Below are positions 1-64,000 of a stretch of DNA of 64,000 bases, in pieces (position 1 is the stretch's first letter; every line of letters starts with the position of its first letter). Below the pieces are notes generated by a model. The model saw nothing but the letters and a program-made list of their open reading frames with translations, searched no databases and was not told the DNA's origin. Both the position numbers and the translations under genes were made by a program. The stretch spans positions 6,923,001-6,987,000 of the forward strand of contig NC_092570.1 in assembly GCF_037975245.1 (NCBI RefSeq), given 5' to 3'. This DNA is from Apostichopus japonicus. Its lineage: Eukaryota > Echinodermata > Holothuroidea > Aspidochirotida > Stichopodidae.

Positions 1-3000
1 TGAATGTCTCTTCGAGGTAGCGTCTTGCAAAGATGAAACTTTAACATCTACACCTGGTGAATGTCCTGCTGGTAAGTATCTGTACCGGATTTTATCAATA
101 TAAAGAGTAGGTTATTCTCGGTAAGTTCAAGGATCCATTCTGTTTCATGGGGGTTTTTTCCTGGCAGTGGTTTAAATTCACTTGAGGGTAACAATTTTAA
201 ATCCTTGTAAATAAAGTAACTGGGAAAGTACAGCTTGGTTGAACTTCAAAGCTGATATGTAGATGGACTGCTTGTAAGGTTCATGAACATTATGTAAATA
301 GAGGTCAAAGGTAGGATCCTACTTTTGGTCATAGTTATAAGAATTTGATGAAATATTTTGTGTACAAATTTAACCAAGAATAAATGGGAGAGTACAATAT
401 AATGATTTGATGAAATATTTTGTGCTCAAGTCAGTTTTCAAGATTATAGAAACCATGACTAGGAATTGATTGATTAATTAATAAATTAATCGAACGGTAC
501 ATTCCAGTCAATTCTGCCATTTACATTCCAGTCCGTCATTAACATATTTAGAAGAAACGAAGAGATAAGACAATAAGAAGAGACAAAACAAAAGACAGAG
601 AGAGAAAAGACAAAAGAAAGCAGCCTACAAACTATACAAATTTATTAGTTAAGTAGTTTGTTTTTAAGTTTTTCTTGAAGGAAGATTAAGAATTACAGCT
701 CTGAGTGTGACTAGGAAGAGATGACCACTTTAAGATGGTTTTGAAGTTTTTCCCTGATAGTTGTTAATACACAACATAAAGTCAAAGATATGTTTAAATG
801 AGCTTAATATCCGAGCTCGTTTTGTTCTTAAAATAATTATTTAATCCCGTAAAAATCTGTATATGTTGTTTCCATTTGTTTATAGAAGAAGTATCATGTG
901 ATAAGCCATGTCCAAAGATTTTTGATCCCATCTGCGGCTCTGATGGAGTCACTTATGCAAATGAATGTCTCTTCGAGGTAGCGTCTTGCAAAGATGAAAC
1001 TTTAACATCTACACCTGGTGAATGTCCTGCTGGTAAGTATCTGTACCGGATTTTATCAATATAAAGAGTAGGTTATTCTCGGTAAGTTCAAGGATCCATT
1101 CTGTTTCATGGGGGTTTTTCCTGGCAGTGGTTTAAATTCACTTGAGGGTAACAATTTTAAATCCTTGTAAATAAAGTAACTGGGAAAGTACAGCTTGGTT
1201 GAACTTCAAAGCTGATATGTAGATGGACTGCTTGTAAGGTTCATGAACATTATGTAAATAGAGGTCAAAGGTAGGATCCTACTTTTGGTCATAGTTATAA
1301 GAATTTGATGAAATATTTTGTGTACAAATTTAACCAAGAATAAATGGGAGAGTACAATATAATGATTTGATGAAATATTTTGTGCTCAAGTCAGTTTTCA
1401 AGATTATAGAAACCATGACTAGGAATTGATTGATTAATTAATAAATTAATCGAACGGTACATTCCAGTCAATTCTGCCATTTACATTCCAGTCCGTCATT
1501 AACATATTTAGAAGAAACGAACAGATAAGACAATAAGAAGAGACAAAACAAAAGACAGAGAGAGAAAAGACAAAAGAAAGCAGTCTACAAACTATACAAA
1601 TTTATTAGTTAAGTAGTTTGTTTTTAAGTTTTTCTTGAAGGAAGATTAAAAATTACAGCTCTGAGTGTGACTAGGAAGAGATGACCACTTTAAGATGGTT
1701 TTGAAGTTTTTCCCTGATAGTTGTTAATACACAACATAAAGTCAAAGATATGTTTAAATGAGCTTAATATCCGAGCTCGTTTTGTTCTTAAAATAATTAT
1801 TTAATCCCGTAAAAATCTGTATATGTTGTTTCCATTTGTTTATAGAAGAAGTATCATGTGATAAGCCATGTCCAAAGATTTTTGATCCCATCTGCGGCTC
1901 TGATGGAGTCACTTATGCAAATGAATGTCTCTTCGAGGTAGCGTCTTGCAAAGATGAAACTTTAACATCTACACCTGGTGAATGTCCTGCTGGTAAGTAT
2001 GTGTACCGGATTTTATCAATATAAAGAGTAGGTTATTCTCGGTAAGTTCAAGGATCCATTCTGTTTCATGGGGGTTTTTTCCTGGCAGTGGTTTAAATTC
2101 ACTTGAGGGTAACAATTTTAAATCCTTGTAAATAAAGTAACTGGGAAAGTACAGCTTGGTTGAACTTCAAAGCTGATATGTAGATGGACTGCTTGTAAGG
2201 TTCATGAACATTATGTAAATAGAGGTCAAAGGTAGGATCCTACTTTTGGTCATAGTTATAAGAATTTGATGAAATATTTTGTGTACAAATTTAACCAAGA
2301 ATAAATGGGAGAGTACAATATAATGATTTGATGAAATATTTTGTGCTCAAGTCAGTTTTCAAGATTATAGAAACCATGACTAGGAATTGATTGATTAATT
2401 AATAAATTAATCGAACGGTACATTCCAGTCAATTCTGCCATTTACATTCCAGTCCGTCATTAACATATTTAGAAGAAACGAACAGATAAGACAATAAGAA
2501 GAGACAAAACAAAAGACAGAGAGAGAAAAGACAAAAGAAAGCAGCCTACAAACTATACAAATTTATTAGTTAAGTAGTTTGTTTTTAAGTTTTTCTTGAA
2601 GGAAGATTAAGAATTACAGCTCTGAGTGTGACTAGGAAGAGATGACCACTTTAAGATGGTTTTGAAGTTTTTCCCTGATAGTTGTTAATACACAACATAA
2701 AGTCAAAGATATGTTTAAATGAGCTTAATATCCGAGCTCGTTTTGTTCTTAAAATAATTATTTAATCCCGTAAAAATCTGTATATGTTGTTTCCATTTGT
2801 TTATAGAAGAAGTATCATGTGATAAGCCATGTCCAAAGATTTTTGATCCCATCTGCGGCTCTGATGGAGTGACTTATGCAAATGAATGTCTCTTCGAGGT
2901 AGCGTCTTGCAAAGATGAAACTTTAACATCTACACCTGGTGAATGTCCTGCTGGTAAGTATCTGTACCGGATTTTATCAATATAAAGAGTAGGTTATTCT

Positions 3001-6000
3001 CGGTAAGTTCAAGGATCCATTCTGTTTCATGGGGGTTTTTTCCTGGCAGTGGTTTAAATTCACTTGAGGGTAACAATTTTAAATCCTTGTAAATAAAGTA
3101 ACTGGGAAAGTACAGCTTGGTTGAACTTCAAAGCTGATATGTAGATGGACTGCTTGTAAGGTTCATGAACATTATGTAAATAGAGGTCAAAGGTAGGATC
3201 CTACTTTTGGTCATAGTTATAAGAATTTGATGAAATATTTTGTGTACAAATTTAACCAAGAATAAATGGGAGAGTACAATATAATGATTTGATGAAATAT
3301 TTTGTGCTCAAGTCAGTTTTCAAGATTATAGAAACCATGACTAGGAATTGATTGATTAATTAATAAATTAATCGAACGGTACATTCCAGTCAATTCTGCC
3401 ATTTACATTCCAGTCCGTCATTAACATATTTAGAAGAAACGAAGAGATAAGACAATAAGAAGAGACAAAACAAAAGACAGAGAGAGAAAAGACAAAAGAA
3501 AGCAGTCTACAAACTATACAAATTTATTAGTTAAGTAGTTTGTTTTTAAGTTTTTCTTGAAGGAAGATTAAAAATTACAGCTCTGAGTGTGACTAGGAAG
3601 AGATGACCACTTTAAGATGGTTTTGAAGTTTTTCCCTGATAGTTGTTAATACACAACATAAAGTCAAAGATATGTTTAAATGAGCTTAATATCCGAGCTC
3701 GTTTTGTTCTTAAAATAATTATTTAATCCCGTAAAAATCTGTATATGTTGTTTCCATTTGTTTATAGAAGAAGTATCATGTGATAAGCCATGTCCAAAGA
3801 TTTTTGATCCCATCTGCGGCTCTGATGGAGTGACTTATGCAAATGAATGTCTCTTCGAGGTAGCGTCTTGCAAAGATGAAACTTTAACATCTACACCTGG
3901 TGAATGTCCTGCTGGTAAGTATCTGTACCGGATTTTATCAATATAAAGAGTAGGTTATTCTCGGTAAGTTCAAGGATCCATTCTGTTTCATGGGGGTTTT
4001 TTCCTGGCAGTGGTTTAAATTCACTTGAGGGTAACAATTTTAAATCCTTGTAAATAAAGTAACTGGGAAAGTACAGCTTGGTTGAACTTCAAAGCTGATA
4101 TGTAGATGGACTGCTTGTAAGGTTCATGAACATTATGTAAATAGAGGTCAAAGGTAGGATCCTACTTTTGGTCATAGTTATAAGAATTTGATGAAATATT
4201 TTGTGTACAAATTTAACCAAGAATAAATGGGAGAGTACAATATAATGATTTGATGAAATATTTTGTGCTCAAGTCAGTTTTCAAGATTATAGAAACCATG
4301 ACTAGGAATTGATTGATTAATTAATAAATTAATCGAACGGTACATTCCAGTCAATTCTGCCATTTACATTCCAGTCCGTCATTAACATATTTAGAAGAAA
4401 CGAACAGATAAGACAATAAGAAGAGACAAAACAAAAGACAGAGAGAGAAAAGACAAAAGAAAGCAGCCTACAAACTATACAAATTTATTAGTTAAGTAGT
4501 TTGTTTTTAAGTTTTTCTTGAAGGAAGATTAAAAATTACAGCTCTGAGTGTGACTAGGAAGAGATGACCACTTTAAGATGGTTTTGAAGTTTTTCCCTGA
4601 TAGTTGTTAATACACAACATAAAGTCAAAGATATGTTTAAATGAGCTTAATATCCGAGCTCGTTTTGTTCTTAAAATAATTATTTAATCCCGTAAAAATC
4701 TGTATATGTTGTTTCCATTTGTTTATAGAAGAAGTATCATGTGATAAGCCATGTCCAAAGATTTTTGATCCCATCTGCGGCTCTGATGGAGTGACTTATG
4801 CAAATGAATGTCTCTTCGAGGTAGCGTCTTGCAAAGATGAAACTTTAACATCTACACCTGGTGAATGTCCTGCTGGTAAGTATCTGTACCGGATTTTATC
4901 AATATAAAGAGTAGGTTATTCTCGGTAAGTTCAAGGATCCATTCTGTTTCATGGGGGTTTTTTCCTGGCAGTGGTTTAAATTCACTTGAGGGTAACAATT
5001 TTAAATCCTTGTAAATAAAGTAACTGGGAAAGTACAGCTTGGTTGAACTTCAAAGCTGATATGTAGATGGACTGCTTGTAAGGTTCATGAACATTATGTA
5101 AATAGAGGTCAAAGGTAGGATCCTACTTTTGGTCATAGTTATAAGAATTTGATGAAATATTTTGTGTACAAATTTAACCAAGAATAAATGGGAGAGTACA
5201 ATATAATGATTTGATGAAATATTTTGTGCTCAAGTCAGTTTTCAAGATTATAGAAACCATGACTAGGAATTGATTGATTAATTAATAAATTAATCGAACG
5301 GTACATTCCAGTCAATTCTGCCATTTACATTCCAGTCCGTCATTAACATATTTAGAAGAAACGAAGAGATAAGACAATAAGAAGAGACAAAACAAAAGAC
5401 AGAGAGAGAAAAGACAAAAGAAAGCAGCCTACAAACTATACAAATTTATTAGTTAAGTAGTTTGTTTTTAAGTTTTTCTTGAAGGAAGATTAAGAATTAC
5501 AGCTCTGAGTGTGACTAGGAAGAGATGACCACTTTAAGATGGTTTTGAAGTTTTTCCCTGATAGTTGTTAATACACAACATAAAGTCAAAGATATGTTTA
5601 AATGAGCTTAATATCCGAGCTCGTTTTGTTCTTAAAATAATTATTTAATCCCGTAAAAATCTGTATATGTTGTTTCCATTTGTTTATAGAAGAAGTATCA
5701 TGTGATAAGCCATGTCCAAAGATTTTTGATCCCATCTGCGGCTCTGATGGAGTGACTTATGCAAATGAATGTCTCTTCGAGGTAGCGTCTTGCAAAGATG
5801 AAACTTTAACATCTACACCTGGTGAATGTCCTGCTGGTAAGTATCTGTACCGGATTTTATCAATATAAAGAGTAGGTTATTCTCGATAGTTCAAGGATCC
5901 ATTCTGATTCATGGGGTTTTTTTCCTGGCAGTGGTTTAAATTCACTTGAGGGTAACAATTTTAAATCCTTGTAAATAAAGTAACTGGGAAAGTACAGCTT

Positions 6001-7756
6001 GGTTGAACTTCAAAGCTGATATGTAGATGGACTGCTTGTAAGGTTCATGAACATTATGTAAATAGAGGTCAAAGGTAGGATCCTACTTTTGGTCATAGTT
6101 ATAAGAATTTGATGAAATATTTTGTGTACAAATTTAACCAAGAATAAATGGGAGAGTACAATATAATGATTTGATGAAATATTTTGTGCTCAAGTCAGTT
6201 TTCAAGATTATAGAAACCATGACTAGGAATTGATTGATTAATTAATAAATTAATCGAACGGTACATTCCAGTCAATTCTGCCATTTACATTCCAGTCCGT
6301 CATTAACATATTTAGAAGAAACGAACAGATAAGACAATAAGAAGAGACAAAACAAAAGACAGAGAGAGAAAAGACAAAAGAAAGCAGCCTACAAACTATA
6401 CAAATTTATTAGTTAAGTAGTTTGTTTTTAAGTTTTTCTTGAAGGAAGATTAAGAATTACAGCTCTGAGTGTGACTAGGAAGAGATGACCACTTTAAGAT
6501 GGTTTTGAAGTTTTTCCCTGATAGTTGTTAATACACAACATAAAGTCAAAGATATGTTTAAATGAGCTTAATATCCGAGCTCGTTTTGTTCTTAAAATAA
6601 TTATTTAATCCCGTAAAAATCTGTATATGTTGTTTCCATTTGTTTATAGAAGAAGTATCATGTGATAAGCCATGTCCAAAGATTTTTGATCCCATCTGCG
6701 GCTCTGATGGAGTCACTTATGCAAATGAATGTCTCTTCGAGGTAGCGTCTTGCAAAGATGAAACTTTAACATCTACACCTGGTGAATGTCCTGCTGGTAA
6801 GTATCTGTACCGGATTTTATCAATATAAAGAGTAGGTTATTCTCGATAGTTCAAGGATCCATTCTGATTCATGGGGTTTTTTTCCTGGCAGTGGTTTAAA
6901 TTCACTTGAGGGTAACAATTTTAAATCCTTGTAAATAAAGTAACTGGGAAAGTACAGCTTGGTTGAACTTCAAAGCTGATATGTAGATGGACTGCTTGTA
7001 AGGTTCATGAACATTATGTAAATAGAGGTCAAAGGTAGGATCCTACTTTTGGTCATAGTTATAAGAATTTGATGAAATATTTTGTGTACAAATTTAACCA
7101 AGAATAAATGGGAGAGTACAATATAATGATTTGATGAAATATTTTGTGCTCAAGTCAGTTTTCAAGATTATAGAAACCATGACTAGGAATTGATTGATTA
7201 ATTAATAAATTAATCGAACGGTACATTCCAGTCAATTCTGCCATTTACATTCCAGTCCGTCATTAACATATTTAGAAGAAACGAACAGATAAGACAATAA
7301 GAAGAGACAAAACAAAAGACAGAGAGAGAAAAGACAAAAGAAAGCAGCCTACAAACTATACAAATTTATTAGTTAAGTAGTTTGTTTATAAGTTTTTCTT
7401 GAAGGAAGATTAAGAATTACAGCTCTGAGTGTGACTAGGAAGAGATGACCACTTTAAGATGGTTTTGAAGTTTTTCCCTGATAGTTGTTAATACACAACA
7501 TAAAGTCAAAGATATGTTTAAATGAGCTTAATATCCGAGCTCGTTTTGTTCTTAAAATAATTATTTAATCCCGTAAAAATCTGTATATGTTGTTTCCATT
7601 TGTTTATAGAAGAAGTATCATGTGATAAGCCATGTCCAAAGATTTTTGATCCCATCTGCGGCTCTGATGGAGTGACTTATGCAAATGAATGTCTCTTCGA
7701 GGTAGCGTCTTGCAAAGATGAAACTTTAACATCTACACCTGGTGAATGTCCTGCTG
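1..7756 (+). CDS. Kazal serine-protease-inhibitor exons, nine copies (first partial)
   Basis: Exons are 1-71 (partial), 886-1032, 1846-1992, 2807-2953, 3768-3914, 4729-4875, 5690-5836, 6650-6796 and 7610-7756. Each full exon is 147 bp, flanked by phase-1 introns, and encodes 49 residues with six cysteines spaced C-x3-C-x7-C-x10-C-x6-C-x11-C, including the Kazal hallmark [12 protein letters not shown]. All complete copies encode the same peptide; the only exon difference I see is a silent GTC/GTG in the valine codon. The residue two after the second cysteine (the Kazal P1 site) is lysine in every complete copy, which in this family usually means trypsin-like protease targets. Symmetric 1-1 exons can be added or lost without breaking the frame. 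Short open frames that start with TTG inside the intron upstream of each exon are not separate genes. Confidence 0.93.
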
Positions 7757-8210
7757 GTAAGTATCTGTACCGGATTTTATCAATATAAAGAGTAGGTTAT
7801 TCTCGATAGTTCAAGGATCCATTCTGATTCATGGGGGTTTTTTCCTGGCAGTGGTTTAAATTCACTTGAGGGTAACAATTTTAAATCCTTGTAAATAAAG
7901 TAACTGGGAAAGTACAGCTTGGTTGAACTTCAAAGCTGATATGTAGATGGACTGCTTGTAAGGTTCATGAACATTATGTAAATAGAGGTCAAAGGTAGGA
8001 TCCTACTTTTGGTCATAGTTATAAGAATTTGATATAAATATTTTGTGTACAAATTTAACCAAGAATAAATGGGAGAGTACAATATAATGAATTGATGAAA
8101 TATTTTGTGCTCAAGTCAGTTTCCAAGATTATAGAAACTATGACTAGGAATTGACTGATTGATTAATTGATTTTTTAATTAATAAATGAATTGAATGGTA
8201 CATTCCAGTC
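1..8210 (+). repeat. 961-bp tandem array carrying the Kazal exons
   Basis: The unit is 960-961 bp (one 147-bp exon plus about 814 bp of intron) and is repeated eight times with a ninth tail that stops matching near 8210. Introns are almost as identical as exons. A few diagnostic sites vary: G/C in acgaa(g/c)agata, C/T in gcag(c/t)ctac, A/G in gatta(a/g)aatt, and ctcggtaag versus ctcgatag after the exon. The last variant splits copies 1-6 from 7-9, while the other sites are mixed in mosaic order. The final tail (8030-8210) has more changes than inner copies, as expected for an array edge outside concerted exchange. Confidence 0.95.
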
Positions 8211-11200
8211 CACTTTGAAAGCTAGATGAGATTTTAATGCGATACTGTGGTAAAAGTTAAATTTTTGACAATTTAATATGGTCTCATCATTTTTGCAAAT
8301 ACAACAGTTTGTCCTGAAAATTATTGTGCAAATGGAGCGACATGTCGTGGTGATTCAGAGAGTTATACCTGTGAATGTCCTCCAGGATTTAAAGGCGAAA
8401 ACTGTGAAACACGTAAGATGTTTATTTATAATTACTGTTAATATTTTATGGGATGACTGTTTTCAAAATAGTCTGCAGATGAAGTTAGAGGACACATTTA
8501 GGCCTACCGACCAACATACAATTACCTAAACACAGGCTCATTTGATAAGCAAATTTGTTAACAGTATCTCTTTTGACTCTTTGACAAACCAAATGAGCAG
8601 TTTGCTTCAGAGAAATGCATGACTCTGAATTGGATGAGATTAAATTATGAGCATGTAATTTTTTGTCTTGTTTTTTGGTCCAGAGATTAATTGTATTTCA
8701 ATGTGATTCTCCTCTTTAGTATTTTAGCCCAAAGTTTAGTTCGCTATAAAAAATGCAGGCCTACCGACCAACATACAATTACCTAAACACAGGCTCTTTG
8801 CCGTTGATAAACAAATTTGTTAACAGTATCTCTTTTGACTCTTTGACAATTCAAAATGAACAGTTTGCTTCAGAGAAATGCATGACTCTGAATTGGATGA
8901 GATTTAATTATGTGCATGTATTTTGTTTTTTTTTTTGTTTGTTTTTTTGGTAAGTCGAGAGATCAATTGTATGTCAATGTGATTCTCCCCTTTCGTATTC
9001 TAGCCCAAAGTTTAGCTCGCTATAAAAAATGCTAGAAGTTTTCAAAATTGCTTTGCTAGTGTTTCGGATCCTCCAAATAAGTTGTAGTCCATTCAGGATC
9101 AGTTTTAAAATAGAACATTTGAAATATCTCATTGTAGGAAATTAAATTTAATACATATTGTTTCTTGGGAGTTGAGGGGGGGGGGGTGGGGGATATAATG
9201 AGGACATTTAATAAATCCAAAACATGGAAACTGTTAAAAGTATGCCCCAAAATTTCACATCGCAAAAGCATGTGTTGATAAATTGGTTGCTTGGTAGAAC
9301 ACCAAGCATGATTGTGTCAAGTCAAAGGTGAAAGAGTTGTTTCATCAGAAGGAGTTAATGGAATAATCTGCTTTGATTTTTTTTCTTTTCTTGTTGGAGA
9401 GAAAATAACTTCTGCTTTCGTTGGTTTCCTTGATCAGTACTTATTATATCTCTCTTTCTCTTCTCTCTGTCAAATATTTTACAGCTCTCCAATGTCAGTG
9501 TAACTTGTGGGTGGAGCCTCACCACTTGACCTTTGACGGACAAGAGTTCACATTTCAGGGAGAATGTGAATACGTCTTAGCACAGCACACAGTCCAGCAG
9601 GCTGCAGATTCAGGCCTGCCTGCTTTCAATTTGATTGGACGTTATCACAAGGAGCGACCCGACGACAAGATAAGTCTGTTGAATTACATCAGATTAGAAA
9701 TGAGTGGGAAAGACTTCAAAATGCATAACCAGATTTTGTACGTCGACGGAGAACAGGTCGCCACTCCTTACATGGGCGAAGACATTTCTATTAATCTCTT
9801 GCCTGATGGTGCCTTTGTAAGTGTTGTGTTGTCATTTTTACGGGAAGATGAAGTGGGGGGAGTGGGGAGTAAAGAGTCACATTTTAATGCTAGAGAATGA
9901 TACAAAATCAGTGGCGTAGCCAGAGGTTTTGGCGCCTGGGTGCAACAGTAGAAAATTGCGCCCCCCCCCCCCCCCAATTATAATTATAATATTGTGAAAG
10001 AGAAAATGGTCAAAATGGACTGAAAAGAAATCACAATCTATAAATTTGTCAATGAAAACAACTACATTCAGATTCTTATAAGTAACTGGAAAATATTCAT
10101 GCCTTGACGACATACATCAATTTCGCCATGTTTTCAAAAATTCTAAATAAAATTTTTACTCTCATTCTCCCATTTCATCGCCCCCCCCCCAAACTTGACC
10201 CCCCTAGCTTCGCCACTGTACAAAATTATACTAGTCGAATGCAGTGAATGGTGGCATTGTTCAATTAATCCCTCAATATGACAATATTTTGGTTTTTACA
10301 GGTTCTCACAAAAACTGAAAAATTTTGGAAAAATGTTTAGAGTAATAATTTAAAACCAGAAACTGTACAGTGGGTCTGCGTTTAACATATTTAGAAATCT
10401 ATTTATTTTTTGAGCTCCTAGAATTCTTTTATAAAGATTTGTTTTATTTGGGGATAGAAGGTGGGGTGCTAGGGGAGGGCTGTTGTGGTTAGAAGTGGAA
10501 ATTTGTGGTGAAACCTGAAACCCACAAAAAGAATTGTGATTTAGGTGTAGATGAGACGGGTAATGGAAGTGTGAACCTAAGAACTTTACCTGTGTAGATT
10601 TCGAAGTGGACATGAAAATTACATGAATGGTTTTTTTTTTATGTGAAGTTTCATCCAGTTCAGAAGGAATGTTTTTTGCTTCAAATAGAAAGTTGTCTAT
10701 ATAGCTTTTGTTCTATGCAGTTCTGAATTCATCCTAATGGTAATTTGATACCTTAAAATCAAAGGAACTGATGTACCTTTTACCAGTAATTAAGGAATTA
10801 GAGTGATTAGTATATTAAAACTGGGGCAGAAGTCATTCTTGTTACTGACCGGTAAGGCTTTAAATTACCAGCTTAATGGTACTTTGTTAGTTGAGAAGAT
10901 ATTTTGGTTCACACAGAGCATTTCTAAGTACTCAACTGTGATGTAAAAAGGCAAAAATTTGCTTTGAAAATCAAGTTACAGAAAAATACTTCTTTGATTT
11001 GGACATAGAATTGTGTGACCCTTTTTTTACATGTGTGACCATTTATTGATTGTAAGGTACTTAACATGCATTAATGATTCACTTTAATTAGAGTAAACGA
11101 TTTTCATTTCTGTTCTTTTAGATACTTGTCACAAGCTTTGGCTTGATGGTAAATTTCAAAGACACGACGGCTACTATAAACCTCAGCGCCACCTACAGCC

Positions 11201-14200
11201 AGAACGTGGACGGCCTGTGTGGCAACTGTGATGGAGTCAGTAAAAACGACTGCGAAGGAACTGTACGTGACGTGTATCTCTTAATTACTAACTTTTGTTA
11301 CTATTTCTCTTACTTGTGATATTTCACAAAGACATCATAAATATTCAACGCATCACTCTGGATCTGAACCCCTGTTTCAGTTTGATCTGTCAAATGGAAT
11401 TACTCACAAGCAATAGTTTGCCCTCATGAACACAGAAGAGGACGGAGTTATTAACCGAGTGTCTATTAATGTGTGTTAAATTTAATAATCAATACTTTCT
11501 TTTCTGTGCTCACTTACTAATGTGATTCATTTTCTGTGTTGTTAACAGCGTTTTGGATAGGGATGGGGCGGGGAGTCATTTCTCATCTACCCCTATAAAC
11601 TATGTGAAAGTGGATAAAGCTCTCATTTTGTTTCTTCTAAACAGTAGTTAGACGGTATGCTCAATTGTTGTATTATTTGAAGAATCAGTTTGAGGGTATG
11701 GCATACATCTGAAGAACATACCACCAACAGGGAACAACCCCCCTTCCCCCGTCCCATGTATTTACAAATAGTTGATCACCTGTCAAATTTTTCTCTTCTG
11801 AGAATCAATAGATGGTATGGAGTATTGCCAAACAGGGAGCACATGCTCTTGCCCATAATCCCAAACAGGGAGCACATGCTCTTGCCCATAATCCCAAACA
11901 GGGAACACATGCTCTCGCCCATAATCCCAAACAGGAAACACATGCTCTCGCCTTTAATCCCAAACAGGAAACACTTGCTCTTGCCCATAATCCCAAACAG
12001 GGAACACTTGCTCTTGCCCATAATCCCCACCCCTTCTTTCTCAATATGTTTGTCAACAGTATCATATCACTAGTGTATTTATCTGCTCCTACAGGATGCT
12101 AAAGTCATCAGTGCATGTGCAAAGGAATGGGCTGCTCTTGATGAGTGTGCAACCCCAAAACCCTTCGACGCTTGTCTGGAGAACAAGGATAAGCGTGAGG
12201 AAGCCGAGAGATTGTGTGGAGAACTTTATGGAACTGAGGGTAATTTGGAGAAAAAAGAAAATTAATAAAACTTTCAATTTACCTAATAAGCTATTCATTT
12301 GATTCTCACAAGTTATCCACGGGGGAGGGGGATTCAGTTGCAAACCCAATGGGCTGGAATGAATCCAAAATACTTGCAAACTTGCGTCATTGTTTGAAGA
12401 GAATCTTATTTTCAAATGAAATTTTCATTATTACTCTACAATGTAGTATGTCATGATATGAAAATGTCTTAACATTCAAAGGTAAACAATGTTTCAACTT
12501 TGACTGGTGGAATTTGAATAAAATGAGTTGTCTTCATTTGAAATCTTCCAGAAAGCTCACAAATCAGTTTTAGAGGGATTAAGGTTATAGACTCCACAGT
12601 CCTTAGCTTAATCATCCTTAGCTTTATACACCCCACCCCCTCCTTTTTTTTTTAAAATGATTCCATTTTCAAATGACATTTTTTTCATCATTTTTAAGTG
12701 GATAGTATTTGTATAGATTTATATTGACTTTTTGGTGATTTTTCCATCATTTTATCTACAAAAGGGCCTTTTGCAGCTTGCAGCGGTAAAGTCGACTTGG
12801 AAAAACTCAAGAAGACCTGCGAATTTGACTTGTGTGCCACCCTTCCAGATCAGTCACTTCTGTGCTCAAACCTGGCGGTCTTAAACACTGTTTGTCGAGA
12901 AGCTGGTATCAACATAGGTGACTGGAGAAAGGAAGTCCCAGAATGTCGTAAGTACAGACATGTTCATGCAATTTTCCACGGCGGCAGGTTTGAGCCGTTC
13001 CAATGTCAAAGGTCAAACAAAATCATGAGTGTAGGAAAGTCCTACAGTAGTTGTGAAAACTTATAAATACAAGAAATAAGTGAACTAAGAAAAACTGAAT
13101 GGGAAATCAGAAGCGATGGAAAAGAAACAAACAAATTTTTTTTTTACTAGAACAGGATTTGACCTCAAAGAATCAAAAACAGAGAGATAGCTGCTTGAGA
13201 ACTTAACATTCCCGATAGGGCAACCCCAGCCCAAAATGCACCGCTAACCCCAACTACAACCCTAACCCAAAATGCACCCCTATCCCCAAATGCACCCCTA
13301 ACCCTTACCCAATCAATAATGATTCATTCCTTACCCAATCAGAAATGATTCATTCCTTATAAACAAGAGCAACTTCTAGGCAACTTCTTTTTTTTTCATA
13401 TGAAGAAATGACAATTATTTGTCATTGCAATTTGGTATAGTAAACCATCGTTATTACCCCTACATTGTAACACATTCAAGCTATGCTACCTTCAGAATTA
13501 CATTACTTTAGTCACATGTAGGTACTCAACTCAGTTCTCTTGGATACCCTTCTCTGCTGCTTTCTGACTGGGAACAAATAAACAGGCATGAGCTTTTTCC
13601 GCGAATTCGCGGAATATCGGTGATATCTTTTCTACCTTGGGGACAGAACTTTTATCCTAAGACACTGTAACCTATGCAAACTGGAGCCTATACCGCAATT
13701 TTTTGCAAAGTTCCGTGATTCTTTTTTTTAACCCAGGCTCATCCCTAAAATAAAGCTTGGTTATGATTCCCTAGTGATGCAATATGCAAAAGGTCCTGCA
13801 ACTTCTTAATGGCAATCCCAGGAAAAAAATTGTCTAACTTGGGATTGTCACCAACTGACAATGGACTGTTTGATTGTTAGAAGATAGATTTTGTAAACTC
13901 TGTCCACACTTACAGTATTTCAAATTCCATGAAACCAAATAATATTCTTGCTCTTTACATATTCCAAATTTTTGGGAAAACTGTGTATTTAATATTCATT
14001 ATCTATGTCACATGACTCTAGATACCTATGAGTTCATGACATCATGACAATGGTTAAGAAACAGGTCAAACAAACTCAACACATCATGTGGAGAATTGAA
14101 TCAAATTTTATTATTTGTCAATACGATTCTCTTGTGCAGCTTTTGATTGTCCTGCTGGTACAGTCTACAACCACTGCGGTTCTGGATGTCCGCCCACCTG

Positions 14201-15521
14201 TACAGGAGAAGTTGTTGAAAAGTGTCCAACAGAATGTATTGAGGTCTGCGAATGTCCCGAAGGTCAAAGTTTATCCGACGGAAAGTGTGTCCCTCTAGAA
14301 GAGTGCGGATGTGCTCTAGAAAGCGGAGGATATCTTCCAGTGAGTACAGATCACCGTTTGGCCTCACGCTGCTCATTTCCATAAATAAGTCAAAAAGAAC
14401 CATTGAGATCGAGAAATTGCGTTTCCAAACCAATTTCTGTTTGTTAGCTATATTATTAAGGACAACAATGAAGAAATTACAGTATAGGTCATACTTTTTC
14501 ATCTCTAGAAAGCAAAACCAGAGCTTTTAAAGAGAAGCAACGAAACAAGAATCTTTTGGTCTGGTGTGCAGTATTTGTGCTCTTATATTTCAGCTCCATG
14601 ATTTTGGGACAATGTTTTGCAAAAAAAAGTTTCAAGCTGGATTTTCACAGCTCTCAAATCTGGATTGAAGTTACAGATAAAAACAAGCAGATATGTTCCT
14701 GACTCTCTGCATGCATTAATTCTCTGTAATATCGAAAATTGTTGCATTTCTTGGAAAAGCTTATAAACTGAAGGCAATTTGTACATCATCACAAAATACT
14801 ATACTAAAGGAGTTTAACCCCTGATCGACCTTTTGAGAGGTTCTGTGGAGGGATAATTGCTTTATTATTAAAGAGACTTTTTTTTTTCTTCTTTTTTATT
14901 GGGGGGGGGGGGGAACGGGTTGTCTATGTTGAGCCAGAGAGTGGCTGGTAAGTGAAGCATTGTTACAATTGCACTGCATAGAAAGCAATAAACGAACCCT
15001 AAGTCAGGAGACAAAGAATTAGTTAGGGAGACATTTCACAATTTAAGCTACTTTTGTTATAAGGATACCAAGGCTAAGTTGGTGATTGAATTTGATTTTC
15101 AATCGCAAAAGCCAACGATTGTTGTAGTTGATCAATACAAGCACACATGTGAGGTGTACATTGTTACATGGAGTTAAAGAACAAAAGGTGGTTAATTTAA
15201 TTTATGTTTAATTTAATCGCATACTATTTATTGACCTTTGACTGCCACCCACACTTTTTTGTTAAGTTGATGCTTCCCACATAACTTCTCTTCATTTATT
15301 TTATCTTACATCTTTGTCTTTATTCTGTGTCCTCTAGTCTGGAGGAGAGGCCTTGGTAGATGGCTGCTCTCAGCTCTGTAGCTGCGAGGCCGGCCAACTG
15401 ACCTGCTCGGCTAGTAGTTGTCATGAGAATGCAGAGTGCGTAACCAAGGGTGGAGTCACAAAATGTTACTGCCAGGAAGGCTATGATGGAGATGGCCAGA
15501 CATGTAAACCTATTGGTAAGA

Positions 15522-15560
<39 letters not shown>

Positions 15561-15740
15561 TAGAGAGATAGATAGATAGACAGATAGACGGACAGATATA
15601 TAGACAGACAGATAGACAGACAGAAAGATAGATAGACAGACAGAAAGATAGACAGATTGATATACAGATAGATAGACAGACAGATATATAGACAGATAGA
15701 TAGACAGATAGATAGATAGACAGACAGATAGACAGACAGA

Positions 15741-15790
<50 letters not shown>

Positions 15791-18700
15791 TGTAAACCCT
15801 AATGAGAAACATTTTATTACATTGTTGAGTTTTTGCAGTTTCAAGTAATACTTATTGTCACGGACAAAATGATGTTGAATTTTATTTCTTTCTTAATTCC
15901 AAATTTTCCTGTAATGCAGGTGTTGAATAGCTTATATATCTTTGAGTTATTGGATTTTCGATAAATTGGTTGCAGAGTCGTTCAAACCTAAGTTTAGTCT
16001 AATTTGTGTCACAAAATCTGGCCAAAGGTTGAACTGCAATTACCATTGAAAGGTTTACAATAGTTACCATGGCTACTTGCACATGATTTAATGTGAAAAC
16101 CACTTCAAATTGAAGAGTGCACAAGTTACATTATTTAGGGAGAGAGTAAAATTTGATAGAAATTCTACTAGAATTACATCGTTTGTGTAAATACGATACA
16201 ACCGGTCAGCGACTTACATGATGTCTTTTCTGATCTATCCAGGTGACTGCGATTGCACAATTTGGGGTGATCCTCATCTCATTTCATTCGACAACGTGCC
16301 GTTCGACTTCCAGGGTGACTGCGAATACACTTTGCTCAAACCGTGCGGGGAGAGCGATTTACCAGACTTTGAGCTCATCGGAAACCTGTTCAAGGACTCT
16401 CCCAACGACAAATACTCGTACATCCGAGGGATGAGACTGGTGCTGGGAGGAAAGGTGTATGAACTACTCCACAAAGGGAAGGTCCTTGTGGATGGACTTG
16501 TAGAACCTCTGCCCTACAGAGATGAAGAAACCAATGTACAAATTACACCGATATCTACATATTTGGTGAGCATAATTGCAATAAAAGATTCGATTCTGTC
16601 TTTACATTTATCAAATGAGATTCATTCGTTATATCAGATTAAGAATTTAGAATACAGGGATTTTAGGAACTTGCTCATCCCCCACTCACTCACACCCACC
16701 CCCCCCCCCCATCCCCCACCCACCCCAACCGACATCCAAAGTAAAACCAGCTAGAAAAAGAAATTCAAATACAGATTCTCTTCCACCCCATGATTATGTA
16801 CTCATTCAGTATGTACCATTTTAGATGTTACATTGAATTTTATCACCAAACTTCTCATCTTCTGAGACTGCCAGAGCCTAAAAAGATGTTTAGTATTTGC
16901 ATATGTTGTTAATAAACATTCTGTACTATGATGATCTGTATGTGATTTCTGAGTCAATTTAATAGAATAAAGAATAACAATTAGTATACTACTCTCCAAG
17001 CCATGCCATTGCTCTTGCAGAGTAATTTCCCAGTTTCATCGCCAAATATCAAAAGTTCTGTACTGTGATGGTTAACTGTGATCTTGTCTCGTAGATCAGG
17101 GGTTCCCTAACTGGGGTGCATGAACCCCCAGGGGGTGCGTGAGTCCATCCCAGGGGGTTTGTGAAACGTTTCTGAAAGTCAAAACTAGATTACTTTTTGT
17201 TGAACTAAAATCTGATATATCATATCATTTAGTAATGTACAAAAGTGGTACCTATCGACAAACTCTTTTCGCGTTCCATACGCATATGTTGCCATAGTAG
17301 TATAGTACCGTGTGCATATGATAAAAAAAACAGGAGCATCTGTCTCATCATGTGTGATGGGTGATCGGTGCTTGATACAATTCCTGACCTGATCTTGAAG
17401 TTTCCATAAAAAAATATTTGTGCATCTTTTGTTTTTGTTCATTCCAATATTACACTATGAACTTGACCTTTAACAAAGCACTGTTATATGTATTATAGTA
17501 TAAGAAAGACTCAGATCGTGTCTCGAGAAGTTGGGGGGTTAGTGGACAACTCTGACATCCACAGGGGGTTCGTGGGGGGGGGATAAAGTTAGGGAAACCC
17601 TGTCGTAGATGGTACTTTCAACTTTCTGTTTCTCTACAGTCACTCACCACCGACTTTGGCCTTTCAGTCGTCTGGACCGGCAACGATGCAACTAAAATTA
17701 CCGTTTCAAAGGAGAAATTCTTTGACGTTTCATGCGGCCTCTGTGGAACCTGCAATGATGTCAAAAGGGACGAGTTCTTATCAATAACAGGAGAACTTGT
17801 GAGTATAATTCCAACAGTAGAAGAGACCATAGGGTTTACTTAATCTCTTGTTATATTGAAACTGATAATGGTTGATGTTAATCTCGAACCTACTAAAGAA
17901 ACATCGGAGAGACATTTAAGGAAGAATTATTGATCTTAATAATTGAATTGTTGATTATTCAACAATACCATGAATCATCAAACTAACATGAGACTTATAT
18001 TCAATATTTGTCCCACCCGTCAGATACCACCTCCTGAACACTCACACACATATGAACGTGCACACATGCCCAGACAGACAGCTGAAATTATATAGAAAGC
18101 ATTCAATATGTTAGTTTACAGAGAAAGTTATTATAGTAAACAAATAGATGTCATAATTATGTCTCTTTGTAAAACGTAGTCCTTGATACTAGAATCGACT
18201 GTAAAGTTAATGAATTGCAGCTGAGAAAATACAAGCTTTTATCGTTTCAATACAGAAGTGAAACAAGTGCATGCATGTTTGAACCACTTTAAGTTGGTTT
18301 GATTTCAAAGTACTTTATAATACTGAACAATGAACATATATATTACACCTCAGCCACTTTGATGCAAACATAATTGGTATTCTGAATATGATCAGGTATA
18401 TAGAGAGGTAACGAAATAATGTTCTTGACTTGTAGATGATGTCAAAAAATCCATTATGCTATATATTTACAGGTTTTGAAAGCAAATGCATATAAACAAA
18501 AAGGAAAGTCCTAATTTTGAAATTAAAATAAGGACTCTTTTGTGATGTAGTACTACAGAGTGTTAAATGTAGGTAGATTGATGAACCAAGACTACAATTT
18601 AGACATTTTTCAATTTTTATTTAATTTTAAAAGCTGAGTAATCCAATTGATTTTGGTAACTCTTGGAAGACTGGAGACAGGCAGTGTGTAGATACACCTG

Positions 18701-21700
18701 AAGAGATCATTTGCCCGGTCGGAGGAGAGGCAGAAACTGAAGCTAAGAATGCCTGTAATGCTATCATTGATCCATTCGGTGAGTAGAAGTATGACTGTAA
18801 TGCTATCATTGATCCATTAGGTGAGTAGCAGTATGGCTGTAATACTATCATTGATCCAGTAGGTGAGTAGCAGTATGGCTGTAATGCTATGATTGATCCA
18901 TTAGGTGAGTAGAAGTATGGCTGTAATGCTATGATTGATCCATTAGGTGAGTAGAAGTATGGCTGTAATGCTATGATTGATCCATTAGGTGAGTAGAAGT
19001 ATGGCTGTAATGCTATGATTGATCCATTAGGTGAGTAGAAGTATGGCTGTAATGCTATGATTAATCCATTAGGTGAGTAGAAGTATGGCTGTAATGCTAT
19101 CATTGATCCATTAGGTGAGTAGCAGTATGGCTGTAATGTTATCATTGCTCCAGTAGGTGAGTAACAGTATGGCTGTAATGCTATGATTGATCCATTAGGT
19201 GAGTAGAAGTATGGCTGTTATGCTATGATTGAACCGTTTGGTGAATGGAAGTATAAGTAATTATGAATATGTTTGATAATTTACAAGTTGTCTCTTGTTT
19301 TTTTTGAAAGGTGCTCTCGCTGTTTGCCATGACTTTGTGGATCCCACACCTTTCTATGATGCCTGCGTCTACGACGTCTGTGCGAGCGAGGAAGGAGAAA
19401 ATTTATGCACTAACATGGATGAATATTCAAAGGCTTGTAGCGATGCGGGCGGTGTGAGTAATTTCTGGTGGAAGGATAGACCGGAGTGTCAACCAGGTAG
19501 GTCATTAGATTTAAACCAAAAACAACAACAAGTGTTTACATGGTTACGTATCCTGCCACCCAAATGCAGCTTACCAATATAAAATGTGTTAATGTTAACT
19601 ACTAGTAGCATTACTGTCACTAGCGATTTCAGAGATTTTTTACACCCTTACTGTCAGCTATTTCCTTAAAGGAGTATGAAATACCAGCATTAAACATGCA
19701 GATGTAGCTACTTTGTTGGTCAAAGAGAAACTATTGCATAAGTTTATACTTTCATTTGATTGGAACATGTCATTTCGAGCTAATTTCACCAATATTCTGC
19801 AGCATGGTAAATACATGATTAATAGTTTGTGATTGTTTCTAGGACAACGGATTACTTCGACTGGGATGAATCAATTGGGAAGGTTTATGAGAGCAGACCT
19901 CCCAGCGGAACCGTTAAAACTGACCTTTAAAAAACTTTCAGTTTATTTTGTTTGGGAGGTCTGTAAGAGGATTAAAATTGATATTTGTGTTTTTTATTGC
20001 TAGCTGAGGTGGGGATGCTGGGAGGGGATGAGGTGGAGGGACTACTCCGTTTCTAATCGACATGGGAGTAAATGGAAAAATTCTAAAAGAAAGGTGACCC
20101 ATTCAAGGACAAAGTATTTCTTCCTAGTAGAAACAAATAACAGATGTTTTCCCTGGAGTATTGTCTACTTGGTATCAACAAATCAAATCATTCATTACAA
20201 GCTAATCTTGATGTTCACTCTTCAAAGTGAGTTGTGGATCAAGATGTTGAATTTACTGACAGAGTACGGTAATTGTACTTCACAGACTGTGATACTAGTG
20301 ATGGATAACGCCTTTGTATATTACATCTTTCAGAGTGCCCGGATGGATCCATTTACATTCCTAGTTTCCCAGGATGTCCCCCTTCCTGCATTCACCCACA
20401 AGGTGACCCCACATGTCCTGGTTCCCTGCCTGTGTGCCTCTGTCAGTTTCCTGCGCTATACCACGATGGCGAGTGTGTAGAGGACTGCACCGGTTGCCGG
20501 TTGGAATCTGGAGCGTATGTGAAGGTAACCGACCTATTGTTTTACTTTCTATGTCTTTTTTGTCTTTCTTTCTTTTTTATGATTATTACTTTAAATTTCA
20601 AAATTTACCATTACCTTACCAATATCCCATTAGGCTTACCCCTAAAACTAGTGTGATCCTCCCTGCCTATACTGGGAGTAATTTTAAGTCCACCCTCTTG
20701 TGAGGGATAGCTGACAACATAACCAATCCATATGGTTCTTGTCTGTTTTGTTTTATATAAACTTTTATTGTTAACTCTGGAAATCAATATTTTGCACACA
20801 GTGTCACTTCAATGCTACAAATTGTAAAAAGAAATACATATTTTTGCTCCAGTTGCACTAAATTCTTCACAATATGTCTTTAACATACCTTAAGAGAATC
20901 GAAAATGAAAATGAAGAGAAAACGAGAAGTCTTTTTTTTTCTTATTCATTTAGTCCACCCAGGACCTGAATCTACAACCTCTGATACTAACTTCCATTAC
21001 TTCCAATGCCACACTCTTTATCAACTAAAACGTATAACACTGGTCTAGCGTGATTGTCTGACCATAATTTGGTGTTTAATCACTTCAGAAATAGTTCCTT
21101 TTGTAAAACCAATTTTTTTTTTTTTTTAAACTTAAGCCTGACCTTTGGGACAATTTCATCTGTTGCATCTTTTGTTTACTTTAAGGATGGCACTGTACAA
21201 GTCAATGAAGATTGTACAGAGAGCTGCACTTGTGTTGAAGGAGAATTACAGTGCGCACCCTTGGAGTGCCACGAGGCGGCCGAATGTGGAGTCAAGGGCG
21301 GTGTACGGGGATGTCAGTGCAAGGCAGGCTATACTGGAGACGGATTGACTTGTGTTGAAGGTGATCGTTTGTTCCCATCAGTAATTCTATTTTTAGGTGT
21401 TTTTCTATTCCTTCCTTTCTGTCTGTTTGAGTTGCTATTTAAGGAAGGCATGTGTGTGACTTGAGAGGAAAGGTTGTGCAGCACCACCCAAGTTCCCTGT
21501 TTTTGGCCAAAAACAGGGGAGATTGATGATCTACCTGAGCTGGTGATGCTAGCCATTCTGAATGCTCTTCTGCACAAAGTCATGACTAAACACACAGTGT
21601 ACTATTTCAATGGTCAAGCCAAACTTGTCCTTACACACAGGAAAGTAGTGCTTGCCATTAGTGCACTTGTGTTTACAATCATATGGTGACTGGTCAATGA

Positions 21701-24700
21701 ATTATGTGCACTCATGAATGAGGCCTAATGACAGTATTTGGGTAGTTTATGCTATCAGGTAACAAATTATTAATGCTAAAGTGAATTTGAGGAGGACTGT
21801 TTTTCTATAGGCAGGCTTGTCCATCATGTAACTATTTGTCGCATGACAAGAATTTGAAAAAAATTATTCTCATTCCTTTGCTGTTCTTACTCAGTAAATT
21901 CTTGCTCAGTGAGCTGTTCTGTCATCTGTTTACTCTACAAATATTAGGAATTTCAGAGTGAGATAAAAAGAAAGATGGTGTGATAATAAGTTGTTTCAAT
22001 AACTTGGAGGAGAGAAACCAACATTTCAATTCTCATTTGTTAAATCAATCTAGCTGCCTGTGAGTGCACTGCCTGGGGTGACCCTCACTACGTCACCTTC
22101 GATGGTGCCCGGTACGACTTCCAAGGAGATTGCGAGTACGTCCTGATGGAGAGATGTACCGAAGATGAGAATGACCCGATTGAACCCTTCGAGGTCATCG
22201 CGAACAATCTCAAGATAAAGCCAACAGACTTGGTATCATACACAAGAGCGGTGCGTCTTGAAACGAGGGGCAAAACCTACGAGATCCAAGACGATGGCAC
22301 AGTATTTATAGACGGTATCCAAGAACCCTTACCGTACAAGGACAACGTTGTGACCGTACAGCGGCTGTTACCGAACAAAGTAGTAAGTTATGGCTTGATT
22401 TCTTAAAATGTAATAAATGTTTGGAGCATTCAAAACTTTTTTACCAGAGGCGACTGAAGATGAACAATTATGAGGAATAGCAAGTTAAGACATAACACAC
22501 CACAGGACTTTCATGGTAAAATGTAATGTAAAATGTAATAAATGTTTGGAGCATTCAAAACTTTTTTACCAGAGGCGACTGAAGATGAACAATTATGAGG
22601 AATAGCAAGTTAAGACATAACACACCACAGGACTTTCATGGTAATGGTTTAATATTTACTATCCAATCCAACATCAAACCACTTTTCTATTCTTCCCATT
22701 TTAGACCTTTCCCTTAACACTTTCCCTATATATAAATTTGCCTTATATGTCTCCTCCATGTACCCCTCCTCCATATAAACCTTGCCCCCCTTGTGACCGA
22801 TCCTCTTTAGCGCCCTTTTCCCTCGTAATCTAGACATGCTTCTTTGCTCTTTATCTAGGTGATTGACACCAACTTCCAGCTGTCTATCATGTATAACAGT
22901 CCTGCTGGAGTTAAAGTCAAAGCCTTCCACGACACCCACTTAGGAAAGACTTGCGGTCTGTGCGGTACCTGCAACAAGGATCCCAGTGATGAATTTCAAC
23001 TACCGTCAGGAGATATGGTCAGTATAATGTACACTTTACAGGCATGAGCTTTTTTCGTGATTTCTTTTCTACCGCGGGACAAAAACTTTTATCCTAACAC
23101 ACTGCAGCATACGCAAACTGGAGCCTATACCGCAATTTTTGCAAAGTTCTGTGATTTTGTTTTTTATCCCAGGCTCATCCCTGACTTAAAAGCGAGACAG
23201 TATTGCCCTTGGTTGTCATGGCAGCCATGCTAGAATGCAGGAATGTAGTAATTCAAGTACAAGCAAATAGGACCTTTCCCCACCGGCCCACACCCCTCCC
23301 TCAAAAAACCCAAAAAAGAAACATCTTCTAGAAAGATCAAGTTACCATTCCCAAATTCTCTTTCTACTCTTTGCCTGAACAGGCCGTGATATTTTGACTG
23401 ATGCGATCGCAAAATGTGGCTTTCATTAAACCCATTCAACCCAAAGCTCTCTAATTAAACCCATTCAAATAACTTTTATCAACGTTCAGAATCCAGAAAC
23501 AGGGCCACGTTGGACTTTATCACAATCTGAATACATACACTTGAATAGCGTTATTCATAAAACTTGTGTTAAAGTAAGTTGGCCTGACGTTTCAATCCTA
23601 GCAGGATCTTCTTCAGAGGCTAAATGACAATTAACAGGAACAGAAGGGACAAAAACATGCACAGAATACAGACAGGTTAATGAGCAGGGTTAACACAAAG
23701 AAATAGATATAAGGGGATTTGTAGACAAGGGATGGAGAGAAGAAAGAAAGAAACCAACAGGGGAAGAGGAGAGGTAGGAGAAAAAGTAGGTAGAAGAATT
23801 CATTAAACTTGTTAATACATTTTCACAAAGGCAACCAATGCTGTCGAATTTGCCAATGCCTGGTCAAATGGTGGTAGAACTTGTATTGAGGATGAAGGAG
23901 AGGAACCCTGTAAAGAAGGCTCAGAAGACAAGAAAAATGCCGAAGACAGCTGTAGCGTCTTAACCTCTGTCTCGGGTAAGTCGAATGAAAATTCCCTCAA
24001 TTTAGAGACATATAGATGTATGTATTTTAGATCCTCCTGCAAGCAGGAACTCGCGAAGAAGCCATGCATCATTGGCTTATCAAAGCCGCAAGCTGACCAA
24101 AGTCAGTCTCTTACATTCATATTTAACGTCCATGATTATGAATTGTCAATTGTCAGCAACTCTGTAACTGGACGACATATATTAATCTTGGAGTGACTCA
24201 AACTGGGGACCTTATGATTGAAAGGCACCGGCAGTAACCACTGAGCTAAACACTCCTTAGATGGTATTTTCCAGCCCCATCAATTGACTAGAAACATTCC
24301 TTCTTATTGTCTGACCGACTTGTTTATTTATTTATTTATTTGTTTGTTTGTTTGTAATCTGAGCGATTAAAGTCTTCCATTTTCATAGACCACTGCATCG
24401 ACTCAGTTCTCCGTTAGTGTCTTTGGAGGCATCCTCATTAACTTTAAGTAGATAAACTGACATCGTCTGAGTCATTCAAGCTGATAATCCAGTACCCTAT
24501 AGTCTAGAGAGATCAGCATCTCATTTTTAATACAATGGACCATGGATAGGTGTGAGTTCATTGATGTTGTAGTATGTAGTATCACTTACAGTAATGAGAT
24601 AATATGCTATAGTAACCAATCCAGCGTGTGTGCACAGAGTGCCAAGCCATTATGTAATGAAGAGGATATCAAAGCAAGGAAAGAATGATCATGTGACACC

Positions 24701-27700
24701 TGAGCTTTGACCATTTTACCCCCGGGGGTGTTTTCTTAGGTATCGTTGTAATGACGTAGTGTACGTAATGATATGTCTAGGGCTCTTTTGTATAGTATCT
24801 TCGTTACGCTCACCCCGACACTGAACTTTATCTTTCACAATGGACAGGTCCGTTTGCAGAGTGCCGCGCCATCTTGGATCCCTCTGCCATATTCGACGCT
24901 TGTTCAGTGGACGTTTGTGTCACGACCGACAAAGCCGAAGCCCTCTGCACCAATCTGAGAGTCTACGCTAGGGCCTGTCTAGATGCAGGCGGGGATCCTG
25001 GAAACTGGTGGGAGACTGTCCCAGAGTGTGGTAAGGTTTAACTTGTGTCCAAGAAAGTCCAACCAACTTCAACAAAAACAATAGTTCACCATTCCACAAA
25101 ATGAAGAAATCTGTTGAATATGCTCAAAGTTGCACTATGCATGAGCTACCTGGTTAAAATATTAAGAATTATACAATATTATTATTGTTATAATTTATTT
25201 CATAAATTGCGTCTTGCATTGTCTAACAACATATCCTGAGGATGTACTGATAAACATAGATCACTGTCTAGCTAATACTTATAAACGCTGCCATCGTAGC
25301 AGCATTTAACGCATAAAAATTGACGGTTTTGGTGACATATTTTTTTCCTCATTCCTTCTTCGCTTTGCCATCCTTGTGAATGTATGGTTTCTGCTAGCCT
25401 GAGACATACTTATTTATAGTTTTGTATTTTGCATCTGATTATCTTATGGTTCCTTGATTGTTATATTTATATGTATGTATTTTATATATATATGTCTTAC
25501 ATATATGTATGTATTGTATGTATGTATCGGTTGAACTCGTACTGTTGTCTCAGAACCAACATTTTCTATTGACACTGTTTTAATATGATCCTTTAGGATC
25601 ACCCTGTGAACTAAGCCACTTGTGCTTCTGGGTTAGAACCAAGTTGTCATATTACTCATAATTCTGTTTCAAAACCCAGCATGTTTTATTGACACTGTTA
25701 ATGAAACCTTGTCGGTCAATCTGTTGACCCATGCATAATCTATTCCAGAACTGTTTTGTTCTACGTTCTTTGATCCAAGTGGGAAACCAGCTTGTCCAAT
25801 TTGAGATATTTTTATGAACCATCATATCAGCCCGTAATGAACAACTCCTGCTTATTCCAGAACCACCTTGCCCTGTCGATATGGTGTACGATCCTTGCGG
25901 ATCAGCCTGTCAACCTACGTGTGCTGGAGAGTTAGCTGATGACTGTAAGTTCCAGTGTGAGGAAGTCTGCGTTTGTCCCGAGGGTCTGATGCTAGATGTA
26001 GATAGATGTGTACCGGAAGCAGAATGTGGCTGTAAACTACCAACTGGAGGATATATTCAGGTAGTTATGTCAAACTTTATTCCTCTGACTGGTACCCCAT
26101 AAGACTGTACCCTGCCCCACCATCCCCCCCCCACCTCCCAACATCCTCCTCCACAATCACACACCCATGGCACTTCATATATGAACTGTAAGAAAAGGAA
26201 ACAGCACATTTCTCAAAGGTATGATACAAGATCTAAAGCCACAATTGTTAGATATAGTTCTCTGACTTATACCATTACAGTGGTTACTTGCTGCTGGAAT
26301 TTTGGGGTAACAAAACTTCAATGAAATTGTACATTCAGGATGAATTTAATATTCCTGTCAATTTCTCCTTTACCTGTCTCCCCATAAGAATTGCATTCTG
26401 TGTTTCAGACTTGTGGCATGTTGATGCTGTTAAACATCAGTTGATTTGGAAATGAGAGCATTTTATTTCTCTTTTCATATAAGAAAAAAAAAGTCTTTTG
26501 TAATGATATTTTTTCTTCAATCTACAAGGACTATATCTCTAAATATGCGTGGCACATCAAAGTTTTGTATTTGCATTTAGAAGAACACTGAAGTTTGATT
26601 ACGTTGCTTGAAGTGACGATCTGTGGATCCCTGAATCACCTCTAATGTGTAGTGACAAATTCTTTTATTCTGTTTACAGATAAAGTGACAAATTCTTTTG
26701 TTTGTTTACAGATAAAATGACAAATTCTTTTATTCTGCTTACAGATAAAATGACAAATTCTTCTATTCTGTTTACAGATAAAATGACAAATTCTTTTATT
26801 CTGTTTACGGATAAAGTTAAAATTCTTTGCTTCTGTTTACGGATAAAGTGACAAATTATTTGCTTCTGTTTACAGCAAGGTGAAGAGGTGATGAATGAGG
26901 ACTGCAGCGAGGTCTGTCGTTGTACGGAGACGGGATTAGAATGCTCAGCAAACACCTGTCCTAGTAAAGCCACATGTGATGTGAAGAACGGAATCAGGAA
27001 TTGCTACTGCCCTGACCAATATGTAATGAAAGATGGCACATGTGAAAGAGGTAGGTGTAGGTTAATTGCAGGTTAGCATTAACCTTTACATGGTGAAAAG
27101 GATGGTACATATGGAAAAGTAGGTGTAAGTTAAATGCAGGCGAAAAGTACCTGTGAATGATGGAAGAGGCAGGTGTTGGTTAAATGCAGATGAAAAGGAC
27201 ATGTGTATGGTGGAAGATGGTACATGTGAATGAAGTAGGTGTAGGATAAATGCAGGTGACCATTACCTGTTACATGGTGAAGGATGTGACATATGGAAAA
27301 GGTAGGTGTAGGTTAAATGCAGGTGACAAGTACATGTGAATGGTGGAAGATTGAACATGTGAAAGAAGTAGGTGTAGGTTAAATGTAGGTGATGGCTATT
27401 ACCTGTTATATGGTGAAGGATGGTACATATGGAAAAGTTAAGTGTAGGTTAAATGCAGGTGAATATTACCTGTAAATGGTGAAAGGTCATATGTTTAAAA
27501 GAGGGAAATGTAGGTAGGTAACAGACTGCGACTTGGTAACCTTTTTTCTTCCTTTTATCTTCTTTATCTTAACTGAAAGTCTGAAAGCTGAGCTCACAAT
27601 GTTTGCCTTTCCTATTTTAAAGATTTTCCAGGATTAAGCAGTTTTTCGGTTTTTCATATCATTGTGAACATGAAGACAAAAATTATATCTTACAACTAAC

Positions 27701-30700
27701 AGAATGTGCACCATATGCCAGCTGTAACCCTTGCGATAAATCAATAGTAATATGGTTTATTTCACTTACAAAGGTCCTTGCGTGTGTAGCGTGTTTGGCA
27801 ACCCTCACTTCACAACTTTTGACAAGTTGGCCTATGACTTCCACGGGGAATGCGAATACATCCTGGCTCAGAAGTGCGGAGATTCAGAGATATTACCAGA
27901 CTTTAAGTTGTTCGGTCAGCTCAACAAGAACGCCCCCCGAGACGAGGTCTCGTATCTCCGTTACCTGAGGCTGGAGCTGGACGGCGTCTCGTACGAGATA
28001 TTCCTCGGAGGCAAAGTCAAAGTGAACGGACGGAGAGTGTTTTTGCCCTACGTAGATGAGGAGAAGGGGATCACCGTTGGAAATCAAGTCTTTGGATTTA
28101 CAGTGAGTATTTTTTTTTGCTTTGTTTCCTCTCTGGTGGCAGAAGTTACATCGGGAGGAAAAACCCTTCCCCGACATACCCGGGGTGGAAAAAGGGTCCC
28201 AAAGGGACTAAACAGGAGCGAACTCACCAAAACAGGAGGTAATAAGGCTTCAAGTGAGCTGCGCGGATGCGAAACAAGCATCAAAACCTTCAATGTAGAC
28301 TTGCAACTGAACAGAGCAAGTCACATAAAAAAAATGACCAGGCCAAGGCACAGGATCTGGCCCGACAGAGCTGGCTAGACCAGCTGCCCTTGGCAGGCTA
28401 CAGTATAGTTGGTGGTATTTTTGTTTGTTTGTGAGTTGAGCGCCGATGGTGCGGGAAAATGCATAAGTAATTTGTCCAGAAGGTAAGGAGTTCCCGATGT
28501 AGGTAGCCCCACTAATCAAGTGGGGATAGTTTCATGGATGTGACCCTTTCTGTGATTGGGTCTTTATCATCAGGAGGGGAGTGTTAGAGATTGGAAAAGG
28601 CTAGAAGAGTGATAGCTACTTTCTTTACACTGAAACTTACATTTCTTTGTTAAAATGACTGTTTTATTGTGTTGGATATTTCCCTCCATGGTTGCATGAT
28701 TTTTCTCTCTATATGATGGTCAAACGATACCTGACTAGTTTTATTGATGAATAATGGATGGGAAAAAAAGTTGTCAGTTGCAGTATTAGTTTATGCAATA
28801 AAATGGGTTCATATGATCTTTTATATCTTTTGTAATCTGTTGTTCCTCTTTAGACTATCGCTGCTGAATTTGGACTGTTTGTGATGTTTGACAACGTACA
28901 AAAGGCCGAGATCCATGTACACGCCCAACATGCTGGCCAGACATGTGGTATGTGTGGTACATGTACAGAGACACAGTCTGATGAACTAACATTACCTAAT
29001 GGAGAACTTGTAAGTATTATATGTATGGTATGTGTGGTACATGTACAGAGACACAGTCTGATGAACTAACATTACCTAATGGAGAACTTGTAAGTATTAT
29101 ATGTATGGTATGGTATGTGTGGTACATGTACAGAGACACAGTCTGATGAACTAACAGTACCTAATGGAGAACTTGTAAGTATTATATGTATGGTATGGTA
29201 TGTGTGGTACATGTACAGAGACACAGTCTGATGAACTAACATTACCTAATGGAGAACTTGTAAGTATTATATGTATGGTATGGTATGTGTGGTACATGTA
29301 CAGAAACACAGTCTGATGAGCTAACATTACCTAATGGAGAACTTGTAAGTATTATATGTATGATATGGTATGTGTGGTATATGTACAGAGACACAGTCTG
29401 ATGAACTAACATTACCTAATGGAGAACTTGTAAGTATTATATGTATGGTATGGTATGTGTGGTACATGTACAGAAACACAGTCTGATGAACTAACATTAC
29501 CTAATGGAGAACTTGTAAGTATTATATGTATGGTATGATATGGTATGTGTGGTATATGTACAGAGACACAGTCTGATGAACTAAAATTACCTAATGGAGA
29601 ACTTGTAAGTATTTATGTATGGTATGGCATCTGTTCATATTTATATCTATCTATGAACTCCATGTTTCATGGGGGGGGGGGGGGGGGATTTTGAAGCATT
29701 ATGCACACAGTTAGGAAAAGGTTTACTAAAATACCTCAGCAAAAGTGTACATAGAATTGTGAGCTTTGGTTGACAGAATTTCCTCTGTTAGGAATATCTT
29801 TGAATATGCAATTTATTGTAACTTGTATGCTATAATGGCTTCTGGTTTGATGTATGTTGCTACGATACAGGCCACAACCGTGGAGGCATTCGGAGCTGCC
29901 TGGAGAAATGACGAGACATGCGGAACAGAGGAAGTGACTGAAAATCCCTGCAAACCAGGCTCGGATGGAGAAACAAAGGGCAGAGACCTCTGCAGTCTTC
30001 TGATAGCCGTTCCAGGTAAAGCATTAAATCTGATGCTCTGATGAATAAACTTTACATGAACATGAATATTTAGCAAGACATGTTATCAAATCTCAACACA
30101 CTAACTACCACATTTTACATGATCATGGATATTTAGCAAGACATGCTATCAGACCTCAACACACTAACTATACCACATTTTTCCTGCAGCAAAGCTGTTT
30201 ACATCGTGTCGAAATTTTATCATCATGGTAGATGTATTTAGTGATGAATAAAACACCCCTCAAAATCAAACAAGTGGCTTTCAATATTAACAAGTGGCTT
30301 TCAGTATTTTGTATTCCAAGGAAAGTTATAAACAGCTATGGACAGATAGAACTGTTTGCATTGATGCAAGGCACAGTATAACATTGTCTTGAAGACCCTA
30401 CTTAGTCAAATTCCTTCCACCCCCTCCCCCCCCCCCTCATTCTTCCCCAGCTCTATTTGAATATACAAATCACCTTCTTAGCGATGATCTTTCTGTTTCG
30501 AATAACTAAAAGAAATTGCCAAATTTGAAATAGTGCAATAAAGGGTGAAGTATTGCTTATGTCATTATTCTTGTCAGTTTGAATATTTGGATATTGAATG
30601 TACTGAAAGTTGTGTACTAAAGTTACAAGAGCCTGACAATTCCATCCCATCAGGATCTTCATGAGAAGCAGGCTAAACTAAAACGTGGAGACATACATGT

Positions 30701-33700
30701 TCAATTTGGCTGATATGTTAGTTGGAAAATTGAAAAAATGAATAAAGTTGAACAAGACAACTCAATGTATAAAGTGAGAAGAGAGGTAGCCAAAAATGCT
30801 TGTATTAAAAACATTTAGCAGCAAAATTTCCATTTTTTTTTTACAGTCAAAATAGGGATACAAATAATTGCAAAACTGTCATCCATTCACAATACTATTG
30901 ATTTAAATGATTTTTTTTCTATGTATGTGTTTCATTTTTTGTTTCTCCCCAGGACCGTTTTCACCCTGTAGTGATTTCAAAAATCCACAAGACATGTATG
31001 ATGCCTGTGTGCAGGATGTCTGCATGTCACTACAGCCCGCCATGTCCTGCTCGGCTATGAAACTCTTCGCCCAACAATGTAGACAGGCTGGTGGAGTGCC
31101 CGGAGATTGGGTGGCTCAGGCACCTCACTGCCAGGAACCATCAGGTACCCTCTCCTCACCCAGATTTGTATTGACTTGTCACTGAGATGAAAAAAATAAC
31201 CCATTGTTCAAAAGTTGGATGCCGACAAGGGTGCAGCAACCAGGCGGTTGCCTATGACTCATGTTTTGTTCTCTATACAGTTTCAAGCAAAAGTCACTGC
31301 TGGTTCTGTCCAGAAAAAGAATATCTGTTGTTTAATACAGGCATGAGCTTTTTCCGCGAATTCGCGGATTATCCGTGATTTCTTTTCTACCTCGGGGACA
31401 AAAACTATTATCCTAACACACTGTAGCATCAGCAAACTTGAGCCTTTACTGCAATTTTTGCAATGTTCCATGATTTTTTTTTTTTACCCCCAGGCTCAAC
31501 CCTGTTAATATTAATTCTTCCTTGCAGCAGAGAATTTGCCAGTTGCTGCACTACTCATTTTGACATCGTACCTAAATAATCCAGCCATTTTGTGTTTTTT
31601 TTTGTGTTCGTAGCGCTCAAGACTTGTCCAGAGGGTTCGATGTTGATTCCATTCGGTGAGGGATGTCAACCGACGTGCAATGATCCCACAGGACAGCAGA
31701 ACTGTCAACCAAACACCATCATAGAGACCTGTCTCTGCCAGTTTCCTAACATTCTCCATAACGATGAGTGCATTGACCCCGGCGATTGTGGATGCGTATC
31801 CCCTAGCAACTATTTAATGGAGGTAAAAATGCAAATGTGATATTTTAAAGATTTAAGTTAAAAAAGTAAAAATTTTTGCTTTATAGCAGCTGTTTGCTCA
31901 CTGAATTCCAGTAATTTACAACAAAAAAACATACTGAGAATTCTCAAAATGACATAGCAATTATTTAATGGAGGTATGTATGCAGTTGTTGAATTCCAGT
32001 AATTTCATTTTATCTGGCTTATCAGTATTTGGCCAATACTTTTACCATGCTAAAAATTGCTTCATCTGGTAAGAAGATTATAAAGCCTTATCTTTTGTGG
32101 GGGGAGGGAGGGAGGTAGGGTATAAGGAGGGGTGGGATGGAATAAATGGTCTTTTAGTGGGAGGGAGGGAATAAGGAGGAGAAGGAGTTTGGTAGGAGTT
32201 CTTGATGGTCATAACGCTATGATGTTATAATTTAACCTCGCAGGTTGGGGACAGATACATATCGGATAACTGTGACGAGATCTGTCATTGTAGTACTACA
32301 GGCTTGGAGTGTGCTACCTACACCTGTAACGAGAATGCAAACTGTGAACTCAAAGATGGATTGAGAGATTGCTATTGTCGCCATGGTTACAGTGGTGATG
32401 GACAGACTTGTACTGGTAGTAAGTATCAGACACAAATAGCTTTTGTTTATGATTTGACAGAGAGCTTCAAGAATGATATTATTCAGTGCTATTTCTTTTC
32501 CATTTTGACCTTCAATTCAGTTCAATCTTGATTAAATACAATCATGTTTATCGCGATGAACCATGAACAGCTTGGTGTTCCTTATACAGAGAGCGTCACA
32601 CTTGGATTTTTCCTTGGAGGACCAACAATTTCGGGAGAAGAAACATATTATATTTTCCTGTCCAGTAACTTTTGCAGGGTGTAGAATAGTTTTAAGCCGG
32701 GGGGGGGGGGGTGGGGGGGAGTTCCAATTCTGTATTATTTTAATAAATACTTTCTCAGTTCTAATAATTAAAAATAATTTTTTTTAAATAATTTTTTTTT
32801 TTTAAGGTGACATCTCTGCCAGTCTCAGCGGTGATCCTCATTTCCTCTCCTTTGATTCAAGGAAGTTTGATTACCAAGGATCCTGTGAATATACGCTGGT
32901 AGAAACCTGTGGCACGGGAGAAGCGCTTCCTTACTTTGAACTGATCGGTAACTTCAACAAGCCTAGACCTCACTTCAGGGTCACCGTGACTGCCTCGTAT
33001 AGACTACATTACAGAGGAATCGTCTTTGAAGTCAGGGGTGCGCGTGGATGTTTCGTAGATGGCGCGGCGGTCACACTGCCCTTCTCAAGAGAAGGTGTTA
33101 CTATGACGTATGTTCCAAACAATAAGTGGGTAAGTCAAGTTCAGGTTAATCACAGACTGCAGCTGGTTAAAGACCAAAGCTTTGTTCTCTTTGGTTAATA
33201 GATTTGGTGGCAGTTTTCCTGGGACAAACTAAAACGAATGACAGCGAATGACCGAATGACAATTGACTATGTACAGGGTTAATTATCATTCGCGAATGAC
33301 AGCGAATGACACGGAATGACGACGAATGACAACGAAGGACAGTGGTGAGTGGAGATAAAAAGAGTGGGTGGAGTAAATGCAGTTATTGTATTAGTTTTCT
33401 GCGCAAAAATGGTTTGAGGAATATCACATGTTACGTGGTTAAAGGGTTTTGGTGTAAGTTTTTGGCGCTTGAGTGCTGTGCTTTTGACATTTACCTCTGT
33501 AGGATATAGAAAGATAACTGAAGCCATTTCAAGATTATTGTATTGTTAGTTTCTAACAATTAGTATCGGAAAAATGACGTTAAATTTACTTTTTAAAACC
33601 AGACTTACAATTTAACTTAATAATAACTTAAGGTCCGTTTGTATCTTGTCCGTATTTTACTAGATCTGTAAGCCACGCACCTCGCGTCCGCTCGGTTTGT

Positions 33701-36700
33701 GTGGCTTTGATATACCCACGAAGTCTGAACTGTGATATCCGGTTGAAGCAAATGTCTGTGTTGTCATTACTGTCATTCGTTTTAGTCAACACAATTTTTT
33801 AGTGTGTACAACATATTGTCATTGGTTATGTGTAACGCAATTGTCATTCGTTTTAGTAACACCCGTTTTCCTCTCTGTCTGTTGTGTTCTCATTACGTGT
33901 TTGCTAACAGACATTTAATGAAACTTCATTTATATTTTTCTGCACTGTTAGTTACATCTGATTTCAGTATTGTTCATGTTTAAAAGTAGTTATGAAAACA
34001 TGAAATATTCTATGTCATTTAAAAGTAGCCATTACATTAAATCGCATTTATTCCTTCCGATCAACGTTCTGGTTGTGATGACTCAACTCGTTTCCAGGTT
34101 TGAGTACAGATATTTCTTATCTTCAGGTAATTACGTCCGACTTTGGCCTGGTCATTAACAGCGAGTTCAGCGTTTGGTACAGTACCCAATATGCTAATAT
34201 CGTGGTCAGGCTTCCACCCGAATTTACGGAGAGAGTCTGCGGACTTTTTGGTACGGCTAATGGCAACAGCAGAGACGATCTGATGATGCGTAACGGTGAA
34301 GTGGTAAGTTATACTAATTTGTTACAAATCAGTTTTTTATCGTTGGAGGATATTATCGAATAGCTCTTCCGGTCCGTTCAGTCTAACGCTAATATACTGA
34401 TTAAAGGGGTTAACGTGAAACAAAAGATAGCAAGGTTGTCATTGGGAGCTATCTGCTGTTGATATCTTCCTGATGTACCGTTCGGTATGGCTAACGGTAA
34501 CAGACGAGACGATGTATAAACGGTGAAGTGGTAAGGTTACGCTAATTTGTTACAATCAGTTTCATTGTTCAAGCTTAGCATTGATAGAGCTCCTCCAGTT
34601 GGTTTCAGTCTAACGTTAATATAATCATACTCTTAATTAACTCTTTAATACATTCTCTGTGGTTTCACACAGCCTCTGTTAAACCTGATTTCAATACACA
34701 CGATTCAGCTACACGTCAATCCTTCTACAAGTCTCTCTTCTATCGTAATTATCTAGTCTTACCAGACGTCTAACTTTTACAATGAAAAACGAGTTAACGT
34801 GATACAAGAGATAGCATAAGGTTGTCATGTAGAGCTATCTGCTTTTGACATCTTCCTGGTGTACCCGGGCATGTGAGAAGGGGTACACTCTTCAACTTGA
34901 TTGCATACTGAGGTTATCCTTACTTTAATACTGTATAAGAATATGTCTTTAAGAGATTGGCTCTATATATAGTCACTGGTTTCAAAGCTGTGGGTGAAGG
35001 GTGTGGTGCAGTGGTTGGATCGGTGGCTGCCTCACAACACCGTTTGGTTCCTGGTTCGAAACGTCACCAGGAACTAGATTCTCTCGATCTATTCAAATAG
35101 CTGCCGTGCAGTGTTGTTGAATTTGGTATTTTCAGTGGATTTGGTATTTTCTGGTTTGAGAAATTTAAAAAAAATTGTGCTTTGAAACAACGTCTCTTGC
35201 ATGGGGTACCTTCACCTCCTACAGTACTGGAAAAAGTGGTCAGATACTGTGCTACACTGTCATCCATCCGAAGGGGATGTTAAATGGTTCTCTGAGAGTA
35301 GGAATGTGTGGAGAAATTACAGACCTGCCTCCTGAGAGGGAGCTTAACATATGCCACTGTTAAGCCACTTTAATTGCAGGAACAGGGCATCAAATAAGCT
35401 TAGCTTCATAACAATTGGAATTTGCTAAACTTAACTCCTCCCGCCATCAAATTATTTTGAATAGAAAGCATATTGCTATAGTTTGTTTTGAAACTGGACT
35501 CATCTTTTAAAGCTTCTTTTAATTTTCAAAGTCTCCCATTTTTGAGTCTTACATGTCAGCGATAATACCATTTATGGCATAAAAAAAATTTAAAAAATTG
35601 TTTTTCTCGCCCAAGCACTTGTGATTCCTACAGTTTTAATACCCGATGATGTGTTCATAGTGACCAAAGAAACGTTCCATTTTAGTCTTTGTCATTTCTC
35701 TTCCTGCTGATTCAGAATAAAGCTGATCCATCAATGGGAGTTAGAATGTTGATTGATCAGCCAATGAGAGTTAAGTATCATGTCGTATGCTGTGCGGAGA
35801 CCAAGTTCCTTTATTTACTATACATTTTTCATTCCTAGGCACGATCCATTGGACAGTTTGGTAATTCCTGGGTGACTGGTGACAGAGAGTGTCAGCCCCC
35901 TGAACCTGTTGATCCTTGTCCTGAGGGCGATCCTAATAGGGCCACAGCAATTGATAAGTGTTGGGTTATGGTAGATAAGTTTGGTAAGTCATAATCAATG
36001 ATGATTTTTTTTTCCGACATATAACTTTCCATGCCCTTTGAAGCTGTTGATTATGGACTCCACATCATCCTGTGTGTGTGATTCCTTGTAACTATGGAAC
36101 TCCCTTCTAGCTGGACATTATGAAAGTTGGTTATGGTGATTTGTGTCAATTTCAAAATCTAAGTAATTTGCACAATTGAGTTTTAAGGATTCGTTGACTG
36201 GTATATAGAACAGCAGCTTTCACACAAGTTTGCATTATATTCTACAGAATTGCTTCTAACATTTTGTGTGTATCTGATCTTGGTCACCCAGGTCCCCTAG
36301 CTGGCTGCAGAGATTTCTTAGATCCTCAAGAATTGTTTGATGACTGTGTCTACGATGTCTGCCTGACAAACTTAGAGACAGAGCACATTTGTAAGAATAT
36401 CGAAGCTTACGTCACCTTGTGTCGGAACCGAGGGGGTAGCCCTGGATCATGGTGGACCTACGTCCCTGAGTGTGGTGAGTACTATTCCAGTCCTGCTGGG
36501 GTATAGTTTTTTTTAAATAGCTTTATTGGAGGTTGTGAGGAGGAATACATTTAGTCCTTCTATACATTGTACATTTCAGTTGTATTCATGTTGCCCCCTT
36601 ATGGCAAACATTTCAGAATGCCTAAAGTCCTCAATGCCTCATCCCACACTGATCTTACCCCTGTACATTACCACGGGCCATATTTACACCCTCCCTGGTC

Positions 36701-39700
36701 CCACCCATGTAAACCAGGGTAGGGGGTCAGTTCCCTACAAGGGATGCACATCTCACTTCCACAGAATTCTTGATAACCTTGGTCAGGATTTAAAAACAAA
36801 TTATTTGTCATAAACAAACTTTGTGTCATCCTTCTGTTTACATCCAGCTGCTCCCATAGGTCCTTGCTGATCCCTCCCATGTTACCCCGGTAGGGGGATC
36901 AGCTCCCCACAAGGGATGCACATCTCATAATTCTACAGCAATCATGTTCCCCTTTTTCAAGATTTTTTTTGAAGAATTACTTGTCATATTTATTTGTCAT
37001 GTTTTCAGCTGCTCCCTGCCCAGCGGGTCTGGAGTACACAGATTGTGGCACTGCTTGTCCACCGTCTTGCGAAAACCCGGACGGTCCCGTAGAGTGCGCA
37101 GAGACTTGCATCGAGACCTGCCAGTGTCCAGAAGGACAAGTCCTGGATGGTGAAAAATGTGTCTTTGATTATAACTGTGGCTGCAAATTACAGAATGGTG
37201 TCTACATATCTGTGAGTTTAAAGTTAATTTAAAGTTAACTTTTATTGAGAATTCTGCAATTTATAGGAAATTTTCAAATAACTCTTACATTCCTGGACAA
37301 TTTGAGGATCGGTGACTGCAAAAATTTTGGGAATTGTGTTCTCTGTTTTATTGATGTCATTTCCATGGGTATTGCTCTTATGAACTCTGGTTATTGCTAT
37401 TTATAGCTATATGTAGCTATTCTTTTCACCTGTTGTTGGTCACCACAACTGACTGTACACGTTAGCATGTCATATCTGTCTTCTGTTCTCTGTGTACATT
37501 CTGGCCAAATGTCTACCAGTAGCCAGGTAGCAAATGACAGCATGCTGATGAATAACAAAAACAATATTGCTTGCTCAGTTATATGTTAAAATTAACTACC
37601 AAAGCAATTATGCACTTGAATTATTATGTAACTCTGCCAATGAGAAGCCACTGTCACAGTGGTAAACTACTTTCCATGAATCGTGCAAGAAAATGGCATT
37701 GCTGCATGGAAATGACCTAATTTGTTATCAGATGAACTGAGCTAAAGGAATGATCAATTCATACTGAAGCACTAACCACTCTGGCCTTGAGTAGCAAACC
37801 GCTGATAGACAGTACCGACAGTTACGTCTTTCAGTAGTAAGACAGCCACTTGTCGATTTCCTTTGCCATATCACGATTTGTAAATTAATGACCCTTTCGT
37901 TGCAGCAAGGTGATGTGTACACATACGACGATTGCTCTCTTCGCTGCACCTGTGTGGACGGGGAAGAAAAATGCGAAGCTTACGGTTGCCGTGGTACCGA
38001 AGAATGTAAGGTCGTTGGCGGAGAGAGAGGATGTTTCTGCAAGGAAGGGTTGAAGTTCAACGGACAAGAGTGCTCCGACGGTAATTGTGGACTGTTTTTT
38101 CCCTTTTCTTTTTAAAAACTGTCGCCATAAATTAGATGGAAATTCTTGGAAATGTTGGATTTTGATTTTAATCAGGAGGTGTTGCAAATGCTTAAAAAGA
38201 ACAAAAATATTTGAAATTGAACATCTTCATCACTTTGTAGTACTGGATCAATTGAAGGCACGCAACTTCCCCTAGTGATGGCTATTCAATGCGTTTACAA
38301 TAAATATACTAACTGAATCTGCAGATAAAACTCAAGAAGGATGTTTATGTAAGTCGCTAGTTCCGTTTGAAGCCTAATATCGCCGTCCATCAGATGTGTT
38401 TAAATTATCTGAGAGTATATTATACAGTTTGTTGAATTTTGTATAAGAATAACAGCAGATGACAGACACATGGGTATGGATGGGAGAGAGAGGTGCCTTC
38501 GTCAATTCATCAGTAACTGAGTGATTAGATAATGAATAAATTTAGATAAAATGCCATACTTCATGCAAAAACTCTTCCATGGTAAACCTTTTTACAATAA
38601 AATACAGAACAAGCTGAATGCTTAATGCTTTGATAACAAACACATTTTTTTTTAAGTTTACTCTATGTGTTGTTTGTAGAGCCTTGTTCTTGTCAAGTTT
38701 GGGGAGATCCCCATTACATCACCTTCGACGGCCTGGCCTATGACTTCCAAGGAGATTGCGAATACGTTCTCGTGGAAACCTGCGACCATGGTGACCTGCC
38801 AACCTTCAGAGTCATCGGTAGTAACGACAAGAACCTTCCATCTCAGTCAGTCTCTTACCTGCGACGAGTCAGATTGGAGTATAATAACATGGACTATGAG
38901 ATACTCAGCACTGGTGTCATGAAGGTGGGAGGGGTAGCAGAGACTCTACCCTATACGACAGGAGGTACAGAACATGTAACCATTACGCTCCTACCACCAG
39001 GGAAAATAGTGAGTGAAAATTTATTTCCTGTTGTATTTTAATATAATAAAACCTATTTCTACAACTTTTTAAGGGGGGAGGGGGAATATGGAAGAAGTGA
39101 GGAGAGGGGGGGGGGTTGGGGGTGAGAGAAGTTGTGTTTTGAAAATTATTTGTACTAAGATGTAGATAATATTATGTATTCAAAATAATAATTTTAATAA
39201 ATATTACTTTATTACAGTTAAAATATTAATTTTAATCAGTGAAAATATTAAAAAATGGTGACACTGAGGAAATAAGCTGTTGTGTTTCATTAAAACCAAC
39301 ACTAATTATTAATGTCATCTCAAATTATGAGTAAAGTATGGAATCATCTTGGTTCGTATTGATATTTTAAAATCCAACGCTTAATTAACCCACAAAAATA
39401 AATTGTGTTTATTAAGCAATGTCCGATTAAATAATAAGATTTCTAACTCCCTGGATTGTTGGGTTTCTAACCATTTGGGTTGTATCAATGAAATTGAGGG
39501 TGTGATCCATAGTCACACACTATGCAAGGTACCGTGACTTGTGACTGGCACCCTTCCCTCCCTCCCTCCCTCCCTCCCTCCCTCCCTCCCTCCCACACCC
39601 ACACCTCCCTCCTGCAAAGAAACAGGGGGACTGCCACCAACTAACAGCTGGGTAGTTCAGTGGGTGGAACACAGGACTTGTAATTCTGAGGTCACATTTT

Positions 39701-42700
39701 GACTGCATGCGGTTCTGGCCAAAAACCCTCTTTGCTCTTTTCAAAATAATTTCTAACTGATGGAAATGCTTTTGAGAGTACTTTGTCAACATTTTAAATA
39801 TGAGTAACCATAATTAGATGCTCTAGCATATTTAAGGGCATTACTAGTCAACGATTCAGTCTTGGCTTGAGGTTTTAATGTGTAAATATGATTACTTTCT
39901 TCCTTAACGCAGATGGTGGTCACTCACTTTGGTCTGAAGATGACCTTCACCTATGCTGATGCCGGTCTGACCGTGGAGGTCAGTCCTGACTACTACGAGG
40001 TACTGTGTGGTCTCTGTGGTACCTGCAATAAGGACCCTACCGATGAATTTGTCCTTCCCAGTGGAGAACTGGTAAGTTTACCCCTTAGAAATGTGACATT
40101 GGCAGTTGATAGGCCATCCCCTCTAAGTATAAGCCCTCTTGATGAATCTTATTAGTCATACAATTCTTGGTAATGACTTATACACCACCCCACCCCACAG
40201 ATTGTCTGTTTTCACCCACATGTTACCACTGTTCATCTTGTGATCATTGTGTGCAAATGTCTTTAACATTTTCCATATGTTGGATTGAGCAGTTTCGGTT
40301 TTCATGCATCCAGAAGATATTCTGTAAGCAGTCGGACTTGATTTATTCATTTAAGGACAAGGAACAGGTCTAGGGAAATTTTCCCTTAATTGAATTTCCC
40401 ACCTGTGAATAAATATGTACCCAAAAACAACCTGGTATAAATTAGTCACTCTCTTTCTCTGTGTCAGTCTGTGACGTTACAAAAAGAGCAGGGTGCTTTG
40501 CCAAACAGCTACTGTTGGGAGGTGAAAAACCTATGGAATAAACAACAACAATTTCCAATATGTTATGAAATATTACAATACTGTGAATTGTTTCCAGCTC
40601 AAATGTTTGTCATGTGAATTGTTTTCTACGCTCCATCATCCATACTTTCATACTTTGTTCAGATATTGTTTTACGTTGTCTAATAAAACTTGTGGTATCT
40701 TTCACAGGCGGAATCTGCTTCAGCATTTGGTAATGCCTGGACTGTGGGCGATAAGCAGTGTACTCCAGACTCTGTGATAGATCCTTGTGATGGCAAAGAT
40801 GATGCCAGAGTGGGTGCAGAGAATCTTTGTTACATCCTGAAAGCTGATGGTGAGTTTGATTTACCCAATTATTACAAATATTATCTGTCATATTTAATGG
40901 TATACACCCAGAACAGTTTGTTGGGAGATGTCAAAGACCATTATATAACATGTACAGTTTATCACTGTGGTGTCACGGGACTGCCTTGCTATACTTGCTA
41001 AACATTCACTGGCCAGCTCTTATTGGGTTTCCTATTCCAGTTGCAGGGCCCCTCAGGACCAGGGGAGTAATATCTCTCCCCCAGCCCCACCCCTACCAAT
41101 ATCTTTCGCAGCAAAGATTTTTACCATTCATGATGACTCTACAGGTGGCAATTTCACTACCGCTGAGACTTTGGTCTGGCCTCACCCGTTCCCACACCCT
41201 ATCCCCTTCTCCCTCCCACACCCTATCGCTTTCCCCTCCCACACCCTATCCCCTTCCCCCTCCAACACCCTATCCCCTTCCCCCTCCCACACCCCAATCT
41301 CAAGCCTGGCTCATCTCAAGTATTGTTTATATCATAGTGGTCTTTGAGTTCCTCCTATAGAAGAAAAAGAATACAGTTTAAAATTTAAGAAACTTCCCAA
41401 AGCAACGACCCAACCAGAATAATAGGGAGTTAAACGTCTCATCTTCAGAATTTTCTGATTCCAGTAAAAGCAGAGATAAACTCAATTTCTTTTCTCTGGT
41501 GTTGTTTAAGGTCCATTTGCCAGCTGTCATGAGTTTGTGGACCCTGATTCGTATTACAACAGCTGTGTTTATGATACTTGCGCCACCGAGGGTACTGACT
41601 CATTCTGTGCTGCCTTAGAAGCATTTACGACCGCCTGTCGCAATGCCGGTGGTGACCCAGGACAGTGGTGGGAAGAAGTAGCAGAGTGCCGTGAGTCCAT
41701 TTGCATCTTCATTTTATTTAGCTTTTGAAATATTGTTGTGGTAAATTTTGTCCTGAAGCAGTATTTTAAATTCTATTCAAATTGAAAACTTGAGTCACAG
41801 AAACATTGTTAATATCAGCAGTGTCTTATGCTGTTTTCTTGGTTACAGAGGTCATGTGTAGTTTCTCTCCAAGCTTAGTTCAGTTTGCTAAAGTTGCTAG
41901 AGGCAGATTTTCTAGATGTTTTTATCTTGTCTATGGCATATATGCACATGGTTTGTAAAACAAGTTGATCTCAGGTTTGGGACATTCAGATATTTGATGT
42001 TCAGGAGAAATACTGCAGCTAAGAACACACTGTTGTGTTTTTAATTCTATTCCGTTGAAAGGTCATCTGCCCAGAATTCAGTATGCTAAAACTGCCAAAA
42101 TTTGCAAACAGTAAATTCCTCTGTGCATGACAATTATGACCCTCAAAATAATTTATTATGTAAGTTTAAAATTAGTAAAACTTAGATGTCTGGTTCATAT
42201 TAAACATGTTTTGTTACACAATTACTATTAATGAAACATTTTATGCATGTAAATTATTCAAGTACATAAATACATATGTCACATTAGATCATCAGTCATG
42301 TTTGATTTTAGGAGTTCATATAAAACGATTATCATTCACGACACTGTGTGTTTTCAAATGTGATCTCTGTCCAAACCTGACCTGGGTGATATGTACACCA
42401 CCACGTCCAGGTTTTGATCCAGTCTAGCTGTGTATTAAGTGGGTCCTAATTCTTGGCTCTGGTCTCATGTAATTGCAGCTGGACCTTGTCCCGAGGGCAT
42501 GATATACACAGCGGATGGCCCGGCCTGTCCCACCACCTGCTCCAGCAGGGATAATCCCATCGCCTGTGACATTCCAAATGTAGAGACGTGTGTCTGTCCA
42601 GAAGGAAAGATTCTAGATGGCGATAGATGTGTTTATCCGAGAGAATGCGGATGCATCACTCCAGAGGATACCTACATCTCGGTATAAATATCACATGTTC

Positions 42701-45700
42701 ATTGTTGTAAATATGTTATGGTTACATTGGTTTGTTTGGTTGTTTATTTATTTGATTTTCCACAGATGATAAATATATAAATGTGGAGAGAAGTCCTTTA
42801 AAAAGCAAATACAGGCTTAACAAAGTAATTAAGGACTCCCAATAAAGATCATATGTTCATTGTTGTCAATTTGTTATGGGTAAATTGGTAGTGTGATGTA
42901 TAAGATACCTCAAAGATACTGTGAAATTAGTCAGTGACTATTTTATTAGTGAAGTTTATTTGACTGTGATGATGGAAGTATATATGTATTTAGGTGTGTC
43001 ATACCTCACAGCTAATATATAATGGTTTGTAGGTTATATGAGGTATATACTACCTCAATAATGTTTAAGTAATCTATGATTAAATGAGGTATGTAATACT
43101 ACTGCAAGGATATGACATATGTATGTGGGTGTTTATGAGGTAAAGTATGTCATACCTCATAACTAATATATAATGCTTTGTTGGTTACATGAGGTATTTA
43201 ATACCTCATATAATGTAGAGTTAACCATTGATTAAATGAGGCATACACTACTCTTAGGATGTAATAGAGGTATGTATTGATTATATGAGGTATTCCCTAC
43301 CTCATCATATGTGATACGTGTATTCAACTCATTATTTTTGGGTAACATCCTCAAAAATGGAATGTACCAGTTTTCATGTGTCTCTTCTTTCAGCCTGGCT
43401 CTGTCTATATCAATGAAGGATGTTCACAAAAGTGTACATGTATCCTGGGAGAGCTGGACTGTGAGACCTACCAGTGTTCTGCTCAGGCCTCCTGCGAGGT
43501 CAAATCTGGAAACAGAGGCTGCTATTGTTCTCCTGGATACGTTGGAAATGGCCAAGAGTGTGAGCTGGGTAGGTACCACATCAGATTATTTTATTTCCAA
43601 GCCTGGCAAAAGTTGGTCAGGGGTCTGCAGCCTCAGTGGTCTGAGTCATTTAGGAGGCTTGGAGGAATATGGGATCAAAAATAATGTTTGATCATATTCA
43701 TAATATAATATACGAATTATAAATAAATGCATTTTATAGTTAGGTATGAGTAAAGGATGCATCAGGTCAGATCTTTTGCCCACCAGAAAAATTCTTAAAG
43801 CCATGAATTTCTAAAGACTTCAAGAAAGGAGCCCATGATGATTAACATTTATTGTTCCCAAGCTGTAACCTATCTCTCAATTCCCTTGTGTATGTCCTAA
43901 TGTTTACTAGCTATTTAAAGCTCAGTTAAAACTCCTGTTCATTTGAACCCATGCAATTCTGGTCAGTTAGATAGATGATATAATAAAAACTCATCTCAGA
44001 TGTTGTATGTTATATAAAATAAAGCTATCAATGTACACCATTATTAAGGCAGTCTCTGCCCCATATATCTCACTGCATTGCATCTGCTTCAAGGGGGATG
44101 CCTGTGGACAGACCAGAATAGGTAGCCTACTGAAAGATCACAAGCACTCGATACTCAATATTTATTTTTCTTTCTTACTGGACTTCAAGACAAATATTCT
44201 CTCTAAATTCATCCTTCTTTATAGCTGATTGTGAGTGCTTGATCTGGAACAACCTTCACATCCGGACGTTTGACCTGGTCAGCTACTCACACAACATCGG
44301 ATGCGAGTATATAATGGTCGCCGACAGAACTGGAACAGCGCAATTCGAATTGTCCGGTATCTTTGCACAAACTCTGCCGACCGTGCTGACTGCGCTCAGA
44401 TTAACATTCGAAGACAGGTCGTACGTCCTGGGAAGCGACGGCCAACTAACATTAGGTGGTGTCACCGTGGGAACCACTTTCTCAGATGATGTTGTCACTT
44501 TAGTCCGCCTGCCGGAAGCAAGCTCAGTAAGTAGATCTGCTTTTATATATATCAGAGCGAATATTTATGTGTAAAATAATGTCTATTTGATGCAGTACTT
44601 TGAAATTTGTTTAGCCAGAGGGAGAGTAAGATGCTAGTCTTTAGAGTCACAGAAATAATAATAGACACCTGTCAAGCGGGTGTTCAAATGATTGTGTAAA
44701 TGTCAGAATATGTCTGAATGAACAGTTGGACTCGTGCATGGAATGGTTTATTATAATCGTATCTTTCTCAAAACTGTTGATACGTTCACTGATGGAAGTC
44801 AATCTTTTCCACCTTTTCCACAGATCCTTACAACTTCCTTTGGGCTTTCTATTCACTTCAGCATGTCAGGTGTGGCTTCTATTAAAGTGACCCCTGACAT
44901 GAGGGGAGAAGTGTCTGGTTTGTGTGGAACCTGTAATGCCGATGCAGGCGATGAGTTGACCTTGCAGAGCGGAGCTGTGGTAAGCCTAGTTTTGTTGCGC
45001 AAAAATTCAAAACTCGATAAGATAAAAAACAAAATTTTAAAAATTGGGTTCCATGGGAGAAGGTTGGCCATAAGTTATCACATCAAGTGACACCTTTTGC
45101 TGTAATTCATCTTATAGGATTTTAATATTGGTTTTGTAGTCAGCCACAAAGACATAGTTAAAAGTGCACACTTAGCTTAGCTTAGAATCATACTTTTATT
45201 TAGTAGGGAAGTACATAGGGTTCTAGTAAGGTCAGGCACATTTGAAGTGTTTGATATCATCTATGGTGGGAAAGAGTAGTTCACAAACTTCGCTCCAATT
45301 CTAGTAACATTCTTGTAGTCCCTCGTTTTCGGACCATGTTTTGTTGCTGTTGCTGGTCCTTGCCTGTGGAATTCTCTTCCTGCTTATCTCAAAATGTGCC
45401 CCTCGGTTTGTCTTTTGAAATGTTTACTTAAATCTTATCTTTTTAAGAAAGGTTTTGATGTCTAATCTGTTCTGCTTTCTTTTTGTATCTTTTTATGTGT
45501 TTTATTCATTTACTTCTCTTTATTCTTCTTTTGTTGTACGGTACAACAGATTAATTTTTATAGTTGTGTCGCTTTATAAATTTTATTATTATTATTATTG
45601 TTATATGATAATTTCACAAGTTGTCTGTAAACTTTGCATACTGTGGTAATATGCATATGTAGCTGCACTAATCCATTAGACAGTGTAGGTTAAAGTCAAG

Positions 45701-48700
45701 TTGAAACCACTTTTTTTTTAAATCTGAAGAGCCACAATAAAAATGACTAAAATTGTTAACATGGCAAAAATAATTTGAAAACTTTTTTTTCGGTTATTTT
45801 CAGGCATTTCTGGAAAAATTAGACAAAATTTAAATGCATGTGCAAAGTTAAGGAAATTTTTCTCATTCTGGTGAACTCTGATCAAACCATTGATGATATT
45901 GCATAGCTGAAGGACAAAGTAAAATACAGAGCAAAATCAGAGAGATCATGATTACTGCTGTCAGCAAAATATGAATATGCATGAACAGATGATAAAAGCA
46001 AAGTGGTTTTCCCCTGGGCTAGGGTATCCCTTGTTTTCTGGACCATAGGTTAAAACTAAACCCTGCCTCCAGATAAAGAATGTCGGCTTTTTCTTCATCT
46101 CACTTAGAGCGTTTTAGTGCATTGAAATTTAATTTTGTTGTTATTTTCTCCTGTGTCTTAAGACTGGTGATATAGTTACCTTTGCTGCGAATTGGCTCAC
46201 AGAGGAATGTGTGGCAACTCCACAAACAACCGATTCTTGCGGCAGTGATGAGGTCCAAGCAAGAGACAGGTGTTACTACCTCATCAATCCTAATGGTGAG
46301 TAATAGACTACTTGGTAATGAGGTACAAGCCAGAGATATAGGTGTCACTACCTCAATAACACTAATAGTGAGTAGTATAGACTACTTGGGAATGAGATAG
46401 AAGCCAGAGATATAGGTGTCACTACCTAAATAACATGAATGATGAGTAGAAGATTACTTCTTGGTAATGAGGTACAAGCCAGAGATATAGGTGTCACTAC
46501 CTAAATAACATGAATGATGAGTAGAAGATTACTTCTTGGTAATGAGGTACAAGCTAGAGATATAGGTGTCATTACCTCATTAACACTAATGGTGAGTAGT
46601 AGACTACTTGGGAATGAGGCACAAGCCAAAGATATAGGTGTTACTACCTCATCATTCCTAATCCCCCTTCCATCTGAATATTTTGTGTCTCTTATACAAC
46701 TTTGGTGTGTTATGAAACTTTGAAATGCACATTTAAATCCAACAAACAATCTCTTCTTGTTGAATAAAAGAAATGATTTCATAATCAGTATTACTTTCTT
46801 CTTGATTTCGATAAATGTAGTGAAAACAGTGGAAATATTGTAATATAAGTAAGACACCAGAAAAAGTACCACATATTAAAAGATGTTACAATCTCAATTT
46901 GCATTCATTCAAGTTTTCAATATTAATATTTCTGCAGGTATCTTTGCCGATTGTCACGACTTTGTTATTCCCGATTCACACTACGAGACCTGCATCAATG
47001 ATTTCTGTGTAGACGAAGCCTCCATCATAGACTGCTTCGCTGTGTACGCCACAAAGTGTCGAGCTGCAGGGGGACCAGCAATTAACTGGAGAACTGAAAT
47101 ACCTGACTGTGGTGAGTAACGGTTTGAGGTTTGCTGTGCTTTATACCATATTCAGTCAAGGGAGGGAGGGGGGAAGGAAGAGGGGGTAGGTAGATGGTGT
47201 ATGTTTGAGAGAATATTTTTTCATCTTTAGTTTAGTTTAGAGACCCAAGGATCAGGAAGCCTTTAATACAGTAGCTTATTTGAGACCCTATCCGTGTTAG
47301 ATCGTGAAGATGTGTTGATGCTTGATCACTTATTAAATGGCAAACAGGATCAGATATTGTGATATGGTACGTACCAATTAATTAATTAATCAGAATTTTA
47401 GGGTCTCCAAAAGCCTGGTATAGAAAAAGTGAAAGGGAAGACACTGCACAGTATCTTATTGTACATCTATCCATTTGGGACCTAATATTCTGTTCAGTAG
47501 AGGGAAAAATTCATAGTTATTTCTTTGCTTTTAGAAATGACTTGCCCAGCCTCTACTACTTATTCAACATGTGCATCTGCCTGCACACCAAGCTGTGTGG
47601 ATCTAGACGGCAGTGAAGACTGTCTCCACGGGTGCATTGAGACCTGTTCTTGTAACTTTGGCTCCATCTTGAAGGACGGAGGGTGTGTCAAAGAGACGGA
47701 GTGCGACTGCTACACTGAGGAATACGGTATCATAGACGTAAGTTAATCATACTGCTACACTGAGGAATACGGTATCATAGAAGTAAGTTAATAATAATAT
47801 AGCTTCATTTGTTATGATGAATATCACATGTGCATGTTGTTATAAAGTTGATCTTGTCCATGAGTGTGGGACATTTTGGGAGTTGATATGGGGGGGGGGG
47901 GGGGAGGTGGGCTTGGGTAAGGCCGATGGTTTGGGTGAAATAGTCTTAATGGGTTTTAAGTCAGTGAGTCAGTGTATAGTACTTTGGCGGTATATTGATG
48001 GATGGAGAGTGCAGTCAAGAGCCACAAATGTGAATGTATCATTCTACAGTATCAGGTCTACAGTATCTGAGGACAACAGTATTACAGTATTAAAGTCTTT
48101 ACAATCTTAACCGGTAATCTTTCATTCTCTTCCTTGCCTCATCAGGAAGGTATAGTCCTGGTCAACGATGACTGCACAGCGACCTATGAATGTATTGATG
48201 GAACCGTTCAGACTAACGGGGAGTACGTCTGCTCACCAGATGCATTCTGTGGTGTGAAGGATGGAGTGCAAGGATGTCACTGCAACGAAGGTTTCGAGGG
48301 AGACGGTGAAACGTGCGAGCAGGTCGCTCAAACTCCAGCTGACTGTTATGAACTGTTGCTTAGCGGAGAGACGACGGACGGTGTTTACACCATCGCCCCT
48401 CCAGGCTATCCTGGTGGATCCTTGGAGGTCTACTGTGACATGACCACTGATGGAGGTGGTTGGACGGTATGTATTTTTCTTGCAATACTAATGTATCACA
48501 ATGACTTTTATGGTCATCTGTACCCCTCCATCTCCTCCCCCCCCACCCCCTCACCTAAAGGAGCTATAGAAAGTAGCACATTCTGTACAGATGGAAGGAT
48601 ATGCCACATATTCTCCCCATTGACTTATGCAGTAACATTGTCATAGTGTTATGGTTTCAACCAGCACAAACTACCTCCCACTTATATAGCTGACATAGCT

Positions 48701-50488
48701 GTCTCCCTGTTCCTACCCTTCTCCTCTACCCTGTCCCCTCTCTGCCCCCCCCTTCTCCCCTTCCACATTATCTGACATTAGCTAGAAGCATATACTCCAT
48801 AGAAAGTAAGATTGATCTCTAATGTCTGCTTTTGACTGGTAGAAAGTATTTCTCATTTGATAGCTTTCAGATTCAGCTGTTCATGGCACCAATCCATACC
48901 ATGATTGCAAAAGAGTTTTAACTACAAGAGGTTGAATTTTTTAGTCAATGATTTCTAAACCTATTCATGCCTCAAGGGGTTTCTTACTCTGCTCTCCGTC
49001 CATCCGAAGACATAAAAATAGGTGGAAATTCCTTCAGTAACCAAGTCGTTTTCTTACTCCGTACCTCCATATAATGCACTGCAACTCATTTGACCAAGAA
49101 ACCAAAACCTGAAACATCTATAAATCCCCCCCTCCCCCCCCCCCCCTCTTTCCATCGTTCATGTGCCTGTCTTGATTCAAACAGTATAGGCTAAACTAGA
49201 AAGACAACAGTGATCATCTATTCCATGTATCCTTATTAAACGTCTTTCTCATATTTTACCTTTGCCAGGTTTTCCAAAATAGGCAAGACTTGAGTGTGGA
49301 CTTCAACCGCGGTTGGGACGATTACAAGAACGGCTTTGGGGACGTCAACGGTGATTACTGGTTGGGTAACGAGGCCATTCATTACATCACTAACCAGAGG
49401 GAGACCAGCATGCGAATCGAACTGACAAACACATTTAGTATGAGTTCTTACGGTCTTTATGGAGTCTTCAGGGTCTCAGCGGAAGAGGACAAATACCGAA
49501 TCCACTGGCAATACACATCAGGAACTTTCTTATGTGAGTACTAATAAATTTTTCAGTATTGCAGTCAAAACATGCTAGATTGACCAAACTGATCACTAAT
49601 GCCTGAAAGTTTTCATTTCATTTTCTTTAACCGTCAGCCCATTTTGCTATTGACTGACACATTTTTGGATTCGATGATAATCGTAACCAATGCAGTCATG
49701 ATGGCGTGTTCGTGGGTGAGCGTGTGTGTGTGATGCCTAACTTGTAAACATGATATTTCAAGTAAAAAGCCATGGATACTTTCCTTCTTCATATGTGATG
49801 CGTCGTATTGAGAGGAAGGAACCTATTGTTTTTTGTGAAAGTCAAAGATCATCTGACGTCACCAGACATCAAAAACTGAAAACCTTGTGAACATGATATC
49901 TCAAGATGGGAATCATGGATACTTTTCATTCACGGTATCCATATATGTCACATTGAGAGAAAGAACCATATTGTTTTTGTTGGGGGCCAAAGGTCATCTG
50001 AGGTCACCAGATGTCCAAATCTGAAAACTTTGTAAACACTATATCTCAAGTTAGGAAGCATGGTTACTTCTCATACTTACCATGTGGATGTGTTATATTG
50101 AGTAATGGAACTTTGTTCTGTTTAGTGGAGGTCAAAGATTTAGCATAAAATTTAATCCTCTAAACTAATGACAGCAAACCTATGTTACTTTTCAAACCAC
50201 ATACAGCTGTCGTTCATTGAAATAAATCGATAGTCAATTTCTTCTTCCCTTTTTTTCCTTATCATTACAGTTAATGCTTTAACTAGTCACAATGACATGC
50301 CATTCACGACCTATGACCGGGACAATGATAACAGGCTTGAGGGTAACTGCGCCGTGATCGGCACCGGTGGCTGGTGGTATAATGATTGCTTTTATTCTAA
50401 TCTCAACGGTCAGGATAGAGATCAATTCTACTTCAGTCCATTCCATGCCAGTAAATCCCAGATGAAGGTACGACCAAGCAGTCCTTGA
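1..50488 (+). CDS. Giant multidomain secreted protein, Kazal(n)-EGF-[VWD-C8-TIL-TILa/EGF]x7-FReD, 5'-partial
   Basis: Fifty-four exons can be joined with GT-AG boundaries and matching phases into one open frame of 10,270 bases ending at TGA 50486-50488; the first base is the third base of a codon, leaving 3,422 residues. The order is Kazal domains, one EGF, seven VWD-C8-TIL-TILa/EGF modules, then a fibrinogen-related domain. No start codon or signal peptide is visible because the gene enters from the left edge. VWD-C8-TIL repeats are known from FCGBP, zonadhesin, tectorins, SCO-spondin and gel-forming mucins, all extracellular and cysteine-bridged. I infer a secreted or matrix protein of mucus, adhesive or barrier type, with protease-inhibitory N-terminal and ligand-binding C-terminal parts. 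I do not recognise a named orthologue. The joined frame and constant phases make one gene much more likely than several; a transcript would settle it. Confidence 0.85.
8308..8412 (+). CDS. EGF-like domain exon
   Basis: A 105-bp exon with phase-1 introns on both sides (acceptor acaacag, donor gtaaga) encodes 35 residues with six cysteines in the EGF order C-x4-C-x5-C-x8-C-x1-C-x8-C, ending [11 protein letters not shown]. It lacks the D-x-D/N-E start of calcium-binding EGF domains. It sits between the Kazal array and the first VWD module; its phase 1-1 form matches both neighbours, so it is very probably part of the same protein. Confidence 0.88.
8501..9032 (+). repeat. Two-copy tandem duplication, about 257 bp, in the EGF-VWD1 intron
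   Basis: The block beginning ggcctaccgaccaacataca (8501) is repeated from 8758 with about 90% identity by eye, and each copy ends near ctataaaaaatgc. Purely intronic. Confidence 0.85.
9485..15515 (+). CDS. Module 1: VWD-C8-TIL-TILa/EGF
   Basis: Exons are 9485-9816 and 11122-11262 (VWD), 12095-12239 and 12765-12947 (C8), 14140-14339 (TIL) and 15338-15515 (TILa plus EGF-like), 1,179 bases. The VWD begins [15 protein letters not shown] and has the C-E-Y-x-L motif. It carries VEPH where the self-cleaving GDPH would be, and GLCGNC with Asp before it instead of the full CGLCG. It is therefore probably not cleaved at Asp-Pro and may lack one disulfide. The C8 part starts GPFAAC and ends VPEC. The TIL has [14 protein letters not shown] and CECPEG. 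The last exon ends with an EGF-like GYDGDGQTC. The intron after 9816 contains a MITE; the donor after 15515 runs straight into a GACA/GATA microsatellite. Confidence 0.88.
9909..10218. mobile_element. hAT-type MITE, 310 bp, with perfect 8-bp TSD
   Basis: The element starts CAGTGGCGTAGC and ends GCTTCGCCACTG, which is an inverted match with one mismatch over 12 bases. The flanks are the identical 8-mer TACAAAAT at 9901-9908 and 10219-10226. An 8-bp target duplication with CA..TG termini fits hAT elements. The inside is C-rich next to both ends and codes for nothing recognisable. It lies in the first VWD intron of module 1, 93 bases after the donor. Confidence 0.85.
11829..12027 (+). repeat. 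33-bp minisatellite, six copies
   Basis: The unit ccaaacagggagcacatgct plus cttgcccataat repeats six times, ending about 68 bases before the module 1 C8 acceptor at 12095. The open frames through it on both strands are repeat artefacts because 33 is a multiple of three. Confidence 0.9.
13583..13746 (+). mobile_element. CAGGCATGAGC MITE, copy 1
   Basis: A 164-bp element starts CAGGCATGAGCTTTTTCCGC and ends CCAGGCTCATCCCT; the ends are inverted versions of each other (CAGGCATGAGC against the complement AGGGATGAGCCTGG). The flanks are caaataaa and aaaataaa, a 7/8 match that could be a TSD. Related copies are at 23039 and 31338. Left end includes a short palindrome, CCGCGAATTCGCGG. Confidence 0.75.
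15525..15792 (+). repeat. GACA/GATA microsatellite
   Basis: About 265 bases of interspersed GACA and GATA tetranucleotides begin nine bases after the donor of exon 15338-15515 (15516). Long Leu-Ser-Val-Tyr-Leu open frames on the minus strand are translations of this repeat only. Confidence 0.97.
16243..21360 (+). CDS. Module 2: VWD-C8-TIL-TILa/EGF
   Basis: Exons are 16243-16565 and 17640-17798 (VWD), 18634-18778 and 19311-19496 (C8), 20334-20524 (TIL) and 21186-21360 (TILa/EGF). The VWD is canonical: [11 protein letters not shown] at its start, with the GDPH sequence that self-cleaves between Asp and Pro in FCGBP and MUC2, and CGLCGTCND at its end, the CxxC type linked to disulfide assembly. 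The C8 second half has [19 protein letters not shown]. The TIL is about three residues shorter than those of modules 1 and 3. The VWD second exon has a 506-bp hAT MITE only 37 nt upstream, and the first C8 exon is followed by a 12-copy repeat of its own 3' end and donor. Confidence 0.9.
17097..17602. mobile_element. hAT-type non-autonomous transposon, 506 bp, with perfect 8-bp TSD
   Basis: The element begins CAGGGGTTCCCTAACTGGGG and ends AAAGTTAGGGAAACCCTG, inverted repeats matching at 15 of 16 outer bases. TCGTAGAT flanks it on both sides (17089-17096 and 17603-17610). Both the CAGGGGTTCCC terminus and the 8-bp TSD are typical of hAT elements. An 85-codon minus-strand frame inside (17185-17442) does not look like transposase. 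It sits 37 nt before the exon at 17640, so only a short native stretch remains upstream of that acceptor. Confidence 0.92.
18754..19257 (+). repeat. 42-bp tandem repeat, 12 copies, copying an exon end and its splice donor
   Basis: Twelve 42-bp units start at 18754 and each has the form tgtaatgctatnattgatcc-attAGGTGAGTAG-agtatggc. The first unit is the last 25 coding bases of exon 18634-18778 plus 17 bases of intron. Each later copy keeps a GTGAGTA-like donor (the last is weakened to gtgaatg). The unit length is 14 codons, and each copy has an in-frame TAG just after the donor, so use of a downstream donor would truncate the protein. Confidence 0.95.
22054..27050 (+). CDS. Module 3: VWD-C8-TIL-TILa/EGF
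   Basis: Exons are 22054-22382 and 22859-23017 (VWD), 23831-23975 and 24848-25030 (C8), 25861-26060 (TIL) and 26876-27050 (TILa/EGF). The VWD has [12 protein letters not shown] and [15 protein letters not shown], so both the self-cleavage motif and the CxxC motif are intact. The donor after 23017 is gtcagt, weaker than the gtaagt/gtgagt used elsewhere. C8 has [11 protein letters not shown] and [14 protein letters not shown]. The TIL has CGSACQPTC and CVCPEG. The EGF-like part lacks the usual GYxGDG and reads QYVMKDGTC. The last exon is bracketed by tandem repeats that copy its acceptor on the left and its donor on the right. Confidence 0.9.
22405..22643 (+). repeat. Two-copy tandem duplication, 125-bp period
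   Basis: The block starting aaaatgtaataaatgtttgg at 22405 recurs at 22530 almost unchanged, in the VWD intron of module 3. The high identity indicates a recent duplication. Confidence 0.92.
23039..23183 (+). mobile_element. CAGGCATGAGC MITE, copy 2
   Basis: About 145 bp, starting CAGGCATGAGC 21 bases after the exon end at 23017 and ending CCAGGCTCATCCCTG. It shares gcaaactggagcctataccg with copy 1 at 13583 but lacks the internal GAATTC palindrome. No clean TSD. Confidence 0.75.
23560..23780 (-). mobile_element. Penelope-like element fragment with degenerate hammerhead motif
   Basis: On the minus strand 23583-23616 reads CTGAAGAAG, a GATCC/GGATT stem with a small loop, then GAAACGTC. This is the layout of a minimal hammerhead ribozyme (CUGAUGA, stem II, GAAAC, GUC) with one core change (U to A), a motif known from terminal repeats of Penelope-like retroelements. 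A related, more decayed copy lies at 30600. No reverse-transcriptase coding remains. Element limits are approximate. Confidence 0.55.
24105..24255 (-). mobile_element. tRNA-derived SINE (minus strand)
   Basis: Read on the minus strand from 24255: agtgtTTAGCTCAGTGGTta is an A-box-like tRNA head, and GTTTGAGTC at 24203-24195 is B-box-like, about 36 bases apart. Together they give a recognisable but decayed tRNA-like head followed by an unrelated body. The 3' limit is a guess. Confidence 0.6.
26654..26875 (+). repeat. 33-bp tandem repeat, about seven copies, copying a splice acceptor
   Basis: Units of about 33 bp (gacaaattcttttattctgt-ttacagataaaat) repeat up to the true acceptor of exon 26876-27050. 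Five copies contain ttctgtttacag-like pyrimidine-plus-AG acceptors (26677-26875), and two read ttacgg instead. The last copy ends at the AG used for splicing. Confidence 0.92.
27030..27500 (+). repeat. About 66-bp degenerate repeat, seven copies, copying an exon end and its donor
   Basis: The junction agatggcacatgtgaaagag|gtaggtgtaggttaa of exon 26876-27050 is echoed at donor-equivalent positions near 27119, 27169, 27235, 27302, 27368 and 27437. Each echo has a gatggtacatatggaaaag-like exon end followed by gtaggtgta. Some copies keep a usable-looking GT, others do not. Confidence 0.85.
27774..32415 (+). CDS. Module 4: VWD-C8-TIL-TILa/EGF
   Basis: Exons are 27774-28102 and 28854-29009 (VWD), 29871-30015 and 30953-31144 (C8), 31614-31822 (TIL) and 32244-32415 (TILa/EGF). 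The VWD reads [12 protein letters not shown]: Asp of GDPH is Asn, so Asp-Pro self-cleavage is not expected. Its end is CGMCGTC. The C8 second half is methionine-rich ([13 protein letters not shown]) and about three residues longer; its donor (gtaccc) is weak, so the exact end at 31144 is less certain, although the phase fits. TIL has [14 protein letters not shown], which matches module 2 rather than module 3. The VWD second exon is followed by eight copies of its own 3' end plus donor. Confidence 0.87.
28947..29632 (+). repeat. 80-90-bp tandem repeat, eight copies, copying a VWD exon end and its donor
   Basis: Copies start at 28947, 29027, 29112, 29197, 29282, 29367, 29452 and 29542. Each has the last 63 coding bases of exon 28854-29009, the donor GTAAGT and about 17-27 intron bases. 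Most copies differ from the exon by only one or two bases. Each contains ACACAG followed by 33 in-frame bases ([11 protein letters not shown]) and GTAAGT, so every copy could in principle act as a phase-0 micro-exon. Confidence 0.95.
30056..30190 (+). repeat. Two-copy tandem duplication, about 65 bp
   Basis: acatga then atatttagcaagacatg recurs with a few changes (first copy near 30058, second near 30120), each followed by tcaacacactaacta and ccacattt. It lies in the module 4 C8 intron. Confidence 0.8.
30600..30800 (-). mobile_element. Second decayed Penelope-like fragment
   Basis: Plus-strand 30631-30676 shares gcctgac, caggatcttc and ggctaaa, in the same order and spacing, with the fragment at 23582-23625. 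The hammerhead core is broken: GAAAC is changed to GGAATTG and the CTGAAGA segment is rearranged. It is therefore a related but non-functional copy. Confidence 0.45.
31338..31504 (+). mobile_element. CAGGCATGAGC MITE, copy 3
   Basis: A 167-bp copy starts CAGGCATGAGCTTTTTCCGC and ends CAGGCTCAACCCTG, again with the CCGCGAATTCGCGG palindrome. Flanks are gtttaata on the left and gttaatat/ttaatatt on the right, resembling a degraded 8-bp TSD. It lies in the intron before TIL exon 31614. Confidence 0.75.
32807..38080 (+). CDS. Module 5: VWD-C8-TIL-TILa/EGF
   Basis: Exons are 32807-33129 and 34127-34303 (VWD), 35839-35983 and 36292-36474 (C8), 37009-37211 (TIL) and 37906-38080 (TILa/EGF). The VWD start [12 protein letters not shown] keeps GDPH but lacks the Cys-x-Cys pair that precedes it in the others. 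The VWD end reads [15 protein letters not shown], having lost two cysteines of the CGLCGTC motif, so it probably cannot form the usual disulfides there; the second VWD exon is also longest (177 bp). C8 has [19 protein letters not shown]. The EGF-like tail is divergent (GLKFNGQEC). The VWD intron holds a 634-bp inverted-repeat element, and the next intron holds a decayed second copy of the exon end plus a SINE. Confidence 0.88.
33231..33864. mobile_element. Inverted-repeat DNA transposon remnant, 634 bp, with 8-bp TSD
   Basis: The left end GGGACAAACTAAAACGAATG is matched at the right end by an inverted CATTCGTTTTAGTAACACCC. The outer 22 bases agree at 18 positions. GTTTTCCT flanks both sides (33223-33230 and 33865-33872). 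Short GCGAATGAC units are repeated near the left end, and GTCATTCG units near the right. GGG termini plus an 8-bp TSD could mean Merlin-like, but hAT is not excluded. No transposase is visible. Confidence 0.75.
34240..34575 (+). repeat. Decayed second copy of a VWD exon end and donor
   Basis: The end of exon 34127-34303 and its donor (cggtgaagtg|gtaagttatactaattt) is repeated at about 34480-34565 as acggtgaagtg|gtaaggttacgctaattt. The second copy has small deletions and an in-frame stop. A further block, taacgtga..agatagca..gagctatctgct, is also duplicated (34411 and 34795). Confidence 0.8.
34990..35375 (+). mobile_element. tRNA-derived SINE (plus strand)
   Basis: Around 35008 GTGTGGTGCAGTGGTTGG matches a tRNA A box, and 35054-35062 GGTTCGAAA matches a B box. 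The tail has the ccgaaggggatgttaaatgg phrase common at SINE 3' ends. Not a functional tRNA: the stems do not close. Length is estimated. Confidence 0.65.
36700..36990 (+). repeat. Diverged direct duplication in the C8-TIL intron of module 5
   Basis: The block cccatgtaaaccagggtagg ... caagggatgcacatctcac at about 36703 recurs from 36877 with changes, including the shared caagggatgcacatctca and nearby ttcaag/aaaa...ttatttgtcat. Confidence 0.6.
38680..43568 (+). CDS. Module 6: VWD-C8-TIL-TILa/EGF
   Basis: Exons are 38680-39008 and 39913-40071 (VWD), 40708-40849 and 41511-41690 (C8), 42479-42681 (TIL) and 43394-43568 (TILa/EGF). The VWD is canonical: [13 protein letters not shown] with GDPH intact, and [16 protein letters not shown] at its end, closely matching module 3. 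C8 has [19 protein letters not shown] and [17 protein letters not shown] has [18 protein letters not shown] and [14 protein letters not shown]. The final exon ends GYVGNGQEC. The module is well conserved and shows no broken motif. Confidence 0.9.
39548..39595 (+). repeat. TCCC/CCCT microsatellite
   Basis: About twelve uninterrupted ccct units in the VWD intron of module 6. The minus-strand Gly-Gly-Arg-Glu open frame through it is an artefact. Confidence 0.95.
39645..39800 (+). mobile_element. tRNA-derived SINE head (plus strand)
   Basis: GGGTAGTTCAGTGGGTGGAA around 39650 is A-box-like, and gaggtcacattttgac at about 39689 is a decayed B-box region. The tail is not resolved. It differs from the other two SINE heads in the window, so it is a different family or lineage. 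Confidence 0.55.
41190..41297 (+). repeat. Roughly 28-bp minisatellite, four copies
   Basis: cacaccctatccccttctcc-ctccca units repeat about four times in the C8 intron of module 6. Proline-rich open frames over it are artefacts. Confidence 0.85.
42890..43310 (+). repeat. Degenerate palindromic TGAGGTA/TACCTCA repeat
   Basis: tacctca and tgaggta motifs alternate at least ten times, often as close inverted pairs such as tgaggtatttaatacctca. Two longer blocks (ctaatatataatgnttgt...tatgaggta) recur about 130 bp apart. The region is in the intron before exon 43394. Confidence 0.75.
44225..48337 (+). CDS. Module 7: degenerate VWD-C8-TIL-TILa/EGF
   Basis: Exons are 44225-44526 and 44824-44979 (VWD), 46163-46295 and 46938-47111 (C8), 47535-47737 (TIL) and the first part of 48146-48466 (TILa/EGF). 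This VWD is the most diverged: [14 protein letters not shown] replaces the GDPH region, the first exon is 7-9 residues shorter than in the others, and its end is [10 protein letters not shown] with the first Cys changed to Ser. It should be non-cleaving. The first C8 exon is 133 bp instead of 145. TIL has [14 protein letters not shown]. The EGF-like end is GFEGDGETC, followed directly, with no intron, by a short linker and the FReD, so module 7 and the FReD share an exon. Confidence 0.86.
45319..45620 (+). mobile_element. 3' end of a LINE (non-LTR retrotransposon), 5'-truncated
   Basis: 45319-45465 encodes about 48 residues ending at TAA and containing [15 protein letters not shown] and [11 protein letters not shown]. 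The A-G-P-x-L-W-N-S-L-P and L-K-x-Y-L-F marks are typical of the C-terminus of CR1/L2/jockey-type reverse transcriptases. A TTATT-rich tail follows (about 45575-45605), as at LINE 3' ends. Only a tail remnant is present, in the intron before exon 46163. Confidence 0.72.
46250..46670 (+). repeat. 70-75-bp tandem repeat, six copies, copying a C8 exon end and its donor
   Basis: Copies begin at about 46250, 46320, 46394, 46469, 46544 and 46616. Each resembles the end of exon 46163-46295 (gaggtccaagcaagagacag..tactacctcatcaatcctaatg) followed by gtgagta and agactactt. Several copies keep a gtgagta donor, others read atgagta. Confidence 0.9.
47708..47792 (+). repeat. Two-copy repeat of the module 7 TIL exon end and donor
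   Basis: ctgctacactgaggaatacg plus gtatcatagac|gtaagttaat (exon end at 47737) is copied once immediately downstream, ending gaagtaagttaat. The two donors are both good gtaagt. Confidence 0.93.
48338..50488 (+). CDS. C-terminal fibrinogen-related domain (FReD)
   Basis: Exons are 48146-48466 (domain starts at [11 protein letters not shown], about 48338), 49269-49533 and 50271-50488, with TGA at 50486-50488. Family marks in order are [44 protein letters not shown], the calcium-site type sequence [23 protein letters not shown] and the closing MKVRP. FReDs of ficolins, tenascins and FIBCD1 bind carbohydrate or acetylated ligands. Two oddities: the usual CHxSNLNG histidine is Phe (CFYSNLNG), and the stretch between SNLNG and MKVRP is short and lacks the usual W-x-x-W-x-G segment. 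Ligand preference is therefore probably different from acetyl-binding relatives (inference). It ends the protein, as FReDs usually do. Confidence 0.92.
49738..50145 (+). repeat. About 150-bp intronic tandem repeat, three copies
   Basis: The phrases cttgtaaacatgatat..caag, catggatacttt, attgagag..gaacc and gtcaaagatcatctgacgtc recur three times in the last intron before exon 50271, with substantial divergence. The wider sequence style (aggtcaccagatg) resembles a dispersed invertebrate repeat. Confidence 0.8.
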
Positions 50489-50682
50489 AGTACAAGTTAT
50501 GAAAACAGAATCGACAAATTGCAAACAGATTTATAAACATGTGCAATGGGTTTTTTTTTCTAATTTTTTTTTGATCACTTTTCCAGTTAAGTTCGGCATA
50601 ATAATTTTTTTTTGATTTTCAGATGTTTCAAACTTTTTGATGCTCATTTTATTGATCTAACTTAAAAGAAAATATGGAATGG

Positions 50683-50688
50683 AATAAA
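50683..50688 (+). terminator. Candidate polyadenylation signal AATAAA of the giant gene
   Basis: AATAAA lies about 195 bases after the stop codon and is the first perfect hexamer downstream. It would give a short 3' UTR. No transcript evidence. Confidence 0.4.
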
Positions 50689-51524
50689 GCATGTGTAAAG
50701 ATAATTAAAATAACTGACTTTTCTCATATTTCAGTCTGTGTAGGGTAAGATGTCGTCGATGTTATGGGTTGTGTATGGCGTTGGAGCTGAAAAAAAAGCC
50801 TAACTTGAATAACAGCTGTCGATGATGGGTAATTATCCATGGGGATAACCAATTGAGGAAACAGTAACATCTATGATTTGAAACATATGGCTTCTATTAC
50901 TTCAGTCAAGATGGAAGCTACTATAGGTTTAATCTATGTTGTGATTAAAACTATTTGGAAGTGATGGAAAAGTAGGTGCAGAGGTGGGTTGTGTGGGTGG
51001 GTCTGAACTAGAGTGATAATGGTAACATTTTTTTAAATGAAAAAAAAACTGAATTGATGTGTAACCTTCACAGGTATAATGGAAATGTCAAGTAGGCTAC
51101 TATCAAAATATGTGGTTGCCATGGTGACTGAGGTCAAAAGGTCACATGATCTAAGGTCAAATGTATATTTTTAGTGTAGTTTTGCTGGCGATGAGATATG
51201 CAACGTCGTGGATTGCCCTCTTGTTTAATTGGGAATCACCATTCCTCCTCCACTCAGTCCATACATGTGGCAAAAGGAAGTGTGCTAGGTTGCACAAGAT
51301 GACTGACATGTGACCAGTGTTGCCCACATATATATGCTAGAATATCAAATAATGGTCACTCATGCTGAATGTTTAGCAAACATTTTGCTGCCCTTAGGTA
51401 TTTTAATTCAAATGAGAAATGATTTTGCCTATTCAAACTGTTATTTTCTGTATTGCTAATAAGAGAAAGATAAAGAAATTTTAAGTAAGATGTTTAAGGA
51501 CAATTAGTTAATTTCATCAAATCA

Positions 51525-52460
51525 CACAAAACTCAAACACCTGTAACTCCAAACACAAGTACCACCCAACATTAGTAGGCCTACCTCCCAACACTAGTGT
51601 CTCCAAACACTAGTAACTCCAAACACGAGCACCTCCATCACTGGGGACTCTAAACAGTAAATTAAAACACTAGTACCTTCCAACACTAGTAACTCCAACC
51701 ACTAAAGTAAAAAATAATACCTCTAAACACTAGCACCTCTAAACACTAGTGACTCTAAATATTAGTCAATTTAAACACTAGCACCTCCAAAAACTAGTGA
51801 CTCAAAATATTTGTGAATCTAAACACCAGCACCTTCCAACACCAGTACCTCCAACCACTAGTAAGTCAAAACACTAGCACCTCTAAACACTATACCTCTA
51901 AACACTAGCACCCACCTCCAAAAAACTAGTGACTCAAAATATTAGTCAATTTAAACACTAGCACCTCCAAAAACTAGTGAGTCTAAATATTTGTAAATTT
52001 TAACACCAGTACCTTCCAACACTAGTACCTTGCAACACTAGTACCTCCAAACACTAGTAAGTCAAAACACTAGTGCCTCTTAACACTAGCACCTCTAAAC
52101 ACTAACACCTACAAAAACTAATGACTCTAAATATTAGTCAAATTAAACACATAGCACCTCCAAAAACTAGTGACTAAATATTAGTCAATTTAAACACGAG
52201 TACCTTCCAACACTAGTACATTCCAACGATAGTACCTCAAAACACTATTGTCTCCAAACACTAGTAACTCCAAACACTATTATACCTCTAAACACTAGCA
52301 CCCCTAAACAATAGCACATCCAAAAACTAATGACTCTAAATATTAGTAAATTTAAACACTAGCACCTCCAAACATTAGTGACTCTAAACATTAATTAATT
52401 TATACACTAGTAACTCCAAACACTAGCAACTCCAAGAACTAGTGACTCTGAATACTGCAT
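51525..52460 (+). repeat. 16-bp minisatellite rich in ACTAGT
   Basis: Roughly 55-60 degenerate copies of aacactagtaactcca or aacactagcacctcca fill about 935 bases after the giant gene. ACTAGT or ACTAGC occurs in most units. Higher-order blocks (for example gtgactctaaatattagtca) recur too. Confidence 0.93.
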
Positions 52461-53881
52461 TTGTGCAGAGATAGTGGCTCACTTTTTCACATGGTTCATA
52501 TTCTTTGGGTTCTTCAATTTAGTAGATAAGAAGGGCTTTTAGTGGAGGTAAAGGTATGATTGAAAATTCAGGACCAATAAAAGAAAGGAAATCGCAAGTA
52601 ATGACATGCACACAAACACACAAATAAACATCGCTGACCGACTGGGAGCACTATAGTTACTAGACAAGATGAAACCAAAAAAAAATAATAATCAATTCCG
52701 TTTGCTCATAAGACTGTCCTCATCGCCTAAAGAATCTACGAGTTCCCTCTTCCTATTTGCAAAATACCAGGTCCGTGAAGTTTCTCTTCGACCTTACAAC
52801 CTACAAGGGACATAGCACAACCGTTCCTGCTTAAATTGTTGAAAGCTTAAATGAAGAGCACCCTCTACAATGCGCTGTGCATAATTAAATCGGATACGTA
52901 CGAAAGCCGTTTCGTTATGGCAAAGTGACAACAACAACAAAGCAATTTAAATTCTGCTCTCTCTCTCTCCTTTCTTTATTTCTAGATTAATATATTTTGG
53001 AACGGGTGTTTCTCTGAATACACAAGCATATTTCTCTATATAACAGCCTTAGCGAAATATATTTTATTATGTTCAAACTGAATAAATCTTGTACTTTTAT
53101 AGAAACATTAATAAACTGGAAAAATCATAAGCTGGTTTGGACAAGTAACTAGTGATCTCTTCCATTCGACATTTTGCAGTTAATTAAATACATAATTCTC
53201 GTATCTCTTCGAATTTCAGTTTGGAATTTGAACAAGTTGAAACGATTTCCTGAATATTACTGTTGTCCTTATGAGGCCAAGTAGAAGAAATGAATTGGAG
53301 ATCGTGGACAGCATTAATTCACTCCCCTTAGCGAGAGTCTTTTTGTCGATTTCCTCGAACGTCTATGTGTAATCTTTACTCAGTGATCATTTTTAAGTCC
53401 TTGTAGAAAGGTACGTATGGTTTACTCCCCTTACCCCTACCCCCTTACCCTTCCTACTTCCCTCCCCATGAAAGCGTTTCACATGGCTGCTTTGCTTTCC
53501 TACAAACTATGTGAACATATTTACTGAAAATAGCCCATCAAGAAACAATTTTATTCTGCAAATATTAAGCCCCGTTCACTAGATAGAAGCTATATCATTA
53601 GGAGTGGGAGAAAGAAGAGGGAGAGGAGAGGGGAAGGGATGGAGGGAGAAGGGACAGGGAGGAAGGGGACAAGGAGGAGGGGAAGGGTTGATTTGAATAG
53701 TGCAGGAAGTCAGACTTGATTGACAAAGCTGGTAGCACACGATTGCAGAAGGCAAGGCAGGTGTAACCTAACAACAATCACGACCATGTCACAAGCATTG
53801 CTACAGTAGCCGATCACAGGGATCCATGTATTTCTTTAAGACCTTAATCTCGCTCTAAACTGTTGATATTAATTAACAGAA

Positions 53882-56800
53882 ATGGAGGATGACTGGGCCT
53901 GGATGATCAACTCTTTTAAAAAGTATGTACTAAGTAGAAATTGTTGCAATGTGTATGTAAGAAGCCGAACTCGCTATCTCGGTCAGTCGCATCTTGGGCA
54001 TTGGACCACTTCCGCGAAGTTTGATTGACTTGTTGTCTACAGTAACATGTTACCCACCTCAAGATAGGTTAATAGCGCTATAAGTTAGGCACACTACCTG
54101 ACCTTGGTTAAGGAGATATAACGAAGAAAAAAACCGTTAATAATATCGTGTGATAGGTGCTTTAGCATGGGAATTCTCTCACGCATATTGTATTACTTGG
54201 TGTGTGACTGAAAATGTTTTGTTCTTAATTAAAACAAAGTGGCTATTCTTACGAAATACGCATGCGCAGTTGCTTTAACGTGGCTATTTTTACGACTAGG
54301 AGTACTATTTTTACGACTAGGAGTAGCAATTATTTCCGGTTAGGGTTAAGGTTAGGGTTAGGGTTAGTGTTTATGGTTAGGTTTAGGGTTAGGGTTACCC
54401 CTACTACATGCGAAGTTGCTTTATTTACTTTACTGCGCTTGAATTCGCCGATGTCGTAAGAATAGTTTATAAATAATTGTTACGACTAGTTGTAAGAATA
54501 GCCACGGCCTAATTAAAATGAAAGAAATACATTTACTATTGACATATATACATGATATTTTTTGTCTATGAAACAGGTACAAACATTTACACATGTATGA
54601 ACTTTCACAACCAACCAAAGTGCTAGAGTGGGCCAAACCAGAAGGTGAGTCTCAAATTCGTGTGTGAATCTATATACATTTTTGATACATTCCAATATGA
54701 AAATTTCAAAGTAGGCTAATAACGGCACAATTGAATATTTTATGCACGTACAAATTGCTTGCAGTCAATGAGGTTTAAAACTTTCCCGAATATACTGTCA
54801 TGTATGGAACATATGTAATTTAGTTTGTAAGCTTAGTTTGTAAACTGAATGAGACATTTAAGCAATGTTATTTTAATTGGCAGGATTTAAATTTCTACAT
54901 GTGATTCAATTTTTTTATTGAACCTTAATTTTTGTGTGAAAATTACTTTACTTTCCTAGATGAGAATAAATCAATGGAAAATTAACTGGAATTTCTTTTT
55001 AGTCGTTCATTTGGAGCTAATTGCTGCAGAGCCTTTCAGTCAATCCCCAGAGATATATCTGTATTCCATTTCCTTAACAACCTTAGCACCCCTTAACATT
55101 CATGAATAGTCATAGTTTTAAGGTAGTTTAGTTCACCTATTTAAAAACTAGTTCATTCTACTTTTTACTTGACAGGTGTGTTTGTCGCTGATTCTACATC
55201 AGTCAACAATCGTTATGAAGTTCTCATTCTGTCGTTACCACCCAAACTTGTTTCTTCACATACGGACTACAGCAAGTTGACTAAAGATAGAGATTTTAAG
55301 ATGTTGTCTGGAGGCTTCCATAATCAACCTGTTCATTCTATGGCCATGGTTAGTAAGCAGTAGGTATATTGGTTATGTTTTTTGCAATCAGGTTCCCAAA
55401 CACTGGATGTAGGGGAGGGAAGGGGGGGGAGGGGGACAGGAGCCATGTCCCCAATACATTTTCACAGGAATGTTTTTTATTCACACAGTTGATAGTATAT
55501 AGCTAGGACACAGTTAGTCGAAGAAATATGGTACTTCTTAAAAAGGACAATAGCTAGGACAAAGAAGAAGCAAATAAGTGAATATGAAGAAGTATGGTAT
55601 TTATTCATGCACTGTTTACAGCTTAAAAGACTCAAATATTAACACTCACATTCATTTTAAAGACAGTGTATACCCTCTAAGCTTATATGAGGGGAATGAG
55701 AGTGGTATTGAATTTGTTTTACATTTGATGTGGTTGAGAGGCAATAAGATAGCAAATCAGATCTCTAAGAATGCTTAACAACCCTTTTATTAAAGTAACC
55801 AGCAGTTAATCCAGCAAAGTTTATACACTACTGTATCAATGTGGTATCCCTTTTCCAGTAGTTGGTGAAATTTTTATGTTTTTATTTTTGTTTTGGCAGA
55901 CATTTTGTAACATCAAGCCCATCAGATACATGTGATATGTTGCTATGGGAGATACAAGAAGACAAGGATTTTATTGTGACAAAGGATTCCTTTAAAGGTC
56001 AAAGGTCAGAAACATATGATGCTACGCATGAGACCTGTTGCTCATCTATCGCAGGGAATCCCCACGAGAAGTTTCAGGTCGCTAGAGGTAGCGTCTTTCA
56101 AAATCTAGAAGTTGTGGATTTGGAAAGTGGGAAGGCTTTGTGGTCAAACAAGGTTAAAGGTGAGGCAAGATGTTATAAAACCCTTTAATAGAGATTTTGT
56201 GGTCTCACTTTGTTTTGAAAGTATTTCTTTAAGGTTTGTACTGAATATTAAGGACTGTCTTTTGTATACCGGTTTTAAAGTAGTTCAGTCCAATACCTGA
56301 GAAATTCAACTGGAGGTTGCATAGGTCTATGGAAAGCACCATCTCACTTAGATTCCAGTTTCTTTACTTGTTAAGCAAATTTGACATTCAACAGAATGTA
56401 AGTTCGTACGCTTTGTTCAAATGTATGCAGGTCTGTCTGTCTGTCTCCTTTCCTTGCGTTGGTCCCTTGTCATTCATTAAACCCCTTTACGGACCAGCTT
56501 TATAAAAATCAATGTTTATATATATATATATATGTGTGTGTATATATATGTTCTATGTGTATATGTTCACATCACATAGATATACGTACAAACCTATTGT
56601 TTCCTCCAGATAACTCAAACCATCCAATTGGGAGTATTGACTTCACAGATAAATCCAGCATCTTGGTATGTGATGCTACTAATGGCCTGTTAAGCATGTT
56701 TGACACAAGATATTCCTCAGACAAAGAAACTACCACACATACAAGTTCAAGTGTTAAATCACAGTCAGTCATCTCTCATCCTGAAGAAGATTCACAGAAG

Positions 56801-58592
56801 TCTGAGGCTGATGAAGAATCAAGACCAAACATGGGAACGATTTCAGGGCCGCCTTGGACTTGTTCGATAAACATCCCGTCCAGACACAACAGGGAGACGA
56901 CAGTTACAGAGGATGGCGGAAATAAGTTAGCAGCAGTGCTGTCCCCGAAGGGAGAAGTCATCGTGTATGACCTCAGGAATGTAAACAAACCACTCTGCAG
57001 TGCAACAGTAACAAACAAAAGGAAGGCGTTTTCTCCGTGTATCAGGGTAAGAAATAACTTTTGACAAAAAATTGTTGGTTACAAAATATATCAGAACTAT
57101 TTTCAGATATCCAAGAAATACTGCAAAATAGTTACCAATCTTGTCATCAGCGATTTATGTACTGGCAATCTCAGTTCCGTTTATTCTCGTTGAGATGTTC
57201 AAAGATTGATACAAGGCTTCAAATCTAATTTCCAATATAAGTTTCTGCAATATTTTATATGAGATTCAATAATATATAAATCAACAGTTCCTCTCTCTTT
57301 CGTTAAGTCAAATGTCTTATTGTTGATATAAACTGATGCTTAAACTGATGCTTAATTGCAGTTTCTATGAGGTGGCTTTGATAAATTTCTTGGATGCTTT
57401 CCCATTCAAAAAACCTATAACAATGTAAAGTTGTACCTGAAAAGTAATTGGAAGATGTTAACTTTTCCACTCTTACCATTTAGATATCACAAAGTGTCTG
57501 AGTGACCAAATGCCAATCAAAATGTTTGCTTTCTTACAAAACTTTCATTTGGTGGGGGGAAAAAAAGGAAGGGTGGCTTTTTTTGATCAATTACATTATG
57601 TTACATTTTGAGTAAAATTCTGCTTATAAGTAATAAAATAAAAAAAAGGAAATTGTTTAAAGGGGTGTAGCATGTGTTTAGTATTTATTACTTTGTATAT
57701 TGTGCACACCTCTTAGTGTGACTGTTGTAGCTGAGTTTAACCCTGAATGCTGCTTTAAATGTGCTTAGGATTTTGTTCATATTTGATACTATTAGTGTCA
57801 ATATTGGATAAGGAAAATGTTTCCAATCTGAGCATGACACATTTGAAGTGTACAAACACATGTAAAGAACTCAAACTCATTACTTTTCCAAACAATTTTT
57901 CAATTAAGATGATTTTTTTACCATCAATGACTTTTAAGAAAATTACTTTTATTGTGTTGTCATCTCTCTCATTCCAGTGGTCACCGACACAGAAAAATTT
58001 ACTATCTGTATCTGGTAAGTTGAATACAACAAGTAAATTGAAGACCATTTTCATTGATATTTAATAAACCTATTTTGTTGAGAAATTTAGGGCAGTAAAA
58101 TGAAATTCTTGAACATTATGTATTGCCTTCTTTAGTCTTCCTGTTTCTCATCTATGTGGCAATGGATCTTAAAATAGCAAAATTTCAGTTTTAATTTACT
58201 AACAATCTGAAACAGTTAGTCACCACAAAAAGTAGCTTAATTCCTGTGATTTGCAGACTAGGTTGCATTCTTATAGATGACTGCAAAAATTTATAAATTG
58301 TTCCTTCAGTGTCAATATTTTGTATTACATTTGTTGGTATGTCCTCCCCTCTCTCTCTCTCTCTCAAATAGGCTGGGATGATTGCATCAAGATCTATGAC
58401 ATCACAACTTTCAAAAGCCAACCTAGCAAATCAGAGCTAGCAGAACCTATGTTTATCCATGATGGTCACACTACCACACAAGAAGAGGCATCATGGGTAG
58501 TTAATCACATCTGGCACGAGGAGGAACCGAACCTTCTTCTTTCAGCTGGCAGTGATGGATCATTACATGCCTGGGAATGGCTCCCAACCTGA
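53882..58592 (+). CDS. WDR73: WD repeat-containing protein 73 orthologue
   Basis: Seven exons (53882-53922, 54577-54644, 55176-55359, 55900-56159, 56610-57046, 57978-58014, 58372-58592) join in phase into 415 residues. Matches to vertebrate WDR73 run end to end: start DDW..NSFKKY, VLEW and GVFVAD, FKMLSGGF, LEVVDLES, the W-S-P...S-G and IYD segment, and the closing SAGSDGSLHAWEWL. The donor of exon 3 (gtaggt, after residues MAMVSK) was chosen because only that phase fits exon 4. WDR73 is a WD40 beta-propeller; in vertebrates it is linked to microtubules and to Integrator subunits. This copy is longer than human (378 aa), mainly from a Ser/Glu-rich linker (about residues 210-250). The start ATG has little upstream context but aligns with the family start. 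Confidence 0.92.
54265..54410 (+). repeat. Interstitial telomere-like TTAGGG tract
   Basis: 54338-54398 holds about seven ttaggg or near-ttaggg units in WDR73 intron 1, preceded by two tttttacgactaggagta units (54287-54325) with partial inverted echoes ('gtcgtaagaatag', 'cgactagttgtaagaatagc') at 54453-54503. Confidence 0.85.
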
Positions 58593-59252
58593 TATTTCTG
58601 AAGGGAAAAACATGTGTCACAGGAATTTCAACATAGTTGTGGAATGTATGAATTGTATCTTACCAGTGTCTTGCCTCTGAAGAAAGTCAAACAAATTCTT
58701 CCAAACTTGCGAGAAGAATTGACAGAATGGTGTTACTTTGAACAAGAGTTTACTGGGTAGAGTTTAAAGAACCAACACTGGGCATGTTTGGAAAATTGAT
58801 GTTATACGACCTTCCTAAGGTATGGTAAGGTATGGTATGACTTGCCTTATGGCATAGGTGGGTTTTATTAACCTTGGGGGAAGCAAGGGAATGTTGCCTG
58901 TTCAATGTAACCCCTGTAGATATGAGAGATGTGGGACAGGGTTGGGCAATTCAAGATTTACAGGATAGACAAAAAGCATATGAAGCAACAGTTGGTGTCA
59001 CAAACTGGATATATTTGCCTCACTATAACAGCAGAGCTTCATTATACCACTGCTGCCACAAAACAGAAAATATGCGGTAGCTAGTTACTCGGTTTTGCCA
59101 TGCATTCTCAGTCAAGGTGAGTCGTAATGTTTTATGAAACCTGACTAAGCTAACATTCTCAAAGCTGACATCAGATGCCATCAATGGATATTGAGGCTAA
59201 ACTTCTTCTTTGGTCCTATGCAGTTCCCCTAACCTTAAATATGATCTTTGAA

Positions 59253-59258
59253 AATAAA
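59253..59258 (+). terminator. Candidate polyadenylation signal AATAAA for WDR73
   Basis: A perfect AATAAA about 660 bases after the WDR73 stop codon. Earlier hexamers are imperfect, so the true site is uncertain. Confidence 0.25.
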
Positions 59259-59919
59259 TTAATGAAGCACAGCAAATGTGAATGTTGGTTGTCTTCTTAT
59301 GGTATATATATGTTAGAAAAAGTGTGGATGATTTGTTTCCACTTCTCACCCCCCCCCTTCTCCCACACCCCAAATAAGAAATGGAATAGTATTGGTACAA
59401 GTACTTACTTGTTGAGAGAGAAATCTCACATTTGTTGGTGATTAATGTTTTATGATATCTCAAGACAACAAATAGTAAAAGGACAGGGAAACAATGGTGT
59501 CCTTTGTTAAATGGTTTTGAATTGATTGATTTATTTATGAAAGCTTTTATTGGTTCAGAAATAGCCAGATTAATACACACCTACCTAAAGAAACAAACAT
59601 AAATGGTTTTCATAAAGAAAACAAAGAAGCCATTGCTACATTTGGAATGTTTCGAAACATTTCGTCATTTACGACATGTTGTATTCCTTCTCAGCTATAT
59701 TTCCTTCTTTTTGACCGAATCAAGATGATTCCCTCTTGACTTTTAGAACATTGAATCTAATGGAACTATGTGTGTAAGCACCCCACTCTTCTCTCATCTT
59801 AAACAGATACAAACAAAAGTTTAATAATAAGAAGTTTGTCCCTTTCCCAACAAACCCATCTACCAGAACATCAGCAAGGTGGGGTGGGGGGGGGGTAGGG
59901 ACTCAAGTAACACAATTTC

Positions 59920-59921
<2 letters not shown>

Positions 59922-59963
<42 letters not shown>
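59922..59963 (-). repeat. Uninterrupted T42 (A42 on the minus strand)
   Basis: Forty-two Ts on the plus strand read as poly(A) on the strand of the intronless kinase gene, about 550 bases downstream of its stop. It could be a retroposed tail, or only a slippage-expanded mononucleotide run. Confidence 0.9.
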
Positions 59964-59970
<7 letters not shown>

Positions 59971-60450
59971 CATAGGACATATAATCTGTTACTCCCATTC
60001 ATGACAAAATTTTACTTACTATAGCCTGTATGAAGTTTAGAATCCTATATGACCAAATATCTCCTGACACTGGAGTCCTACATCAAATAATCTTTGCAGT
60101 TTCAAAACTGTACCTCGTCAAGTATTTCAAACCCGTCATTTTCACATTGTGAGGTTAGATAGACTGCTGAAAGGTAGTCTGTATAGGCCCCAAATTATAG
60201 AACACTATAATTGCTAGAAGTTTTCAAAAAGTACTTTCCTGGAGGTCTGTACTCTTCAAACTGTGCTGCGACATTTTTAAGGAACACACAAGATGACAGA
60301 ATGTCCCAGTGAGGACAGTTTCCTCAAAGGTTGTAATATAAACAGTTTAAGAATTATGACCAAAGTGACCTTATTTGAATATCTAGCATATTTGGGACCA
60401 ATACAACATACCTTTAAAACACACTTGTTAATAGCAATGAGTAAAACCTA

Positions 60451-60456
60451 TTTATT
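60451..60456 (-). terminator. Candidate polyadenylation signal for the kinase gene
   Basis: TTTATT on the plus strand (AATAAA on the gene strand) lies 57 bases after the kinase stop. This would give a very short 3' UTR. Confidence 0.35.
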
Positions 60457-60512
60457 TTATGGCATACTTCGCTTCCTTCCCAGAAAGATGCTCCTTAATA
60501 ATAGTGATACCC

Positions 60513-61331
60513 CTAAAGAAGCCATGGATGATCTTTTAATTGTTCCATTGTCTGTCTCTTAGCAACATCTCTCTCCAGGACCATCTCGACAAACTCCCTG
60601 CATCTGTCATTGACTGTTTTCAATGGGCGTGGCCATCTCAATGGTTCACCAATCCTATGTAGTATATCTGCAACCCCTTGACTTCCAAATGGTAGATACC
60701 CTGTTACCATATTGAACACTACTACACCAAAGGACCACACATCTCCTGCCATTAGGTCACGTGATACCCTTGTTATACCCTCTGGCGAGGAAAAAGCGAC
60801 AGATCCCTTCCAAACGACTTCTCCGTCAGAATGAATTCTGACATCTTCCGCAAATCCAAAATCACAAAGTTTGACGTTCTTTTCTCCGTCTAGTAAAATG
60901 TTCTCACTTTTAATATCGCAGTGGGCGATGTTGTGATTATGCAAGAAAATTATAGCTTTAGCAAGCTGATTGGTTAATTTCGTGGCGAGGTCATTTCGAA
61001 GCTTTCTATTGGTTCGAATTAATGTTGCTAAGGTTCCCCCCATAGCATGCTCCATTACCATCACAGGATTCTTTCCCACTTTGAATAAATCGATGAACTG
61101 AATTATATTTACATGATCTAAATTTGCCAAAATGTTCGCCTCATTTTGGATGGAACCTGTAATATCATTTTGATCAACTTCGTTGCCAAGGGGACCGGTC
61201 CTTTTAAATTTCAAAACGACTTCACGGTTGCTTCTTTGACATCTTGCTAGAACGATTTGTGCTCCCGAAGCACGTCTTCGTAACGTTTCGATCGGCGAGT
61301 AACCTCGCTCTAAAAGGTAACTGCGGTCCAT
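60513..61331 (-). CDS. Intronless TSSK-like serine/threonine kinase, 272 aa
   Basis: A single exon from ATG (61331) to TAG (60513-60515) is nearly all kinase domain. In order: EVVLKF with ATP-site Lys41, alpha-C Glu64 (NEANIL), catalytic loop HCDIKSEN (137-144), DFG at 157-159 (DFGFAED), SPE at 182-184 replacing APE, DVWSFGVV (197-204), and KRQTMEQLKDHPWL at the end. The closest family is testis-specific TSSK kinases (DFGFxxx, DVWSxGVV, short size, often intronless), which act in sperm formation. Two unusual points: HRD is HCD, making it a non-RD kinase, and the glycine loop has only one Gly (RRRASGAQIVLAR). Catalytic Lys, Glu, Asp139, Lys141, Asn144 and Asp157 are present, so activity is plausible but weak ATP binding is possible. 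TSSK assignment is by pattern and is moderately sure. Confidence 0.85.
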   Translation of the reverse strand: MDRSYLLERGYSPIETLRRRASGAQIVLARCQRSNREVVLKFKRTGPLGNEVDQNDITGSIQNEANILANLDHVNIIQFIDLFKVGKNPVMVMEHAMGGTLATLIRTNRKLRNDLATKLTNQLAKAIIFLHNHNIAHCDIKSENILLDGEKNVKLCDFGFAEDVRIHSDGEVVWKGSVAFSSPEGITRVSRDLMAGDVWSFGVVVFNMVTGYLPFGSQGVADILHRIGEPLRWPRPLKTVNDRCREFVEMVLERDVAKRQTMEQLKDHPWLL

Positions 61332-64000
61332 CTCAAACTTTTAGTTCTTTACAACCATCGTTTGAAAGTTTACCATTTGTGGAAGGAAGAAAGAGGTGCA
61401 TATCATTAAAATGTGTAATCAATCGGTGTTTTTGTGTGGGGAGGGGTGGGGTGGAATGGGGGTGGTATGGGGGAGGGCAGGTAGTAGCAGGGCGTGACAG
61501 AGTGTTGTTACTATCCAAGCGGTATACCGGGAGGCCTGTTTGCACGAGAATACTGTTGTGCAGCTCCGACAGGGATGGGAGACCAGACATTGGGGGGGGG
61601 GGGTGATCATGTACACGCTTTACTTAAAGTTATAAAAAAATGTTCCATTTCGGATTCCTTCTGCCCGGGGACATAAACCTCCAATGGGAAACTCGAGTGG
61701 GGAATGGGGAAGGAGAGGGGCTACGATTAATGATAACCTAACTCTCGCCTTCGCTCCGCTGTGCTAACATAAAATTCACCGAGCATTACAAAAAATAATT
61801 GCTGCTAAGTAAAAACAAAACCGGAAAGTTTGGAAGAAAATCACAAATAGGGCTACTCGTAGAATTAGGAAAGTACGTTACCTAAATATTTAACCATATC
61901 GATGACCTTTCGCTACGATCTTTCTACTTCGACTGTTTCAGTGTTACCGTACCCGCGGCCGACTAGCATTATTAACGCATCGTTTAGGATTCTTTGCATG
62001 CCACAACTGTTGCGCGCGCCCTTTCTTCTTCTTTTTTATAAGCGCGCGGCCAACTGCGCGGTTTATACCACGCCTATCAGTTTTCAATGCACTATGCCCA
62101 TCCGCTGTGGAGCACGCGTAGCTTGCTCTATTCCTCCCCGTACCGTTCGATCAACGCGAAGGCAGAAAACATAGAACATTTTGTGTTGACAATTATCGGT
62201 GTTCCACCGATGAATACATCGCTGCTTTCGTTGTAACACCGTATGATGTTTTAGTGCGTGTTAGATTAATGTTTGAGCCAAAGGAAAAACTTATCAACTT
62301 CAATCAGTTTCGTTGACCGAATTAGCCTTACAACTGCAAAACAAATATGTGTTCAAAATTCTAGTGAAATATTGCGGTCAGTTCCGATACGTTTTTTATT
62401 CAGTCGGGATTAGAATATCAATTTTCAATATCTCCATAACGACAAGTTGGTAGGCCTACTGTATGTATATTTCCCCTGAATGCTATGTATGTTGTCATTA
62501 ATATCAGTCAAAACAAATGGGCTACGAAAGTGTTTATAACCATAGACTTTCGTTTCCGTAACCAATGAATAATGAATACCGTAGTTACAAATACTGAAAC
62601 TGAAGAATGGTAACTTATATATTTTAAAATGATTTCAAAGACACATAAAGCCCCTGCTTCCCCCTTAATGAATTAATAATCCCTTACCTGTACCCCCCCC
62701 CCCCCCGCCGCGTCTCCTGGCTATTACCCCTGCTGTAATGATACCTTTAACAATGAATAGTCCAATTTTCTACTCCTCCACATTCCTACCGAGGCCACCT
62801 GCCTCCTCCTCCTTTCTATTGAAAATGATGAATGAATAAACTCACCCGATTTATTAATCGCCAAAAGTTAACCATTTTACTTGGTAGATGAAACAGGGAG
62901 TTGTTAACAAATCCCTGGATGAAACTCCCAAGAAACCTCTTGTGATACTGCCAAGTGCGTTCACCTGCAAATATTGAAACCTGCTGGTACAGTATACGAT
63001 TGTAATGCTTGTTCGAAGGGCTGTTATTATACCTTGAAAATGGCGCTGAGTGATTCCAAGTGCGTAAACATATCGATGTTGTAGGCCTAGATTATTTTCT
63101 TAAAGTTCACTTATTGAAGAAAAGTATCGTTTTCATTTAATACTGTCGTTACTCTTCTTGTATGATTTTAGCCTGCTCAGAGGTCTTCGTTCCCGTTCTG
63201 TTATCAACCAGGCACCGTATATACTCGATAGAACCAACGTTCGTCACCCGGGTTATTTTGAAAGTTAATGCGACCAGTACATACTGTATTTCACTGCTGA
63301 GCATGATGTGACCATAATGCACATATTATGTTGCTATTACATTACATTGGTGTTTCAAAGTTCCTGCAGAATCTATCCAGCTTTTGCTTATAGCACGCAT
63401 TCCAATTATAACTATTTGTTTCTGTTCACACAGCAGTATACAATGTGAATCGAGTGTAAGACAAATATTATCAGTTTGGTGCTAATAGTCCATGTGTAAA
63501 TACGTTTATAAAGGGTTTTTAGAAATCACATCAAAACGTGATTGTTACAATCATAATATTGATCTTTCTCTCTGTTGATATATGCTGATTGATCCACGAA
63601 AGACTTATTTGCAGCTGAACAACGGGATGGAAAAAAATGATCCTGCATGGGAGCAGAGGTATAGGGATGTCGACTCTGACAGCACACTCTGACATCATGA
63701 AATCTTTTGAGATCTTTTATAATGAACTGTAAAAGAGGCGCTTAGAAAAGTTATAGGCTGTGAAGGTTATCGTGTTTCAGATGTTCCTGCATTTACAAAT
63801 AATACTTGATCAAGTTTAAAAAATAAATATCATGTTTCAGATGTTCCTACATATAAATACAATTAAGACTTGATCAAGTTTAAAAATTGTATCACTATCA
63901 AGCCACTAATACAGGTCGACGTTAGATTTGTCTTTCATCACATTTCTTTTAACCAATAATGTACATACCTTTTAGATGAATTAGCATGAATGGTATCATT
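61332..64000. other. Right-edge region without recognised genes
   Basis: Outside the CpG-rich patch I see no coding exon with support. There are C-runs near 62692, and a roughly 63-bp duplication at about 63770-63890 (gtttcagatgttcctncat..acttgatcaagtttaaaaa). Confidence 0.55.
61940..62160. promoter_or_regulatory. CpG-rich patch, possible promoter region
   Basis: In an AT-rich window this stretch has many CpGs, including gttgcgcgcgccc, aagcgcgcggcc, actgcgcgg and cacgcgtag, with a tttttataag TATA-like sequence at 62034-62043. It lies 600-830 bases upstream of the kinase ATG and could be its promoter or that of a gene to the right. No core element can be proved. Confidence 0.35.

Follow-up and report, generated by a model that had tools for sequence, protein, structure and literature searches.

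Minisatellites spanning splice sites in an EGF/VWD-type gene of Apostichopus japonicus and its sister genes

Our search for precedents in the literature led to the human ABCA7 VNTR as the nearest case and also to the exon-border repeats of human paralogs. The available part of the ABCA7 report (PMC5954066) describes a VNTR in intron 18 which flanks an exon and includes its donor, so that, if the next copy is used, one unit is retained and the resulting frameshift leads to a stop codon. The minisatellites presented here, located in one gene within the window (the whole analysed stretch of 64,000 nucleotides), likewise flank an exon and include its donor. However, ABCA7 is described in that text as having a single array with a 25-bp unit starting from the GT, studied for both RNA and alleles (PMC5954066), whereas the window gene has several arrays, exon sequence within the unit and an additional acceptor array, and is known from DNA alone. 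Copy number in the ABCA7 type also concerns alleles, while the variation reported below is between sister genes of one assembly.

Internal tandem repeats have also been found at exon–intron boundaries of human segmental-duplication paralogs (PMC2812944, available part). As in our material, the number of repeats at the exon borders varies among recent paralogs, but transcripts in the human genes support novel introns or retained repeats, while here the intron positions look unchanged and only DNA was analysed. The dual-specific splice sites of UBC, as presented in the accessible text of PMC10809524, are comparable in that a repeat unit carries a splice-site motif (in our case, partly AG|GT); those repeats are coding, whereas ours are intronic and most of the seven exon ends concerned lack AG|GT. 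Another published case, to the extent of the text available, involves tandem duplication of a stretch with splice signals, as here, although no new intron is present in the window gene. The arrays of this gene are a multi-array example of the donor-spanning VNTR kind, the nearest known case being the ABCA7 VNTR.

Arrays at the splice sites of the window gene

The analysed part of the host gene lies at 8308..50488 of the window (plus strand), where 45 exons with GT/AG borders were chained into a single open frame with a TGA at its end. EGF, VWD, C8, TIL and Fibrinogen_C domains are Pfam matches on nine of these exons, and module names for the other exons were given by reading. Upstream of the EGF/VWD exons, positions 1–8122 consist of a 961-bp unit repeated head to tail about 8.4 times with 99–100% identity; the unit contains a Kazal-type exon (Pfam, one copy tested). 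This is a very recent tandem exon duplication, possibly belonging to the same gene. A dispersed element, roughly 165 bp long, is present at 13579–13746 and 31333–31503 and has matches elsewhere in sister genes A, B and C, and the segment 9910–10220 is element-like, with ends that appear inverted by eye. Beyond the gene, we observed chromosome-internal, telomere-like GGTTAG repeats (54338–54397) and, on the minus strand at 60516–61340, an open frame of 275 codons with a kinase-like look (by eye). Among the matches listed, VWD exons are densely clustered at C15:15.82–15.94 Mb and C1:4.39–4.48 Mb, which points to a probable large expansion of VWD-type genes.

Out of 44 donors in the window gene, seven (exons 10, 19, 21, 24, 27, 40 and 42) are followed by an intron holding a copy of their own exon tail and donor. 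All of these features are on the plus strand. The exon-10 array (18745..19254; 42 bp, 12.1 copies by TRF, supported by alignment) has a unit composed of the 34-bp exon tail and GTGAGTAG, with the true donor at 18779. At exon 21 (28946..29634; TRF and alignment), the 85-bp array of 8.1 copies combines 64 bp of the exon tail with 21 bp of the intron, the true donor being at 29010 and the intronic copies numbering seven. The exon-40 array (46248..46651; 72–75 bp, TRF period 75, 5.5 copies) includes 48 bp of the exon tail together with the donor (true donor 46296), and the two-copy 45-bp array at exon 42 (47706..47796; TRF) is made of a 32-bp exon tail and 13 bp of the intron (true donor 47738). 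The exon-19 array (27027..27515; TRF and alignment) has a unit of about 66 bp carrying the exon tail and donor, with five intronic copies. Its TRF part (27121–27515, 66/133 bp) stops short of the true donor at 27051, the inclusion of which is shown by the alignment of 27027–27080 with 27211–27264. Arrays of the ABCA7 type, which start within the end of the exon or exactly at it and take in the donor, are found by TRF at exons 10, 21, 40 and 42, and by alignment at exon 19.

Two further donors are duplicated in two copies. At exon 24 (31804..31984), the tail and the donor at 31823 have a weak copy from 31955, absent from the earlier note, with an alignment score of 40, which is exactly the threshold. 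At exon 27 (34247..34555), the duplication is degenerate and was detected by alignment, not by TRF (34247–34327 against 34481–34555, donor 34304). Exon 19 is also preceded by a 33-bp array of 3′ splice-site modules (26651..26875; TRF, 6.9 copies), most units of which comprise TGAC, a pyrimidine-rich tract and ACAG; the last copy is the exon-19 acceptor itself, and the array ends at the AG with zero exon bases.

The earlier note had placed repeats at six donors and at the exon-19 acceptor, and all seven places are recovered by TRF or alignment, which bears out its claim of unrelated minisatellites over several splice sites of one gene. Most of the periods given there are right as well, except that of the array at 47706, which is 45 bp by TRF and not 30 bp. 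Chance resemblance of the copies is ruled out: when a donor window was compared with its own intron (an “echo” being a score of at least 40), the seven donors scored 40–120, while comparisons of donor windows with other introns gave at most 30. An assembly artefact seems unlikely because the arrays are about 0.1–1.1 kb long and the probable source is a PacBio HiFi assembly of Apostichopus japonicus (PMC10344927, available part). The mitochondrial COI on C35 makes sense when translated with the echinoderm code, in which AAA is Asn.

Sister genes and a distant relative

Four sister genes, A, B, C and D, are located on C10, the same chromosome as the window gene, their dS to it being 0.057, 0.051, 0.141 and 0.243, respectively (for D, over 1508 codons). 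In D, 26 of 45 exons were mapped, including four without GT or AG where expected, and exon 40 of C was placed by hand from the alignment. Exons 10, 19 and 21 have an array or copies in all five genes, and exons 40 and 42 in the window gene, A, B and C, which are all four genes where these exons were found (both are unmapped in D). The exon-24 copy is shared by the window gene, A and B and is absent from C and D; the exon-27 copy has the same carriers and is absent from C, the exon being unmapped in D. The acceptor array of exon 19 is missing from C.

The numbers of intronic copies in the window gene, A, B, C and D are 11, 10, 4, 9 and 4 at exon 10, and 7, 10, 11, 6 and 11 at exon 21; at exon 42, the first four of these genes have 1, 3, 1 and 14 copies. 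The exon-40 array has 5.5 copies in the window gene and 15.8 in A (TRF). Since the sisters share arrays at differing copy numbers, these arrays are inherited and are turning over in copy number. The suggestion of the earlier note that such events happened repeatedly in one gene stands as far as the presence of several arrays is concerned; most of them are common to the sisters, so they are not recent to the window gene alone.

A distant gene on C1 has the same exon plan, with matches to all 29 exons from e8 to e36 and donors assigned for 28 of them, and none of its 27 scored donors has an echo. Because of this lack of donor echoes, the exon-10, -19 and -21 arrays would most simply have arisen after the split from the C1 gene and before the duplications on C10. 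This outside comparison spans e8–e36, and the arrays at exons 40 and 42 were compared within C10 only.

A coding variant of exon 21, GAG>CAG, is present in sister C in the exon and in 5 of 6 intronic copies, while in D it occurs in the exon and in 1 of 11 copies; in the window gene, A and B, it is found neither in the exons nor in any of the 28 intronic copies. Therefore, an exon tail and its array can evolve together. Exchange with the exon is nevertheless not general, since the exon-10 intronic copies of the window gene, A, B and D have a T at the fourth base which is found in no exon copy (the rows of C stop short).

Position of the arrays relative to donors and acceptors

Local duplication is abundant in the introns of the window gene: an echo is found for 163 of 1650 interior 60-mers, whereas the corresponding figure for four control loci is 35 of 1719, low-complexity 60-mers being excluded from both counts. 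Donors with an echo are also more frequent in this gene (7/44) than in five control loci (1/54; Fisher P = 0.021). These controls are 10-kb stretches, all with VWD-type genes, hand-picked from the VWD match list; in the four that also gave the 60-mer counts, a consensus rule applied close to where homology ends was used to pick the donors, so that L033 and L035 may include some incorrect ones, and the sole control echo (L033, 478) scores exactly 40.

One may ask whether tandem duplication has mutational hotspots at donors, which seems unlikely to us in view of how the result depends on the background. Against the intron interiors of the same gene, the seven echoing donors give P = 0.14 at the overall rate of 9.9% and P = 0.006 at the rate of 5.0% obtained with the donor-array introns excluded, these values being rough as overlapping 60-mers are non-independent. 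Echoes are present in the first-60-bp intronic windows of 9 of 44 introns, and 4 of 417 exon 60-mers echo in the downstream intron, all from the donor-array exons 21, 40 and 42. The placement test was based on 15 TRF arrays (period at least 20, score at least 50, overlapping rows merged), four of which span a donor. If placements covering more than 65 exon bp are barred, 1.44 such arrays are expected (P(≥4) = 0.042; P(≥5) = 0.0097 when exon 19 is added), and with a single unit placed under the same bar, the expectation is 0.71 (P(≥4) = 0.005), while unbarred placement gives 3.44 and no excess (P = 0.47). The earlier note would have given up its idea if splice-spanning repeats were no more frequent than expected from the introns, which is the case on some backgrounds (P = 0.47 and 0.14) and not on others (0.042, 0.005 and 0.006).

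In favour of a hotspot are the 5.0% background, the one-unit placement, and sister C, which alone has a donor array at exon 36 (TRF) and whose exon 18 shows a weak echo (score 41). They are opposed by the comparison with all interiors, by the unrestricted placement and by the control donors, whose rate of 1/54 resembles the interior rate of 35/1719. Donors are thus not clear hotspots; the donor arrays are real, and their enrichment over general duplication is at most moderate. Some donor bias is possible because both donor and first-60-bp windows are above the interior rate and two of the three placement nulls show an excess.

Donors and acceptors differ. Of the 44 acceptors of the window gene, none has an echo that includes exon bases, versus 7 of 44 donors (Fisher P = 0.012), and the only acceptor array, at exon 19, halts at the AG. 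No exon-containing acceptor duplication reached a score of 40 among the 44, 44, 43, 43 and 24 acceptors tested in the window gene, A, B, C and D, respectively. We infer that this asymmetry results from a selection filter, as a donor duplication spares the first exon end and a duplication of the acceptor plus exon does not.

The most probable origin of these minisatellites, in our opinion, is local tandem duplication which by chance straddled exon ends, was kept at donors and is turning over. The anatomy of the units agrees with such seeding. A duplication within an exon, or of an acceptor with the exon start, would alter the mRNA and be purged by selection, while a duplication over a donor would leave the exon and its first donor intact and could persist, which fits the donor/acceptor asymmetry. 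Slippage or unequal exchange would then lengthen or shorten the arrays, which would also become homogenised, sometimes together with the exonic copy; such a pattern is seen in the sisters.

Splicing potential and alternative roles of the arrays

In line with the earlier note, most intronic copies retain a donor-like site: in the five genes pooled, 147 of 153 are at or above the weakest real donor (36/38, 17/19, 43/45, 33/33 and 18/18 at exons 10, 19, 21, 40 and 42), a lenient bar of 0.5 against a median of 8.8. The median scores of the copied donors at these exons are 10.4, 6.4, 9.2, 11.2 and 8.7, and it is possible that they create alternative sites. Donor-specific selection on the intronic copies was considered and rejected, as conservation of the donor bases shows no consistent advantage over the remainder of the unit: mismatch in the GT is 0.20 versus 0.13 in the exon part at exon 40 and 0.05 versus 0.14 at exon 10, while at exon 21 the two values are nearly the same.

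In the window gene, read-through of the first donor meets a stop codon after 8, 26, 60, 18, 60, 8 and 9 nt at exons 10, 19, 21, 24, 27, 40 and 42, respectively. The upstream acceptor units of exon 19 in the window gene, A, B and D mostly carry TGAC at about −27, a putative branch-point motif, followed by the pyrimidine-rich tract and ACAG; some units are without TGAC, and the pattern search overlooked one unit of the window gene with a divergent tract. Use of most of these units would lead to a stop at the third codon, the exceptions, both with ACGG, being one unit in the window gene and one in D, with stops at codons 12 and 17, respectively. Since the alternatives in the window gene meet early stop codons, splicing most likely occurs at the exon-adjacent donor and at the last copy of the exon-19 acceptor. 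Any effect of the arrays would then consist in leaky use of copied sites or in skipping of the next exon, as has been reported for ABCA7. The lengths of exons 11, 41 and 43, each next after an array, are divisible by three, and those of exons 20 and 22 are not.

These properties might suggest a selected splicing “rheostat”, in which array length would set the share of productive mRNA via competing sites and stops. The persistence of arrays over sisters with dS up to 0.24 and with differing array lengths is compatible with this idea, and the available text on ABCA7 reports that VNTR length changes splicing and expression (PMC5954066). However, donor bases are not consistently favoured over the rest of the unit (the exon-40 values run the other way), sister C manages without the acceptor array, the exon-24 copies are missing in C and D, and persistence is explicable by homogenisation alone. 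Such a rheostat is therefore improbable in our view, and we give equally little credit to its extended form, in which the duplicate-donor arrays and the exon-19 3′ splice-site modules would act as copy-number-tuned switches setting the productive mRNA output of each sister.

Introns are reportedly able to originate from tandem arrays (Zhuo 2007), and the earlier note proposed that intron gain may be in progress here. The exon plan, common to the array-free C1 gene, and the AG|GT counts lead us to reject this. A new intron relative to relatives, as postulated by the Rogers model, was not found on comparing the window gene with the C1 gene over e8–e36, nor is the duplicated exonic segment with AG|GT, its other element, general in the window gene, where AG|GT stands at the ends of exons 19 and 24 only (2/7) and is lacking from the other five. 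Because the C1 gene has matching exons and no echoes, the arrays occupy already existing introns. The AG|GT motif of dual-specific sites is present in some array units, and in the four sisters, exon 10 and its intronic copies mostly have it, the copies being mostly TTAG|GTGAG. The broader reading, that duplicated AG|GT segments are giving rise to new introns or alternative exon ends, can draw on this motif, on the strength of 147 of 153 copied donors and on models and cases that are published (as given in the available texts), but with the array-free gene sharing the exon plan, no extra intron, AG|GT at two of seven exon ends and early read-through stops at all seven sites, it is the least likely of all.

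Under local duplication with retention at donors, the meaning of these arrays depends on which donors are used. If the first donors alone are used, the arrays represent ordinary turnover of intronic minisatellites. Should the copied donors prove to compete at the RNA level, the sister genes would form a naturally occurring series of competing 5′ splice sites, in which near-identical donors and exon tails are followed by 1 to about 15 intronic copies, and they would also test the persistence of donor duplications, as opposed to exon-containing duplications of acceptors.
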